NCBI GenBank assembly: GCA_018806915.1
Contig: JAGKQI010000061.1
Coordinates: 1,240,001 to 1,304,000 of the forward strand
DNA from: Phytophthora colocasiae
Taxonomy: Eukaryota; Oomycota; Peronosporomycetes; Peronosporales; Peronosporaceae
Direction: 5' to 3'
Length of the DNA stretch: 64,000 bases
A model generated the notes under the pieces. The model saw only the letters and a list, made by a program, of their open reading frames with translations. It was not told where the DNA came from and ran no database searches. Position 1 is the first letter of the stretch. Every line of letters starts with the position of its first letter. A program made the translations under genes and the position numbers. Below, one piece after another: positions 1 to 64,000 of the stretch.

Positions 1-2
1 TC

Positions 3-2300
3 CGAAAGTTGAAGAAGCAAGAAGACACGGCTGAAACCAGCGCGAAAAGACTGAAGCAGTGGATGGCGGAGTTTTCTGAGGAGGCAGGAAATGTCGGTCG
101 CATTTTCGTCGACTCTGTGAGGGACAAGGTATGTCATTATTCTTGTTTGCAACTGCATCAATAATGAGCTAAATTTGACCCTCTTGTAGAAAGTCGCTAC
201 GTGTATAGCTTTACAGACAAAGCAAATGCGTCAAATGTTTGAGAGATTTCCTGAAGTTTTGATGATTGACGCCACTCACGGAGCCAATGCTTCCAAGTAC
301 AAGGTCTTCTCGATTATGAGCCACGATATCTTTGGAAAGGGCCAGTTCGTGCAACATGCAGTTGTGCAGAACGAGCGTCGTAACACTTTGCTGACGGTCT
401 TAGAGGAGTTCAAGCGGGGCAACCCGGCATGGCGTCGGAGCCAGTGTATACTGATCGACAAAGACTTCACGGAAATATCTGTTCTCAAGTCGGCTTTTCC
501 GGACGCGCGCTTGCTCCTTTGTCAGTTCCATGTCATTATGTATCTCCGCGAGGAGATTGATAGTTCGGACTACGGATTCTCGTCGTGGCAGAAGCAACAG
601 CTCCAAGGGCTGGTGAACTTGCTCGTATACGCGAGAAATGAACGGGAGTTCATCAAGTATCGCAACTACATGCGGCACATCATGAACGTCGGACGAGGTG
701 GTCAGTCTCGTCATGGAGTGGGTGTGCTTCGTCGCAGCGAGCTGGGTGAAGGTGTCGACGACTTTCAGGGTCCAAGTCACGAGTTGGGTGCTGCAACTAA
801 CGAGTTGGGCCCGGACAATAGAGAGTTGGTGGGGAGCGGGGTGGAAGTGATGAACGAGACGACTGTGAAGCACCCAATCACCCGTTTGAGGTCTATTTCG
901 TGAAGAACTGGGACTCTTGCAGAGCAATGTGGTGCGCTTTCGAACGAGAAAATGCCAACACGATGGGCAACAACACCAACAACAGGATTGAAGCCTCCTG
1001 GAAACAGCTAAAGGAACTTGTGAGTTCCTTTATGGGTGTAGACGAGTGTGTTGCATCCATAATGTGTTACCAAGATCAAGAAGAGAGGAAGTTCATGGAT
1101 TGTTTGTACAAGCTCAGCGTCGTCCACAACCCCAAGTATGACAGCGAAATGCAGTTCCTTTCGAATCTGGTTAGTCAGCATGCATGCGAGCTAGTGTACG
1201 AGCAGTACGTCTTCGCAACCACAAGGGCCAACTACACCTTCTACGAGGCCGTTCCCGACGTGCTAATGATACAACACAATTCTGACGAGGAGGGCGCCCT
1301 TGACGAGCCCCACCGCGAATACTTAGTCACCAAGCGTGATTGGTCGTGTTCCTGTCTTTTCATGAGCTCTCGGCTTTTACCGTGTCGCCATGTCATTTCC
1401 CAGGCAATGACATGGCGACACGGTAAAAGCCGAGAGCAGGAAATTTCGGGAGGCCAATCTGGTTGCATCGACTATCAGTGAACACTTGAGCGGTCTGGGG
1501 ATGAAAGAGTACACGAAGGCCATGGAAATACTCCGAGACGTGGCCACTTTGTTCAAGCATGGTGAATACGATGAGATTTCACGAGCACCCAGACAGCGTG
1601 AACGAGAAGAAGTTCAAGATATGGATGAGCTGGAGAGCACGTACAGCGTCGAGTTGGAAGATGTACTGACTACAATCGACGCTCCACGTCGGGCATCCAA
1701 GACGACATGCACCGTGCCTTCGACTTCCAGCTCAGATCGAACAACTCAGTTGGGCGCCGACACCCAGTTGGAGTCTGAAACCCAGATGAGAGCTGAGTTG
1801 GGTACCGATCCATCATTTTTGGGCACTGATACTCCGCAGTTGGTGCAGGTGGGCGAAACCACGCAGTCGGTCACTGAGTTGGGACAGCTGGCCACTGCAG
1901 TGACGACAACCTGTACTGGTTCAGAGTTCAATGGAAAGCAGACAAGAGAACTTGATCTCGCCGACGCCAACGACGAATTCGAGATTGAAAGTCCACCAAA
2001 ATCCAAAGGACGACCCAAGCAACAGCCGAAGGCTGTCAAGGCAAAAAGGAACCGAGTTATTACGATGGTTCAAGAAGATCTGGGAATGCACGAGAGCAAC
2101 CTCAACCTTCTTTCGCTGTACGAACTGCTGCACGACAATCCGACCTATACCTCATCACACGAGCAGCTGACTCAATTTAAGTTGTTTACGTTCATGACCA
2201 AGCCAAAGCCCCCGATTGCCCATGAAATTGCGAAGCTTCCAGCGACGAAGACTCTGCTCAGGCCAGAAGAAATTGTCCGAATATTTCCGATGGACTTATT
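3..2300 (+). pseudogene. MULE (Mutator-like) DNA transposase, 5'-truncated by window edge
   Basis: Middle and C-terminal part of a Mutator-like transposase, which would cut and paste its element with a DDE nuclease. Codons run from base 3 to 128, a 61-bp GT-AG intron fills 129-189, and the frame resumes at 190. The catalytic core shows LMIDATHGAN (Asp near 268), IDKDFTE (near 454) and CQFHV (near 520). A SWIM zinc finger, CSCLFMSSRLLPCRHVI, starts at 1347. The frame changes once between about 700 and 905 and again at the hairpin at 1366-1437; the frame open from 1486 continues the same protein as a low-complexity acidic tail. Seen: motifs, intron, frame breaks. Known: DDE plus SWIM is typical of MULEs. 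Inferred: a dead copy. Homology to the C-terminus seems to end where the next MULE fragment begins near 2296. Confidence 0.85.
1366..1437. repeat. Perfect 32-bp hairpin inside the SWIM finger
   Basis: Arms 1366-1397 and 1406-1437 are perfect reverse complements around the 8-base loop TCCCAGGC. The extra arm plus loop is 40 bp, so the reading frame shifts by one, exactly the shift between the frame ending at 1481 and the one continuing at 1486. Confidence 0.95.
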
Positions 2301-2609
2301 TCCGGTTTGTATGACAACAGTGTTTTCGGGTACGGATAAACAACACCGTGACTGCCAGGAACGCCAAGATACGTGCGACTTCTCCCTCGAAGCCTTTACT
2401 CCCACTGGAGTGGGAGAATTATGGGAAGATGTTTGCTTGCACGCACTCGGGGAGGTACAAGGTGCGTGGCAAGGGCAAGAGAAAACGGATTCAGTCCAGG
2501 TCTATGGGATGCAAGGCACAGGTATGTGTTGTTGGGTTGGGTGTAGTTGGGTATGAGTTGGGTCTCTGTTGGACTTAGTTGGGCTTCAAGTGTACTCTTG
2601 GGATACTTG
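2296..2609 (+). pseudogene. MULE 5' fragment (exon 2 with parts of introns 1 and 2)
   Basis: A short plus-strand copy of the start of a MULE gene. It holds the end of intron 1 (acceptor near 2320), exon 2 with a basic cysteine/histidine-containing DNA-binding-type segment (motifs WENYGK and FACTHSGRYK), and the first part of intron 2 with its TTGGG repeats. It differs from the minus-strand copy at 3278-2965 by several substitutions, so it is a diverged copy rather than an exact assembly echo. It follows directly on the C-terminal part of the first MULE, so the two are rearranged pieces, not one gene. Confidence 0.7.
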
Positions 2610-3278
2610 ACCATTCACTGCTTCAGTCTTTTCGCGCTGGTTTCAGCCGTGTCTTCTTGCTTCTTCAACTTTCGGACGAGATTATGCACATCTTGAGTGG
2701 ATGGGTTGCACGCGGAGTTGTCGTGTATGCACTTCAAAATGCTCTTCTTCTTGGCTCCAGCTTTCCGAAGCTCATTCACGGTACTCACAACATCAGGTTC
2801 GAGCGCCGTTCGGTTGTGCGGGTACTGGTTGAAGGTGTACTTGTTCAGTGAGTGGTTGTGGACCAACCTAGCCGTGGTAATTTTCAAGACATAAGTAGGA
2901 ACCGAGGCATTCTTCACTTGGACGCAAGCATTGATCTACGGTAACGACATGCACCCAATTAGCACAAGTATCCCAAGAGTACACTTGAAGCCCAACTAAG
3001 CCCAACAGAGACCCAACTCATACCCAACTACACCCAACCCAACAACACATACCTGTGCCTTGCATCCCATAGCCCTGGACTGAATCCGTTTTTTCTTGCC
3101 CTTGCCACGCGCCTTGTACCTCCCCGAGTGCGTGCAAGCAAACGTCTTCCCATAATTCTCCCACTCCAGTGGGAGTAAAGGCTTCGAGGGAGAAGTCGCA
3201 CGTATCTTGGCGTTCCTGGCAGTCACGGTGTTGTTTGTCCGTACCCGAAAACACTGTTGTCATACAAACCGGAAATAA
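2296..3278. repeat. Fold-back inverted repeat, 314-bp arms
   Basis: Left arm 2296-2609 and right arm 2965-3278 are reverse complements with scattered substitutions and no net indel (paired coordinates always sum to 5574). The 355-bp spacer is MULE exon 3 on the minus strand. Confidence 0.85.
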
Positions 3279-3669
3279 AAGAGATCAGCATCATATCGAC
3301 GGCAGCCACGGGCACTGTACTCCATCATCATACCTGGTAAGTGCGCCGCATATACTCGGTCAGATAGGTGTCAAGGTCGTCCCAGGACTCGAACTCCCAC
3401 CTGCCCAGCGGGGCAGCGTGCACTTCGACGTCTTGGTCTTCATCAGCGTCGCTCAGCACATGGCGAGGATGCGTCGATCCTTCGGAACGACCCTGTTTCG
3501 ACTGCGATGTGTTGGTACTCGCACTGCTCGCCGTCTCACTGGCAGATTCCACCCATTCCTCGTCGCTCGATTCGCCCTGTAGCACATGGTCGGACACGCC
3601 TTCGCTCGTATAACGTCTTGCTTCGTACGGAGTTCTCACTACCGCGTTGACGCGCAGATCGCGCGCCAT
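2609..3669 (-). pseudogene. MULE transposase, N-terminal half (three exons, truncated)
   Basis: Minus-strand 5' part of a MULE gene. Exon 1 is 3669-3334 (112 codons from ATG, acidic and serine-rich, ending in YMRRTYQ). Intron 1 is 3333-3254. Exon 2 is 3253-3053 (67 codons; motif WENYGKTFACTHSGRYK, a FAR1-like basic DNA-binding segment). Intron 2 is 3052-2936 and is packed with TTGGG. Exon 3 starts at 2935 and runs to about 2609, ending in KKQEDTAETSAKRLKQ, the very residues with which the first MULE begins at base 9. All junctions are in phase 0 with GT-AG ends. After KRLKQ the Trp codon seen in the other copy is TGA and the copy then breaks off at the fold-back junction. Confidence 0.8.
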
Positions 3670-3811
3670 TCTGCCCCCTTGCTTTATTTTCTTCAAATGA
3701 GTGGCTGGCTCGGGTATACTAGTATATTAAATGTATACATCAACTGCGGACGGATATTTATAAATCCAGCTGACGGGGTAGGTTAAAATATGATTCAAAT
3801 TTAACCTAACC

Positions 3812-3880
3812 CAGTTGGGCGCAGCACTCACTCTCAAGATACAAAATTTGTATCTTGAGAGTGAGTGCTGCGCCCAACTG
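3812..3880. repeat. 69-bp palindrome upstream of the MULE
   Basis: Arms 3812-3845 and 3847-3880 are perfect reverse complements around a single central A. The outer ends read CAGTTGGGCGCAGC, carrying the AGTTGGG word that recurs through the MULE. The 142 bp between MULE exon 1 and this palindrome holds no gene. Confidence 0.9.
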
Positions 3881-3890
3881 CATTTAATGC

Positions 3891-4115
3891 AACAACGATG
3901 ACAACCGCATGCAATGTACGATACACCCAGAGGAGTCCTCTGAGGACCGGGCTCACAGGAGTTCGAGTTGGCGACATCTTGCTGCCTGCAAGTTGAATTG
4001 TGTTGCACCACGCCATATACCTGTCATCAGGGAGATCGCGCCTCCACGACGAGCAGCACCACCGACCTCGAGATCGTCGTCGTTGTCACTTGTTGTCCGC
4101 GGTGGAGCGGATCCG
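3891..4115 (+). repeat. Dispersed repeat, about 225 bp (copy 1)
   Basis: Nearly the same sequence occurs in the same orientation at 28046-28281. No convincing reading frame. It lies next to the promoter region of the nuclease-like gene in both places, although that promoter region is in opposite orientation at the two loci. Confidence 0.8.
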
Positions 4116-4372
4116 CATTTGTATCTTAAGTACTATAGTATGTACCATATAGTACATCATCGATACTACTATATGTAGTAGTATGTACAATATAGTACAT
4201 CATCGCTGTCTCTGAGGGTGTCTAGGGGTACTCTAGATGCCTTTATAGCTTGAGCGGACAGTGAGCGGACGAGCGGACGGTTTTTCCTCCCCGCTTTCCT
4301 TTCCCATTTCGAGAAAGAGAAAATGAGAACTTGCTGCGACGGGGAATCGTTTTGTTCTTCCAGAACTACTAG
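4116..4372 (+). promoter_or_regulatory. Upstream region of the nuclease-like gene, copy 1 (split by gypsy-1)
   Basis: Inverted relative to 27826-28036. Contains two direct copies of a TATGTAC(C/A)ATATAGTACATC block around a dyad of ACTACTATATGTAGTAGT type (about 4139-4205), and three GAGCGGAC tandem words (about 4253-4280). The gene itself resumes only after gypsy-1, at 12257. A regulatory role is inferred from position and conservation between copies. Confidence 0.5.
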
Positions 4373-4784
4373 TGTAACGGGGTTACACGGCGCTGCGCGC
4401 CTTGGCTACAATAGGTGTGGTATACACCATCCAGGTCACAAGTCACAGATCCGTGTACAACACATAGTGTTTCTCACACGTCACATATGTAGCCAGTTGC
4501 TGGCTGTTAGCTCAGAGCCACACATTACATTTGATTAGGATTTAGTATGTTAGATACTAAATCCGTTACATTCAGGATTAGGGCAATAAAATAAATAAAA
4601 ATCAGTTTGCATTTTACATAATTAGTGTTAGTTCCTTTATTATAGGGACACTGATTGTGAGAGTCCCGTATTTAGTGGACTACTTGGTTCTTGTATAGAA
4701 CCGAAGGCTAGTCCCTTGCAAGCAGGACTCTACGAGTCAACCCAACTTCCTCTGTGCCGTGCACACCTACGCAGCCCCGCTGCA
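4373..4784 (+). repeat. Gypsy-1 5' LTR
   Basis: 412 bp, TG...CA ends, same length and nearly identical to 11845-12256. Confidence 0.95.
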
Positions 4785-4786
4785 TC

Positions 4787-4801
4787 TGGTAGCACTTGTA
4801 G
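4787..4801 (+). other. Gypsy-1 primer-binding site
   Basis: TGGTAGCACTTGTAG begins two bases after the 5' LTR. TGG would pair with a tRNA CCA end; the tRNA species was not identified. Confidence 0.65.
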
Positions 4802-4841
4802 TCAATCCAACTCCTGAGTTGAAGACTGTTTCTCTGTGAGA

Positions 4842-5814
4842 ATGGAGCCAGAAGCATACGCTCACTTGACTCCGAGTCAGCGGGACACGCTTAACAAGCT
4901 TACGTCCTTGCTGGGCCCTGAAGGTATGGCGCACCTTGCGTCTCAAGGGCCGGAGGCCGTCAACGCGCGCCTGGAGGCATTTGCCTCGTACGAGAACGCT
5001 CTCGTTGAGCACATTCAACGGAATGTAAAAGGGGTTAACCCCTGCTCCGAGAGCTAAGCCCGTCACGCTCAGCGTGAAGACCTTTCACGGGCACGAAGGA
5101 GAGAACCTCCTATTGTGGACCCGAGAGGTCGAGATGGCCATGGGGGCCGCTATGCTCCAGTTGGAAGGCCAACGCGTGGCGTTCGCCATCTCTAAGCTCG
5201 AAGGTCGAGCACGAGAATGGGCCTTGACGTCTGGGACGTCGGTAGAAATGGCCTTCCCCACTTGGGGTGAGCTTAAGGCCAAACTTACGCAAGTATTTGC
5301 TCCACCTAACCAGGCGTATCGCGTGCGGTCACGCTTCCTCGCTTGCCGACAGGGCAAGAAGGACCTGGTGAACTATGTCCAAGAGCTGCGCACGCTCATT
5401 GCCGGCATGGCTGCCGATCCTCTACCTGAGGTGGTCACTGTGACTATCTTCATGGAAGGTCTGAGAGCTGGCGTGGCCAGGACGGAGGCATTCCGTCAGA
5501 ATCCTCGCACCTTCGAGGACGCTGTTAGCGTGGCATTGAATGCTGAACACAACTTTAAGTTGTCGAGGGTCGGTGCTAATAGCACAGGGTCCGGGGGACC
5601 CGAACCCATGGACCTCAGCTATGCTGAAGATGAAGTAGCCGAGCTACGAGCTGCGGTACAGCGTATGAGCACTCGTCGGTGCTACACGTGTGGTAGTCCC
5701 ACACACCTGAGGCCCAACTGCCCTCTGCGCAAAGAGCGCGCCGGCCAGAATGGCCGCAACCCTGTCGCGGGTCCCGCTTTGGGCTCTGCCCAGGGAAACG
5801 ACGGCTCCCAGTAG
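4842..5814 (+). pseudogene. gag: Gypsy-1 gag (capsid and CCHC nucleocapsid), one frameshift
   Basis: Structural polyprotein forming the retrotransposon particle. ATG at 4842; the first frame stops at 5057 and the capsid domain continues in another frame from about 5040 (a 1-base slip in the AAAAGGGG/CCCC runs). The second part shows a retrotransposon gag domain ([12 protein letters not shown] to [15 protein letters not shown]) and a CCHC zinc knuckle [14 protein letters not shown] near 5680, stopping at 5814. Start chosen because it is the first ATG after the primer site and opens a capsid-like helix-rich segment. Confidence 0.85.
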
Positions 5815-5852
5815 ACGCGGGGCGGTCTACTGGGGAAGAACTGAGTTCTGCA

Positions 5853-6299
5853 GTGCGTGAGAGGCACTGGGGCTCAGCCCCGAAGAGCTCCGTGCTCTTG
5901 AACACGGAACGTGTGAGCAAGCAGGGCTTACTGGTCGTCCATGTGGACGTGAAGGGCTTCGAGAAGCCGTGGATCGTGTTGATCGATTCAGGAGCGTCTG
6001 GCAACTACGTCAGACGCTCCACCGTTGAGGGTAGTCAGCAATATGCTGAGGCGCTTCGAGCGCGAAGAGGTGACACCGTCACTGTCCGTCTAGCGACGGG
6101 CGTCCGTGTCACGGCTGCCAAGGTCCCCATGGACCTACGGCTGAAGTTCCTGGACTTCGACAGCGTGGAACGCTGCTTGGTCTTGGACCTGGATTCGAGG
6201 TACGACCTCATCCTTGGTATGGCGTGGCTGGAGCGCCACGAGCCGTATATGGATCGACTGGAGGTCGAAGACCTTAGGTGCTACGCACTTCTCTCCTAG
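5853..6299 (+). CDS. Gypsy-1 aspartic protease
   Basis: Retropepsin-type protease that would cut the polyprotein. The active-site triad is in IVLIDSGASGNYV (near 5965-6005) and the closing motif is DLILGMAWL (near 6205). The frame is open to a stop at 6299; no ATG fits well, so it is probably read as part of gag-pol, in a frame different from gag. It is followed by a repetitive linker rather than directly by reverse transcriptase. Confidence 0.8.
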   Translation: MRERHWGSAPKSSVLLNTERVSKQGLLVVHVDVKGFEKPWIVLIDSGASGNYVRRSTVEGSQQYAEALRARRGDTVTVRLATGVRVTAAKVPMDLRLKFLDFDSVERCLVLDLDSRYDLILGMAWLERHEPYMDRLEVEDLRCYALLS

Positions 6300-7172
6300 T
6301 GGAGCTTTGGCGAGTCATGAACCCACCTCTGCTAGGAAGCAGAAGCGCTATTGGCGCGAGCATCGAGCCGAGTCGGCAATGATGCTGGAAGTCGGTGTGT
6401 CCGAGTTAGTGGACAGCACCGAGTGCGAGGATCGCAGCCCTGTTGGAGCGCATAGCGCTGGTTGGCAGTGAGTCAACGTGTGGGCAAAGCTCACGTAACC
6501 CGAGTGACGCCGGTCATGGACCGTCACTGGATGCCGATGGCATCGGGCCTTACCAGGCCGTGAACTGTGGGGCGGCACGTACTCCGTCGAGTGATACTGG
6601 TCGTGGACCAAGTCGATCGCTGAGTGTCTCTGACACTGGACCTGTTACGGTCATTGATTGTGCAGCGGCACGTACTCCGCTGAGCGGCATCGGTCGTCGA
6701 CCGAGTGGATCGCTGAGTGTCCCTGACACTGGGCCGAGAGAGGCCGAAACTTGTGCGACGGCACGTACTCCCGTCGAGTAGACGATCTTCGGCCAGGGCG
6801 AAGACGTCGTAAGGCCCTTCGGGCGAGACGCTCTGCGTCTGAGTCATCCGTGACGTCAAGTGCCGACGCACCGGAGGGCTGTGGGCAGCTATACACTCTG
6901 GTTGATGGAGTGGGCGGTAGTGCCGAAGACAGTGTCCTGCTGGACGACTTGCCAAGTGTTGACAAGCTCCTTGAGCTAGAAGAGATGTCCTTCGCCGACT
7001 TTGGCGATGCCTTGAAGGCTGGCGAATTCGCCGAGGTGGTCATCGTTCGACCTGAGGAGGAGTTAAACTCGTCGTCCCTTGTTGACGAGTCCGTCTTGGC
7101 CGAAGTCAAGAAGGCGTTGAACGCCAGGAGTGGATCGGAGATCCTCAAGAATCCTCGGATCCCTTCCACTCC
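6300..7172 (+). other. Gypsy-1 protease-RT linker with protein-level tandem repeats
   Basis: Between protease and reverse transcriptase lies about 870 bp without a known domain. From about 6490 to 6780 one frame shows three to four imperfect units of about 31 codons, each starting C(G/A)(A/T)ARTP and holding a SLSV(S/P)DTGP core. From 6751 to 7179 an acidic stretch (VDKLLELEEMSFADFGD) leads into RT in another frame. Probably a spacer translated with pol. Confidence 0.6.
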
Positions 7173-9744
7173 TTGCTGAAGGAATATGGAGACGTTGTCT
7201 CGAAGGAACCACCGAGTGGCCTGCCTCCCGACCGAGGCGTTCGTCATGAGATCGACTTAGTTCCCGGAACTAAGTACTGCGTGACCCGACAGTGGCCTCT
7301 TCCTAAAGAGCAATGCGACGTCATTGACGCCTTCTTCCGTGCGAAGCACGCGGCGGGTCTCGTGCGCGAGAGCAAGTCTCCGCATTCCGCGCCAACGTTC
7401 TGTGTCAGAAAGCCGAATGGCAAGTGGCGTATCGTTCACGCTTTTAACAAGCTCAACACTGCCACGATTCCGGCGCAGACGCCGATTCCTAGGAAGGATG
7501 TTCTTCAGAACAACATGGTGGGTTGCACCATGTACAGTGCACTCGACTTAGTCGATGGGTACTATCAGCTGCTCATGCGAGCCAGTGATATTCCGCTTAC
7601 AGCGGTGAGCACCCCGAGCGGTATGCTCTGGGAGTGGCTCGTCATGCCCCAAGGGCTCTCGAACGCGCCCGCAACGTTCAATCGTCTAGTGACGCAGCTG
7701 TTCAGGCCCCTACGGGCATTCGCACAAACGTACTTTGACGACGTGTTCGTCCACAGTCAGGCCGAACACGGCAAGACTGACGTTGAGGTGCACGTGGAAC
7801 ACGTGAGAGCTGTGCTCGAGTGCATGCGCACGAACAAGCTGTACGCCAACGCAGACAAGTGCGTCTTTGGCGCGGAAGAAATCCCTTCCTAGGGTGCTTC
7901 ATTGGGAAGCATGGCCTTCGTGCTGATCCAGCAAAGGTCAAGGCCATTGTGGATTGGCCGGTTCCCTTGAACCAGAAGGACTTGCGTAAGTGGCTGGGTT
8001 TGGCCAACTACTTGCACAAGTACAGCGAGAACTACGCTGAGTTGGCTCGGCCACTGACGGATCTCCTTAAGAAGGATGCCGAGTGGGTATGGCGTGCCGA
8101 GCACGAGAATGCGTTCACTTGTATCAAGGATAGCCTGCTTCAGGCACCGATACTGGCGCTGCCAGACCCCGCTCGTCCGTTTATTGTCGTCTGTGACGCC
8201 TCGGACTTTGCCATCGGCAGTGCTTTGCTACAAGCGGACGCCGAAGGGCGCGAACGCGTCATTGCGTTTGAGTCGCGACAGCTCAAGGCTGCTGAGAAGA
8301 ACTATCCAGTTCATGACAAGGAGCTACTTGCGATGAAGTACGCTCTCGTCAAATTCAGGGTTCACCTGCTCGGCTCCAAGCCGTTTGTGATCTACACGGA
8401 TCATGCGTCACTACGCACAGCGACGCAGTCGCCTCACCTCTCGCAGAGGATGGCCCGATGGCTCTCCTTCTTTGCGGAGTATAACTTCGAGGTGAAGTAC
8501 AAGCCTGGCAGGCAGAACGTCCTCGCTGACGCGTTATCACGTCGCCCGGACTATGAGTTATCTCATGTCACCTCGGTGACGTCGTCCGTGACGGACATGG
8601 TTCGAGCAGCGTACGCTCAGGACGACTCTTGTGTCGCGTTGCTCCAAGCTCTGGGGAGCGATGAGTTTAAAGACTCAAAGGTGACTCTGTCACGACGCCT
8701 AAAGGCGAGACTCCAACGCTACAGCCTGGAAGGCGGTCTGCTGTACTACAGCACGGGTCAGGATGACCCACCACGAGTGGTAGTTCCTCACGATGAGGAT
8801 CTGAAGTACCGTATCCTCTATGAGGCTCACGACACACCCACAGGCGGCCACCTCGGTCGCGAGAAGACGTACGGCTCGGTGAGCTCCATGTACTGGTGGC
8901 CGAAGATGTACAAGTGGGTCAGCACATATGTGCGCACGTGCGAGACGTGTCAGCGGGTTAAACCCTCGCCGCATGCGGCTGCGCCTTTGGCGAGCTTACC
9001 TGTACCCTCTGGGTGTTGGCAGTCCATAAGTATGGACTTTAGGTTTGGCCTGCCGAAGGACTCGGCAGGCAACACGGGCGTGGTGGTCTTTGTTGACCGT
9101 CTGAGCAAGATGGCTCATCTAGCGGCTGTGCCGGACACCGTCGATGGTGCTGGTACAGCGACGATCTTCATCGATCGGGTCTTCCGCCAGCATGGGCTGC
9201 CTGAGACCATTGTCTCGGATCGAGATCCCCGTTTCACGGGTCACTTCTGGACGTCCGTCTTCAAGGTGCTGGGCACTCGACTGGACATGTCCACGGCGGA
9301 CCATCCGCAGACCGACGGTCAGACCGAACGCGTGAACCGCGTTCTGAGGACATCCTCCGCAGCGTATGCGCTGAAACGCCGAAGCGTTGGAGCGCTATGC
9401 TCCCTCTCGTTGAGTTCTCCATGAACAATGCGGTGCATGCCTCGACAGGCTTCACCCCGTTCTACGTGAACGGCCTTGCGCACCCGCGCGTTCCGCTCAC
9501 TCCGCCACGCGGTAGCCTTGGGCTTGGTGGGGGAGAGGCTGTGCCGTCGCTCGACTCCGAGCTTGCTGATATCAGCCCTTCTGCTGTGCGTAAACAAGTC
9601 GATGACTTCCTCTCGGTGAGATTGAGCGTATTACGCCGTGTACGTGACGCGATGGCTGAAAGCCAAGACGTTCAGAAGGAACAAGCGGATACAAAGGTAG
9701 AAGCAATGTATGGGAATTTAAGGTCGGTGACCAGGTTTTATTAA
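7173..9744 (+). pseudogene. pol: Gypsy-1 reverse transcriptase, RNase H and integrase core
   Basis: Copies element RNA into DNA and inserts it. RT shows LVDGYYQLLM, the MPQGLSNAPATFNRL block and the catalytic YFDDVFVHS (near 7732). RNase H (VVCDASDFAIGSALL, TDHASLRTATQ, NVLADALSRRP) occupies about 8185-8560. Integrase has an HHCC finger (GGHLGREKTYG, CETCQRVKP), then SMDFRFG, VSDRDPRF and PQTDGQTERVN for the DDE triad (about 9030-9340). Single-base losses shift the frame near 7888, 9350 and 9715; the protein is otherwise continuous. All catalytic residues are present, so the breaks are recent or sequencing errors. Confidence 0.93.
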
Positions 9745-9770
9745 ACGCTAAGAACCTACCTACACATGCA

Positions 9771-10538
9771 GTGTCAAATGTCTTTAAGACGAAATTGCGT
9801 CCGCGTTTCATCGGACCATTTACGGTCGTGGCCAAGAAGGGCCTGGCATACACGCTTGACTTGCCAAAGCGGATGCGAACACACCCGGTGTTCTACGTCG
9901 GCTTGCTTAAGCCATATCGGGACCCCGCGGGGGTGAGCGCGGAGGCGCTGGCACCGACGACACGTGCCCAGGCTGCGTCATCTGCAGCAGCAACGTCACC
10001 TAACCTCGCAACTCAGCGAGCTGAAGCTCCTGCTGGTGCAGGCGAGCAGTCAGGGACTGAGGACCTTCGAGCCAAGCCATCCGGCTTTCAATCTCCTCCA
10101 TGTCATGAGCGAGACGGGCATGCGAATGCCAAACACTCTCGACGTTCCCTTGAAGGGACTGAGTCTGACTCCGGAGAGTACCGATCGAGTGATCGAGTTG
10201 GTACCAGGCGCGATGCGACAAATAGCGCTCGTCACACTCATCGAGTACGGCGTTCCGCAGCGAATCGGCCTCCTCCGCCGTTGCTCGATGAGCAGGGGAC
10301 TCCCCACTACCACGTGGAGCGCCTGATGGCGCGGCGTCGCCACCGTAGTCAAAACCAGTATCTGGTGAAGTGGCGTGGATATCCTCATTCCCAAAACTCG
10401 TGGGAGTTTGAAGGGTCCCTGAGGCAGGACTGCCCTGACGTCGTGGACGCTTTTGATCGCGAAGATCGGGGCGCCCGAAGGGCTCGAGGTCGACCACTCG
10501 GTCGACACCCGCTTCTCACCACTAGTGTGAGAAGCTGA
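9771..10538 (+). CDS. Gypsy-1 integrase C-terminus with chromodomain
   Basis: The frame opens with the integrase C-terminal barrel (FKTKLRPRFIGPFTVVAKKG, then YVGLLKPYRDP), followed by an Ala/Arg/Ser-rich linker and a chromodomain (YHVERLMARRR, NQYLVKWRGYPHSQNSWEFE) at about 10309-10430. In chromoviruses this domain directs integration to modified chromatin. Stop at 10538. It continues pol after the frame change near 9715. Confidence 0.85.
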   Translation: MSNVFKTKLRPRFIGPFTVVAKKGLAYTLDLPKRMRTHPVFYVGLLKPYRDPAGVSAEALAPTTRAQAASSAAATSPNLATQRAEAPAGAGEQSGTEDLRAKPSGFQSPPCHERDGHANAKHSRRSLEGTESDSGEYRSSDRVGTRRDATNSARHTHRVRRSAANRPPPPLLDEQGTPHYHVERLMARRRHRSQNQYLVKWRGYPHSQNSWEFEGSLRQDCPDVVDAFDREDRGARRARGRPLGRHPLLTTSVRS

Positions 10539-10540
10539 CG

Positions 10541-11844
10541 GACTAGCAGCCGAGCTCAGGCTCTGGTCCGTGGCTGGCACAGCCAGCGAGTCTCCCTCGG
10601 AGACTGAAGGAGCATCCTGCGAAGCAGGGATAGTGGCCTGAGAGGCGGGAGCCACTGCCGTCGTGTGACGAGGAAAGCGGCCGGGCCGCACGCGTATCTT
10701 CGCGTACTGGAAGAGTAGACCTCGGGCGAGGCGGACGTCCACCTCGGCGCAGCTCTCCATGAGCCGGTCAAACGACGCGAGCTTCCGTGAAGCCTCGGCC
10801 CAGGTGGCCACATGGACCATGTAGTCCCGGGTGGTCTCTCCGGTTTGGAGCAGGAGTGGATAAGTCCTCATCTGAGGCACAGACTCCCGTCGCCGTTGCT
10901 TATCTAAGCGTTGCCGATACTCGGCGAGTGTGCACACCTGCGGGGTCAGGAAACGCTCATGGAGCCCCTGTCGCTGCTGAGTCTCAGCCACCGTACGTGG
11001 AGGATTGCCTATGGCGTAACCATGCAGGTTTGGCTGCGCCATCAACTGCTTCACCTGCTCGGCAGGGTCGCGAGGCTCGAAGCCGTAGTCGCGCCGCGAC
11101 GAAGTCCCCACGATGTCCCGTTGGACCGGTCGACGTGACTCTGGAGCACCACTCAGGGAAGCCTCCTGTGCCTCATCCAGAGGGTTGGTGATCGCGTCTT
11201 CGACTCCCTTGAGTGACTCTGGCTCATCGCGAGCAGGAAGCGGTGGTGCGTTGCGCAACGCGTTGAGCACGAGGCTCGAAGGTCCCTCCGGGAACGGATT
11301 GGGCTGCCGCAGCTGCCGAGGAATTGAGTACCGACGCGGATCGCGTGGAGAGCGCAGCTCAGATCGGGGCGTCCGAGGGCTCGCAGGAGCAGGAGACGCA
11401 TGGGCATCGCCCTGTTCGGACTCCTCGTAGTCCACTTCGACCTCGCCTTCCTCTGTAGGAGAGCGACGTGGGTCGCGCGTCGGCGACGCTGTCGTGTACT
11501 CGAAGGGTGAGCCACCGCTACCACTTGACGTCGGGCTGGCCTGGAACATCGCTCCGTAGCGAAGGCGAGACGCCGTGAAATACTCCGAATCGGAGAGCGT
11601 GAGAGGAGCCGAGGGCTCAGACCGGAAAGCGCTGAGGCGCTGGGGCGTAGACGCCTGGTCACTGGACACCTCAGGAGCGGTTGGCTCGCTGGGGAGAATT
11701 GGAGAATGTGCTCGTTGAGCCAGCGCACCCGCGCACTCTCGTTGAGAGATTTCTTTTATCGGAAAGTTGCCGGTGACAGGCCTTGACAAGGCAGTTATGT
11801 CTACAGTTGTAGATACTCCGTATCCACGGTTTGGTGGGGGAGGG
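10541..11844 (-). CDS. Antisense ORF between pol and 3' LTR of gypsy-1
   Basis: The 1.3 kb between pol and the 3' LTR has no sense gene, but the minus strand is open across all of it (an unbroken frame runs from 11918, inside the LTR, to 10050). The protein is Pro/Ser/Arg-rich at first (many SPRD/PRDPRR words), then looks globular: VKQLMAQPNLHGYAIGN, LHERFLTPQVCTLAEYRQRL, DYMVHVATWAEASRKLASFD. The part beyond 10541 is opposite the chromodomain and is probably only a shadow. Likely start is one of the Met codons around 11550-11720. No family recognised; antisense ORFs in this position are known from other large LTR elements. Function unknown. Confidence 0.6.
11833..11844 (+). other. Gypsy-1 polypurine tract
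   Basis: GGTGGGGGAGGG directly abuts the 3' LTR and would prime plus-strand synthesis. Confidence 0.75.
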
Positions 11845-12256
11845 TGTAACGGGGTTACACGGCGCTGCGCGCCTTGGCTACAATAGGTGTGGTATACACC
11901 ATCCAGGTCACAAGTCACAGATCCGTGTACAACACATAGTGTTTCTCACACGTCACATATGTAGCCAGTTGCTGGCTGTTAGCTCAGAGCCACACATTAC
12001 ATTTGATTAGGATTTAGTATGTTAGATACTAAATCCGTTACATTCAGGATTAGGGCAATAAAATAAATAAAAATCAGTTTGCATTTTACATAATTAGTGT
12101 TAGTTCCTTTATTATAGGGACACTGATTGTGAGAGTCCCGTATTTAGTGGACTACTTGGTTCTTGTATAGAACCGAAGGCTAGTGCCTTGCAAGCAGGAC
12201 TCTACGAGTCAACCCAACTTCCTCTGTGCCGTGCACACCTACGCAGCCCCGCTGCA
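11845..12256 (+). repeat. Gypsy-1 3' LTR
   Basis: 412 bp. One base differs from the 5' LTR where I compared (C at about 4713 against G at 12185). Confidence 0.95.
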
Positions 12257-12292
12257 ACTAGTATATATACGAGATACGGCCAAATCAGCTGC

Positions 12293-13084
12293 ATGACGAC
12301 TTTGAAGACCGCCGATGATATTCGCGTCGCCATCGATGCGCTGGAGCTTGATGAGGTTGCAAGTTATTTCGACAACGATGACGACGAAATCGATCCGTAC
12401 TTCGTGTGTGAAGGAGTCTCCATTGATGCATTCAATGAGTACGTTGGAGACGGTGAAGGACTGCGGATTGCGCTTCGATTTCTCGCCCTCGATGATGGGC
12501 GTCTCGTGATTGTTGAGCTTCCGACGGTAGTGCATGAGAGCACTGCAAGGTCTTTCGAGAAAAAGTTCAATCGTGCAATTGGAAATGATCGCGAGGTTGC
12601 AAGTCGCGGCTCGATGACGGCGAGAAGAGCTGGCAACCCGAACAAGGAGGCTGATGCGACATTCGGACCAATGAGAACTACGCTCAACCGAACACCGGCA
12701 CCGGCACCTCGCACCGTAACCGATTGGGTGACGCTCGCAGTGGAGGTTGGAAGATCTCAGAGGTGGGCAAGTCTGATGGAAGCTGCCAGATGGTGGTTCG
12801 GTTATACTGGGATCCAGTATGTGCTGCTATTGAAAGTCAGTGCCACTGGTACTCAGATTGGATATGAGCTATATGACAGTACGACCCGGCCACACCCAAC
12901 CATTACACCAACAGCGAGCGGAAGAATTCGACCCGCAGCTGCTGGAGCTGCTGCCAATGTCACCTTCGACATGCACCGAATCTTGTCGATCCCCGCGAAC
13001 CAAGCTCTCCCAAATGGTGTAAATGCAATCGCCGTTGTCGATCTGCGCATTATCATGAATCTTGTCACCGATAGTCTCGATTAG
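12293..13084 (+). CDS. Repeat-R protein, possible PD-(D/E)XK nuclease-like fold (copy 1, intact)
   Basis: A 263-residue single-exon protein starting at ATG 12293. N-terminal half is acidic (YFDNDDDEIDPYFVCEG). The C-terminal half has the order seen in Uma2-type restriction-endonuclease folds: VIVELPTVVHES, then KEADATFGP (possible catalytic Asp), then VTLAVEVGRSQRWASLMEAA and IQYVLLLKVS (strand, helix, strand). The expected Lys after the Glu is not obvious, so activity is uncertain. It is the best-preserved of three copies here (others 27788-26998 and 63994-63740) and lies just downstream of the gypsy-1 insertion, which separates it from its upstream region at 4116-4372. No signal peptide or membrane segment. 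The family assignment is inference; the reading frame and repetition are seen. Confidence 0.6.
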   Translation: MTTLKTADDIRVAIDALELDEVASYFDNDDDEIDPYFVCEGVSIDAFNEYVGDGEGLRIALRFLALDDGRLVIVELPTVVHESTARSFEKKFNRAIGNDREVASRGSMTARRAGNPNKEADATFGPMRTTLNRTPAPAPRTVTDWVTLAVEVGRSQRWASLMEAARWWFGYTGIQYVLLLKVSATGTQIGYELYDSTTRPHPTITPTASGRIRPAAAGAAANVTFDMHRILSIPANQALPNGVNAIAVVDLRIIMNLVTDSLD

Positions 13085-13296
13085 AAACAAAACACTGCTA
13101 TGGATTCATGCATTTCTACTGCAGTCTGTGAAACCACCGTGAATTCATTTGATTGAGGAGTTTGCTTTTTGATTCCACTTGCAGTCGCGTTAGCCTCAGC
13201 TTGGCGAACAACAGCAAAAGAAAAATAATTCAGAGAGAGCAAGCGCGAGACGAATCGAACTACGAAGAGCAAAAGCCAGAGGAAACGCCCAACCGA
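13085..13296 (+). repeat. Repeat-R 3' tail, copy 1
   Basis: Downstream sequence of the nuclease-like gene, shared in reverse with 26780-26997 and 63500-63739 with a few substitutions. It contains short open stretches on both strands but none I can support as a gene. It ends near CGCCCAAC, where copy 1 jumps to sequence like 40985-41060. Confidence 0.75.
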
Positions 13297-15127
13297 TAAC
13301 TGTTACGTTCATCTTAATAATCTGCGCCATGAGCGAGTCCGTGGTCGGATCTGGAGCATTCCGTTCGTATGCCTTGGGACGGGTGCGGCTTATCTTCGAG
13401 TAAATTTCAGGGAAACTTCGAGTAAATTGTATTTTGGCTGTTTTTGAAGTAAAATATAACAGAAAAAGATTAATTTCAAGTAGTTGGTTGAAAGGAGACA
13501 ATGGAAGTAAGTTAGGTTTTTTTAAAGTGGTTGGCTGGAAGGCGTTCTTAGATACATCCATTTGCGTTTTGACGAGCCAAGATACCGTCGGGAGTGGAGC
13601 CAGTGACTTCGCAGCTTCTTCTGAAGATGACCAGCCACAGCCTGTTTCCAAGCGAATACGTTTTGAGGCGTGTGAGACGTTCTCGTCGCTGGATGACGCA
13701 AAAGTCGGAATAAACCTACTGGACGGCTCAATGTATAAATGCATGCACAACTAAGTGTGCGCTAGAATATATCGCTGCGTGACACAGATTGTCCAAATCG
13801 CCTCCGACTCACGAAGTTCCAAGAAGACCCCGACGGTACTGTGTAGTTCACGCTAGAAGTGGTAGAGAAGCACGGCACTGAAAAGGCTGCTGTTGTTCGC
13901 CAAGGAATCCATGGCGCTCTTTGTTTCACGGTGGATCTGGACCCCGAAAATACCGAAGTCTTCTTCGTGACCGATATGAAGGAAGGAAATTATTTGATTA
14001 ACTAAATAGGTGGACAACTCTTTGGACTAACTTGCCACGATCTCAAGCTAATTCAATAGATACACTGTTCTACGGTCAACCTAAATTTGGGGCATTTGTT
14101 CCAAATGGAGATCAGTTCATAACCTAACTGTTGAATCAGTAGCGTGATAGTTTTCCGTTCACAGTTGAGCTCATCCGCATGCTGGTAAATAAACTGATAA
14201 TGCATTCTGTATGACGACTGGATATTCGCCACATTTGGCAGTAGTGCCTTTGTTTTCTGATAGTGACTGTAGTCTCCATGTGGCCACCTTTTGGTACTTT
14301 CGCCATCAACTGTATATTTTAGGAAAAGCAGCAGCCTCCAAGTCAAATTCGTCACTGTATCCACATCTGGTGCCACGTCGGGCGTAGGCCCAGTTATGGA
14401 ATCCGGTATGATCACTACGGCGCCATCAGTGTCCAAGGCAACGGTACGAGCATCATGTTAATCATTTCTGGTTATTGTATCAGGCAATCCGACAGACATT
14501 TTTTGCGACTGTGCGAAGTTCTTTCATACAGGTTGGCAATGCTCCTACGTGGTGGCGGCTATGGCTCTACAGCGTGGCATCAGCGTTTAAGGAATTCTAA
14601 AATCCTTGCCGGTCAGAAAGCTGAGCGGTGGTCAACGCAAGCGGCCTGACCGTTAGCAGAAGGAGGCGACAATACTCACCGGTTCTCGGTTGACATTCTC
14701 ATTCGAGACATGCTGAAATTCCCTGCACGACATTTGCATTGGAATCTCATGAGAGAGTTTACGCTCGCTGCAGGTGATGGTGCTAAATACGAGCATTATC
14801 GTCTCGGCAAAGTCGTATCCTGGGGGAAAAAGACGGCATTTACTTCTGGATGACCACGTTTTCGCACGGTGCTAAAGTGAAGATGGAGTGCCAGGAGCTA
14901 GCCGAGTGTCTTAATCGGCCTAAGGGCAGACGTTGCAGCAGCAGTGGCTTACTAGTTCTCGATGGGGCGGCCACAAGCGGTTTCTCAAGGATGCGCTAGT
15001 GAGAAGCTTTAAAAGCTGAAGAGTTGGTGCACGTGACTGCAATACACTTCTGTGTTGATGTACTTTAAATGTATCTTTTTTTAGTTTTACTCGCAAATGC
15101 GCTTTTAGCGATCTCGATTACTCGAAA
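13297..15127. other. Degenerate region between repeat R and gypsy-2
   Basis: About 1.8 kb without an intact gene. 13305-13375 matches the minus-strand Pro-rich gene of repeat R (SLMAQIIK words). 13560-13754 on the plus strand has coding-like sequence (GSGASDFAASSEDDQPQP). 13855-14000 and 14840-14925 hold short coding-like plus-strand patches (EVFFVTDMKEGNYLIN; FWMTTFSHGAKVKMECQELA) broken by stops. They may be pieces of one decayed gene or transposon; no family recognised. Confidence 0.45.
14053..14436 (-). pseudogene. Unknown protein fragment
   Basis: A minus-strand frame of 127 codons, continuing upstream a further seven codons to a stop without an ATG. Composition looks protein-like: VIIPDSITGPTPDVAPDVD, then WRLLLFLKYTVDG, ending NKCPKFRLTVEQCIY. 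No family recognised, no start codon, no partner exon found. Probably a fragment of a decayed gene. Confidence 0.3.
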
Positions 15128-15132
15128 TTCAT

Positions 15133-15382
15133 TGTCATGATAGCCTCTATCACATTGAAGTGGAGCTGGACCAGAACCTGGCGTGGGCAAGCTGTTTGCT
15201 GACGTTGATCTCAAGTTGTGACTGTCAGCAGTAGCGCCTCAAGTGGTGGCTGCACAGCTGGTTCACAGCCTCACGACTCGTGAGCCCTTCATCGTCTAGC
15301 TCAGCATTGCATAACTTTCTAATTCATTCTCAATTTTACCAACAACAACACAAGTTGAGTCTCAATCGCGTATAACGTGACA
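15133..15382 (+). repeat. Gypsy-2 5' LTR
   Basis: 250 bp, TGTCA...TGACA ends forming short terminal inverted repeats. No TGG primer site directly follows. Confidence 0.95.
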
Positions 15383-15476
15383 GTTTTAAAACTATTGAAG
15401 CGTGAAACGCATCTACGGTTCGACTTTTTCGACGCAAGGCACATCGGTATTTTCGATCGGTCAAGACACTTCGACA

Positions 15477-16520
15477 ATGACACGTAACCAGAGTCCAAAC
15501 CCACGCCCCCGTCAGCAGCGACGCAGACGTGAAGAAGACACCGCAGCAGACGCAGCCACTCGCTCTGAGAGCAATGATCAAGCTCGAAATCGAGGCGACG
15601 AGAGCAATGCTGCATCGCACCCGGCCCAACAGTCGGCGGCAGACAACGTTGCGCTGATGCGGCAGATGTTCGAGTTCATGAACACCGCGCAGCGCCAGAA
15701 TCAAGAGCAAATGGCTCAGATGCTCCAACAGCAGGTTTTGCTGCAGCAGCAGATGCTCCAGGCTCATGTGGCGGCTCAAAAGCCGCAAAAGAAGAAGGGC
15801 AACCCTCCACAGTTTAACGGTCAGTCTAGTGACGATCTGGAGCTGTGGCTGTTTAGCACTGAGCAATACTACTCGACCTACAGCGAAGAGATGAACAGCC
15901 ACTCGTCCGACTTCGTAAACACCATCTTCGCGAATCTTGGTCCGGCAGCCCAAACCTGGTATCGAGACTTCAAGACCTCACTAGGCGACCAACCGGCCAC
16001 ATGGGCCATTTTCAAGCAGCGGATCCGTGAGCGATTTCGTGAGGCTGACTATCAGTACAAGGAACTCTCAAAGATGCACAGCCTTCGCTGGAGTGGGTCC
16101 CAACAGGCATACACCACGAAGTTTCTGCAGTTGATGTCCCAGCTCGATTGCGAGCTGCCAGAGGCTGTCAAGCGGTGGTTTTATCAACAGAACCTCCGCC
16201 CCGATACCAGCGCTTTTGTGTCACAAAATGTGCCCGGAGACCTGAAGGACGTCATTGAGCTCGCTCAACGCTTTGAAGATTCTCGCGCACCATCGTCCAA
16301 CTCAAACTCGAAGAAGGAACAGAACAATGACATCAGCAACGGGAAAAAGCAGGCGCAGAAACAAACGTCAGCTGGGTCTCCGCCGCAGAAGAATACCAGA
16401 GGGTCCAATGCTGGAACAGACCGACCCTCCTGCGCTTACTGTGACAAGCCTGGTCATACCGAGGCTGCCTGCTTCAAGAAGAAGGCAGATGCCAAGGTTT
16501 CGGCCACAAAAAATGCGTAG
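15477..16520 (+). CDS. gag: Gypsy-2 gag
   Basis: Capsid/nucleocapsid polyprotein, 347 residues from ATG 15477. Order: basic Arg/Asp-rich N-terminus, a Gln-rich coiled-coil stretch (EQMAQMLQQQVLLQQQM), the gag capsid domain (FNGQSSDDLELWLFSTEQYY to LRPDTSAFVSQNVPGDLKD), and a CCHC knuckle CAYCDKPGHTEAAC near 16434. It stops with TAG at 16520; protease and pol follow in another frame, so expression of pol would need a shift. The frame is open upstream to 15402 without ATG; 15477 is the first ATG. Confidence 0.9.
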   Translation: MTRNQSPNPRPRQQRRRREEDTAADAATRSESNDQARNRGDESNAASHPAQQSAADNVALMRQMFEFMNTAQRQNQEQMAQMLQQQVLLQQQMLQAHVAAQKPQKKKGNPPQFNGQSSDDLELWLFSTEQYYSTYSEEMNSHSSDFVNTIFANLGPAAQTWYRDFKTSLGDQPATWAIFKQRIRERFREADYQYKELSKMHSLRWSGSQQAYTTKFLQLMSQLDCELPEAVKRWFYQQNLRPDTSAFVSQNVPGDLKDVIELAQRFEDSRAPSSNSNSKKEQNNDISNGKKQAQKQTSAGSPPQKNTRGSNAGTDRPSCAYCDKPGHTEAACFKKKADAKVSATKNA

Positions 16521-16525
16521 GCTCG

Positions 16526-16746
16526 GTGGAGTGGCAACCCACCGGGCCGAAGCAACCAGATCGTGGTAGCCGTACGCGTTCTGGTAGCCCTCTCCAGGAA
16601 CAGCTTCACTATCAAGGCGACAAAGCTGAACCGACAAAGAAGGAGAAAATTTACGGCTATTTGTGCCCCGGTGGACGAGTGGCAGACGCGTCTGTCTCCA
16701 TTTTCATTGATAGTGGCGCGTCATTTAATGCCATCGACCCCCGTGT
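16526..16746 (+). pseudogene. Gypsy-2 protease, 5' part (interrupted by copia)
   Basis: After the gag stop a frame opens that contains IFIDSGASFNAIDPRV (active site near 16705), then runs straight into the copia LTR at 16747. The remainder of the protease lies after 21609 and shows the closing motif NLMLGLPWLEKV near 21790. The codon split by the insertion is the GT of a Val codon. Confidence 0.85.
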
Positions 16747-16959
16747 TGTTGGAAGTCGCACATGCGACCGACCGTATTGCGCCAGCAACTCCCTGGCACC
16801 AGCAACCAACGCAGAAACCTACAAGAAACTACCACACAGTTAGCTAACCAAGACAGATAGGTAGCTAGCAACACCAACCTTTATTCATTCTCAATCTTAC
16901 CTAGTGCGAGGCACTACAGCAGACAACAGCGCGAGGCGCGAGAATCACCCATTCCATTT
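16747..16959 (+). repeat. Copia 5' LTR
   Basis: 213 bp; same length as 21397-21609. End placed at CATTT because the 5-bp target duplication then matches exactly. Confidence 0.9.
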
Positions 16960-16963
16960 GGTT

Positions 16964-19900
16964 ATGAGCCCAACTGCGACCAGTGGCAATTTCGACCGTA
17001 CGCGAGGCGACGTCGACGAACAAGGCGAAGACACAAATACACGAGGTGCTGACGTCTTTGCTGATGCGCGTGAAGGTCTACGACCGAACGCGCTAGGACT
17101 GCCTGACGACCTTCACTTCGATCAGTCCGAACGTGAAAACATGGAGCTACACAGCCAACTGCAGCAAATCAGACAGCTTCAAAGCGAGCTTGCGGCGATG
17201 AGGACGCAACTCGACAACAGAACCCCCACAATGTCGGACACCAGCATGGTAACAGCTCCCCCAACGCCAAAGAAACCTAAGATCAAGGATGTGCGTTGCC
17301 CAAACTTTAAGGGAAACGAGGTTTACCCGGGTCTTGGTGCTGGTTTCGAAAACTTCATCAATGAGTTCGAGCATGCGGTCAGAACGGAAGGCCTTGTGAA
17401 TGGCTCAACATGGACTGATGAGTTCAAGGCGTCGATAATCGTCAACTTCTTAGAAGGGAACGCATCCAGGCACTACCACAAGAAAAATGCAGAGTGGCGA
17501 CAACGTCATGAAGGAGAAGATATGCCATACTCAGAAGTGAAACGTGCGTTGCGTATTGAGTTTGGCTGCAAACTTAGCCAACTTGAACTCAGCACAAAGA
17601 TGAAATGCGTCAAGCGTGAAGGCGATTTGTGGCATGACTACTTGGAGTACTTAAACTTCATCGAAAGTCTCATGGAGGGCGACCAGACCAAACTCGTCAT
17701 GGAAGTTTTTGGCAACAACGCGTGTCCTGAGCTTGCCCCTACACTATTGTCTTCGATCTCGGACGAAGCCACAGACTACGTTGAGGAGACCGACCGAATG
17801 AAGCGCTTGCTTTACAAATTGAAGGGTGACGGTCGCAAATGCGGTGTGCAGAGAAAGAAACGCCAAGATGGCAATAAACAGCATGAATATCGCAATCACG
17901 ATCGCAACAACCGCTCCAACGACCACGGAAACAATGGTGAAAACTCTGGCAAGCCGAAACCTCAGCAAAATAATGGCCAAGCGTTCGCTGCTACTGGAAA
18001 TCGGGGTGAAATACGCTGTCATGTATGTGGACAGCCTGGACACAAAATTTTCTCGTGCCCTGTCGTGGAACAGGCTAAACGAATGGCGTCCAGCGGAGAC
18101 GCTCATTTGGCTACTGCTACTGAGGCAAGTGACTCTGACGACGAAGCCTACATTTGGATGGCTGCACGCGACGCCAAGTCGGCCGAACACGATGGATCAT
18201 GGACAGTGGATTCAGGCGCTACCCACCACTTGTGCAATGACCGTGACCAGCTTTTCGCGCTTGAGCCAGCTTATCTGTCTGTTCGAGTCGCAAATGGAAA
18301 CACTATTCCGGCTACAGAGCGAGGTAGTGCTGTCGTCACTGTGACAGCTGAAGGAGTCAAGCGCACGATATTGCTGGAGAACGTGTACTTTGCGAAGGAG
18401 ATCGATCACAACTTAATTTCGGTTGGCCAGCTCAGTAAGAGAGGCATTTCGTGTACCTTTGATGAGAAGGAAAAATGTGTCATCCGCAGCAAAACCGGCA
18501 AGGTTCTCGCAGAGGTAGGACGGTCTCCAACAAACAACCTTTGGTCTACTGGAATTGAGCAAGGTGCAGCCTCATTTGCTGCGATGACATCATCCACGCT
18601 CCAGCAGTGGCATGACCGACTCGGCCACGTGAATTATCAAGATCTTGTTCGAATGATCGACAAGAAACTCGTTCACGGTATGACTGCCTCGAACCGAAAG
18701 GTGAATTTCTGCATGAACTGCGCAGAAGCAAAGCAAGCCCGTCGAGCTAAAAATCATCACGATACATCTACATCAGCCCCGACCGATGAACCTGGTGCAA
18801 CACTGTGTGTTGACCTGAAGACTGACATGACACCAGATCGTCTTGGTCACAAGCACCTTTTAACTATCGTGGACCATGCCACCAACTTCAATCGGGTCTA
18901 CCTCTTACACAAGAAGAGCGATGCAGAAGGACATCTGGAGGATTTCATAAACGAATTTGAACGCCAGAATGACATCACTGTGAAGGTTCTCAGATCTGAT
19001 GGTGGTGGCGAGTTTGGAAGTGCTCGGCTTGATCGTTTTCTGTTGAATCGCGGAATTCGACACCAATCAACTGAGGCCGGAATGTCTTCCTCGAATGGCA
19101 AAGCAGAGCGATTTCACAGAACGGTAATGGACTCAGCCAGAGCAATGCTATGGGCCTCTGCTCTACCTCAGCGCTTCTGGGGCGATGCAGTTCTCTACGC
19201 CAGCTACATCCGCAACTACCTACCAACCAGATCAAATGCAGACCACGCATCACCGATCGAGGCACTGTCAGGCAAAACACCGAACGTCTCGCATATACTG
19301 CGGTTTGGAGCTAAGTGTACCAGCCATATCTCTCATGCGACGAAAAGGTCAGCGAAAAAGCGCGCCGAAAAGGGCGTCATCATCGGCGTCGATCCCCAGA
19401 AGAAGGCGTACAAGGTGTTCATCCCGCGCACCAAGCGTATCGTATCGACTACGCATATTCAAAATATTGATCGCATTGATGCACGAGCTGTGGGGCGATA
19501 TATGGATGCTGTCGACGATGAACAAAACAGCGGTGAGACTGCTGAAGACGACCACGCACAAGCAGATGCTAACAACAAAGACAACAACGGTGTCGATCAA
19601 ACTGGAACCAGCAACTCCCAGCACATAGGAGATGGGGACAACCACGAGCTGAGCGCACGCGCTATCCAGCGAGTCTTCGGTATGAATCGCGGAGCTCGAC
19701 CAATTCCAAACGACGACTTTTCCCTGCCACAGTCCTTCATCGATGAGTTTACGGCTCCCGTGACCGCACTACTTACTGTGTCACTCCAAAACGGAACTGC
19801 ACTAGCAACACTACTTGAAAGTGGGCACATCAAGGAGCCAACTACCGTGAAGGAGGCGAGAAGCAGCCCACACTGGCACGAATGGGAAAAAGCAATGCAG

Positions 19901-21372
19901 GAGGAGCTTCGAGCTATTGCTGACAATGCAACTTGGGAAGTTGTCGACACACCCAGCGACGGAAACCTGATCACTTCGAAGTGGGTGTTTAAGCTGAAGT
20001 TCGACAACAAGGGTGAACTCGAGCGATTCAAGGCGAGACTTGTTGCGCGCGGTTTTAACCAGAAGTATGGCATTGACTTCGGAGAAACCTTCGCACCTGT
20101 CTTAAAGATCGCTAGTCTACGCCTGATTGTTGCCTTAGCAGCACTTTGGCACGCCATAATCCGTCAAGGGGACGTACCAAATGCGTATCTGCGAGCTATG
20201 TTGGATCGTGCCATCTACATGCGAGCGCCAGAAGGTCTAAAACTGCCAAAGGGCAAGTCGCTTCGGCTGCTAAAGAGCCTTTATGGCCTGAAGCAAAGCG
20301 GTAAACTCTGGAATGACGAGATCCACAACTACCTACTTGAGTTAGGCTTCATGCGAAGCAAGCTCGACCCATGTCTGTATTTCCGGAGATCCGACGGCAA
20401 GCTGACAGTGCTGGGGCTGTACGTCGACGACGTGGTCGTCGTCAGTCAGCGCAGCTCCGATACAGACTGGACAATGAAGATGCTCGGCAACCAGTTTCAA
20501 ATCAAGGATATGGGCGAAGCCAAGAAGTGCTTGGGTATCTGCATCGAGCAAACTGACTCAGGCATCTACCTACAACAAACAGCGAATATTGATCAACTAC
20601 TGGCAAAACTTGGCATGGAAAACTGTCGCCCAGTTACCACCCCTATGGAATCGACTCGAGCATTGCAAGCAACAGACAGCGAGCCCTTCTTCAGCACAGA
20701 TGTCATGCGAGAGACAATTGGCTCCCTGCTATGGCTGAGCACTTGCACACGACCAGATATCACCATGGCAGTGAACTATCTCGCTCGATTCGTTTCTTCC
20801 CCGACTACAGCTCACTGGACAGCTGTCAAACGAGTACTCCGTTATCTGCAAGGCTCTCGTATGTTGAAGCTTGCATTCCCACGCCCTCAAGGACCACGAC
20901 AACATGCTAAGGCATCCATTTTCAGCGACGCTGACTGGGCTGGCGACAAGGAAGCTAAGTCCACGTCAGGTGGCCTCTTGGTACTGAACGACATGCCAAT
21001 CGCTTGGTACAGCAAGAAGCAGTCTACAGTGGCCTTGTCAACGGCTAAACTGAATACATCGCAGGGGCTACTGCAGTGCAAGACTGCCTGTGGGTAAAAC
21101 AATTACTCGATGAGCTTGATTTGAGCAAGAACGACAACGTCATCTTGCACATCGACAACCAAAGCGCCATCAAAAACATGGAGAATGATGTCACGACGGC
21201 ACGCATGAAACACATTAACATCAAGTTTCACTTCATTCGAGATGCCGTTCGCAGCAAGGACGTTGAAGTGCGCTACTGCCCTACGACGGAGATGAAGGCC
21301 GACATTCTCACCAAACCCCTCGGTGCTACGCTCCATGGACGCAATGTTGCCATGCTGAAGCTGTTCGCCTAA
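16964..21372 (+). pseudogene. Copia gag-pol polyprotein (one 1-base deletion)
   Basis: A single frame from ATG 16964 to 21097 (about 1,377 codons), continuing after a 1-base deletion near 21055 to a stop at 21372. Order: gag with a zinc knuckle CHVCGQPGHKIFSC (near 18019); protease WTVDSGATHHLCN (near 18203); integrase finger WHDRLGHVNYQDL with CMNCAEAK, then LRSDGGGEFGS and GKAERFHRTV; RT with WVFKLKFDNKGELERFKARL, the DVPNAYL block, YGLKQSGKLW and catalytic YVDDVVVVS (near 20420); RNase H FSDADWAGDKEAKSTSGG, DNQSAIK and DILTKPL. The integrase-before-RT order defines copia. All key residues are present. The break falls within RNase H where STAEAEY-type sequence is expected. Confidence 0.95.
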
Positions 21373-21396
21373 GACATTGTTGCTGTCGAGGAGGAG

Positions 21397-21609
21397 TGTT
21401 GGAAGTCGCACATGCGACCGACCGTATTGCGCCAGCAACTCCCTGGCACCAGCAACCAACGCAGAAACCTACAAGAAACTACCACACAGTTAGCTAACCA
21501 AGACAGATAGGTAGCTAGTAACACCAACCTTTATTCATTCTCAATCTTACCTAGTGCGAGGCACTACAGCAGACAACAGCGCGAGGCGCGAGAATCACCC
21601 ATTCCATTT
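21397..21609 (+). repeat. Copia 3' LTR
   Basis: 213 bp, followed by target duplication CGTGT. Confidence 0.92.
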
Positions 21610-21614
21610 CGTGT

Positions 21615-23640
21615 AGCATCAGCACTGGGCTTGCCGGTCAAAACGTCACAGAAACCTCTCGAGATTAAACTCGGCTGCGGCCGGCGAATGAGCATCCCAC
21701 GACGAAGTACTCATATCACGCTGTCGCTGGACGGGTTTGCGCCGTACGAATCTGAAGTTTTTGTGATGGATGTTCCCGAGGGGAAAAATCTAATGCTTGG
21801 GCTTCCTTGGCTTGAAAAGGTAAACCCCGACATCAACTGGTCGACAAAAGTGATACATCCTCGCGGTTCAACTACTGGCCTCGCGCTGAAGCCATGTCCC
21901 CAGGCCGATATCGGTGTGTTTGCTGGTGGTAGGCGAAGAAGGAATCGGGTATCCCGACGTGAACAGGACGAGACTGAGCAATTACTCTTTTACACCAAGC
22001 ACAGCTACGTCTCGGCGACTGGCAACACGAAAGTGATCTCGCTCCGCCAACTCCGCCGAATGAAAGCTGAAGACGGAGAGTTCTGCTTCGCAGTGCAAGT
22101 CGCAGAGGAACCGTCTGAAAAAGCCAATCGTCAGCTTCAGCAAGGATGGGAACAACTCCGGGGTCGGCCTGAAGAATCGGTGCTTCTCAAGTACAAGGAT
22201 ACAGTTTTTCGGGTCGAACTTCCGAATGTAGCTCCGCAACGATCCGTTGACGTAGAAGCGGAAGTTGAGCTATCGGACGACATCCCAGTGGCTAGAAAGC
22301 AATTTCGCCTTAGTGACGAGATGAAGCAGGCCATTCGCGCGTGGACAGCAGAGATGCTGGCTGCAGGCATCATTCGACCTTCTAAATCACCCTATTGTGC
22401 GCCAACCTTTTGTGTCAAGAAGGCAGTGGGCTGGCGCATAGTCCACGACTTCAGAGGTATCAACTCCAAGCTCCGAATACCAGCTACTCCAGTTCCCCGC
22501 AAGGAGGACATATTCGACGCAATGGCTGGCAGCTTCTATTTCTCGGCAATGGACCTTTTGTGGGGTTTCTTCCAGGTGCGCCTCCGCGAAAAGGACATTC
22601 AGTATACGGCGTTTTCAACGCCGGACGGACAGTTTGAGTATCTCGTAACTCCTATGGGCCTGGCGTGCAGTCCCTCAGCCTTCAACCGGATGATGCAGCG
22701 AGTTTTCAGTGACCAGAACTCATTCTGCCGCGCGTATTTTGATGACCTCTTCGTGTTCACCAAGAGCACGTCGTTGAATGAACACCTTGAAGCTCTCGAT
22801 CGAGTCCTACAACGATGCGAGCAGCAGCAGCTGTACGTCAAACTTGCAAAATGCACATTTTGTGCTAGCGAGATACCTTGTCTTGGTGATTACTTTGGTC
22901 GGGATGGAGTTCGCATGGACCCAGACAAGGTTCGGGTCATTCGAGAGTGGCCAGTGCCACAAAACAAGAGGCAGCTACAGTCGTTCATCGGGACGTGTGT
23001 GTATGTACTGAAGTACTGCGCAAATTTTGCGGAGATATCGACACCGCTCATGGAGGCCTGTCGAGGAGGCGGAAAGCACGAACGAATCTCACTCTCCGCC
23101 GAGCAGATACGGTCATTCGAGAAGCTGAAGCGGCTTCTATCGGAGCCTCCGGTTCTCGCTCACCCCGATAGTTCACGGCCATTTCATATTCGCATGGATG
23201 CTTCCGACTATGCAGTAGGTGGATACCTATATCAAGTCGATGACACGGGCAAGGAGTGCATAATCGGCTACGGCGGACGCAAACTCACTACGGCGGAGAA
23301 AATGTATCCGACACGGGAGAAGGAGCTGTTAGCAGCACTACACGCCATGCGAATTTGGCGCGTGTACCTCATCGACAAGCCATTCTTCGTCAACACCGAT
23401 CACAAAACACTACAGAGCATACTCGAGCAAAAGACCTGCTCGCAGAGGCTCGCCCGGTGGTTGAACGAGCTAGGATCATACAAGCCTTTATTTCGCTGGA
23501 TCCCGGGCACGTCGAACGTGGTTGCTGACGCTGTTTCTCGAAACCCGGAATTTCAACCTGGGAATCGGCTCAACACGTATCTCTGGCGAATCTCCTACAG
23601 CAGCTTACTGCACAACAGGATGATATTGCGCCTGATACAG
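21615..23640 (+). CDS. pol: Gypsy-2 protease end, reverse transcriptase and RNase H
   Basis: Continues the protease frame interrupted by the copia. Protease closes with MLGLPWLEKVNPD; a spacer rich in Arg follows; RT shows ATPVPRKEDIFD, the MGLACSPSAFNRMM block and catalytic YFDDLFVFTKS (near 22737). RNase H shows IRMDASDYAVGGYLYQ, NTDHKTLQSIL and NVVADAVSRNP (about 23190-23550). The frame ends at 23649, but the protein shifts frame around 23590 toward the integrase part. RT and RNase H catalytic residues are intact. Confidence 0.92.
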
Positions 23641-23645
23641 CGTTC

Positions 23646-25217
23646 ATGAACTATATGGCCTCCAGACCGACAATTTTACAGCAATGCATTCGATTATATT
23701 CGAATGATGCCGGCTTCGGGGACCTCTACAATTTTCTTCAGCAGCGATCGAGTGTTTCCACGGCGGCCCCACCAGTTGAAGTGCCTCGCACTTTGCGCGC
23801 CAATATCGACCATTTCTTTATCGAAGATAAAGTTCTGTACTACCAGCCTACTGTCGACGATCCCCGCCGAATTTGTGTACCTGACGATACCGACCTGCGC
23901 AATGCCATTTTCTACGAGCATCATGACTCAGCAGCCAGCGGACACCCGGGATATTTGAAGACCCTCTTGGCGGTCCAGACCAAGTTCTACTGGATGCGTA
24001 TGGACCGCAGTACTCGTCGCTACGTCGCCTCATGTGAGTTGTGCCAGCGAATTAAGGCTTCTCATCGTAAGCCGGCTGGACTACTGCACCCACTCGAGAC
24101 TCCGTCGAACCGATGGTCCAATATCTCCAAGGACTTTATCACGGGCTTGAGTCGGGATCGTCGATCTGAGTGCGACGCCATACTTGTGATTGTTGACCGT
24201 CTCACAAAACGAGCGCACTTTATTCCGACAACAACAACGTGTACAGCTACCAATACGGCGCGCTTGTTTCGAGATCACTACCAAAAACTGCACGGGTTAC
24301 CAAACAGTATTGTGTCCGACCGCGACCCGAAATTCACGTCGAAGTTTTGGTCCGAGCTCATGAGTCTTCAGCATACTCAGCTGCAGCTCAGCTCTGCATT
24401 CCGTCCCGAAACCGATGGCCAAACCGAAAAACGAATCACTTCGTCGCTGATTACCTTCGTGCTTTCGTCAATGCTCGGCACACCGATTGGAATGACAAGC
24501 TCAGCCTCGCCGAATTCGCCTACAATGCACGGGTCCACTCTAGTATCGGCATGGCGCCATTCGTTGCTGATCTTGGATATATCCCCCGTTCTGTCGCGGA
24601 CCTAGCCGTCTCGGTGTCACGCCAGACTCGTTCGAAAGCTATTTCCTTCGTGGATCGCCAAAAGTGCTTTTACAGCAATGCAAGGACATGTTGGCGCAAG
24701 CTCAGGCAACGATGAAGTTTTTCATGATCGAAACCGGCCAACGTATCAGTTCGTCGCAGGAGATCAGGTCTTACTCGACACTTCCAATTTGGACCTTCAC
24801 CATCTCGGCACCACTGGCACGCGAAAGCTCGCTCCACGGTTCATCGGCCCGTATCCCATCGTTGCGTCCACGACACCCGATACATACAAGATCGGCATGC
24901 CACCAGGACTTCGTCTTCACGATGAGTTTCACGTGTCCTATTTGAGACCCTACGTGCTCGATCCAAATCCCCGGCGTCTTAATAACGTTCCTGGACTCAT
25001 CACTCGCGACGGCCACGAGGGACTTCAAGTGCAAGACATTCTCGACCACCGCACCAGAAAAGGCAAGTCTCAGTTCAAGGTTCGTTGGTACGGCCCAACT
25101 GAGGATTCCTGGGAACCAGAAGAAAACCTTGGGCAAGCTGGTGGACTCATCGAGCGTTACCTCCTCGCCCGACCGATTCGATCCGGTCGAACTCGGCGTA
25201 AACGCTTTTCAAAGGGT
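23646..25217 (+). pseudogene. Gypsy-2 integrase with C-terminal chromodomain (three frames)
   Basis: Inserts the cDNA into the genome. The first segment has the HHCC finger (SGHPGYLKTLLAVQTK, CELCQRIKA), KDFITGL, VSDRDPKF and the ETDGQTE motif. Near 24440 the frame changes; the next segment gives the C-terminal part of the catalytic domain (VHSSIGMAPFVADLGYIPR). A further change near 24700 leads to the barrel (RKLAPRFIGPYPIVA, FHVSYLRPYVLD) and a chromodomain-like end (VQDILDHR, FKVRWYGPTEDSWEPEENL), stopping just before the 3' LTR. All segments are collinear, so the breaks are small indels. Confidence 0.88.
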
Positions 25218-25221
25218 GGAG

Positions 25222-25471
25222 TGTCATGATAGCCTCTATCACATTGAAGTGGAGCTGGACCAGAACCTGGCGTGGGCAAGCTGTTTGCTGACGTTGATCT
25301 CAAGTTGTGACTGTCAGCAGTAGCGCCTCAAGTGGTGGCTGCACAGCTGGTTCACAGCCTCACGACTCGTGAGCCCTTCATCGTCTAGCTCAGCATTGCA
25401 TAACTTTCTAATTCATTCTCAATTTTACCAACAACAACACAAGTTGAGTCTCAATCGCGTATAACGTGACA
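25222..25471 (+). repeat. Gypsy-2 3' LTR
   Basis: 250 bp, no difference from the 5' LTR seen by eye. Confidence 0.95.
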
Positions 25472-25509
25472 TTCATCCTTTTGAAGGATTACTTGAATTG
25501 ACTCCGATT

Positions 25510-25890
25510 TTACTCGTGTTTAAGCCCGTTCGCCTTGGGACTACTAAAGCTGCTGTTGTACGGACCCGAAGATGCACTATTCAACCGAGCAACGGCCATG
25601 GATCCTCTGGCTACTGGCGTCTCCGAGTCTCGCCCCTTGTAGTAATTATCTTCCGGACTGTTAGGTGGCGAGTGACTGTGGCGGCGTTGGCCAGCGTAGC
25701 GTGGGCCAGCAAAGGCATCTACACTGCGGTTGGATTTCTTAGGCGAAGGTCCATCGTAGATCGTGACAGGTACACCAGGCAACGACGCTGAGCCGGGCTT
25801 CACGTGGTTGGTGTGGGTCGGTTGTCCGGGATGTTTGGGAATGGGAGCTGCTCCACCCGCCTGTGCGTATAAAGCTACCTCCTCGTCGTG
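25510..25890 (-). CDS. Repeat-R Pro-rich protein (copy 2)
   Basis: Minus-strand frame with a Pro/Ser-rich protein: PIPKHPGQPTHTNHVKPG, TIYDGPSPKKSNRSVDAF, HSHSPPNSPEDNYY, then ARGSMAVARLNSASS. There is no ATG at the start; TTTCCTCAG just upstream reads like a splice acceptor, so this may be an internal exon beginning at HDEEVAL. A second copy lies at 41727-40900. It overlaps head-to-head with the coiled-coil gene starting at 25899. No family recognised. The C-terminus (KANGLKHE) differs from copy 3, where the frame continues. Confidence 0.45.
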   Translation of the reverse strand, partial: HDEEVALYAQAGGAAPIPKHPGQPTHTNHVKPGSASLPGVPVTIYDGPSPKKSNRSVDAFAGPRYAGQRRHSHSPPNSPEDNYYKGRDSETPVARGSMAVARLNSASSGPYNSSFSSPKANGLKHE

Positions 25891-25898
25891 CTGAGGAA

Positions 25899-26156
25899 AT
25901 GGACACACGGATCCGAGCAGAAGAGGAGGCTAGGATCCGCTCCAAAATGACTACAACAATTCGGTCTGAAATCGAGGAAAGTATTCGTGAAGAACAGCGA
26001 GCTCAAGCAGAGCATGAGGCTGCAATTCAAGCTGAGATAGAGGTGCGGGCCCAAATTCGAGATGAGATTCAAGATGAAGTCAATACGAGCGGAAATTCGG
26101 AAGGAATTGCTTGGAGAAGAGTTGAAAAAAGCTCGAGTCACCCGCTTCTTCTTTAG
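25899..26156 (+). CDS. Repeat-R coiled-coil protein (copy 2)
   Basis: From ATG 25899 the frame encodes a highly charged, repetitive helix (RIRAEEEARIRSKM, EESIREEQRAQAEHEAAIQ, EIEVRAQIRDEIQDE), a strong coiled-coil candidate. Compared with 41734-42102, this copy lacks about 21 bases near 26085 and so ends in a different tail at 26156. Divergent from the Pro-rich frame. Function unknown. Confidence 0.5.
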   Translation: MDTRIRAEEEARIRSKMTTTIRSEIEESIREEQRAQAEHEAAIQAEIEVRAQIRDEIQDEVNTSGNSEGIAWRRVEKSSSHPLLL

Positions 26157-26262
26157 TTCTACGTCTGGAAGTGGTCACATGCCTACCAAGCCAACATTTG
26201 CGATGCCAGTCATCTAAAGAAGAATCCATAATAACGAAAAGTTTTGTGATCTTTTTACATAT

Positions 26263-26544
26263 TTAAAAAGATGCGTGAAGTTGAATTGACACTGGCGATG
26301 CAGAAATTACCCCACAAAGCTTTTCATGAAACCAAACCACGTTGTTGTAGAATCCATTGGTTGCTGCTAAATCCATATGTAATGGTGCATCGCAGTTAGC
26401 AAGCAGCCAGTCGAAGCTAGCCCAACGTCCGCTTCTGCAATAGTACACCTTCGCCCTCTTGCAAAAATCTCCAACCCCGTGGTACTTGTCGTGCCATTCC
26501 GATGGATTCGAATTCCAGACTTCTTCGCGGGACTTGGGAGCCAT
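26263..26544 (-). CDS. Repeat-R ankyrin-like small protein (copy 2)
   Basis: 93 residues from ATG 26544. Starts MAPKSREEVWNSNPSEWHD and has a Cys/Trp-rich middle, then MDLAATNGFYNNVVWFHEKL, which matches one oomycete-type ankyrin repeat (AMDxAAxNGHLxVVxWLHE consensus, from memory). Copy 3 (42389-42099) keeps four extra residues (STEA) that complete the repeat. Probably a fragment of an ankyrin-repeat protein carried in repeat R. One repeat alone is unlikely to fold. Confidence 0.45.
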   Translation of the reverse strand: MAPKSREEVWNSNPSEWHDKYHGVGDFCKRAKVYYCRSGRWASFDWLLANCDAPLHMDLAATNGFYNNVVWFHEKLCGVISASPVSIQLHASF

Positions 26545-26997
26545 AGTCGCTTACAAAATGAATAATGGTAGGCAACAGTCGTGGAATTCTCATGATTGAT
26601 GGAATTGCCTCCGTTTTACACCTTTCCAGAAATCTCGTTCCTTTTTCCTATTCGAAGGTTGCACGACAGCAGCAATGGATGGAGCAGCAACGCATGGTCA
26701 TCTTAAAACTGTTCAGTATCTTCACGAAAATCGTAATGAAGGCTGCCATGGATGGAGCTGCCACCAACAACCACCTTGCCACGTATTGTTGTTGGGCGTT
26801 TCCTCTGGCTTTTGCTCTTCGTAGTTCGATTCGTCTCGGGCTTGCTTCCTCTGAATTATTTTTCTTTTGCTGTTGTTCGCGAAGCTGAGGCTAACACTAC
26901 TGCAAGTGGAACCAAGAAGCAAACTCCTCAATCAAATGAATTCACGGTGGTTTCAGACTGCAGTTGAACCGCATGAATCCATAGCAGTGTTTTGTTT
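26545..26997. other. Repeat-R spacer with the uninterrupted TTAA site (26703-26706)
   Basis: No supported gene. It joins the sequences that flank the giant piggyBac in copy 3: bases before 26703 match those before 42548, and bases after 26706 match those after 63437. It therefore records the target before insertion. 26780-26997 matches the gene tail at 13085-13296 in reverse. Confidence 0.85.
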
Positions 26998-27788
26998 CTA
27001 ATCGAGACTATCGATGACAAGATTCATGATGATGCGCAGATCGACAACGGCGATTGCATTTACACCATTTGGGAGAGCTTGGTTCGCGGGGATCGACAAG
27101 ATTCGGTGCATGTCGAAGGTGACATTGGCAGCAGCTCCAGCAGCTGCGGGTCGAATTCTTTCGCTCGCTGTTGGTGTAATGGTTGGGTGTGGCCGGGTCG
27201 TACTGTCATATAGCTCATATCCAATCTGAGTACCAGTGGCACTGACTTTCAATAGCAGCACATACTGGATCCCAGTATAACCGAACCACCATCTGGCAGC
27301 TTCCATCAGACTTGCCCACCTCTGAGATCTTCCAACCTCCACTGCGAGCGTCACCCAATCGGTTACGGTGCGAGGTGCCGGTGCCGGTGTTCGGTTGAGC
27401 GTAGTTCTCATTGGTCCGAATGTCGCATCAGCCTCCTTGTTCGGGTTGCCAGCTCTTCTCGCCGTCATCGAGCCGCGACTTGCAACCTCGCGATCATTTC
27501 CAGTTGCACGATTGAACTTTTTCTCGAAAGATCTTGCAGTGCTCTCATGCACTACCGTCGGAAGCTCAACAATCACGAGACGCCCATCATCGAGGGCGAG
27601 AAATCGAAGCGCATCCGCAGTCCTTCGCCGTCTCCAACATACTCATTGAATGCATCAATGGAGACTCCCTCACACACGAAGTACGGATCGATTTCATCGT
27701 CATCGTTGTCGAAATAACTCGCAACCGCATCAAGCTCCAGCGCATCGATGGCGACGCGAATATCATCGGCTGTCTTCAAAGTCGTCAT
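26998..27788 (-). pseudogene. Repeat-R nuclease-like protein (copy 2, one frameshift)
   Basis: Same protein as 12293-13084, starting at ATG 27788. A 1-base deletion near 27612 (GGATGCG where copy 1 has GGATTGCG) shifts the frame after about 59 codons; the rest is intact in the next frame to the stop at 26998. The nuclease-like segment (VTLAVEVGRSQRWASLMEAA) is unchanged from copy 1. Its upstream region is complete because no retrotransposon entered it. Confidence 0.65.
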
Positions 27789-28036
27789 GCTTGCTGCAGC
27801 TGATGTTGGCCGTACCTCGTATATATACTAGTAGTTCTGGAAGAACAAAACGAATCCCCGTTGCAGCAAGTGCTCATTTTCAGGAAAGCGGGGAGGAAAA
27901 ACCGTCCGCTCGTCCGCTCACTGTCCGCTCAAGTCTAGAGTACCCTCAGAGACAGCGATGATGTACTATATTGTACATACTACTACATATAGTAGTAGCG
28001 ATGATGTATTATATGGTACATACTATTGTACTTAAA
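27789..28036 (-). promoter_or_regulatory. Upstream region of the nuclease-like gene, copy 2 (intact)
   Basis: Reverse of 4130-4372 joined to 12257-12292. Shows the empty gypsy-1 target (CTAGT at 27828-27832), GTCCGCTC tandem words (27906-27932), and paired TGTACATACTACT / AGTAGTAGCGATGATGTA dyads (27956-28032). TATATATAC near 27818-27827 lies about 30 bp upstream of the ATG and could act as a TATA element. Confidence 0.5.
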
Positions 28037-28045
28037 TGCAGTCTG

Positions 28046-28281
28046 AACAACGATGACAACCGCATGTACGATACACCCAGAGGAGTCCTCTGAGGACCGG
28101 GCTCACAGGAGTTCGAGTTGGCGACATCTTGCCTGCAAGTTGAAGTTGAATTGTGTTGCACCACGCCATATACCTGTCATCAGGGAGATCGCGCCTCCAC
28201 GACGAGCAGCACCACGAGCCATTGCAGACTGCCGACCGACGTCGTCGTTGTCACTTGTTATCCGCGGTAGAGCGGATCCGC
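28046..28281 (+). repeat. Dispersed repeat, about 225-236 bp (copy 2)
   Basis: Same sequence and orientation as 3891-4115 with small indels. No gene seen. 28282-28351 is short unique sequence. Confidence 0.8.
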
Positions 28282-28351
28282 TAATGCAGCGGACGGAAGT
28301 GGACGTTTTTTTACTGGCTGAAAATGGTCATATCTTTAGAGACATTAAGTG

Positions 28352-28800
28352 ATACCGTCGAGGGCGATTGAATTTGCATCAAGCGCCCTGAAAAAATGCA
28401 TCACCGGGACGAAATGATGCATTCGAGCCGGGGCGGTAATAATTGCATAGGTCGCACGTCGTAAATTCTAGAAGGTCCTCTTGACCAGATTGCCACAATC
28501 GCATCCTAGCCGTACCGTAAAAGTATCCCCCCGAACACCCTCCGACTCATTCAAGATGCCTGGTAGCCGTCCTCGAGAGCTCCCTTCCCGCCTTCCTCGC
28601 GACCCTGCTGTCGCCCTTGTAGAAAACTCGATAACCTACCAGAAGTGTGTTGCGTTCGGTAGACAAACTTGTCGGCACCGTCTGTGCACAGTAGTGCCTC
28701 AAATGATGCACCGAGGAGCAATAAACAAATGCATCATTTCGTCCCGGTGATGCATTTTTTCAGGGCGCTTGATGCAAATTCAAGCGCCCTCGACGGTATC
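28352..28800. mobile_element. MITE-like element with 73-bp terminal inverted repeats
   Basis: 28352-28424 and 28728-28800 are reverse complements with one mismatch noticed; ends read GATACCGTCGAGGGCG. Internal 300 bp holds a short open frame from ATG 28556 (MPGSRPRELPSRLPRDPAVA) with no recognised domain. TAAGT stands directly before the left end (28347-28351) and again two bases after the right end (28803-28807), a possible target duplication. Family not identified. Confidence 0.75.
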
Positions 28801-28828
28801 TCTAAGTTCACACGTCACAGATATATCA

Positions 28829-29909
28829 ATGATGTGGGCTCCGACGGTGCTGGGCGGAGTAATTGCCGGCGCTGTGTGGCTTCTACTGCGGCCATTAGCG
28901 CTGTATCACAGCAGCAAAGAGCAGTATAATGTCCCTATTTTGAGTATACTGCGTTTCAGCTTCCACGTGCGTCTGCATTCGTTGATCTTGTGGGTTTCTG
29001 GGGTTTCTAGTAGTCTCCCGAGTATTCCTGATGTGGATCAATTACCCGGTTCAGTACTACGAGTGCTGGGCAATAACCCCAGTCGGATGACGCTTCGAGG
29101 CACAAACGTTTATATTGTCGGCAGTGATTCACGAAGGCTATTGATCGACTGTAGTGATGGCAATGAAGGGTTTGTGAAGAACCTGACGGAAGTGTGTCAA
29201 TGCCATGGAGTGGACGAGATTTCGGATCTTTTGGTGACTGACGCACGGACACTTGGATCACGTTGGTGGACTGTTGCAATTGAAGCAAAGGTTTCCAGCT
29301 CTGAAAGTGTGGAAATACTTCCCTGAAACAGCTAAAGAAGATGATGGAGATCGACGGCTGAGACTGAGCAACAACGAGAGTCGGAGACTGGGGATTCAGG
29401 CGTTACAAGATGGACAAGAGTTTCAAGTACCAGGAAGTGAAGGAGTCTTGAGAACAGTGTACACTCCAGGACACTGCAATGATCACGTTTGTTTTGTACT
29501 GGATGGAGTGGGGGATCTGAAAGCTCCTGTCTAATTCTCGGGGGACTGCATCTTGGGTTTTGGCAGTTGCATGTTTGACTCACTTGCCGACCTCATGGCA
29601 TCATTAGCGAAGTTGAAGCAATGTGGAGCTGCTAGTATCTACCCAGGACACGGACCAGTTGTGGACGATGCAGCTGCTAAGATCCTGGAGTACGTCACTC
29701 ACCGTCAGCAGCGTGAGGACGATATCTTAGCGGTGCTAAAGCAGCACGGGAGACTGACATCGTCCGAGGTTGTGGATAAAATTTACGATCCTTTGCCGTA
29801 CTTGCTGCGTTTATCTGCAAGGAAGGCAACCGAGAAGCACCTGCAGAAACTGCTGCTGGAATACCGCGTGCAACGTCAAGCTGGATGGTTCCAGGCTGCT
29901 ACGTACTAG
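28829..29909 (+). pseudogene. LACTB2-like metallo-beta-lactamase-fold protein, one frameshift and one stop
   Basis: An endoribonuclease-type metallo-hydrolase of the LACTB2 family. ATG 28829 opens with a hydrophobic N-terminus (VLGGVIAGAVWLLLRPLAL), then SVLRVLGNNPSRMTLRGTN and YIVGSDSRRLLIDCSDG. The metal-binding motif THGHLDHVGG is present at 29241-29270 but one frame off, next to a GACTGAC duplication near 29236. Downstream TPGHCNDHVCFVLDG is kept, then TAA at 29532-29534 interrupts just before FSGDCILGFG. The C-terminal winged-helix-like tail (KQHGRLTSSEVVDKIYD) is intact to 29909. No introns. Only two lesions in otherwise conserved sequence: recent loss or sequence error. Confidence 0.85.
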
Positions 29910-29972
29910 TAGTACAACTTGACAGTGAGCTAAACAGCACAAGAACAGTTATCGGTTGTGTTGTTTTTGTGA

Positions 29973-30261
29973 TGTAGTGTCTGCAGGAATGAAGACACGG
30001 ATGGGGGAGCCGGCGAAGCTCCCTGGTAGTTTAGCCTTGTTGTATTGCTGGTGTAATGCAAAGTGATTCTCTCTACTACAGTATTTGCTACTCTAGTTGG
30101 CGTCAGAGGCGTTCTTGGCGGTTGGTTGGACGCCCTTCGTGTCATCAGCGTTGTCGTGATGCACATCAATATGTAGACAGCATTGTCGATACGCAGGTGC
30201 AGCCGTTCAGGCGCACTGCAACTTATGTTCAACAATTGCGGCTGGTCATGGATCCACTACA
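29973..30261 (-). repeat. Gypsy-3 3' LTR
   Basis: 289 bp, TG...CA ends; related to 40464-40798. Confidence 0.93.
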
Positions 30262-30557
30262 CTGCCCCTCCAAGCTTGGTCCAGATACTGCAATGTGTGC
30301 TGATAACGATTACTGTTCAGTTTATGTAATCAATATTCGATAGTCGTGGTCAGATGTACCCATAGACCGTCTATGTAGGTGCAACCTATTGAAGTTGAAT
30401 ATGATTAATTGTTTTGGCCTCAATATTGATTTGTACAATACGGGAGTTGGTGCAAGATGTTTGCACAACATATCTCTACATGGTAGAGTGACCAAATAGC
30501 AAAGAGAAGAAAATTGTGGATTTTGGCAAAAGTACGCAATCTTTTTGATTGAAATTT

Positions 30558-31620
30558 TTACTGGTAGTCTTTCCAGTACTTGCGCAACTTTGCATTCTGA
30601 TGTTGGATGTATTTGTCTAGGAGAACCTTGACTTCTGTAGCCAAAGATTTGAGAGGTTCCCACGAGTCTTCCCCGGACTCCAGCCTTTCCAGCTTACTAG
30701 AACTTCGTAGTCCTTGATGGAGGCGTTCCACCGATGGTTTTTAAACCCATTTACGGCCAGGACGATGCCCTGAGAAGCGATGTGCTCTAGAATTTCCTCT
30801 GTTACGTTAAGCTGATTGTCAGCATAGAACTTCAAACGTGAGGCATGTACATCAGACTCATCTCCAGTTACTAAATGACTGATTCTGAATGAGTGAGAGT
30901 CAGCTCGGACCACTTTGTATGGTCCTTGCCACGTGACCAGGAGCTTGTTGCCCTTTTTCTCATCTACACGTGAGCGTAGTACATAGTCCCCAACGTCGAA
31001 GTTGACCGCGTTCTCACCTCTTTCCTTTCTCTTATTGAGGAGTCGCTGTTTGAGGCGGTGGTCGGCGATGGGCTGGTGCATTGCGCACAGGCTAGCTCGT
31101 AGTTCCGCTAGGTGCTTGTCTATCGCTTCCGAATTGTCGGGCAGAGTGACCAGCTTTTTGCTGTCTGGGTGATAGAACTCTGCAAGTGGCGAGGGACAAG
31201 GTAGTCCAGTGAATAGTTCAACTGGTGCTCGATTGCCAAGCGAAGGAAGAGCTGTGTGGTTCAAGCTGGCTTGAACCAATGGCACTAAGTAGGTCCAGTC
31301 TTTGGTTGATACTTTGTACTCTAGGAGCATGGCTCGTAGTACTTGTAGGATGTCGCGGTTGACTCGCTCTACAGATCCATTTATCCATGGACTGTAGGCT
31401 AAAGTGAAGTGCTGTTGGCTTTTGAGCCTCCTCGAAAGTTCCGCTACCACTTCGTTTTTGAAGGGGCTGCCATTGTCACTAACCCACATTGGTGGTGCTC
31501 CAAATCGGCTATGCCAGTCGAGGATGGCAGCAGTAGCTACAGCACTATCCGCTGCATCACCCACAGAAGTGCGTCGCGTGATCTTTTAGCACCAGTAGGT
31601 ACTTACTGTCGCCAAAAGAA
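30558..31620 (-). pseudogene. Gypsy-3 integrase catalytic domain and chromodomain
   Basis: Integrase core: VSDNGSPFKNEVVAEL, then YSPWINGSVERVNRDILQVL (second Asp and Glu of the DDE triad), the barrel part (FDVGDYVLRSRVDEKKG, LVTWQGPYKVV) and a chromodomain-like YEVLVSWKGW. The first Asp lies upstream in GVLHWDFLSLGD. A frame break near 31600 separates this from the RT part and another near 30690 precedes the final DSWEPLKSLATEVKVLL segment, which ends at the stop at 30558. Confidence 0.88.
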
Positions 31621-34465
31621 TCGCCGAGTGATAAGAAATCCCAATGTAGGACTCCATTTCGTTCATTGCAATCGATTGTCTCGCTCCACGGTCTTTTGAT
31701 CATCTTCCCACCTTTGACATGCGGACACAGCGTGCACGTCGACACGAATGTGTGCACGACGTTTCGTAGGTCTGGGATATGAAACAGTTTCCGTAGGTGG
31801 TTGACCATTGCCTGCTCACCACGATGGCCTTGTGCCCCGCAATGAGCGATCACACAGAGTCGCTGTGTGAGGTCTGTGCAAGCATGAGGGACCCAGATGC
31901 GCTGGTCCACTCGCAGCACCTTGTGCTCGTCAGGCATCGCACCGGCAGGTGCTTGGTGTTGCTGCTGCGAAGTCCTGAACTTAGCTAAAGTTGGCCACGT
32001 GAAGCCCTCCGCATCTAAAGGTCGCAGCGCCGATGGCTTCTTCGTTCTCGCTTTCAATTGCTTCCTTTTGCCCTGAGCTTGGGTGAAACGCTTCAAGTGC
32101 ACCGTCGTCGTCGGCTGTCCTGCCCACCTTGAAAGCATATCAGCCCGCACGTTGGAGGCTCCGTCCACATGCTCAATGACGTAGCAATAGGACATGAGTT
32201 TGAGCGCCCATCGGAGTAACTTCCCGCGAATATGTTTCTTGATGTTTGTATGCGGCGCGAATACATGGATCAAATTCCTGTGGTCGCAAAATAGGTGGAA
32301 CCGTCGTGGTCGCAGCAACAGATAGTCTAACTTCTCGCAGGCAACCACAATGGGGTATGCTTCCTTCTCGATCAAGGTCCAATTCTGCTGAGAACCGTGA
32401 AAGGATCCACTCAAACACGTGAGTAGTTGATGGTTTTGGGCTGTGACAGAGATCGTTGGATCAAAGGCCTTTACCTGCGTCAGTATGACTGCATAGCCCA
32501 TATCGGACGCGTCAGTGAAAATGCAGGTTGTCGCTTTATCATCAGGTAGCACCAATGTGGCGGACGTCGCCAGTAGATCTTTCACTCGATCATACGTGGC
32601 CTTTTCTTCCTGAGATAGTTCGATAGAAATGCCTGCGGCCGCACGTTTGGTCCGCTTTCCATTGCGGAGTGCATTGTCGAGGTGCTGTTGTAGGGGCTCT
32701 ACCGCTCGAGCATAGTCAACAATCGACTCCCGCATCCAGTTGGCGGCGCAAACGAACTGTTGCAGTTGTCCAGCAGTGGTCGGGTACGGCATTGCCCGCA
32801 ACGTATTGATCCTTTCCGGGTCGTGGGAGATGCCATCGCTGTCGATGATGCGACCGCACCACTTAACAGACTTCTGGTACAAGCTGCTCTTCTTGGCACT
32901 GAGTTTCAGGCCAAAAGATGCCACTAGGTCGAAGAATTGCTCCAACTTCAACAAGTAGTTGTCGATATCATCAGCAAAGAGTAATAGATCATTGATCCAG
33001 ATAATAAGACACTTGTACAAAAGCGGCTCAAAGCACTCCTCCATTGTCTCCTGAAAATGAACAGCAGCATCACAGCACCCTTGGGGTACTCGACGAGGAG
33101 TATATATTTTTGAGTCTGTGATGTATGACATCAACTCTTGGCTAGGTTTTGCTAGAGGGAGCTGCCAAAATCCTTTGAGGAGATCGAACAGTCCATAGTG
33201 CTTTTTACCTTTTGTATACTCTAGCAGAGCGCTCATGTGAGGCATCGTACTAATCATCGCCTCGATGAGGTCATTGACCAGACGGTAGTCACAGGTTTGA
33301 CGATACTGGTCGTCGGTTGTGCCTGGCTTGCGCACTGGTAAGACTGGGCTGGCCCAGCGACTCTGTGGGTTCTCGTATAACCATCCCAGATCGACTAACT
33401 TGCGATTGAACTCTCGCGAATACAGACGCACAGCAGGCGGGTAGCGCCGAGGCTTGCTTTTGACTGCTTGCGATCCCTCTTTGAGACGGATTTCTAGCGG
33501 TTTAACACGGGCAGGAGGATCGTTACCGAGCTCGATGCGCCAAATGTCATGCTTTGTGGTAATGGCACGAAGCTGCTCCTCCAAGTTGCACGGGAAGCCA
33601 TGCTTGAGTGCCTCTTGAATAAGTCGTTCCACTGCTCCACGAAGGTCATCATCGGTTGGAGGTGTATCAGAGACAGGCACCCCGACGTCGGAGACTGCTA
33701 TGTCGTCGCCGTCGTCGGTGTCGCGCTCTACAAGTTGCTCTAGTTGTCGATCAACATCGATACCCAACGTCTTTAGTAGGTCTTGGCCCAAAATAAACTC
33801 AGGTTCGTCGTCGTCGATTACCAAACACTCGACCGGATCATGAATTGCAACTGCGCCTGCCGCCGTATTGAGCAAGACACGAACTTGCACTGATGCACTG
33901 CAAACGATCTCATGCTCAGCAACACCGACTATCAACATGGGTGTGTTTAGCCGGGTCAGCTTGACCGCTGGATCACGGAGCATGAGCTCTTCAACGTGTT
34001 TCCTACTAACAGCAGTCCGGTCGGCACCGGTGTCTGCACAATAAGGTAACTGCATCACCTCGTTTAGGGTAACAGTCTTTTGCTCATCCGGAATGCACTC
34101 ACGAACTCGCTTTAGGCGAGCCACCTCACGCTTCGTGCCGTCACCTCGCTGTGCGCGAAGCTTTTTCCGAATTTCAGCTTTTTCACTATCAGTTGCACTA
34201 GTACACTCTGACAGCCAATGGAGATCACCGCAATGTGGGCAAGGAGTAGGCGGCTTCTTCGGGCGGTCAATGACACCCTTAGGCGGTGGCCGTGGGTCTG
34301 AACCGCTGGATTCGTCCGCCACTCGCTGTTTCTTAGTCGATATCTTGCCACCAGAACGTTGGGCCGGACGCTCAGCATCACGGTCCCCACGGTCATGGTC
34401 ACGTTTGGCTCGACGTTGGCTTTGAAAAGCCTTCTCGTGATCCAGCGCCTTCTCCAGAATTAAGT
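31557..34465 (-). pseudogene. pol: Gypsy-3 gag end, protease, RT and RNase H
   Basis: One long minus-strand frame. Order: gag tail (MENLILEKALDHEKAF), zinc finger CPHCGDLHWLSEC (near 34230), protease YCADTGADRTAVS (near 34045), RT with RYPPAVRLYSREFNRKL, YGLFDLLKGFWQLPL and VPQGCCDAAVHFQETM, RNase H IFTDASDMGYAVILTQ and NVRADMLSRWAG, then the integrase HHCC finger (CTLCPHVKGG). The RT catalytic site reads CLIIWINDLLLFADD, so the first of the two catalytic Asp residues is Asn; this copy cannot support reverse transcription as read. The N-terminus is cut by Ngaro at about 34466. Confidence 0.92.
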
Positions 34466-34772
34466 TTTCCATCACGCAACAGAACAGTGGGGCACAATGC
34501 GTAGATTTGCTGAGGTCAAGTCGGAGGGCGAGGTGAGGCGGGTTCGTTCTCGCCGAACTGAGTAAAAGCGAAAGTGAGGCCTCCGAGTCTATCTACAGTA
34601 GTTGTCTATCGAGTCCTTGTGTTCTTGTCGCGCGCTGCCGTTAGCGTCTCCTGTTCCTTATGCTTTCGGAAATAGGAGTATCCTTCCTGGATACTCCCGC
34701 TTTCCATCACGCAACAGAACAGTGGGGCACAATGCGTAGATTTGCTGAGGTCAAGTCGGAGGGCGAGGTGAG
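34466..34772 (-). repeat. Ngaro 3' split direct repeats (B1, A2, B2)
   Basis: 34701-34772 and 34466-34537 are the same 72-bp unit (TTTCCATCACGC...GAGGTGAG); 34542-34697 is the 156-bp unit also found at 39658-39813 (GTTCGTTCTCG...GGATACTCC). Confidence 0.93.
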
Positions 34773-34789
34773 CGGCCCCCAAGCGTAGG

Positions 34790-35838
34790 TTATTTGCTTG
34801 CAGCGCTTGACGACTTGATTGGCTGCACCATTTGCCGCGATAGTCCCTTTGATGCTGCGGCAGCATGTCGTGGATAGTCTTCGTAGCAGTTGGACAGCCA
34901 GCGACCTAGGAACTTGATAGAGAGTTTATCCGCACCACTGGCCGCCAAGGCTGTGGCTCCACCGATTCGAATAGAGTGCGACGAGTAGTTCGAGGCTGGT
35001 ACACCGATCCTCTTCGCTGTTCTTTTGATAGTCGCGACCACTTCTTGAGATGAAAGGTTCCGCACAGGTGCCGATCCGCTTGGCACTTTAGCAGCTTGCG
35101 GGCTCTCAGAATATGTTGTAAGCCTCGAAGTGGGCATAACAACTTGTCACCCGATCTGTTCATCGTTCGCCAGGCTCCACGGCCGAATTGGTCATTCTTC
35201 GCTCCTTCCAGGCCGATGGTGAATGATGTAGCCTTGTTTCGTGTCACTCGTTTGCCGTTGTCATCCGAGAAGAACGCGTTTCTTGTTTTCAGGCAGAAGA
35301 AGCGTCGGGTTTTGCCGATTTGGAGAAATTCGGACCGTCGAAGTAGGAAGAAATAACCGATGACGATGCTCCCCCAGAGCAGGCGCTGCCTCGGGTATGA
35401 CATATCGAGGGAGCGGTAGAGCAGCCGTAGAAAAGGCGGAGTCAGTGGTTGTTTCTTCCGTCTAGCGGCCGATAAACGCTTGATTCCTTTGAGTAGAAGC
35501 TCGAGTCTCGGACTTGTTGTAAGTGATAAATTTTTGTATCGACGATGAAACCAGCGGATGCTGGCGAGTTTTAGCTGGATGGTTGAGTGTTGATTTCCGA
35601 TGCTGCTGTTGTTCCAGCCGCCTGCCCAGCAAAGTGTAGCGAAGTATCCGAGTCTTCTAGAAGCCGTAGACTGGGTGAGCCATTTAGACCATCCCATCTG
35701 CCTCGTGAATTGACACCATTGGCTCCAGTGGCGGCTGTAGGTGGTAGAGGTAGACTGAGCCAAGGCGTTTTGACGCAGCATCTTTCCCATAAAGACGAGA
35801 GATTGTCGAAAGGCTCTTCTAGAGGAACCTGTATCCAT
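34790..35838 (-). pseudogene. Ngaro tyrosine recombinase, one frameshift
   Basis: Joins circular cDNA into the genome by tyrosine recombination. N-terminal SAM-like part: TSTTYSRHWSQWCQFTRQMG. Catalytic part: IGYFFLLRRSEFL (first Arg), HSIRIGGATALAASG (His-x-x-Arg) and LGRWLSNCYEDYPR (Tyr). The frame breaks near 35090, between the segments ending LLKCQADRH and starting SAPVRNLSSQEVV. The frame ends at 34790 just inside B1. It overlaps the end of the RT frame. All four key residues are visible. Confidence 0.9.
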
Positions 35839-37670
35839 GATGACGACATGTTAGTCCAGGTATTAGCGAGATGATGATCAGCTGTCCACACGCGAGATCC
35901 GGCATCCGCCATCACATTGAGTTTTCCGGGAATATGTGATGCGGTAAATACCAAGTTATACTGGAATTCAGCAAGTGAAAGTAGTCGATTGTACATTTGT
36001 GCGACTGGATCTCGACTTGCTCGGCTGTTAGCCCAGGCGACCGCGCTTGTATTGTCGATGTGAAACTCCACATGCGTCCGGGCTTTTCGATCTGGGGTAG
36101 ACCAATACGGTCCCCAATGCAACGCTGCCAACACTGCGCTTCTCAGCTCCCGGACGTTGATCGACGTGAGTTGAAGATCGCCTTCTGAAAAACGCTGACG
36201 AATGAAGCATTTTAACGAAGGCTCAAGAGCACATAGTCCGTCTCCACTGGCATCCATAAAGACGTGCAATTCCGGAACAGAGACGTCTGCGAAGTGAATG
36301 ACGGGGTTCCTGTTGAACCGACCTGGATTTTGGAGAACAGCTTGGAACCAGCGAAGGTCATCCAGTGCCGAATTCGGAATTGCGTAGCGACCGTAATTTG
36401 GACTACGTGAAGCTGTTTCTTGTAACCTCTGTAGGAAAGCTCGAGCTGGTGGAAAGCAACTTGCGATGTGTCGGAGGCTTCCGAGTACTTCCAGCAGTGT
36501 TGTGCGAGACGTAGTACCCGCTAGAAGCAGGTTCTGGATTCGGGTCAACGCCTTGGCGAGTTTGTCTGACGGAATAGACACCGTAGCGTCCTTGGTGTTC
36601 CAGAGTAGGCCTAGGGCTTTGCACTCCGAAGACCACTTCGTAAATTTTTGATCGTTGATGGCTGTGGGTCCGAGTACAGTAGCCATTGCACGTCGTAGCG
36701 ATATGTTGGCATCAAAACATTTTGGACCCTCGTCGATTTCGATGCACGTGTGATCGTCACACCACACGTTTCCGGTGACCTGACGATTGAAACTGTTGCC
36801 GTGTTCGTACAGGTAGTTGATTATTTTGCCAGCAAGCGAATAAAATGCTGGTGATCCACACCAGCCGAACCCACATGCGAGATCGATGACGAGTAGGTTT
36901 TCGAACACGAAGCCGAACATGTGAACCGAGTCAGCATGTACTGGGATGTGGCGGAACGCCCCGGACACATCCCCGAGCATGATCAGAATGCGTTTTCCGA
37001 CATGAGATATAGCGAGAGCGTGAATACGCTTAGCGAGATCCCGAGGTGGATTATAAACGATCGAGGGGAAGTTTTCACGATCAGTAAAGTCATTCACCGA
37101 TTGACCTTCTGGAATCGAGTAGTCGTTGATTAAACGAATATCAACCGAAGTACCGACTTTAGCAACCGCACCCAGAGGACTGATGAACACTTCTGGCCAC
37201 AGGTCTACGAGACTAACATCGACGATGAGGTACCGTCCTTCAAATTGTCCTGCTCGTAGATGCCGACGTATTTGTGTCGATAACCTTCGTATGCCAGCAT
37301 GGTTGCGAGGGCGGCGTGACTGCCTGGGAGGACGTCCAGTGGTCCATTTCGGTATGACGCCGTGCCGCACGATCTTGTTCCACTCGCAGATCGTTGGTGC
37401 AAGTGTTGGATCGATTGACGTTGCTATCTCAAAGAGATCTTTGTTGGGTCTAGGATCTGAGAGGGTTTGCCCCCTAAGGCATCGAACGATGTCGGGTAGA
37501 GTCTGTGTACCCTCCCGAGCGACACTCGTCCAGAACCGAACCTGGTCCATGTCCACTTCGGCCAGCATGTTCGGACGAGGCGGCGGTGGTTGCAATCCAG
37601 CAATGTTGTTTTCATGAATCTCAGAAATGGTGGCTTGATGTAAGTCACGAACGCGATGCAAAGTCGACAT
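35571..37670 (-). CDS. Ngaro reverse transcriptase and RNase H
   Basis: A 699-codon frame. N-terminal linker rich in Pro; RT shows FISPLGAVAKVG, DIRLINDYSIPEGQSVN, ILIMLGDVSGAFRHIPVH and the catalytic NVWCDDHTCIEID (near 36760), then an RNase H-like part with LHVFMDASGDGLCALE, FHIDNTSAVAWANSRASRD and HIPGKLNVMADAGSR. This order, without a DNA methyltransferase before the RNase H end, is Ngaro-like rather than DIRS1-like. The frame starts with a Met close after the ORF1 zinc-finger region. Intact as read. Confidence 0.9.
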   Translation of the reverse strand: MSTLHRVRDLHQATISEIHENNIAGLQPPPPRPNMLAEVDMDQVRFWTSVAREGTQTLPDIVRCLRGQTLSDPRPNKDLFEIATSIDPTLAPTICEWNKIVRHGVIPKWTTGRPPRQSRRPRNHAGIRRLSTQIRRHLRAGQFEGRYLIVDVSLVDLWPEVFISPLGAVAKVGTSVDIRLINDYSIPEGQSVNDFTDRENFPSIVYNPPRDLAKRIHALAISHVGKRILIMLGDVSGAFRHIPVHADSVHMFGFVFENLLVIDLACGFGWCGSPAFYSLAGKIINYLYEHGNSFNRQVTGNVWCDDHTCIEIDEGPKCFDANISLRRAMATVLGPTAINDQKFTKWSSECKALGLLWNTKDATVSIPSDKLAKALTRIQNLLLAGTTSRTTLLEVLGSLRHIASCFPPARAFLQRLQETASRSPNYGRYAIPNSALDDLRWFQAVLQNPGRFNRNPVIHFADVSVPELHVFMDASGDGLCALEPSLKCFIRQRFSEGDLQLTSINVRELRSAVLAALHWGPYWSTPDRKARTHVEFHIDNTSAVAWANSRASRDPVAQMYNRLLSLAEFQYNLVFTASHIPGKLNVMADAGSRVWTADHHLANTWTNMSSSWIQVPLEEPFDNLSSLWERCCVKTPWLSLPLPPTAATGANGVNSRGRWDGLNGSPSLRLLEDSDTSLHFAGQAAGTTAASEINTQPSS

Positions 37671-37754
37671 GAATAATTTGTGACGCTTGACTTCATTCTC
37701 CTCGTGACTCGATGGAAGCCTCGCGGAAGTTGCGACGTCAGCGTCGTAGGCGTG

Positions 37755-39609
37755 TCATGAATCAGTTGACTGCGTGCTAAGACCTCCCCAGCGCTCCTCA
37801 ATGATCTTGCGTGCTCCATCCGGTAACGATTCAGGTCGAAAATGGGAACTCGAGCAATTAACAAACTGGCAGCCTGATTTAGAAAGGAACTTCAGGCAGA
37901 CTCGTCGACCGTCCTCACCTTTAGGCAATTGCGAAAATACCTCGGAAGGGATGCGCGATGTCATTGGTGCGCGTTGTCCACGTGAACCTTTATCTCTGTC
38001 ACTGGTGCGAAGCCGAACGGATGTTGATAACGGTTTCCAGCTCTGACTCGAGTCTCGAAGAGCCGCTAGCTTGTCATCACTTCGACAGAACTGTGACGAC
38101 ACCTTTGTCGCTTCACTTAGACCTCGGCGAGGATTGTGCTACAAAACAAGCTGAACTTGCAGTTGATCCAGTAAGCGTGAAGACGCGACATAGCAGGATC
38201 CGGTCGAGCGTGGTCCGAATAATTAATTATGAAGTCTTTCGCCGCAGAAATGAACTCCACTGTCTCGTTGTTGTAGAAGTACTGACCGAATTTGTGAAGT
38301 GCCGACAGTGAACTGATCAAGTCGGCGAAGTTAGATGCCTTTGGAGGCGTCGGAAATCCGTTCTTTGCAGAGAAATCCCACAGGTTAGCGCCCTTTTCAC
38401 TGGTCAGTACCTCGTCGTCCCAGTGTGTCCGTCTACAATGCATGATAGACAAACCCAATCCGAATCCAAATGAATACAAACCGCGTAGGGTAGCCGGACT
38501 TGCCACGAACTCCACGTGTGGTGACTGCTGAACAGATTGAAGCAAAGTCTGAGGTTCCTTACCTGTATGTTGCCTGTTGACTATTGCCGCATGTATACGG
38601 CGGTCTGTCGGGGACGGATGAAAAACTATTCCGCGTTGAGTTCTCTGATGACGGTCAGGATTTGACGCGTCAGAGTCACATTCACTAACGTAGTCAGTGC
38701 GTCTGCGTTTGGATAATGGAGCGTTCATGTGCTTTACGTCTCTGATGTCATCGTCGTCGTCGTCTGAAGGGCTATAGTGTTGCTCATCGTCAGAACTGGC
38801 CGAACCCATCGACTGTAGTGCGGCCTGGGCGAGGTCACTGCGTCTGTTCGTCGGAGGAGCTGTATGGACCTTGCGAGTGGCCTGTTCACTAAGTGGATGG
38901 TCAGTTATAGTCGCTACCCCACAGTCTTGATATAGGTCCTGCGGTCGGTTAGAGCGACTAGCCGTTGAGAAGTCCACAATGTGCTGCCGGCGAACGTGCA
39001 CTAGGGCAAGCGTTGAAGGTTTCACAAGGGGTACCAATTCTTCGGGGTGATATGGCACCGACAGATTGGTCATGACAGAGTCTGGAATACCGTTCTTTCT
39101 CTTTCGGCATGTCGCTAGGAGAGTATCTTGGCGATGAAGAAGTTCCATTGGACTTAGAGCCGCCACGTTTGAACCCTGCCCAGGTCGTAGAGCGTAATTG
39201 AGCGGGTCTACCTTGATAATTGACTCCACATTCGTTAACGGGAAACGTGCGGGCCCGTCAGAACTAGAGATATGGAGGGTGTCCTTTGTATCCGATGCGG
39301 TAGAGCCAGTGACAACACCGTATGACCACTCGTCGACACCAGCATCCGAAGTACGCACGAATGCAACCGGGAAGGATACATACGACCCTGGCCATTACTT
39401 GCGTTCCGATTCTGGTACTAATCGAAAGCCAACGATTGCCGTGGGAATTTCGAACGTAGTGTTTTCCGTTCCTCGTCAGGGCCCACCACCTTCACTTCAG
39501 CCGTGTCATCCATGATGCTGACAACTTCAACGTACTGGAAATCTGCCAGTTCACTAGCGTGACTGGGACCAAGGAATGCAAGGGCGCCAACTTGGACTGA
39601 TCTCGACAT
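37755..39609 (-). pseudogene. Ngaro ORF1 (gag-like) with CCCH-type finger, broken
   Basis: From ATG 39609 (MSRSVQVGALAFLGPSHAS) through a frame change near 39465 and a TAA near 39395 to the long frame 39358-38117, then 38102-37755 in another frame. The middle is acidic (a run of Asp near 38755) with a basic nuclear-type cluster SKRRRTDY. The last segment has a C-x8-C-x4-C-x3-H finger (CLKFLSKSGCQFVNCSSSH, near 37870). Probably the RNA-binding structural protein of the element. 39614-39657 is leader sequence. Confidence 0.7.
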
Positions 39610-39657
39610 TGGTTGTACCTTCGCTGGGAGACTTCCCGATAGTTTGTTCCGTAGACC

Positions 39658-39813
39658 GTTCGTTCTCGCCGAACTGAGTAAAAGCGAAAGTGAGGCCTCC
39701 GAGTCTAACTACAGTAGTTGTCTATCGAGTCCTTGTGTTCTTGTCGCGCGCTGCCGTTAGCGTCTCCTGTTCCTTATGCTTCCGGAAATAGGAGTATCCT
39801 TCCTGGATACTCC
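39658..39813 (-). repeat. Ngaro 5' split direct repeat (A1)
   Basis: 156 bp, nearly identical to 34542-34697. Confidence 0.93.
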
Positions 39814-39815
39814 TG

Positions 39816-40425
39816 CCGTGCAACACTACCTCGTCCTCTTTCGCTTTACGCGTCTGAAAGCGGGCAGTTCGGTCAACTTCCTCCCGAAGAGCTTTCGGTT
39901 CGAGTGAATTGATCAGTATCGAGCACAGTTACTTTTTACCGTGGTCTTCGGTGAAGAAAATGCGCCAGCCGTGATCGTCAATAATCTCGTGGCACAGCTT
40001 AAAATACTGAATGACTCGTTCGTGCACGTCACTCTCACTTAAATCCATGCGAAGATGCTCCGCCATCTCTTGGTCGATGTCGGGGACACTATTGTTTTTC
40101 ACAGTCGAAATGATCTTTTCAACCTCGTCGAGGATAAGCTCGTCTGTGACGTCCGACATAGACATCTTCCACCGAAGACGACACCACTGCCTGAGCAGTC
40201 CTTCATCAAAGGTGTTTTTATTGGGACAATCAGATCGTCCGTCTCACCCTTGGCACGATTACGGATGGTATCCTCATACTCGCGACGATCCTTCCTCCAC
40301 TTCACTAAAGCAGCGTGCGAAGTGCTCGTAATTCGCGGTGGCAGTATCGGCGTGAAGATTGGAGCAGAAGAACGCTCCGAGTGGTCGGCAGGTGAGTTCG
40401 AGCTCTGAGCTCTCGTCATGGTCAT
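39816..40425 (-). pseudogene. gag: Gypsy-3 gag, N-terminal part
   Basis: Starts near 40425 (MTMTRAQSSNSPADHSE) and shows a helical gag segment: HAALVKWRKDRREYEDTIRN, VPIKTPLMKD, then after a 1-base shift near 40190 LILDEVEKIISTVKNN and ERVIQYFKLCHEIIDDHGW. A TAA at about 39929 is followed in the same frame by LEPKALREEVDRTARFQTRK, which runs into Ngaro at 39814. Continues at 34465. Two lesions plus the insertion make it dead. Confidence 0.75.
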
Positions 40426-40463
40426 ACTTGTCTTGATTCAGCAGTGACTGCTAAAGAATTCTT

Positions 40464-40798
40464 TGTAGTGTCTGCAGGAATGAAGACACGGATGGGGAAG
40501 CCGGCGAAGCTCCCTGGTAGTTTAGCCTTGTTGTATTGCTGGTGTAATGCAAAGTGATTCTCTCTACTACAGTATTTGCTACTCTAGTTGGCGTCAGAGG
40601 CGTTCTTGGCGGTTGGTTGGACGCCCTTCGTGTCATCAGCGTTGTCGTGATGCACATCAACTTGTCAACATCGTTGTCGTGATGCACATCAATATGTAGA
40701 CAGCATTGTCGATACGCAGGTGCAGCCGTTCAGGCGCACTGCAACTTATGTTCAACAATTGCAGTAAACTGGAGCTGGCTGGTCATGGATCCACTACA
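40464..40798 (-). repeat. Gypsy-3 5' LTR
   Basis: 335 bp; carries an internal duplication of GTTGTCGTGATGCACATCAA-type sequence not present in the 3' LTR. Confidence 0.93.
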
Positions 40799-40899
40799 TG
40801 TGATTGGGTTTATAGTGATGGCTGCTCTACATGAACAGAGCAAAATAAATGACGCATCGAACCTGGTCTACTCGACAAACGGCCGGACCCGCTTGGTGT

Positions 40900-41727
40900 T
40901 TATGTGTGGCTATTGTTGTGGCTGAGCTGCCGAGCCAGCTTCAAGTTGTCTTGGATCTGCTGTCGGGACTGTTCCGCCATGACGTTCACCTTGATAATCT
41001 GCGCCATGAGCGAGTCCGTGGTCGGATCTGGAGCAATCTGTTCGTATGCCTTGGGACTGCTAAAGCTGCCGTTGTACAGATTCGAAGATGCACTATTCAA
41101 CCGAGCAACGGCCATGGATCCTCTGGCTACTGGCGTCTCCGAGTCTCCGTGGACGGAGTCCAGGACGAGCAAGCTCTGCTCGAAGTTACCACCAGTCTCT
41201 TTCGCCCATCGGGTAGGTCGTACACATGAAGCTGCTCAAATGCAAAGGAGTGGTGCTCCCCCGCAACCGAGCCGAAGTGCTGAAGGTTTGCTGGACGGAT
41301 AGAGCCCTTCGTACGGACGTAGGTAGATAGAATCGTGGAGATGAGAAAGTCTCCACCCAGGTATCTAGACCTGGATATTGTCCAACGACTCGGTTTAACC
41401 GAGCTAATTCGGCAAATTTGGCCGGAATTGACAATACCTCACTTCCTATCCGTTACGGTCCAGTTGAACCATTGTAGTAATTATCTTCCGGACTGTCAGG
41501 TGGCGAGTGACTGTGACGGCGTAGGCCAGCGTAGCGTAGATCAGCATAGGCCTCTACACTGCGGTTGGATTTCTTAGGCGAAGGTCCATCGTAGATCGTG
41601 ACAGGTACACCAGGCAACGACGCTGAGCCGGGCTTCACGTGGTTGTTGTGGGTCGGTTGTCCGGGATGTTTGGGAATGGGAGCTGCTCCACCCGCGTGTG
41701 CGTATAAAGCTACCTCCTCGTCGTGCT
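40900..41727 (-). pseudogene. Repeat-R Pro-rich protein (copy 3)
   Basis: Same protein as 25890-25510: HDEEVALYAHAGGAAPIPKH, HSHSPPDSPEDNYYNG, then interrupted at about 41460 and resuming at about 41165 with ETPVARGSMAVARLNSASS. Copy 2 is continuous at this point, so the roughly 300 bp between (41150-41460) is an insertion or an unspliced intron; no target duplication seen. The frame continues past the point where copy 2 ends, through PDPTTDSLMAQIIKVNV and a Gln-rich stretch to 40900. No family recognised. 40804-40899 holds nothing else. Confidence 0.45.
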
Positions 41728-41733
41728 GAGGAA

Positions 41734-42102
41734 ATGGCCACACGAATCCGAGCAGAAGAGGAGGCCAGGATCCGCTCCAAGATGACTACAACAATTCGGT
41801 CTGAAATCGAGGAAAGTATTCGTGAAGAACAGCGAGCTCAAGCAGAGCATGAGGCTGCAATTCAAGCTGAGATAGAGCTGCGGGCCCAAATTCGAGACGA
41901 GATTCAAGATGAAGTCAAGGACAAGATACGAGCGGAAATTCGGAAGGAATTGCTTGGAGAAGAGTTGAAAAAAGCTTGCTTCTTCTACAGTTCTACGTCT
42001 GGAAGTGGTCACATGCCTACCAAGCCAACCGGTTTGCGATGCCAGTCATCTAAAGAAGAATCCATAATAACGAAAAGTTTTGTGATCTTTTTAAATATTT
42101 AA
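41734..42102 (+). CDS. Repeat-R coiled-coil protein (copy 3)
   Basis: 122 residues from ATG 41734. Long charged helix (ARIRSKMTTTIRSEIEESIR, AIQAEIELRAQIRDEIQDEV, DKIRAEIRKELLGEELKKA), likely coiled coil, with a short non-helical tail. Fuller than copy 2. Overlaps head-to-head with the Pro-rich frame. Confidence 0.5.
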   Translation: MATRIRAEEEARIRSKMTTTIRSEIEESIREEQRAQAEHEAAIQAEIELRAQIRDEIQDEVKDKIRAEIRKELLGEELKKACFFYSSTSGSGHMPTKPTGLRCQSSKEESIITKSFVIFLNI

Positions 42103-42389
42103 AAAGATGCGTGAAGTTGAATTGACACTGGCGATGCAGAAATTACCCCACAAAGCTTTTCATGAAACCAAACCACGTTGTTGTAGAATCCATTGGTTGC
42201 TGCTAAATCCATTGCCTCGGTGGATAATGGTGCATCGCAGTTAGCAAGCAGCCAGTCGAAGCTAGCCCAACGTCCGCTTCTGCAATAGTATACCTTTGCC
42301 CTCTTGCAAAAATCTCCAACCCCGTGGTACTTGTCGTGCCATTCCGATGGATTCGAATTCCAGACTTCTTCGCGGGACTTGGGAGCCAT
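42099..42389 (-). CDS. Repeat-R ankyrin-like small protein (copy 3)
   Basis: 96 residues from ATG 42389; identical to copy 2 except for a complete CDAPLSTEAMDLAATNGF motif. One oomycete-type ankyrin repeat at the C-terminus. The giant piggyBac begins 160 bp further along. Confidence 0.45.
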   Translation of the reverse strand: MAPKSREEVWNSNPSEWHDKYHGVGDFCKRAKVYYCRSGRWASFDWLLANCDAPLSTEAMDLAATNGFYNNVVWFHEKLCGVISASPVSIQLHASF

Positions 42390-42551
42390 AGTCGCTTACA
42401 AAATGAATAATGGTAGGCAACAGTCGTGGAATTCTCATGATTGATGGAATTGCCTCCGTTTTACACCTTTCCAGAAATCTCGTTCCTTTTTCCTATTCGA
42501 AGGTTGCACGAAAGCAGCAATGGATGGAGCAGCAACGCTAGGCCATCTTAA

Positions 42552-42592
42552 CCCACCGGCGACCGCTGTTATCCCAGCTTTGCTGGGATAAG
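42552..42592 (+). repeat. Giant piggyBac left TIR
   Basis: 41 bp: CCCACCGGCGACCG, CTG, then a palindrome TTATCCCAGC-TTT-GCTGGGATAA. TTAA immediately outside (42548-42551). Confidence 0.95.
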
Positions 42593-42940
42593 TTTTATAT
42601 AGAAATTTGTATGCTATGGGGGTAGGGAAATCAATGTTCCCATCGGTCTGTAGTGTCACCACCTGCTTTCGCTTACTTTTTGCTTATTGGTCAGTAGTAT
42701 CCAATCAGAGTTGAGATAAGCTTCTAATAGTGAGGTCTGTCAATGGACTTGGCGAAAAAACCTTGTCGTAATTCGGAGTAGCCGCCCAAAATCACGAAAA
42801 TAATCTCTACTTTTAGACTATCTATTACAAAAATTTATCCTCGGCATCTATCCCCGCCCACTGGGCGGCGCCCAGTATGCGCTGGAAAAGCGCAAGAAAA
42901 TACGGCTGAGCCCCTGCGCTGTTTGAAGGCCGTGGACGAC
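42593..42940. other. Giant piggyBac left subterminal region
   Basis: About 350 bp, AT-rich, without a supported gene. Contains a short GC-rich dyad (GCCCACTGGGC, about 42857). Expected place for transposase binding sites; none recognised. Confidence 0.5.
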
Positions 42941-44359
42941 GTTCACTGACGCTGGATGGAACAGACGCTCAAGGTCGCTATGACGACGGCAATGAAGAAC
43001 TTGAGACGTCACGGAGCGAAGAAGAAGACGAGGAAAATGATGTGCAGTCCACGGAGGGAGAAGAACACTCGTACCGACGTGGACGACAAGCTATTCCTAT
43101 GGATTCACCAGGTGATGATCTACGTGGAGACCATTTGATGCTGGACGGGGAGGAGGACGGAGATTTGGCCAGACGCATGGCTGGAATTGGTGTGCAGAGA
43201 TTGCGACGTTTAAGAGGGAGAAGAGGCTTCTTCCATTCAGATGCAGATACTCGCATCTTCCGATACAGATCTAGGGGGGGATTCTGCAGATAATTACACT
43301 GAGAAGACGCAAAAGAGAGGACCATGATGTGTTCTGGACGGCGATTGGAGTATTGACGCTGCTGAGCTTCTTACTCATGAGCAGCATTACGATCTACTTG
43401 ACGCAGACGGATTTCTTCGAGTCGCATCAGAACGATCTCTTTGGAACGACGGTGGATAATAGATTTACAGTTGTGGCGGAGGATGACGCACAGATCTTCT
43501 TGAAGAGTGGTAAGACGGACGTAGTGGAGAGTTGTTTTGCGGCATCAATTAATGTTGTGTGTTGTGACGCCCAGGATACTCTAATACCGCCTACTCGGAG
43601 GGAATGATCGCATTTGATGATGGAGAGTTGAAAATCGGACGTCGTGCATTGGATTCCGGAGACCAGCAGACATTTAATGGGGTGACTTTCTTCTCCAATG
43701 GCACTGTGACGTTCACAAACAGGGTGGATTGTAAGTGCACATGACATTTTCTTGTGTGCGTATTGCTTTGCTAACAGTTTGGTGTTACATCAGCTCCCAT
43801 GATTGAGGCGGATTATTTGAGTGCCAGAAAGGGGGTTGTTTTCGATGATGGCACGATGATGACCACAGCTGCGAACAGTTCGGGCGGTGTGAAGGAGCAG
43901 GGCGACCTGAATCTCGTATCAAAAGCAGGAACTGTCATCACGAGCGCTGGTGGAAACTCCTTGCTTTTCGTCGATCCTGCTGGAACGGTGACAGTGGCCA
44001 ACACCATCGCGGACGATCCTACAGCGGCCGGCATTACGCTTGACGGCACGCGCGGACTTATCAGCATTGGAGATGGAATGACGCTAAAGAACGACGGTAA
44101 CGCAACGAGTTTGTCTTCTTCCCAGGACCTGTACCTGGATACGAGCACAGTCTTCGTAGGTTCTGCTGGCGGCGGAAAAGTGCGGGTTTCGGTACCTAGT
44201 GGTGACACTACTGGAGATGATGGTGCACGAGCACTTGAGTCTGCGCAAGAAAGTGAGCGTCGGGTACAATCCTCGACGCTATTTGTCGTGTCAAGCTGGA
44301 GCGACGGTGAACATCTCTACAGTAGTCTCTGCCCAAGAGCGAACAGACAAAAAATATAA
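42941..44359 (+). pseudogene. Cargo 1: single-pass membrane protein with sarcoglycan-like layout
   Basis: Acidic/basic cytosolic N-terminus (SEEEDEENDVQSTEGEEHS; RLRRLRGRRGFF), one membrane segment (FWTAIGVLTLLSFLLMSSIT, near 43330), then a beta-rich ectodomain of short repeats (LKIGRRALDSG, ITLDGTRGLISIGDGMTL, DLYLDTSTVFVGSAGGGKV). This is the layout of sarcoglycan-type type II membrane proteins; assignment is by layout only. A 63-bp GT-AG intron (43731-43793) joins in phase. The frame breaks at a run of seven Gs near 43274 (eight would keep it open) and again near 43570. First in-frame Met is near 43099; the true start may be in an upstream exon. Confidence 0.5.
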
Positions 44360-45091
44360 GAGAGGACGAACGCTTTTACGTCCTGCTCGAGCGAAAAAAG
44401 CCACTACATCAACGTTGACAAGGAAACGTTGGCTCGGAGTGGAGAAACTAATGCTGCACCGGTTTCCTGTGGGGGGTGCAGTAGTAACGAGAAAATTTTG
44501 CTGTCAAGGGGTGGAGAATATGGCAGATCTATCTTAAAGCACACAGCGCTCTTTCATTGAGAGAAGACCCGGATAAGGAGGCTTTATCGAAGGCACGATT
44601 GAAAGCCCTAGTGTTGGATATCTGGCTGGAGTTTCTCAAGGAAAGAGTCAGATAGATGCTCATCAGAGCTACCTCTGTTGCTGGATCTCAAGCAGCAACG
44701 CAACCTGACAGCGAGGTTCTTGCATGCGAGCGCGTCTCTCTTCACAATTTAAGCTTTTGAGTCGAGGTCGTACTTGCTCGAGTTGGAGATCGTAGAGGAA
44801 TGTAGAGCGCAGTCGGAGATAGACCTATAGCGACGGAGCAGCAGATAAAAACATATAAAAAAGCGAAACACAACGACCTGCTTATTTATCCTTTAACTTT
44901 GAGATGACACGAACGTTGAGCATTAATCTACATGTATTTCTACTATCCTAGGTAAGTATATTGCACGAGATCAGTTCACTATACTCGAGTCGGTAAACGC
45001 CAACCATAACACGTGCGTAGTACATCGTACGTCTCCACATATTCTTCCGTGACCTATTGTCTTAAATCTCACGTGACCTCAACTGTCGCAG
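44360..45091. other. No supported gene
   Basis: 44360-44540 keeps an open frame downstream of cargo 1 that may be its shifted C-terminus (RGRTLLRPARAKK). 44541-45091 is AT-rich with no coding signal that I can see. Confidence 0.4.
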
Positions 45092-45289
45092 GGTGCATCA
45101 GGTAGCTGTACTCGTCCATCGGCAACGGAATGGGATGCCAAGGCGTACCCGCCGCAGGTGCTCGTCGACTGCACCAGTTTGCCAATTTACCGAAAAGCGA
45201 TGAAGGCTCCACTTGTGAAATTGCCCTTGCTGAGTGACAGCAACGCCAGCGTTGAAGTTGTTCACCACATCTTTAGTCTTCCAGACTAG
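45092..45289 (+). pseudogene. Possible terminal exon of an unknown gene
   Basis: After an acceptor-like TGTCGCAG, 65 codons read as protein-like sequence (ATEWDAKAYPPQVLVDCTSL, SNASVEVVHHIFSLPD) and end in TAG at 45287-45289. No upstream exon was found. Family not recognised. Confidence 0.25.
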
Positions 45290-45578
45290 AATTGGAAGCC
45301 ACAGAAGAGCTTACAGACGTAGAATCATCCAAGCCATTGGACTCCACTGCGATCTAGTGACAAAAATCTGTATAAGTATAATTTTAAATGATAAAAGACA
45401 ACTTGACTTCAAAACTAGTACAGTAGGATAAACGGTATTTCTGAGAATTGGCCGAGATGTTTGAGAGACTTTGAGAGACCTCCGAGAATTATCTATAAGG
45501 AAAGAACATGACTACGTCTGAAAGAATTGGGGATGCCACTTTCATTTTTTCCTGCATTGGTCCAACTACAACCGAGGT

Positions 45579-46142
45579 ATGGATTGGAGCTGGCGCGTGG
45601 AGGACGTGGCATTGTCCATCGTTCACGACTTTATTGACAACAAAACATGGTCCTATGGGTCGTGTGTTGTCGTGCTACGTGGGTTGCCTGGAAGCGGGAA
45701 GACAAAGTTCGCCGAGATGCTTCGACGTGCGTTTGTAAATGCATTCGCAGAGGACACCGTGAGCAATGCACGGATCGTGCGTATATTCACCCCTCAGCAA
45801 GATGAATGGGGTGCATGGTGGTGTGATAGGAACATGCACGGCGTATTTAGAGCTGAGCTTCAAAGCGCCGAAGTGGTGATCGTTGATAGTTCGCACATTT
45901 CTCAAGTGGAATGGGAGTTCGTGGAGAGAATGGCAAATTCGTGTTGGAGCGATTGTGGACTTGAAGGGAAGACTTACGTGGTGAGTTTTCTTTGCGACGA
46001 TTTCGAGCACGCGAAAAAATTAAATCAACGCGCGGATGACCCGCTACCAGATGAGTTGTTGTGCAACCTTTACCGTGATTTTCAAGCGGCGGAACCTGAG
46101 GTGGCTGAAGTAGCACATTTCTACACTGTTGTTCCTCAATAG
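45579..46142 (+). CDS. Cargo 2: P-loop kinase-like protein
   Basis: 187 residues from ATG 45579. Walker A is LRGLPGSGKTKFAEML (about residues 32-48) and a Walker B-like strand is EVVIVDSSHIS (about 92-102). This pattern matches small AAA_33/N4BP2L1-type P-loop kinases, a group that includes polynucleotide kinase-like proteins; substrate unknown. No introns. It is intact and lies alone between non-coding stretches, transcribed away from the left end. Confidence 0.75.
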   Translation: MDWSWRVEDVALSIVHDFIDNKTWSYGSCVVVLRGLPGSGKTKFAEMLRRAFVNAFAEDTVSNARIVRIFTPQQDEWGAWWCDRNMHGVFRAELQSAEVVIVDSSHISQVEWEFVERMANSCWSDCGLEGKTYVVSFLCDDFEHAKKLNQRADDPLPDELLCNLYRDFQAAEPEVAEVAHFYTVVPQ

Positions 46143-46885
46143 CGTTGGAGACACGCAGTGCAACAATCTCCGGAAGTACGGCAATGTACTGGCTATCAAG
46201 GTTTTTTTTTTACGTTTTATTGTTAGCAATACAGTTGACAACATTAATTTACATCGATGGCAGAACAACATTGACATTAAAAGACGTATTTATATTGAGT
46301 TTAGTAATGACGATGTCAACTCTTCACATAGCGTATTTGCATACAAGACTTTATATTCATGCTCCCTCTAACGCGTAGAGATATAGGCGTGAGCACACCA
46401 CGTCAACTTAATACGTCTATATGCCAGATTTAGTGCATGACGACTTGTGCTTGGACGACTTCTTCGCATGCCTCAACCTTGGTCTGACCAGCCGTCGTGG
46501 ACGCCACTATGTTGTGCCTTTGGACGATGCACCCTCGGCCCTGCAGGTATCGTCGCCATCTCGAATGACACCGTTGTCTTGCTGTTGACAGTTTGAAGCA
46601 CAAAAAGTAGCATAAAATTCTAAAACCTACCTTGCGAAAGTAAACACAGCATAAAATCTGCTTAAAAGGACGCGTTTAGTGACGATGTTGATCCGCCATC
46701 GATTCAAATATTTTTGTTGTCGTGCCGAAAGAAAGTAGATCCTTTCAACGCTCGCCATTGAATGACTGCCCGATCTAAATGTTTTGCCTGTACATCTACG
46801 ATTTATCTTTGGACCTTCCAACACCATGTCGATGATGTTTTACCATTGACCTATCCAATACTACAGTAGTACTAAACTCGAGATA
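46143..46885. other. No supported gene
   Basis: AT-rich, with a T9 run near 46203. Near 46843-46880 and again at 47492-47540 and 52765-52800 there is a shared motif around GTCAATGGTAAA / TTTAGTACT, orientation varying; possibly a regulatory word of the element. Confidence 0.4.
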
Positions 46886-47500
46886 TATGATAAGCACTGA
46901 CGCCGTCACGCGGTGTTCTTCCCTGAGCTTCTCCTTCTCCAGATCGAGCAGGTGGCTCATGGCTTGTCGTAGCTGCTTCTCTTCTTCGTTCTTGGCCTCC
47001 AGCCCAATAGCAATGCGGTGCAAACGCACATCTTGCTCGAACCGACAAAACCGAATCTTGTCGACGTTTGCCACATGCTCCCCAGACTTGTACGCACGTT
47101 CCAAGTGCTGTCGCTGAGAGGTCTCTCGCTGGCGTAGTTCCAGTAAGTGATTCTTCAGTGAGAGTTTATACCGGAGATACTGAGCTTGAGCCTTCGATGT
47201 TGCCTCGTGCTGCCTCGTTTTGGGAAGTAGAGGATAGAGAGACTTGGATGTATCACGTCGGGTGGTACGAGAAAAGGACGCTCGCTCAGGAGCGTGAGGA
47301 TCCTCTCGTGCAACCTTCTTTTTTACTGGGTGTCAATTCATTGTCTTCTTCAGCCTCCTGGTGGTTGGCGCTCTTTCGAGGAGTAACAGGCTTCTGGGCG
47401 GGAATGTTCTCGCTTGGTCGAGAATTCTCGCGATCTCCGACATCTTCAGCCGCAGCTTCGTCTTCTTTGTGCTCGGGAACAACTTGTCATTGACCTCTCA
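46886..47500 (-). pseudogene. Cargo 3: coiled-coil protein fragment
   Basis: Two minus-strand segments. 47500-47295 reads EDEAAAEDVGDRENSRPSEN, PAQKPVTPRKSANHQEAEED, NELTPSKKE. 47240-46890 reads KAQAQYLRYKLSLKNHLLEL, RQRETSQRQHLERAYKSGEH and IGLEAKNEEEKQLRQAMSHL, a strong coiled coil. A frame change near 47280 separates them. No ATG or clear introns. Family not recognised. Confidence 0.4.
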
Positions 47501-47628
47501 AATACTACTACTGTAGTACTAAACTCAAGGTAAGCACTACACCTCGAGCTGATCAGCTGACAGGGAATCGAAGCCGTCAGCAGCCACAAAAACTTTCCCT
47601 AGCGCAACTACACAGCAGAACGCCGGGC

Positions 47629-48160
47629 AGCGTAGCAGGTTAAAGCAGCATTGTGATGGTGTAGCGTAAGGGTTGCGTAGCAGAACGTCGAGCAGCGTAC
47701 CAGGTAGAATAGCCTAGTAGGTAGGGCAGCGTAGCAGGTTATAGCAGCATTGTGACCAGTAGGGCTCCAGCAACGTAACGGGTAGCGTAGCAGATCGTCG
47801 ACCAGCGTACCAGGTAGAACAGCCTAGTAGGTAGGGCAGCGTAGCAGGTTATAGCAGCATTGCGACCAGGTTCGGAGTAGCGTAGCAGGTTATAGCAGCA
47901 TTGTGACCAGTAGGGCTCCAGCAACGTAACGGGTAGCGTAGCAGATCGTCGACCAGCGTACCAGGTAGAACAGCCTAGTAGGTAGGGCAGCGTAGCAGGT
48001 TATAGAAGCATTGCGACCAGGTTTGAGTAGCGTAGCAGGTTATAGCAGCATTGTGACCAGTAGGGCTCAAGCAGCGTAACGGGTAGCGTAGCAGCCAGTA
48101 GAACGTCGAGTAGCGTAGCAGCCAGCAAAGGTCGAGCAGCGTAGTCAGCAATTTCGTGTA
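47629..48160 (+). repeat. Minisatellite, left arm
   Basis: About three to four tandem units of roughly 110-150 bp built from CGTAGCAGGTTATAGCAGCA and GTACCAGGTAGAACAGCC words; the reverse complement of the array at 51720-52660. Open frames across it are by-products of the repeat. Confidence 0.9.
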
Positions 48161-48904
48161 GTGCACGTCGAGCAGGGCGTCAGGACATTGGGTAATGGGG
48201 GACTTGAGGGGGGCTTGGTGAAATTGAAAATGAGGCTCCGCTTTGCGATTCTTACCGCGAGGATCGCGCACATGAGGTTGGCTAGAGCTTCAACTTGCTG
48301 GCCAATTAGCACTCGTCATTTTTACGCTAGCGCCTCTTATTGGCGGAATCGTCAGAGCGAACCCGCCGGGGAAAAGCTTGGCTTGGAAAAGCGCGCGGAA
48401 ACACGTATAGTGGGCCTTGCGACCACGTAGGAATCATGTTGGCTTCAAGTTCAACCTCAACATATGATTACTATAATACTCACACTATACTATTGATATT
48501 ACTATACGTGGCGAAGAGTGCGTTTGTACTTGCGATAGTATGAACCCTGACAATAAAATGTCAACTTCGAAGAAACGTCGACTTGAGATTTCAATTATCA
48601 GCGATGGTCTGCATTTCACTCACTTTCTGTAGTCCGCCATGGGGACGATGATTAAACGCAGTTGCAGTAGTTAGTGGTAGTTCACGGGTGGCACGACCGT
48701 GCAGAAGCCGCCCGGAAAAATTGACCGTTTTGAAGTTGTTGCTAGAACTTCACAGCCGGCTACGAAAGCGCATTCAGGGACGTGGGCACCCACGTTGAAG
48801 CTCCCAGTCCGGCTCGGCGTGGCTTTAGTGTCATAGACCTCTATCGATGATACCGCAGCCAAGACTGCTGCCTCATGTTGTGAGGATGTTTAACTTTATC
48901 GATG

Positions 48905-49369
48905 TTCATACACAGTCGCCTTGCACCTATGCTACTACGTTTGTATCAATTCTAACTTCGCGGAAATCCATATGCGTTGTCTTCGAAGGTTTGCGTTCGG
49001 GCTCAAAACCCAAACACGTAAGCACTTGATTAACCGCTTCGCCGTCAATGTTCCAATCCGATGAGTGTCGAAACAAGACATGATAATGGCTTCAAAAGGA
49101 AGCCTGCATATTTGGGATACTTGGCGCCACCGCTTGTTTCGCCAAAGTAAATGTCGTTGTGCAGCCTCCACGTTGCGTGGTCGCAGTGTGTATTTTTCCA
49201 GTGTATCAACAAGATCTCGTGATCTTCTCTCCGGCCTCTGGCAATATCGCTGTTGCCACAGAGAATACCACAGAGAATAGAGGCGCAATTCAACTACGAC
49301 ATCGACTAAGACAAAGACAATTCGCAATGTGACACAACGACAGCGTTATGACCATGGCAACACCTAGAC
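48905..49369. other. Palindrome spacer, left part
   Basis: No intact gene. On the minus strand 49085-48945 reads like protein (NIDGEAVNQVLTCLGFEPER, KPSKTTHMDFREVRIDTN), and 49205-49095 in another frame (HNDIYFGETSGGAKYPKYAG). Possibly decayed exons; not recognised. Confidence 0.3.
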
Positions 49370-49880
49370 GTGATGAGGTATATTGAGTTACTTCCAAAGA
49401 GTCCTACAGACCTAGACTGGTCTAAGGACCGGTACAAGTCCAACCTTGGATGGCCGAGCCGTCTAATTTCCGACCGGGGAGATCCAGGACAAACTCTACA
49501 ACGAAATAGCGACAGCGACAGCGACTACGACTACGACTACGACGATACGGACCTTCGTGCATTCGCCGAAGGCTTAAGATGGCCGGAGGATCTGCTGCGC
49601 TGTTACCAAAGCCTCTCGGACGTCTCAGTGTATCAGATGATGACCCGGCGGCCTTCGGCGTCGCTTGCGTACGCTGTCTGTGTTCGCTGACCTTCAGTGT
49701 CAGTACTCGCAATTTGAACGTATGCTCTGTGTCATTATCATTCGTTTGGGTATCGAAAGCCCTAGCACTGCGAGAGGTTGGCTCTGGAACCATTTTCGAC
49801 GTGGTTCCATGAAACCCAACACTGGTATAAATACAGTCCCGGACCTAGTGGAGCTAGGCGGTTTTTTTTTTAGGACGTAA
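49370..49880 (+). pseudogene. Unknown gene fragment, weakly HARBI1-like
   Basis: From ATG 49370: Asp/Ser/Tyr-rich stretch (DSDSDYDYDYDDTD, from a triplet repeat at 49505-49550), then LRAFAEGLRWPEDLLRCYQS. The frame stops at 49690, but another frame continues with FADLQCQYSQFERMLCVIII and ARGWLWNHFRRG. The order of an LRxP element followed by a helix-turn-helix-like segment faintly recalls the N-terminus of Harbinger-type transposases; this is a guess. No DDE domain follows. Confidence 0.25.
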
Positions 49881-49954
49881 GCTCGGAGAGCTAGTACTCG
49901 GTGGCTGACGCAGGACTTGCGGGTAACATGCTGCTACCAAGCCAGCTTCCACTT

Positions 49955-50485
49955 CCACTGGTAAGGATACGTCTAGTGACAAGATGTCGTCCTCGACTCT
50001 TAAGATCAAGAGTAGTTCGGTAACCCCAAATACTCAGTTGTGACAGTCTACTCTTATATTTCTCCAAGAACACAAAGCCTTACAAAAACATTTGACGCAA
50101 CTACAACCTCCAGCAGGCTCGCAATCTGCCTCGCTGAGTGACCGGCTTCATTCTACTCATCATATCCCTGAATCTACCACTGGTTCGTGAGCCGTTGCTG
50201 AACAAAATGCCACTGGTAAGGATACGTCTAGTGACAAGATGTCGTCCTCGACGGAGATATACGCTGCGGTCACAGTCTTCTCTTAAGATCAAGAGTAGTT
50301 CGGTAACCCCAAATACTCAGTTGTGACAGTCTAGTCTTATATTTCGCCAAGAACACAAAGCCTTACAAAAACATTTGACGCAACTACAACCTCCAGCAGG
50401 CTCGCAATCTGCCGCGCTGAGTGACCGGCTTCATTCTACTCATCATATCCCTGAATCTACCACTGGTTCGCGAGCCGTTGCTGAA
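49955..50485 (+). repeat. Two tandem direct repeats, period 255 bp
   Basis: Units start at CCACTGGTAAGGATACG (49955 and 50210) and are nearly identical apart from about 27 extra bases near 50252 in the second unit. No gene. 50486-50960 also lacks a gene; it holds an 11-bp hairpin at 50718-50744. Confidence 0.85.
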
Positions 50486-51719
50486 AAAAATGAAACGACA
50501 TTTCCAACACTAGCGCGTTAGATAGATGAATGCGCAACCAAAATCATATTGGGACATTGGGCATCGAAAACCCAACGCTGTTAGCCTAAAACTGCATGTA
50601 CGTGGCGAACCCTCGTTATCATAGTTGTTTGGGCCAGCGTGCAGTTTAGTCATTGACCCACAGCACAGCATCAAAACCTTTCACCATCTTTAGCATACAC
50701 ATCCACTTACAAATTTTGTATTCTCGTGAACGTCACGAGAATACACAAACCTTGATTCAACGTGGAGAACGCGACTAAAACGCAAGGATGATTACGTCCC
50801 CGCTAAAAGTTAATCAACTTCTCTCTTCTTCTCTGTGGTAGATTCCGGACTATGATTAATATGGTTTAAAAGCAGAAGATCTTCAGCGGCATGTTGTCTT
50901 TCTGTACCAGCACTACTAATGAAATTCATACGACGCACTCTGTAGAATGGACAGGGCGTCCATCGATAAAGTTAAACATCCTCACAACATGAGGCAGCAG
51001 TCTTGGCTGCGGTATCATCGATAGAGGTCTATGACACTAAAGCCACGCCGAGCCGGACTGGGAGCTTCAACGTGGGTGTCCACGTCCCTGAATGCGCTTT
51101 CGTAGCCGGCTGTGAAGTTCTAGCAACAACTTCAAAACGGTCAATTTTTCCGGGCGGCTTCTGCACGGTCGTGCCACCCGTGAACTACCACTAACTACTG
51201 CAACTGCGTTTAATCATCGTCCCCATGGCGGACTACAGAAAGTGAGTGAAATGCAGACCATCGCTGATAATTGAAATCTCAAGTCGACGTTTCTTCGCAG
51301 TTGACATTTTATTGTCAGGGTTCATACTATCGCAAGTACAAACGCACTCTTCGCCACGTATAGTAATATCAATAGTATAGTGTGAGTATTATAGTAATCA
51401 TATGTTGAGGTTGAACTTGAAGCCAACATGATTCCTACGTGGTCGCAAGGCCCACTATACGTGTTTCCGCGCGCTTTTCCAAGCCAAGCTTTTCCCCGGC
51501 GGGTTCGCTCTGACGATTCCGCCAATAAGAGGCGCTAGCGTAAAATGACGAGTGCTAATTGGCCAGCAAGTTGAAGCTCTAGCCAACCTCATGTGCGCGA
51601 TCCTCGCGGTAAGAATCGCAAAGCGGAGCCTCATTTTCAATTTCACCAAGCCCCCCTCAAGTCCCCCATTACCCAATGTCCTGACGCCCTGCTCGACGTG
51701 CACTACACGAAATTGCTGA

Positions 51720-52660
51720 CTACGCTGCTCGACCTTTGCTGGCTGCTACGCTACTCGACGTTCTACTGGCTGCTACGCTACCCGTTACGCTGCTTGAGCC
51801 CTACTGGTCACAATGCTGCTATAACCTGCTACGCTACTCAAACCTGGTCGCAATGCTGCTATAACCTGCTACGCTGCCCTACCTACTAGGCTGTTCTACC
51901 TGGTACGCTGGTCGACGATCTGCTACGCTACCCGTTACGTTGCTGGAGCCCTACTGGTCACAATGCTGCTATAACCTGCTACGCTACTCGAACCTGGTCG
52001 CAATGCTGCTATAACCTGCTACGCTGCCCTACCTACTAGGCTGTTCTACCTGGTACGCTGGTCGACGATCTGCTACGCTACCCGTTACGTTGCTGGAGCC
52101 CTACTGGTCACAATGCTGCTATAACCTGCTACGCTGCCCTACCTACTAGGCTGTTCTACCTGGTACGCTGGTCGACGATCTGCTACGCTACCCGTTACGT
52201 TGCTGGAGCCCTACTGGTCACAATGCTGCTATAACCTGCTACGCTACTCGAACCTGGTCGCAATGCTGCTATAACCTGCTACGCTGCCCTACCTACTAGG
52301 CTGTTCTACCTGGTACGCTGGTCGACGATCTGCTACGCTACCCGTTACGTTGCTGGAGCCCTACTGGTCACAATGCTGCTATAACCTGCTACGCTGCCCT
52401 ACCTACTAGGCTGTTCTACCTGGTACGCTGGTCGACGATCTGCTACGCTACCCGTTACGTTGCTGGAGCCCTACTGGTCACAATGCTGCTATAACCTGCT
52501 ACGCTACTCGAACCTGGTCGCAATGCTGCTATAACCTGCTACGCTGCCCTACCTACTAGGCTGTTCTACCTGGTACGCTGGTCGACGATCTGCTACGCTA
52601 CCCGTTACGCCGCTTGAGCCCTACTGGTCTCAACGCTGATATTACCTGCTATGCTGCTCG
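51720..52660 (-). repeat. Minisatellite, right arm, with 260-bp higher-order period
   Basis: The marker CTGTTCTACC starts at 51891, 52041, 52151, 52301, 52411 and 52561, i.e. spacings 150, 110, 150, 110, 150. The long unit differs from the short by one extra 40-bp block ending in CAATGCTGCTATAAC. So the true period is 260 bp. Confidence 0.95.
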
Positions 52661-52985
52661 ACGTTAGCAGTGGTAACTTTTCCTTGTCAGCGACTGGTAA
52701 CTGTTGTGTTTACCTTGAGTTTAGTATTTTACAGGTTAATGATAAACTTTCTTGAGTACTGAGTATTGGCCAGGTCAATGGTAAACCATCGTTGACATTT
52801 GTAGTTTAAACCATCGTTGACATTTGTAGTTGGTAGAGGCGTTAGCACAGACAGTACTGACACAGGCTGCGTCTGACTTGTGCCTGACGGTGAGCCCACG
52901 GTCAGTATCTTTCGAAAACAAAGTTAGTGGCACTTTCGAGCAGCTGCCAAAATCTTTAGCATGGGACGCCTTTCATTCTTCGTTT
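52661..52985. other. No supported gene
   Basis: Contains a 25-bp direct repeat (TAAACCATCGTTGACATTTG type) at about 52782-52830. Confidence 0.5.
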
Positions 52986-53004
52986 TGCTGTTGAGGAGCC
53001 ATGC

Positions 53005-54006
53005 GTGACTTTCGGCCGAAAGCAGAGCAGTTTGAAGTATGCACTCACTTCAATTTGCATAATCTGCAATTGGGTAACCCCTGGTATCATTTGTTGCTGT
53101 CGACAGATAGAAGACCCATCAAGATCCTTTGCTTCTGATGGCAAGCGCCTGTACAACTTCCGCGAAAAGGACGAGTTTAGAACCGAGGTAAATTGTACAT
53201 ATTCAGCTTTTAAAGCATTTATCTAACTTGTTTGAAACGATAAGCTCTTTCGTTCTTTAGTAGCACCGACGAGATCTCGTTCGACGCGTTGTATCCTGTT
53301 TACTTCAAGGAACCTGCCGAAGGACGTGTACGTGCATGATTGGAGACGTTAATGTTATCGCTGTTTTTGGTAACGCTTTGTCTGATAAATAGGCACAAAA
53401 CTCCAGCGACATCGACGACTTCGTTACTTCATTGCCCGTCAAGCAAATGTATGATGTGTATGTTGGGGTATGGAACTTGTACGCATTCGACGAGCATGAT
53501 TACCTTTGGATGCTGCAGTGGTTGGACACATCAATGAGTTTGTCGAAGGTATTCCCTGTATGTTCTTACAATTTGACGGTTTACTAACTACTGAATGAAA
53601 AATAGATAACTCGAGAGCAGATTAAAACTCGGTTGAGGTTTCTAAACGACTATATCGACCAAGAAAGACAGGAACTCGACGCTCATGTCGAGCATTATAT
53701 TCGCATGCAGGCAGACATTTTCGTGGATGCAGAAGAGATTGATGAACATCGCCGGAGGGACGTCAGCTGGAGAGAGAACACAATTTGATTTGTTTCTTGA
53801 TGGAAGCTATGAACGTTGTGGATATCATCGCATACGAGCTATCAAAAGCCGAGTTCCAAGGGCTGTGCAAATGCGAAAAGTGCAAGAACTTCCCAACGCA
53901 AGATTACCCGACGGAGTCAGTGTGGCACGAATTGCCTCCCAAGACCTTTTATTGCGAGGACAGTGGCGAGATTTGCATCGGGGAGAACTATAGGCGCTAT
54001 GACTAG
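53005..54006 (+). pseudogene. Cargo 4: unknown multi-exon protein
   Basis: Several coding-like exons with short introns: about 53005-53187 (DGKRLYNFREKDEFRTE), about 53268-53328 (STDEISFDALYPVYFKEPAE), 53393-53548 (SLPVKQMYDVYVGVWNLYAF; phase 0 at both ends), then 53606 onward (TREQIKTRLRFLNDYIDQER). Introns 53329-53392 and 53549-53605 are GT-AG. The last segment (LCKCEKCKNFPTQDYPTESV, FYCEDSGEICIGENYRRYD) is Cys-rich and ends at 54006 but needs a +1 shift near 53783. The first junction also does not fit in phase. Family not recognised; the paired Cys motifs suggest zinc binding. Confidence 0.45.
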
Positions 54007-54118
54007 TTACAGCTCGTCGCTTGAATCGTATCGCACATGGATTGCAGCTACGTAGTAGTTTTATTGTTGCAGATTGTAGCCGACATATAAACTTTTACAT
54101 TTATGGACGGCCACGACC

Positions 54119-54261
54119 TATAGTGAAACTAGTATATTCACCTCTCTCAAAGAGTCCACGTCGATAGAGGTAAATATACTAGTTTCACTATTGGATTGTT
54201 TTCTTTAGTGAAACTAGTATATTTGCCTCTAATGCTGACGTCGATTACTGGTATACCAGTA
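54119..54261 (+). promoter_or_regulatory. Operator-like repeats upstream of the transposase gene
   Basis: Three copies of a 26-bp element with core AGTGAAACTAGTATATT: 54120-54145 (+), 54166-54191 (-), 54205-54230 (+). A perfect 16-bp palindrome TACTGGTATACCAGTA follows at 54246-54261. They end 110 bp before ATG 54371. Position suggests control of transposase expression or transposase binding; inference only. Confidence 0.55.
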
Positions 54262-54370
54262 TAGTTACGCCGTATCCGGATATTTTGGATCTCATTACGT
54301 GATTGTAAGTGAAAGTGCAAAAAAACTGTCCGGATACCACTTGATTTCAATTCAGGATTCTAAGGTGGTC

Positions 54371-55589
54371 ATGCCGCGCAAGCGCAAGGAGAGAGAAAGA
54401 GATCACCAGTCGTCTCGCACGAGCCGGCGGAGAGCTACTCGGCCCGATGAAATATCTCGTACGCAGACACAACTCTTGCGTCGTTGGCAGCTCTAATCGA
54501 ATGCTTGTTCGTAGATGAAGAGTACGAAGTGGAACGTATTATCGATATGAAAATCGTGTCGGGAAAGCCAAAGTATCATGTAAAATGGAAGGGTTACAAT
54601 GACACTACATGGGAGCCGGAATCCAATCTTACGTGCCCCAGGCTTCTGCAACAATTTAACGAAGAGCAGCTAAAACGTGCCCGTGCTTCCAAGAAGAGAG
54701 CTGCGAGCCCGAAAGCGACAGCAAGCTCCGAGAGCTCCGTGAAACGGAAAGCGTCAAAAGGTAGCTAATGATATTGTCTTCGAGTGCATTATTCTCTGAC
54801 TGAACTGTTGGTCACCGGGGATACTGTACAGGTACTTCTCAGGAGAAAGAGTACGAAGTGGAAGCAATCCTTCGAGAGAGATTTCGTTTTGGATTACCTC
54901 ATTACCTAGTCAAATGGAAAGGGTATACGGAGTGCAGTTGGATCGCTGGATCAAACATGAACTGTCCCGAAGTCCTGGCGGTATTTCGACGTCGTCAACA
55001 GAAAGCTCATCCAGCGGCAAGTATACAGGTTTCTGTTGCCAATGTCACAGAAAACCACAGTACAACCAATTCTACAACTGTCCCGGTGGCCACCCCAACT
55101 GATATAAACCAAGACGCACGGACATTAGATCCCTCTCCAAACAGAATCGACAGATCTCAACGGATTGTCAGCAATGCAGACGAATTACGGGGAGTTCAAG
55201 AAAACTCGAACCCCAATTATGAATTTGATTTTCCTGATTATCGGGAGGAAAACACCAACGACGAGGAGACCAAGGTAGACGAAGAAGCGAGGAGTGAAAC
55301 TAATTCGAGCAACCTTTTTCGGAAGAAAAGACCAACGGTCAGCCACAGTAGGCCGAAATCGCTGTTGAAGGCGCCACGGACCCGTCCATTTCGTATCGAT
55401 GTAGCAAATGAAGGCCTTGACGACGATCATGCGTTTTTAGCCTCTGATTATTGCGCTAGTGAGAGTGATGACGGTTCTGACGAAGAAACCACAGAAAATA
55501 TCATCGTCAACGAGGAAGATGACGAAGATGAATTTTCTGTTGAGACTGCTGAGGAGATTCAGCTGTCGCAGGACCTCAAGATTATATAA
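54371..55589 (+). pseudogene. Double chromodomain protein, N-terminal part of or partner to the transposase
   Basis: ATG 54371 opens a basic, nuclear-type start (MPRKRKERERDHQSSRTS). After a frame change or unseen intron near 54460 comes chromodomain 1 ([35 protein letters not shown]; 54517-54660). A 71-bp intron (54761-54831) splits a Gly codon, then chromodomain 2 (EYEVEAILRERFRFG, HYLVKWKGYTECSWIAGSNM; 54852-54990), where the WEPE motif is degenerate. A long acidic tail ends at 55589. Chromodomains read histone H3 methyl-lysine marks. The aromatic cage positions (Y, W) look kept in both. Only a small shift separates this from the transposase frame, so one fused protein is likely. Confidence 0.8.
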
Positions 55590-55592
55590 CAG

Positions 55593-58069
55593 ATGAAATG
55601 CTGCGGTCTATGTCTATAAACGGTTGGGAGGAGCTGAATGTCGGCGATGGTGTGGACGATACCAATACGGATGGCATGTGTGATGTTATGAACGATCCTC
55701 CCCATTTACAACAATCAGCAATTGATGCAGCTCGAACGATGAAGCCAACGGATTTATTTTTTTATTTTATGCCGAAACGCCTCTGGAGAGATATCGCGCA
55801 TGAAACCAATTTGTACGAGCGCCAAACACGCGCTCAACGGTTACAAGCCGCGTCGCTGGTCATAAATGCCAAGACGAATGATCAAGCTTTGCGAAGCAAG
55901 TTGTACCGAGAGAAAGAACGAGCCCTGGATTCGTTCAAGGAGATTTCCGCAGCGGAAATAACGCATTTCTTGGCGTTGATCATTTCGAGAGCTGTTTGCC
56001 CTATTAAAGCCCGTATGGAAGATCATTGGAAAACCCAGGCGCGTGGGGCAATTCCCGCCGGGACATGGTCACCATTCATGCCTCGACTGCGTTTTAAGGA
56101 GATTAACAGGTACGAACGTGCGCTCAGAACTGGATTATGAATTGCCGGTATAAATGATGAGACAACGTTGACATTTTACCTGGTACTGTACTAATAGAGA
56201 CGTGTTGGTAGGTTCATCCACTTCACAGACAACGAGGACCCACGAGCAAAATCCGATCGGGCATGGAAAATTAGAAGTGTAATTGATACTCTCCAAGATA
56301 CGTTTAAGGGTGCGATGGAGCTAGGGCGTTGGGTTGCGTTCGATGAAATGGTTATCCCGTCAAGGAGTTCGCGGAATACAATTCGTGTTTTTCTGAAGAA
56401 TAAGCCGCACAAGTACGGGACAAAGCTGTTCGCAGTTTGCTGTGGCGAAACCCACTACTGCTCCAGGTACAGAATGTTACTGTTTAGGTGTATGTCAAGC
56501 AGATGTCATTTACTTAGATCTTTTGTGCGTCTTTATCACAGATTCGAAGTCTATTGTGGCAAGAAGCAAGATAGTCAATTTGTTGACACGAGAAGTGGGC
56601 CAATGGCTGTCGTCCGTAACTTGAAGGCCCTGTGGGAACAGCGTCGAGTAGATCGCTCGAAGAAAAGAATCGTTGTTACGGACTGAGAATACTCATCAGT
56701 ATCGCTTAGTTTTCGCCTGATGGACATGGGGTATTACAATATTGGAACAGTGTCCACGAGTCGGCTTGGTTTTGTGGAGAATTTCAAGACAAAAAAAAAG
56801 AGCCAATCACGCAATATGCCTCGAGGGTCCTACAAGCTTGCAAGAAACACCACAAACGGAGTATTGTACGCATCAAGGTGGGTAGACTCAAAAATTTGTT
56901 ATTTTCTGGCCACTGGAGTCTCGGCGAAAAGGTCGTCTGTACAACAAAAGCAAAGGGACGGTACGTACGCTACTATTCCGTGTCCGGAGTTTGTTGTGAA
57001 TTACAACAAGTACATGGGTGGCGTTGATAATCACGACCAATTACGCCTACAACGGTGAGTTTATTGTAGAGCAGTGCTTATTTCATTTTTACTGACATGA
57101 GGTACTGTATGTGGTTGGTTTAGTTACTCTGTTCAAATGGTCATGCGCGCCAAAAAGTACTACAAGAATCTTTTTTACGGGCTTCTTGGCATTGCGATGA
57201 TCAACGCATTCATTGTACACCGTCTATACGCAAAGTCCATCGAAGAGAAACCGCTTTCACACTCGAACTTCCTGATCCAACTCCACGAGGAGCTCCTAGG
57301 TCTCCAAGACCAAGATTTCTTGGAAACTGAACACATTACTGAAGAAGTTGTTGCAGTGGATGACTCAAGGGACCGGTCGGCTTCGATTGCTACTGCCTAC
57401 GCTATTGCTAGCTCGAGTCATCGAGTGTTGGTGTCAACAGATAAAACTGCGGGTAGGAAATTCAAGTTTCGCGTCTGCAAAGTTTGTTCCATCATGTGCC
57501 GTACAACTTCAGATGGAAGGCGTCGATTGGCAGGAACAACGCGCCATTACTGTCAGCAGTGTTCCTCCGATCGCGGGAGACTGTTTTTATGTTCAAAAGC
57601 ACGGCATGTGACTGATGGAAATTCGGTGTCTTGCTTTAATATTTGGCATTCGAACTGGAAGAATGGAAGGAATATTCCGCAACTGGAGAAGAGAGGGGGT
57701 ATTTGAATTCGCCGTTCGACAGAGGAGTTACCAAACGATTCAATTGCTGCCACGGTTGAGCCACCCGAGGTAAGCTCGCGACGGAGGAATTTGAGCTTTC
57801 AGGAGCTTCTCTTGGGTGAGACTCCAGTTGTTGGAAGTCCAGCCCATTTTCAAAGTACAGAGGCACAGCAAATTCAAGTTTCATCAAGTCACGATGATCA
57901 GCTCGGAGCCGATAGGGACGGCCTGGTTGGTAGGAGTCACGATGCCCCAGAAGGAGCTGACGGGGGTCCTGACAATTACGATCAAGAATTTTACGACAAT
58001 GATGGGGCGCAAGCTCCAGAAGGCGTGGGGGCTGACAACATGGACAACCTAGCTAGTGAAAACAACTAG
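55593..58069 (+). pseudogene. piggyBac DDE transposase (four introns or five exons, two in-frame TGA)
   Basis: DDE_Tnp_1_7-type transposase that would cut at TTAA. N-terminal domain includes EISAAEITHFLALIISRAVC. Exons join in phase across introns 56110-56211, 56467-56541 and 57055-57123. Catalytic Asps: WVAFDEMVIPS (56342), VVTD before TGA (56681) and YMGGVDNHDQLR (57026). Then LFYGLLGIAMINAFIVHRLY and a Cys/His finger (CKVCSIMCRTTSDG, HYCQQCSSDRGRLFLCSK). TGA at 56684 sits directly after the second Asp, and TGA at 57704-57706 precedes a Gln/Asp-rich tail that stays in frame to 58069. Both stops may be TGG changed to TGA. Otherwise complete. Confidence 0.9.
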
Positions 58070-58159
58070 TTGCCATTGCATGGAATATCCGCGTGCTCGA
58101 CCTCGATCATTTAGGATTTTTCTCCGTTTCGCTGAAGACTCTTAAAGCCTCCCCCCTTA

Positions 58160-58545
58160 CCTCAAGATGAGCGCCCTGACCCAGTCGCCACTTCGGAGAA
58201 GAAGAGCGGCGCCGTTTCGTTCTTCATGGACCTGGCTGCCGGCGGTATCTCCAAGACCGTCGTGGCCTCCATCGAGCGTGTCAAGCTGCTTCTGCAGTGC
58301 TTCGTCGCAGATTAACCGAACAAGGGCATCGTGGACTGCTTCGTGCGTGTGTCCAAGGAGCAGGGCACCCAGGCCCTGAACTTTGCCTTAAAGGACAAGT
58401 TCATAAGCTCTTCATTACGGTGTCACCAAGGACCAGTTCTGGCGTTTCTTCAAGGGCAACCTGGCTTCGGGCGGTGCCCGCTCGCCGCTCTTCGTGTACC
58501 CGCTTGACTTTGCCCGTACCCGTCTCGTAGCTCTTGAGGTTTAGT
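58160..58545 (+). pseudogene. Mitochondrial ADP/ATP carrier, truncated processed-looking copy
   Basis: Recognisable carrier pieces in order: FFMDLAAGGISKTVVASIER, VKLLLQ, GIVDCFVRVSKEQGTQALNF (with the stretch normally lying between EQGT and TQALNF missing), [16 protein letters not shown] and [13 protein letters not shown], across different frames with stops. GC-richer and housekeeping-like in codon use, unlike its surroundings. No introns. A dead copy of a host gene captured by the element. Confidence 0.85.
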
Positions 58546-58655
58546 CAATGGTGGCGCAATATTGAGTTGTGAGATAAATAATTCGTACTTAGTGAGTAAA
58601 TGATGTCAAATTCTTTGGTATGTTTTTTGTTGCGTGTGATTTCCATTGAAAGACG

Positions 58656-60164
58656 ATGGTGAAGACGCGTGCGGGGAAAAGGAAAACCAAGGTCGCTCTG
58701 TTTAAGGGCAACACGCGGGTGAAGGATGGGCAAACCGAGAAAACTGCGCATACGAGGCAGTTACTGTCGGTGGCAGCACAAACGAATTCGTTAGTCGTCC
58801 CGGCCAAAACGCAGGAGAATCAGTCGGCCAAGAGCAATTCGTCAACCAAGGGCAAGCCTTCATCTAAGAAACGAAAGGGGAATATTACTGAGTCCTCGGA
58901 TGGATCTAGCAAGCGACCAAAACCGACAGGCCAAGATACTGAAGTTTCTGTACAGGATGTTGATGCTGCTGAACCGGAGGAGGCAGAAGGCCAAGAGGTT
59001 CCCATCAAATTCCTGAAGGAAGCTTGCGATGAAATGAGGAGAGCTTGCAACGAGGAGTACCAAGGAGATAAGCGGCAATGCGAGCGGCGCACGAAAGCAC
59101 AGCCGTACACTTTGGCAAACTATCAGAAGCGCTTGTGGGTAGAACGGTATCTCGCCGCACGAAATAGATGCGAAAAGGTGGATTACAATGATTTAGCGAC
59201 CAAAATTCAGTTCAAGGCCTTCAAGAGCGAACCAGCAGAGCTCAAGAAGCACCACCAGTCTCTGCTCAAGGAAGTATATGCAGGGTATCTCAAGGTGTTG
59301 GAAAATAAGAAAAACAAGGCTAATGCAGATCCCAGCGCAGGCCTAAGAGAACTCGTGGCGTCAAGCAATGCCTCGTTGGTCACGAAGATACAGGAGCTTT
59401 TGAGCGAGGGCCACGAAGAAACTAAGAAAGAGCTGAGACGTGCAATTCGGGAGGAAAGAGAGATAAGCCAAGCAGCGAAGCCACTTGCTACTGGAAAGAT
59501 AGGGAAGGAGTCGAGTTTAGACCAAGTTCAAGCAGTAGCGGCGACTTTACCGACTCTCGTGTGTGACACTGAAGAGGAGAAGCAGACTTTACGGGCGGAG
59601 TTTGATTTGATCTACCGCAAGATCTCCGTCTCGCTGTCTGCTGCATCCGAGAGGAAGTTGAAGGACTTGGAGACAAGCCACGTATCCAAGTTGGAGGATC
59701 TCAAGGCGAGACACTTGGAAGTTGAGGAAAAAATTCAAGAACTAGTGCGGGAACTGGATGAGGAGAAGTTGAACTCCACTACGCTTCGAGAAGAACTAGA
59801 GGCTCAGCGCAAGACTTCCACTGGTCGACGAGGTGACAAAGGTAAGCAGAAAAAATTGGAGGAGGCACTCAGAAACAAAACAGCCGAATTAGCAGGAGAG
59901 AAGGCGATATCAAGCGGCTACCAGAAGAAAGTAAAATATCTGGAGACAGCACTGAATGCGGCGAGAGCGAAGATTGAAGAGCAAGACGAAGAGCTGGAAG
60001 CGGCCGTACGGCAAATCAACACGAAAGGCAAGGAAGTGAAATCTGTCAGCAGTACGATAAGAAAGAAGGACAAGAAAGGCAGAGGAAGCATGGGTGAAGT
60101 CAAAAGAACTAATGCTAAAGGGGGGGTAACGAAGAAGTTGCAGGGAACAACTTGTGAAATTTAA
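58656..60164 (+). CDS. Cargo 5: 502-residue nuclear coiled-coil protein
   Basis: Intact single exon from ATG 58656. Residues 1-110 are basic and low-complexity with nuclear-localisation-like clusters (RAGKRKTK, SSKKRKG). Residues 120-240 form a mixed domain (EACDEMRRACNEEYQGDKRQ, AQPYTLANYQKRLWVERYLA). From about 310 to 460 is a long coiled coil (LKARHLEVEEKIQELVRELD, KKVKYLETALNAARAKIEEQ). The C-terminus is again basic. Family not recognised. It directly follows the transposase and is the best-preserved cargo gene. Confidence 0.75.
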   Translation: MVKTRAGKRKTKVALFKGNTRVKDGQTEKTAHTRQLLSVAAQTNSLVVPAKTQENQSAKSNSSTKGKPSSKKRKGNITESSDGSSKRPKPTGQDTEVSVQDVDAAEPEEAEGQEVPIKFLKEACDEMRRACNEEYQGDKRQCERRTKAQPYTLANYQKRLWVERYLAARNRCEKVDYNDLATKIQFKAFKSEPAELKKHHQSLLKEVYAGYLKVLENKKNKANADPSAGLRELVASSNASLVTKIQELLSEGHEETKKELRRAIREEREISQAAKPLATGKIGKESSLDQVQAVAATLPTLVCDTEEEKQTLRAEFDLIYRKISVSLSAASERKLKDLETSHVSKLEDLKARHLEVEEKIQELVRELDEEKLNSTTLREELEAQRKTSTGRRGDKGKQKKLEEALRNKTAELAGEKAISSGYQKKVKYLETALNAARAKIEEQDEELEAAVRQINTKGKEVKSVSSTIRKKDKKGRGSMGEVKRTNAKGGVTKKLQGTTCEI

Positions 60165-60540
60165 AGGAAGAGAATAACGAACAGTCAAACGACTTCAACA
60201 ACCGTGTTTCATTATGTGTTGAAGTAAACTGTGGTGCAATGTTGGTATGTGTCGGGTGTTCTGGAATTGAGCTCGGGAAGTTTAAGTCCTTGCTAGCTAG
60301 CCGCTCTAAGCACTCTTGCACCAGCACCTATTTGTCCTACTGACCCGTTATCGACAGCACGATGCAGCCCTCATTGCCATTGTCGCGAAGTTGCCTCTCC
60401 ATCTTGTCATGCTTCCACTCGAAGTCCTTGTGGCTTTAAGTTTCTTCGACTGCGACTGGTCTCGCTCGTCTAATGTACAAGTGTAGCTCTCGGAGTGAAT
60501 TCCCGAATGTCATTTGAACATGAAGTGTTTTCAGAAGCTC
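60165..60540. other. No supported gene
   Basis: Intergenic between the coiled-coil gene (+) and the DOT1-like gene (-), which converge here. Confidence 0.5.
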
Positions 60541-60543
60541 CCA

Positions 60544-61418
60544 TCAAATACAAAAAGGGCTAGAGCATGAATGTCGATGGCGTGGACATACCAGCGTCGT
60601 TAATCCCACCAGGCGAAGATGAGGTAATACCACACACATGTTGATAACCGCCAACACGGCATCTTCTTCAAACACGGTGTCATGACAGTACAAAACAGTA
60701 GCGGAGTTGATTAGCGAGCCAGGTCGACTTGACGATAATTTTTTTCCAGCGCACACAACAGCTTTGTTGCTTTCCTTAAACCCACGGATGTCTCCGGCGA
60801 CAACACAGATCTTTTGCAAATGCGGAAGGTCCACAACTGCTGACGCGATTAGTTTCATCCCTTTTGCTACCAAGTTGTCTTGAATCTCAATGCCCACCAC
60901 GCAAGACGCCCGAGTTTGTAACGCAATCTGGACGAGAACGTTCCCGATACCAGATCCAGCGTCGAGAAACACATCGCCCTCTTGAAAGGCTGCTTCAGTT
61001 ATAAAACTGGATACTGCTACCATCGTGATCTCCCCAGCATTTAGCTGACGCTTATTGGCACGTACATCGCGCCTAGTCAACACACGAAAAGCCTTTCTGT
61101 GGCGTTGTACGTGTCTTCGGGAGACAACGGTACCATCAATTGCTCTGTAATTCCGGGCGTACTATCCGCTTGTTGGACTCGTTGGCTCTTGCTATTTTGT
61201 TGGAGTGACTTCCGAAAGAATCGCGGCGGAAATTGCAACACGTCAGTTCCTAGTCATCGCTTGAGCGTCTTGATACGTTGCTGAAGCTTCTCTGGGCTCC
61301 ATTTCTGTGGTCTCATCTTTTCTGCCACTAACGACCACTTGACGCGGCGTCCAGATTTCACGTACGTCGCTGCTAGCTGGACGAGCTGGCGATCTTCTTC
61401 ATCAGAAAAATCTGCCAT
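60544..61418 (-). pseudogene. Cargo 6: SANT/Myb plus DOT1-like histone methyltransferase
   Basis: ATG 61418 opens a 54-residue SANT/Myb-like domain (MADFSDEEDRQLVQLAATYV, KWSLVAEKMRPQKWSPEKLQ) ending in TGA at 61256. The same frame continues (PPRFFRKSLQQNSKSQRVQQ) to about 61080, then another frame carries the DOT1 fold: LTRRDVRANKRQLNAGEITM, VFLDAGSGIGNVLVQIALQT (SAM-binding motif), VVGIEIQDNLVAKGMKL and VLYCHDTVFEEDAVLAVINM. DOT1 enzymes methylate H3K79. The Asn pair usually found in the substrate-binding loop reads HD here, and the C-terminus at 60544 looks shifted. So fold clear, activity doubtful. Confidence 0.75.
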
Positions 61419-61700
61419 TCTCTTTCACAAGTTCACAAGGCCCCGTTTGACTAGAATTTGTATACCATACGATCTGTAGTCATTACTGGCACTTAAGCCA
61501 AGGTTTCGCCACAGTTGACCCATTCCATTTCTACATGTATGCTCACTGATGAACCAATATGTATTGAGCCGTTTATCCGTCACTTTGAGCCAGGGAAACT
61601 AACCTCGCTGGCGACTAACGCCAGACCTCCAGTAGTCCTGCCACCGGTTGCCCACTTTCTCCTACACGAAACCGCTTTTATAGCTATCGACTTTGTGTCG
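61419..61700. other. No supported gene
   Basis: Short intergenic stretch between the DOT1-like gene start and the end of the next minus-strand gene. Confidence 0.4.
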
Positions 61701-61704
61701 CGGC

Positions 61705-62148
61705 TCAGCAGGGGATCTCGGATTTGGCTTCCGTCTGCAGATACTCAAGAAGTACTCGATCAACGGTTTCTACCTCCATAAAATCCTTGATCTGCTGGCA
61801 AAACAAGGCAGCATTTGTCTGCAGGTTGCTCATTGCAACTGGTGTCGATACAAATATCTTGGCTCGTACACGCGGCCCTGAACGGTACATCCTTCGGATT
61901 GCAGTCCAGCCCGAAGTAGACGTGTGCATCTCGTTCCACTTGCTCCAAGTAAACGTTCCGTAGTCAATTGACACAGCAATTGTCGGGAAAGTGATAATTC
62001 CAAACAGCAGAACCGAAAAGATCCAGGGATATCGAGCCATTGGACGCCACCTCCGAGTGTATTGACTACGAGCCGAGTCATTCTGTTCGTCTAACTGCCG
62101 TCGACGGCTGCAGATGCCGAAGAACGGCTGTCTTGTACGTGATGCCAT
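61705..62148 (-). CDS. Cargo 7: small single-pass membrane protein
   Basis: 147 residues from ATG 62148. Basic N-terminus, one membrane segment (PWIFSVLLFGIITFPTIAVS, residues about 45-64), then an external domain with SIDYGTFTWSKWNEMHTS and RAKIFVSTPVAMSNLQTNAA. Family not recognised. Its 3' end (KSEIPC) may not be the original terminus. Confidence 0.5.
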   Translation of the reverse strand: MASRTRQPFFGICSRRRQLDEQNDSARSQYTRRWRPMARYPWIFSVLLFGIITFPTIAVSIDYGTFTWSKWNEMHTSTSGWTAIRRMYRSGPRVRAKIFVSTPVAMSNLQTNAALFCQQIKDFMEVETVDRVLLEYLQTEAKSEIPC

Positions 62149-62211
62149 CGCAAGATTGGGTATCTGCGTCGTTTCAAAGCTTGTAGATCCCTTTGCCGGG
62201 GGCTCTTCACT

Positions 62212-63085
62212 CTACGCTACACTTGGATTGAGGAGTCGGTCGAACTTTGCCTCTAGCTGCTGCTCAGGAGACAGAATACCCTGCTTCTCAAGCTCTTTTT
62301 TGCGTTCCTTCTCCTTGGCATTGAGTGCTGCAATACGCCGTTTGTTACGAGTGCTGAGGTCGTCACGCACTACCCGCTTCATGCGCTTGAAAATCTCTGG
62401 CACTGAGTGGGAATGGAGAAAGCGCAGTAGATCACTCTTAGGAGCGTAGTGTTCTCCCAGTACGTTGCGTCCTACATGACAATCAACCATCAATTCAATC
62501 ATCAATTCAATTCACACAGTACACTCACACGTAGACGTACCCCATAATTGAGCGATACCATGAGTATCGCGACGGAATTCCAGTTGATCTTCTTCCAGCG
62601 CTGTGATCTGCAGATGTCGAGGCTGGAAAACACCAGTAGTTTCAATAATTTGCTGGACTCGGAGGCTTTCAAGCTGGTCTTCCAGTCTCCTTTTAGTGAC
62701 AGCGCTTGATGTCGACGATAGAAGCCGCAGTAGATCTGCCTGGACACGAACTGAACTCGTTTGGAGCTTTAACTCTCCATCTTCGTGCGCTTTCTGTCTG
62801 CGTTTCAGCGTGAGCTTCTTCCGTGTAGAGTTCGTATGCATACTGAAATCGTCTGACGCTTGTAGAAGGCGCTCGAAAGGGCTGACATCTCGTTCGTACT
62901 GGTATATCTCCCATACATCCTCTGATACTTCGTCAGCCTTCTCCACCGCTACAACCATACACAGCAACGTGTACGGAGCTTCTCGCCCGCCTCCATCACT
63001 TGGAATCGCAGCATCTTCCAGATACAAATCCAGGGAGGGAGTGTCCTTGCCAGTCACCAGCCAACGGATGCCTTCTGCTTACTGC
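62212..63085 (-). CDS. Cargo 8: two-exon unknown protein
   Basis: Exon 1 is open from an acceptor-like position near 63082 through GIRWLVTGKDTPSLDLYLED, PYTLLCMVVAVEKADEVSED and LEDQLESLRVQQIIETTGVF to about 62543 and ends in a GTACGT donor; intron about 62542-62474; exon 2 reads RNVLGEHYAPKSDLLRFLHS, IFKRMKRVVRDDLSTRNKRR and ends at 62212. The junction restores a Gly codon in phase. No ATG is found in the first exon, so an upstream exon is likely missing or just inside the right end. Family not recognised. Confidence 0.55.
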
Positions 63086-63395
63086 TCTTGCCCTTGATAG
63101 CTGGTAGTAGAGAACTGTATTATCTAGTTAAGACAACACGCAAAACGCTTCCGGAAGCATATTTCACAAATTTACCTTGCAATAAAAGGTCGTCAAGCCA
63201 CTAAAATGTGCCCTGCCAGTTGCACTCCGCTCTAGTAAATCAACGCTTGGCGACCAATGGTGGCAAGGAAGACCTCCCGCCATGCTCATCACCGTTCCAG
63301 GGGAGAAATCCGCAAACGACACTATTGGCTAAAACGACGTGAATATCACTTTAAAGACGAAAGGGCTTCTAACAAGGTTTTTCTCTGAGGTTTTT
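63086..63395. other. Giant piggyBac right subterminal region
   Basis: No supported gene; includes a short stretch near the right TIR where transposase binding would be expected. Confidence 0.4.
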
Positions 63396-63433
63396 CTTAT
63401 CCCAGCTTTGCTGGGATAACGGTCGCCGGTGGG
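63396..63433 (-). repeat. Giant piggyBac right TIR
   Basis: 38 bp, reverse complement of the left TIR except for the missing CTG triplet. TTAA follows at 63434-63437. Confidence 0.95.
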
Positions 63434-63437
63434 TTAA

Positions 63438-63739
63438 AACTGTCCAGTATCTTCACGAAAATCGTAATGAAGGCTGCACAACTGCTGCCATGGATGGAGC
63501 CGCCACCAACAACCACCTTGCCACGTACTGTTGTTGGGCGTTTCCTCTGGCTTTTGCTCTTCGTAGTTCGATTCGTCTCGGGCTTGCTTTCTCTGAATTG
63601 TTTTTCTTTTACTGTTGTTCGCCAAGCTGAGGCTAACACTACTGCAAGTGAAACCAAGAAGCAAACTCCTCAATCAAATGAATTCACGGTGGTTTTAGAC
63701 TGCAGTAGAAATGCATGAATCCATAGCAGTGTTTTGTTT
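63438..63739. repeat. Repeat-R spacer and gene tail (copy 3, right half)
   Basis: Collinear with 26707-26997 of copy 2, with a few substitutions and a small insertion near 63478. No gene. Confidence 0.85.
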
Positions 63740-64000
63740 CTAATCGAGACTATCGATGACAAGATTCATGATAATGCGCAGATCGACAACGGCGATTGCA
63801 TTTACACCATTTGGGAGAGCTTGGTTTGCGGGGATCGACAAGATTCGGTGCATGTCGAAGGTGACATTGGCAGCAGCTCCAGCAGCTGCGGGTCGAATTC
63901 TTCCGCTCGCTGTTGGTGTAATGGTTGGGTGTGGCCGGGTCGTACTGTCATATAGCTCATATCCAATCTGAGTACCAGAGGCACTGACTTTCAATAGCAG
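63740..64000 (-). CDS. Repeat-R nuclease-like protein (copy 3, cut by window end)
   Basis: The last 84 codons of the protein at 12293-13084, open to the window edge; the stop is at 63740-63742. Nearly identical to copy 1 (NVTFDMHRILSIPANQALPN). The nuclease-like motif lies beyond the window. Confidence 0.65.
   Translation of the reverse strand: MLLKVSASGTQIGYELYDSTTRPHPTITPTASGRIRPAAAGAAANVTFDMHRILSIPANQALPNGVNAIAVVDLRIIMNLVIDSLD

Follow-up and report, generated by a model that had tools for sequence, protein, structure and literature searches.

Canonical piggyBac transposons span a few kb with a single gene, and the terminal inverted repeats (TIRs) of the superfamily begin with CCC. The Starships of fungi carry a tyrosine-recombinase captain at one end. 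Teratorn, a piggyBac-herpesvirus fusion of fish, is described as 41-182 kb long with about 90 genes, including polymerase and capsid; according to the same source, the efficacy of DNA transposition falls above 6 kb of cargo, and artificial piggyBac and other constructs reach 100-200 kb (PMC6431247). In Phytophthora megakarya, expanded families of hypothetical genes are reported to lie in blocks that are duplicated, inverted and associated with piggyBac-like transposable elements (PMC7341134). Chromatin factors are described from other transposons, with a SET methyltransferase in Phytophthora HarbingerS and MuDR, a TET/JBP dioxygenase in fungal transposons and an anti-silencing protein in Vandal (PMC12730594).

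Here we describe a 20.9-kb unit in a 64,000-nucleotide stretch of Phytophthora colocasiae DNA (the window). It is very probably a giant piggyBac-superfamily DNA transposon, and belongs to a diverse set of elements with a two-gene core of a DDE transposase and a Myb/SANT-DOT1-like methyltransferase. With piggyBac and piggyBat (PDB 6x67, 9c0f) it shares the DDE core, three catalytic Asp, CCC-starting TIRs and TTAA, but it is about 20 kb long and has at least five gene units, a chromodomain, a DOT1-like partner and a subterminal hairpin. Teratorn, as described, is likewise a giant piggyBac with long inverted repeats and an inversion of the middle (between subtypes there, between copies here), but holds herpesvirus replication and virion genes inside its TIRs, none of which were recognised in the protein pieces scanned from the Phytophthora element. 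The P. megakarya blocks, which may be the closest published hint of such elements, resemble it in their piggyBac association and in having inverted repeats at the block ends and repeats between, but are not described as TIR/TTAA-bounded giant transposons in the section on blocks (PMC7341134), and 'DOT1' appears nowhere in the text of that paper. The chromatin-enzyme transposons, too, are DNA transposons carrying an epigenetic factor, either enzyme or regulator, that is believed to act against silencing, but those described differ in enzyme fold and in transposase superfamily (PMC12730594, whose main text does not mention piggyBac). Starships, as described, are also large cargo-bearing mobile elements of filamentous eukaryotes; in place of their captain, we find a DDE transposase, TIRs, TTAA and one gene set across the copies read, with no tyrosine-recombinase domain in the protein pieces scanned. 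Among the papers listed from the literature searched, which covered few subscription journals and not Repbase Reports, none was recognised as describing a piggyBac with DOT1. Some of these elements may figure in a Repbase report of 2014 on DNA transposons of oomycetes that PMC12730594 cites.

Results

Element ends and insertion site

The features of the unit are listed in Table 1. Both ends were read directly, and the TIRs adjoin TTAA on either side, as originally predicted; the TIRs, given there as 41 and 38 bp, comprise a 14-bp outer repeat plus a 23-nt near-palindrome. The latter, TTATCCCAGC(TTT/AAA)GCTGGGATAA, is displaced 3 bp in the left TIR. The DNA fold of the left TIR has -10.6 kcal/mol (z -3.95), and that of the right TIR a z of -4.16. 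The TIRs open with CCCACC in the giant element and CCCTTT in the compact family described below. As in the piggyBac superfamily, TTAA is duplicated at the two ends and single at an empty site, which is paralogous and aligns with the joined flanks of the element at 95.4% identity over 904 columns.

Table 1. Coordinates of the giant element and its paralogous empty site in the window
Feature	Position	Strand	Description
Paralogous empty site	26312..27195	+	in same window; one TTAA at 26703-26706
Giant piggyBac unit	42548-63437		20.9 kb, both TTAA counted
Left TTAA target-site duplication	42548..42551	.	single TTAA at paralogous empty site
Left TIR	42552..42591	+	14-bp CCCACCGGCGACCG and CTG ahead of 23-nt near-palindrome with 10-bp stem and TTT loop
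Outermost left TIR 14-mer	42552-42565		CCCACCGGCGACCG; read directly
Gene 1	42910..44359	+	broken in window copy
Gene 2	45522..46142	+	P-loop kinase-like protein of 206 aa; exceeds Pfam cut-offs of AAA_33 and KTI12
178-aa ORF	46796..47332	-	putative coding; length kept in 5/7 copies
Long internal inverted repeat, left arm	47618..48904	.	holds 17/27/110/150-bp tandem repeats
Central segment	48905..50960	.	window copy opposite in orientation to 6/6 other read copies
Long internal inverted repeat, right arm	50961..52662	.	585 and 448 nt at 100%; tandem repeats
Gene 3, piggyBac transposase	54804..58069	+
Gene 4	58650..60164	+	504 aa, Lys/Glu-rich; open in window copy
Gene 5, Myb/SANT + DOT1-like methyltransferase	60439..61424	-
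168-aa putative ORF	61705..62211	-
188-aa putative ORF	62512..63078	-	length kept in 4/7 copies
Right TIR	63397..63433	-	14-bp CCCACCGGCGACCG, then at once 23-nt near-palindrome
Outermost right TIR 14-mer	63420-63433		CGGTCGCCGGTGGG on forward strand; read directly
Right TTAA target-site duplication	63434..63437	.

Copies across the genome

The TIR motif with TTAA was found at 61 places in the 92.5-Mb genome (up to two mismatches allowed; 55 exact, 5 with one and 1 with two), and at none with the reversed motif as control. When right-type ends were sought without TTAA in the pattern, 28 exact matches were obtained, and since all 28 carry an exact TTAA, it is not merely built into the pattern. 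Under 40 kb, the ends form 23 inward pairs (12 LR, 11 RL, no LL or RR), with 15 of the 61 ends unpaired; 18 pairs measure 19,273-21,003 bp and the remaining five 23.3-36.8 kb.

Seven copies were read whole, the window copy and six of the other 22 pairs. All six align with the window copy up to the TTAA or a few bases beyond, so that the interior, whose comparison the original prediction had proposed, is common to the copies read; with 18 pairs near 20 kb as well, the refuting case named in that prediction, TIRs confined to small separate elements, failed. The seven copies are near-identical and located in different places; the six others depart from the window copy in the inverted central segment and in repeat numbers, and substitutions in the ORFs of the seven are few and mostly private (170 of 193). 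Flanks are unrelated between copies, with one 212-bp match among the 30 ends (of 61) compared. The 20.9-kb TIR-bounded unit was inserted at TTAA as a whole, and the end-to-end matching of copies, the pairing of TIRs and the one-TTAA empty site together indicate that it moved as one unit, and recently. With no viral genes recognisable in it, this DDE transposon appears to have taken roughly 20 kb to about twenty places.

An excess of substitutions at third codon positions was sought in the ORFs of the seven copies and not found, and these copies therefore give no sign of selection. One-base deletions fall within homopolymer runs of at least three in 48 of 58 cases; many frame breaks are 1-bp homopolymer indels, as expected of long-read errors or slippage.

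Gene content

At least eight genes or gene remnants had been predicted beside the transposase; we find support for five gene units, transposase counted, the remaining ORFs being less sure. The transposase itself was borne out by Pfam, with its reading frame broken in the window copy. Gene 3 begins with a chromodomain (Pfam Chromo, about 54852-54995), followed by a DDE core over the cut-off of DDE_Tnp_1_7 (PF13843), and its three catalytic Asp can be aligned to piggyBat through related families. Its pieces (54804-55589, 55553-56140, 56198-56686, 56687-57058 and 57101-58069) are separated by frame breaks and perhaps also by introns, the latter judged from gap lengths alone. By eye, a Cys/His-rich stretch without family match, which might correspond to the C-terminal cysteine-rich domain of the piggyBac superfamily, is seen in the last piece and in the L057 and L063 frames. 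The transposase frame is broken in all seven copies read; its first piece (437-438 aa), taken alone, is fully open and stop-free at five places.

Gene 1 has, by eye, an acidic N-terminal part, one hydrophobic, membrane-like stretch and a Gly/Thr/Val-rich C-terminal part (ORF 43775-44359). Its first part gave 41 matches, which, being all of at least 71% identity, belong to the giant element's own family. Gene 2 has relatives of 33-36% identity elsewhere in the same genome, and also gives weak kinase matches in PHROGs and NCBIfam. The product of gene 4 looks coiled-coil-like by eye, with few and mostly short matches outside its own element family. Neither gene 1 nor gene 4 matched a family in Pfam, PHROGs or NCBIfam. 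A 160-aa ORF antisense to the 178-aa ORF is likewise kept.

No viral hallmarks (polymerase, capsid or other) were recognised in the protein pieces scanned against Pfam, PHROGs and NCBIfam, of which PHROGs is confined to bacterial and archaeal viruses and Pfam is the relevant test for herpesvirus genes; this supports the predicted distinction from Teratorn. The C100 DOT1, C3 transposase and C31 kinase-like protein had no relatives in viral contigs, in searches sensitive to close relatives alone.

The DOT1-like methyltransferase

Gene 5 faces the transposase in convergent orientation, is open over 329 aa in other copies, and is broken in the window copy. Pfam DOT1 (PF08123) is matched in three families with 44-65 bits against a cut-off of 23, and the best PDB matches are H3K79 methyltransferases (1.3e-6 for the C100 protein, with NN aligned; 9.1e-5 for the giant-element protein). 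Protein relatives, eight in number and all from Phytophthora, show 39-61% identity; in a P. megakarya relative, residues 1-60 are predicted to adopt a Myb/SANT-like fold. The two conserved asparagines (NN) of DOT1 motif IV are replaced by HD in the giant element and in the P. sojae, P. fragariae and P. megakarya relatives, so that methyltransferase activity may differ; the motif reads NS in C3 and NN in the compact C100 family.

Recurrence beside piggyBac transposases

Divergent DOT1-like loci numbered 66 (matches below 50% identity among the best 122 of 295 candidates, minus two second fragments and leaving out the giant element's own family), 59 of them without internal stop. Forty have one of the 125 listed piggyBac loci no more than 5 kb away, versus a mean of 1.05 and a maximum of 6 in 5000 random draws, which were placed uniformly, ignoring repeat clustering, and counted at 6 kb centre to centre where the observed count used 5 kb edge to edge. 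As a control that answers the clustering in part, 150 MULE loci (the best of 645 candidates) had none of the 66 within 5 kb and three within 15 kb. The recurrent DOT1-like partners share about 28-40% identity, and for 24 of the 66 loci no piggyBac was detected within 15 kb. Conversely, a DOT1 locus lies within 5 kb of 36 of 116 piggyBac loci (the best of 1055 candidates, gene pieces merged by hand), and of 27 of 53 transposases in a second listing (the best of 879). The DOT1-like gene thus adjoins many of the other piggyBac transposases found, if not the majority; the partnership is partial. As part of a set recurring beside piggyBac transposases, it is hardly random cargo.

Two compact copies, C83 and C100 (5.6 and 5.9 kb), have TTAACCCTTTCGCG ends, distinct from the TIRs of the giant element, and a transposase frame with a convergent DOT1 frame as the recognisable genes between them; C19 combines a TIR end with Myb and DOT1 parts. 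Five of eight compact TIR pairs had no listed DOT1 locus in an overlay of 14 DOT1 and 24 transposase places picked by hand, with the rest of the 66 DOT1 loci checked by eye. Two further pairs of the family of these compact copies, at 19 and 27 kb, span both genes, with interiors unread and nested insertion possible; they hint that giant size recurs.

Discussion

We infer that the DOT1-like methyltransferase has a role in the element. By analogy with other piggyBacs, the giant element's transposase would cut and paste the unit at TTAA; the Myb domain could direct the methyltransferase to DNA of the element or of its target, and the resulting change in chromatin would either spare the element from silencing or let it insert at places whose mark the chromodomain can read. 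The extra left part, with gene 1, the kinase-like gene and the long inverted repeats, may have been acquired by a compact ancestor, as may the gene that separates the two core genes.

The repeated 20-kb blocks might be segmental duplications or assembly artefacts merely resembling a transposon, given that near-identical long repeats are prone to misassembly, that the left flank of the window copy is repeated on contig C34, and that this copy is set apart by an inversion between long inverted repeats; as the copies stop at the same TTAA-bounded TIRs amid unrelated flanks, a paralogous empty site exists, and left is joined with right end in 23 of 23 pairs, we regard this as extremely improbable. 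Descent from a large DNA virus, having acquired a piggyBac and shed its virion genes, is very improbable: there is a resemblance to Teratorn in size, in the long inverted repeats and in the inverted central segment, and piggyBac sequences are described among giant-virus insertions in P. parasitica, but viral hallmarks are absent from the pieces scanned, weak PHROG matches of the kinase-like protein aside, and no relatives in viral contigs were found for three queries, of which two came from related families and not from the giant element.

More has to be said about a defective composite of 20 kb moved in trans, whose genes, DOT1 included, would be hitchhikers without a role in transposition. 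The broken transposase frames, the neutral look of post-burst substitutions and the abundance of other-family transposases in the same genome are consistent with it; we nevertheless consider it unlikely, since the first transposase piece, the one examined there, is stop-free at five places, many frame breaks may be sequencing errors, and a recurrent partnership at such low identity does not fit random hitchhiking. Somewhat less doubtful is that the DOT1-like protein is no chromatin writer, having other methylation targets or serving as a catalytically altered, DNA-binding partner of the transposase. The HD replacement, and NCBIfam matches far below cut-off to RNA and other methyltransferases, point that way; the above-cut-off Pfam matches in three families and the H3K79 methyltransferases at the top of the PDB matches argue against it. 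Our preferred reading is a giant piggyBac with a transposase-methyltransferase core.

Beyond this, we tentatively propose an oomycete piggyBac lineage in which a Myb/SANT-DOT1 second core gene would write a chromatin mark, on or for the element, that the transposase reads, in some cases via a chromodomain, and of which more than one family may have become giant (about 20-27 kb), with further genes and long invertible repeats, as a non-viral counterpart of Starships. A natural, high-copy DDE transposon of about 20 kb would be an informative case for cargo-size limits. The recurrent pairing of transposase and DOT1 makes it testable whether DNA transposons set chromatin marks, be it to evade silencing or to select targets. 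It might also account for DOT1-like genes in other Phytophthora species and for the inverted gene blocks that accompany piggyBac in P. megakarya.

Ends and insertion site

The window corresponds to G000:C34:1240001-1304000 of the genome assembly (92.5 Mb, 105 contigs; C numbers denote contigs). Of the matching ends named in the original prediction, the left one was read in the sequence as TTAA-CCCACCGGCGACCG at 42548; the right one is the reverse complement of this and finishes at 63437. Inward of the 14-bp outer repeat, each end carries a 23-nt near-palindrome (42569-42591; 63397-63419), separated from it by three additional bases at the left end. DNA folding predicted a hairpin with a 10-bp stem and a 3-nt loop (z ~ -4; equally good folds in 0 of 200 shuffles). 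Among the ends L009-L038 taken from this genome, the loop reads TTT in 14 left ends and AAA in one, and TTT in seven right ends and AAA in seven, with one other right end different. Since the loop occurs in both orientations among copies, its inversion suggests that the palindrome may flip, e.g. via cruciform resolution.

The left flank is part of a multicopy repeat unit of contig C34, and all 43 matches listed for this unit fall there. Its copies are spread over about 280 kb (G000:C34:1.04-1.32 Mb), including window 26105-26702 and 41948-42547. A paralogous empty site (see the table) contains a single TTAA at the position occupied by the giant element in the other repeat copy. The comparison shows that the 20.9 kb were inserted as one unit with duplication of TTAA, bearing out the prediction of a single transposon.

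Elsewhere in the window, as judged by reading, an open frame of 1397 aa (16904-21097) resembles a Copia-type polyprotein, and ORFs at 34906-37670 resemble reverse transcriptase/RNase H beside a tyrosine recombinase, an arrangement found in DIRS-like elements. A MULE transposase match above cut-off was found at 256-540 (C34:1240256-1240540).

Copies in the genome

The pattern TTAACCCACCGGCGACCG was found at 61 places in the whole genome, allowing up to two mismatches; the reversed control pattern gave none. Left and right ends are unlike just inward of the 14-mer, and pairing is therefore testable. A search for paired ends had been proposed together with the original prediction; run on this genome, it returned 23 inward pairs below 40 kb, comprising 12 left-right, 11 right-left and no left-left or right-right combinations, with 15 of the 61 ends unpaired. 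Eighteen pairs measure 19.3-21.0 kb and five measure 23-37 kb. When the right end was searched without TTAA in the pattern, TTAA was present at all 28 exact ends and is thus not merely a product of the search pattern.

Comparison of the window copy with six of the remaining 22 pairs gave matches over its full length in every case. Identity in the aligned blocks is mostly 96-99%, with a drop in the central repeats, and all six alignments stop at TTAA or a few bases beyond. The outer flanks (1 kb), compared for 30 of the 61 ends, gave a single flank-flank match (212 bp, 93%). About 135 bp at window 45247 are present in all six other copies read and absent from the window copy.

Over 10,016 aligned columns, we counted 117 indels and 244 substitutions relative to the majority; the substitutions amount to roughly 0.35-0.4% per copy. 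As divergence is low and most substitution variants in the ORFs occur in a single copy (170/193), the data fit a recent, star-like burst. No third-codon-position excess was found among ORF substitutions of the giant-element copies. One-base deletions lie mostly inside homopolymers of at least three bases (48/58), for which reason many of the interruptions of the reading frames may stem from slippage or from long-read errors where repeats are nearly identical.

Gene content

Features of the giant element and related loci (window positions unless a contig is named)
Feature	Position	Strand	Description
Gene 1	42910-44359	+	By eye a membrane-type protein
Gene 2	45522-46142	+	P-loop kinase-like, AAA_33/KTI12
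Long inverted repeat	between genes 2 and 3		585 and 448 nt at 100%, plus tandem repeats
Gene 3	54804-58069	+	Chromodomain and piggyBac DDE transposase, in pieces
Gene 4	58650-60164	+	504-aa Lys/Glu-rich protein, open in window copy
Gene 5	60439-61424	-	Myb/SANT-DOT1-like methyltransferase
Paralogous empty site	26312-27195		Joined flanks align at 95.4%, 904 columns
Third case, 10.8-kb repeated unit	C3:152679-163482; C30:1044060-1054864 (loci L057-L061)		99.5% alike

The piggyBac DDE transposase expected inside the element was located as gene 3. In the C31 copy its first piece is a single open frame of 438 aa, in which the chromodomain and the DDE start stand together, and the catalytic Asp positions align with piggyBat via the compact and C3 families described below. 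By target site, TIR and transposase, the giant element is a piggyBac.

Gene 1 had no family match in protein family profile scans, and all 41 genomic matches of its first part are at least 71% identical, i.e. belong to the element's own family. Relatives of gene 2 (33-36%) occur at other genomic positions. Gene 4 gave few matches outside the family in the genome search and no hit in a protein search, and gene 5 is open at 329 aa in other copies. The segment between the arms of the long inverted repeat is oriented in the window copy opposite to all six others.

DOT1-like genes beside piggyBac transposases

Besides the giant family, a genome search with the DOT1-like protein yielded at least 66 divergent loci (28-40% identity), 59 of 66 without a stop within the match. 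These were compared with at least 125 merged piggyBac loci from a piggyBac family search and a second transposase query. A piggyBac locus lies within 5 kb of 40/66 DOT1 loci and within 15 kb of 42/66; random placement (5000 draws) gave a mean of 1.05 and a maximum of 6. For 150 MULE transposase loci used as control (best 150 of 645), the counts were 0/66 and 3/66, respectively. Certain spacings between loci recur: one of 3,281-3,282 bp occurs three times and one of 1,004 bp twice. DOT1 is a recurrent partner of piggyBac. Conversely, a DOT1 locus was found within 5 kb of 27/53 second-query transposases (best 53 of 879 candidates) and of 36/116 family-search loci (best 116 of 1055), so that among the matches listed the partner is missing at many piggyBacs.

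A compact family with terminal repeats unlike those of the giant element is represented at C83 and C100 (5.6 and 5.9 kb), which are 98.5-99.3% identical in two main pieces, jointly start and finish at TTAA, and are bounded by TTAACCCTTTCGCG ends forming a 10-bp TIR. They carry transposase frames of 958 and 856 aa and convergent DOT1 frames of 320 aa (no Myb part in frame) and 416 aa (with Myb), respectively; the remaining inner ORFs of at least 150 aa are, in each copy, one that runs antisense to the transposase and, in C83, another of 156 aa. At C19, the compact-family TIR is followed by a Myb part and a DOT1 part, which lie in two different frames. The TIR motif occurs at 78 places in the genome (control 0), with 16 inward pairs below 40 kb. 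Of these, five measure 349-352 bp and eight 5.3-5.9 kb; three larger ones, on C82, C99 and C11, measure 19.0, 25.6 and 27.0 kb. Five of the eight compact pairs have no DOT1 locus among the matches listed for a distant query (best 122 of 295 candidates). By overlap with listed loci, both genes lie within the 19.0- and 27.0-kb pairs, and neither is among the matches listed for the 25.6-kb pair; the large pairs are possibly nested insertions or unrelated ends. The 349-352-bp pairs (C36, C50, C58, C82, C94) look like non-autonomous miniature elements of this compact DOT1-piggyBac family.

In the third case, 1.6-kb inverted repeats of the C3 unit enclose a transposase frame that is open over 1090 aa, together with a divergent Myb-DOT1 frame of 294 aa. 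The left boundary of the C3/C30 unit is TTAACCC, and no matching TIR was found at the right boundary. The C3 unit is embedded in an array of ~830-bp tandem repeats.

Relation to known systems and proposed working

In the literature searched, which lay outside Repbase, we recognised no description of a piggyBac with DOT1. The giant element differs from Teratorn in gene content; its long inverted repeats and inversion are reminiscent of that element (PMC6431247). The nearest published trace found is in P. megakarya, where gene families are described in inverted blocks that show an association with piggyBac-like TEs (PMC7341134).

From family knowledge and the empty site, the piggyBac transposase would act by cut-and-paste at TTAA, and its chromodomain in the giant element may read a mark. 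The Myb-DOT1 protein would likely bind element DNA and alter chromatin; a comparable chromatin role has been proposed for other transposon-borne chromatin enzymes (PMC12730594).
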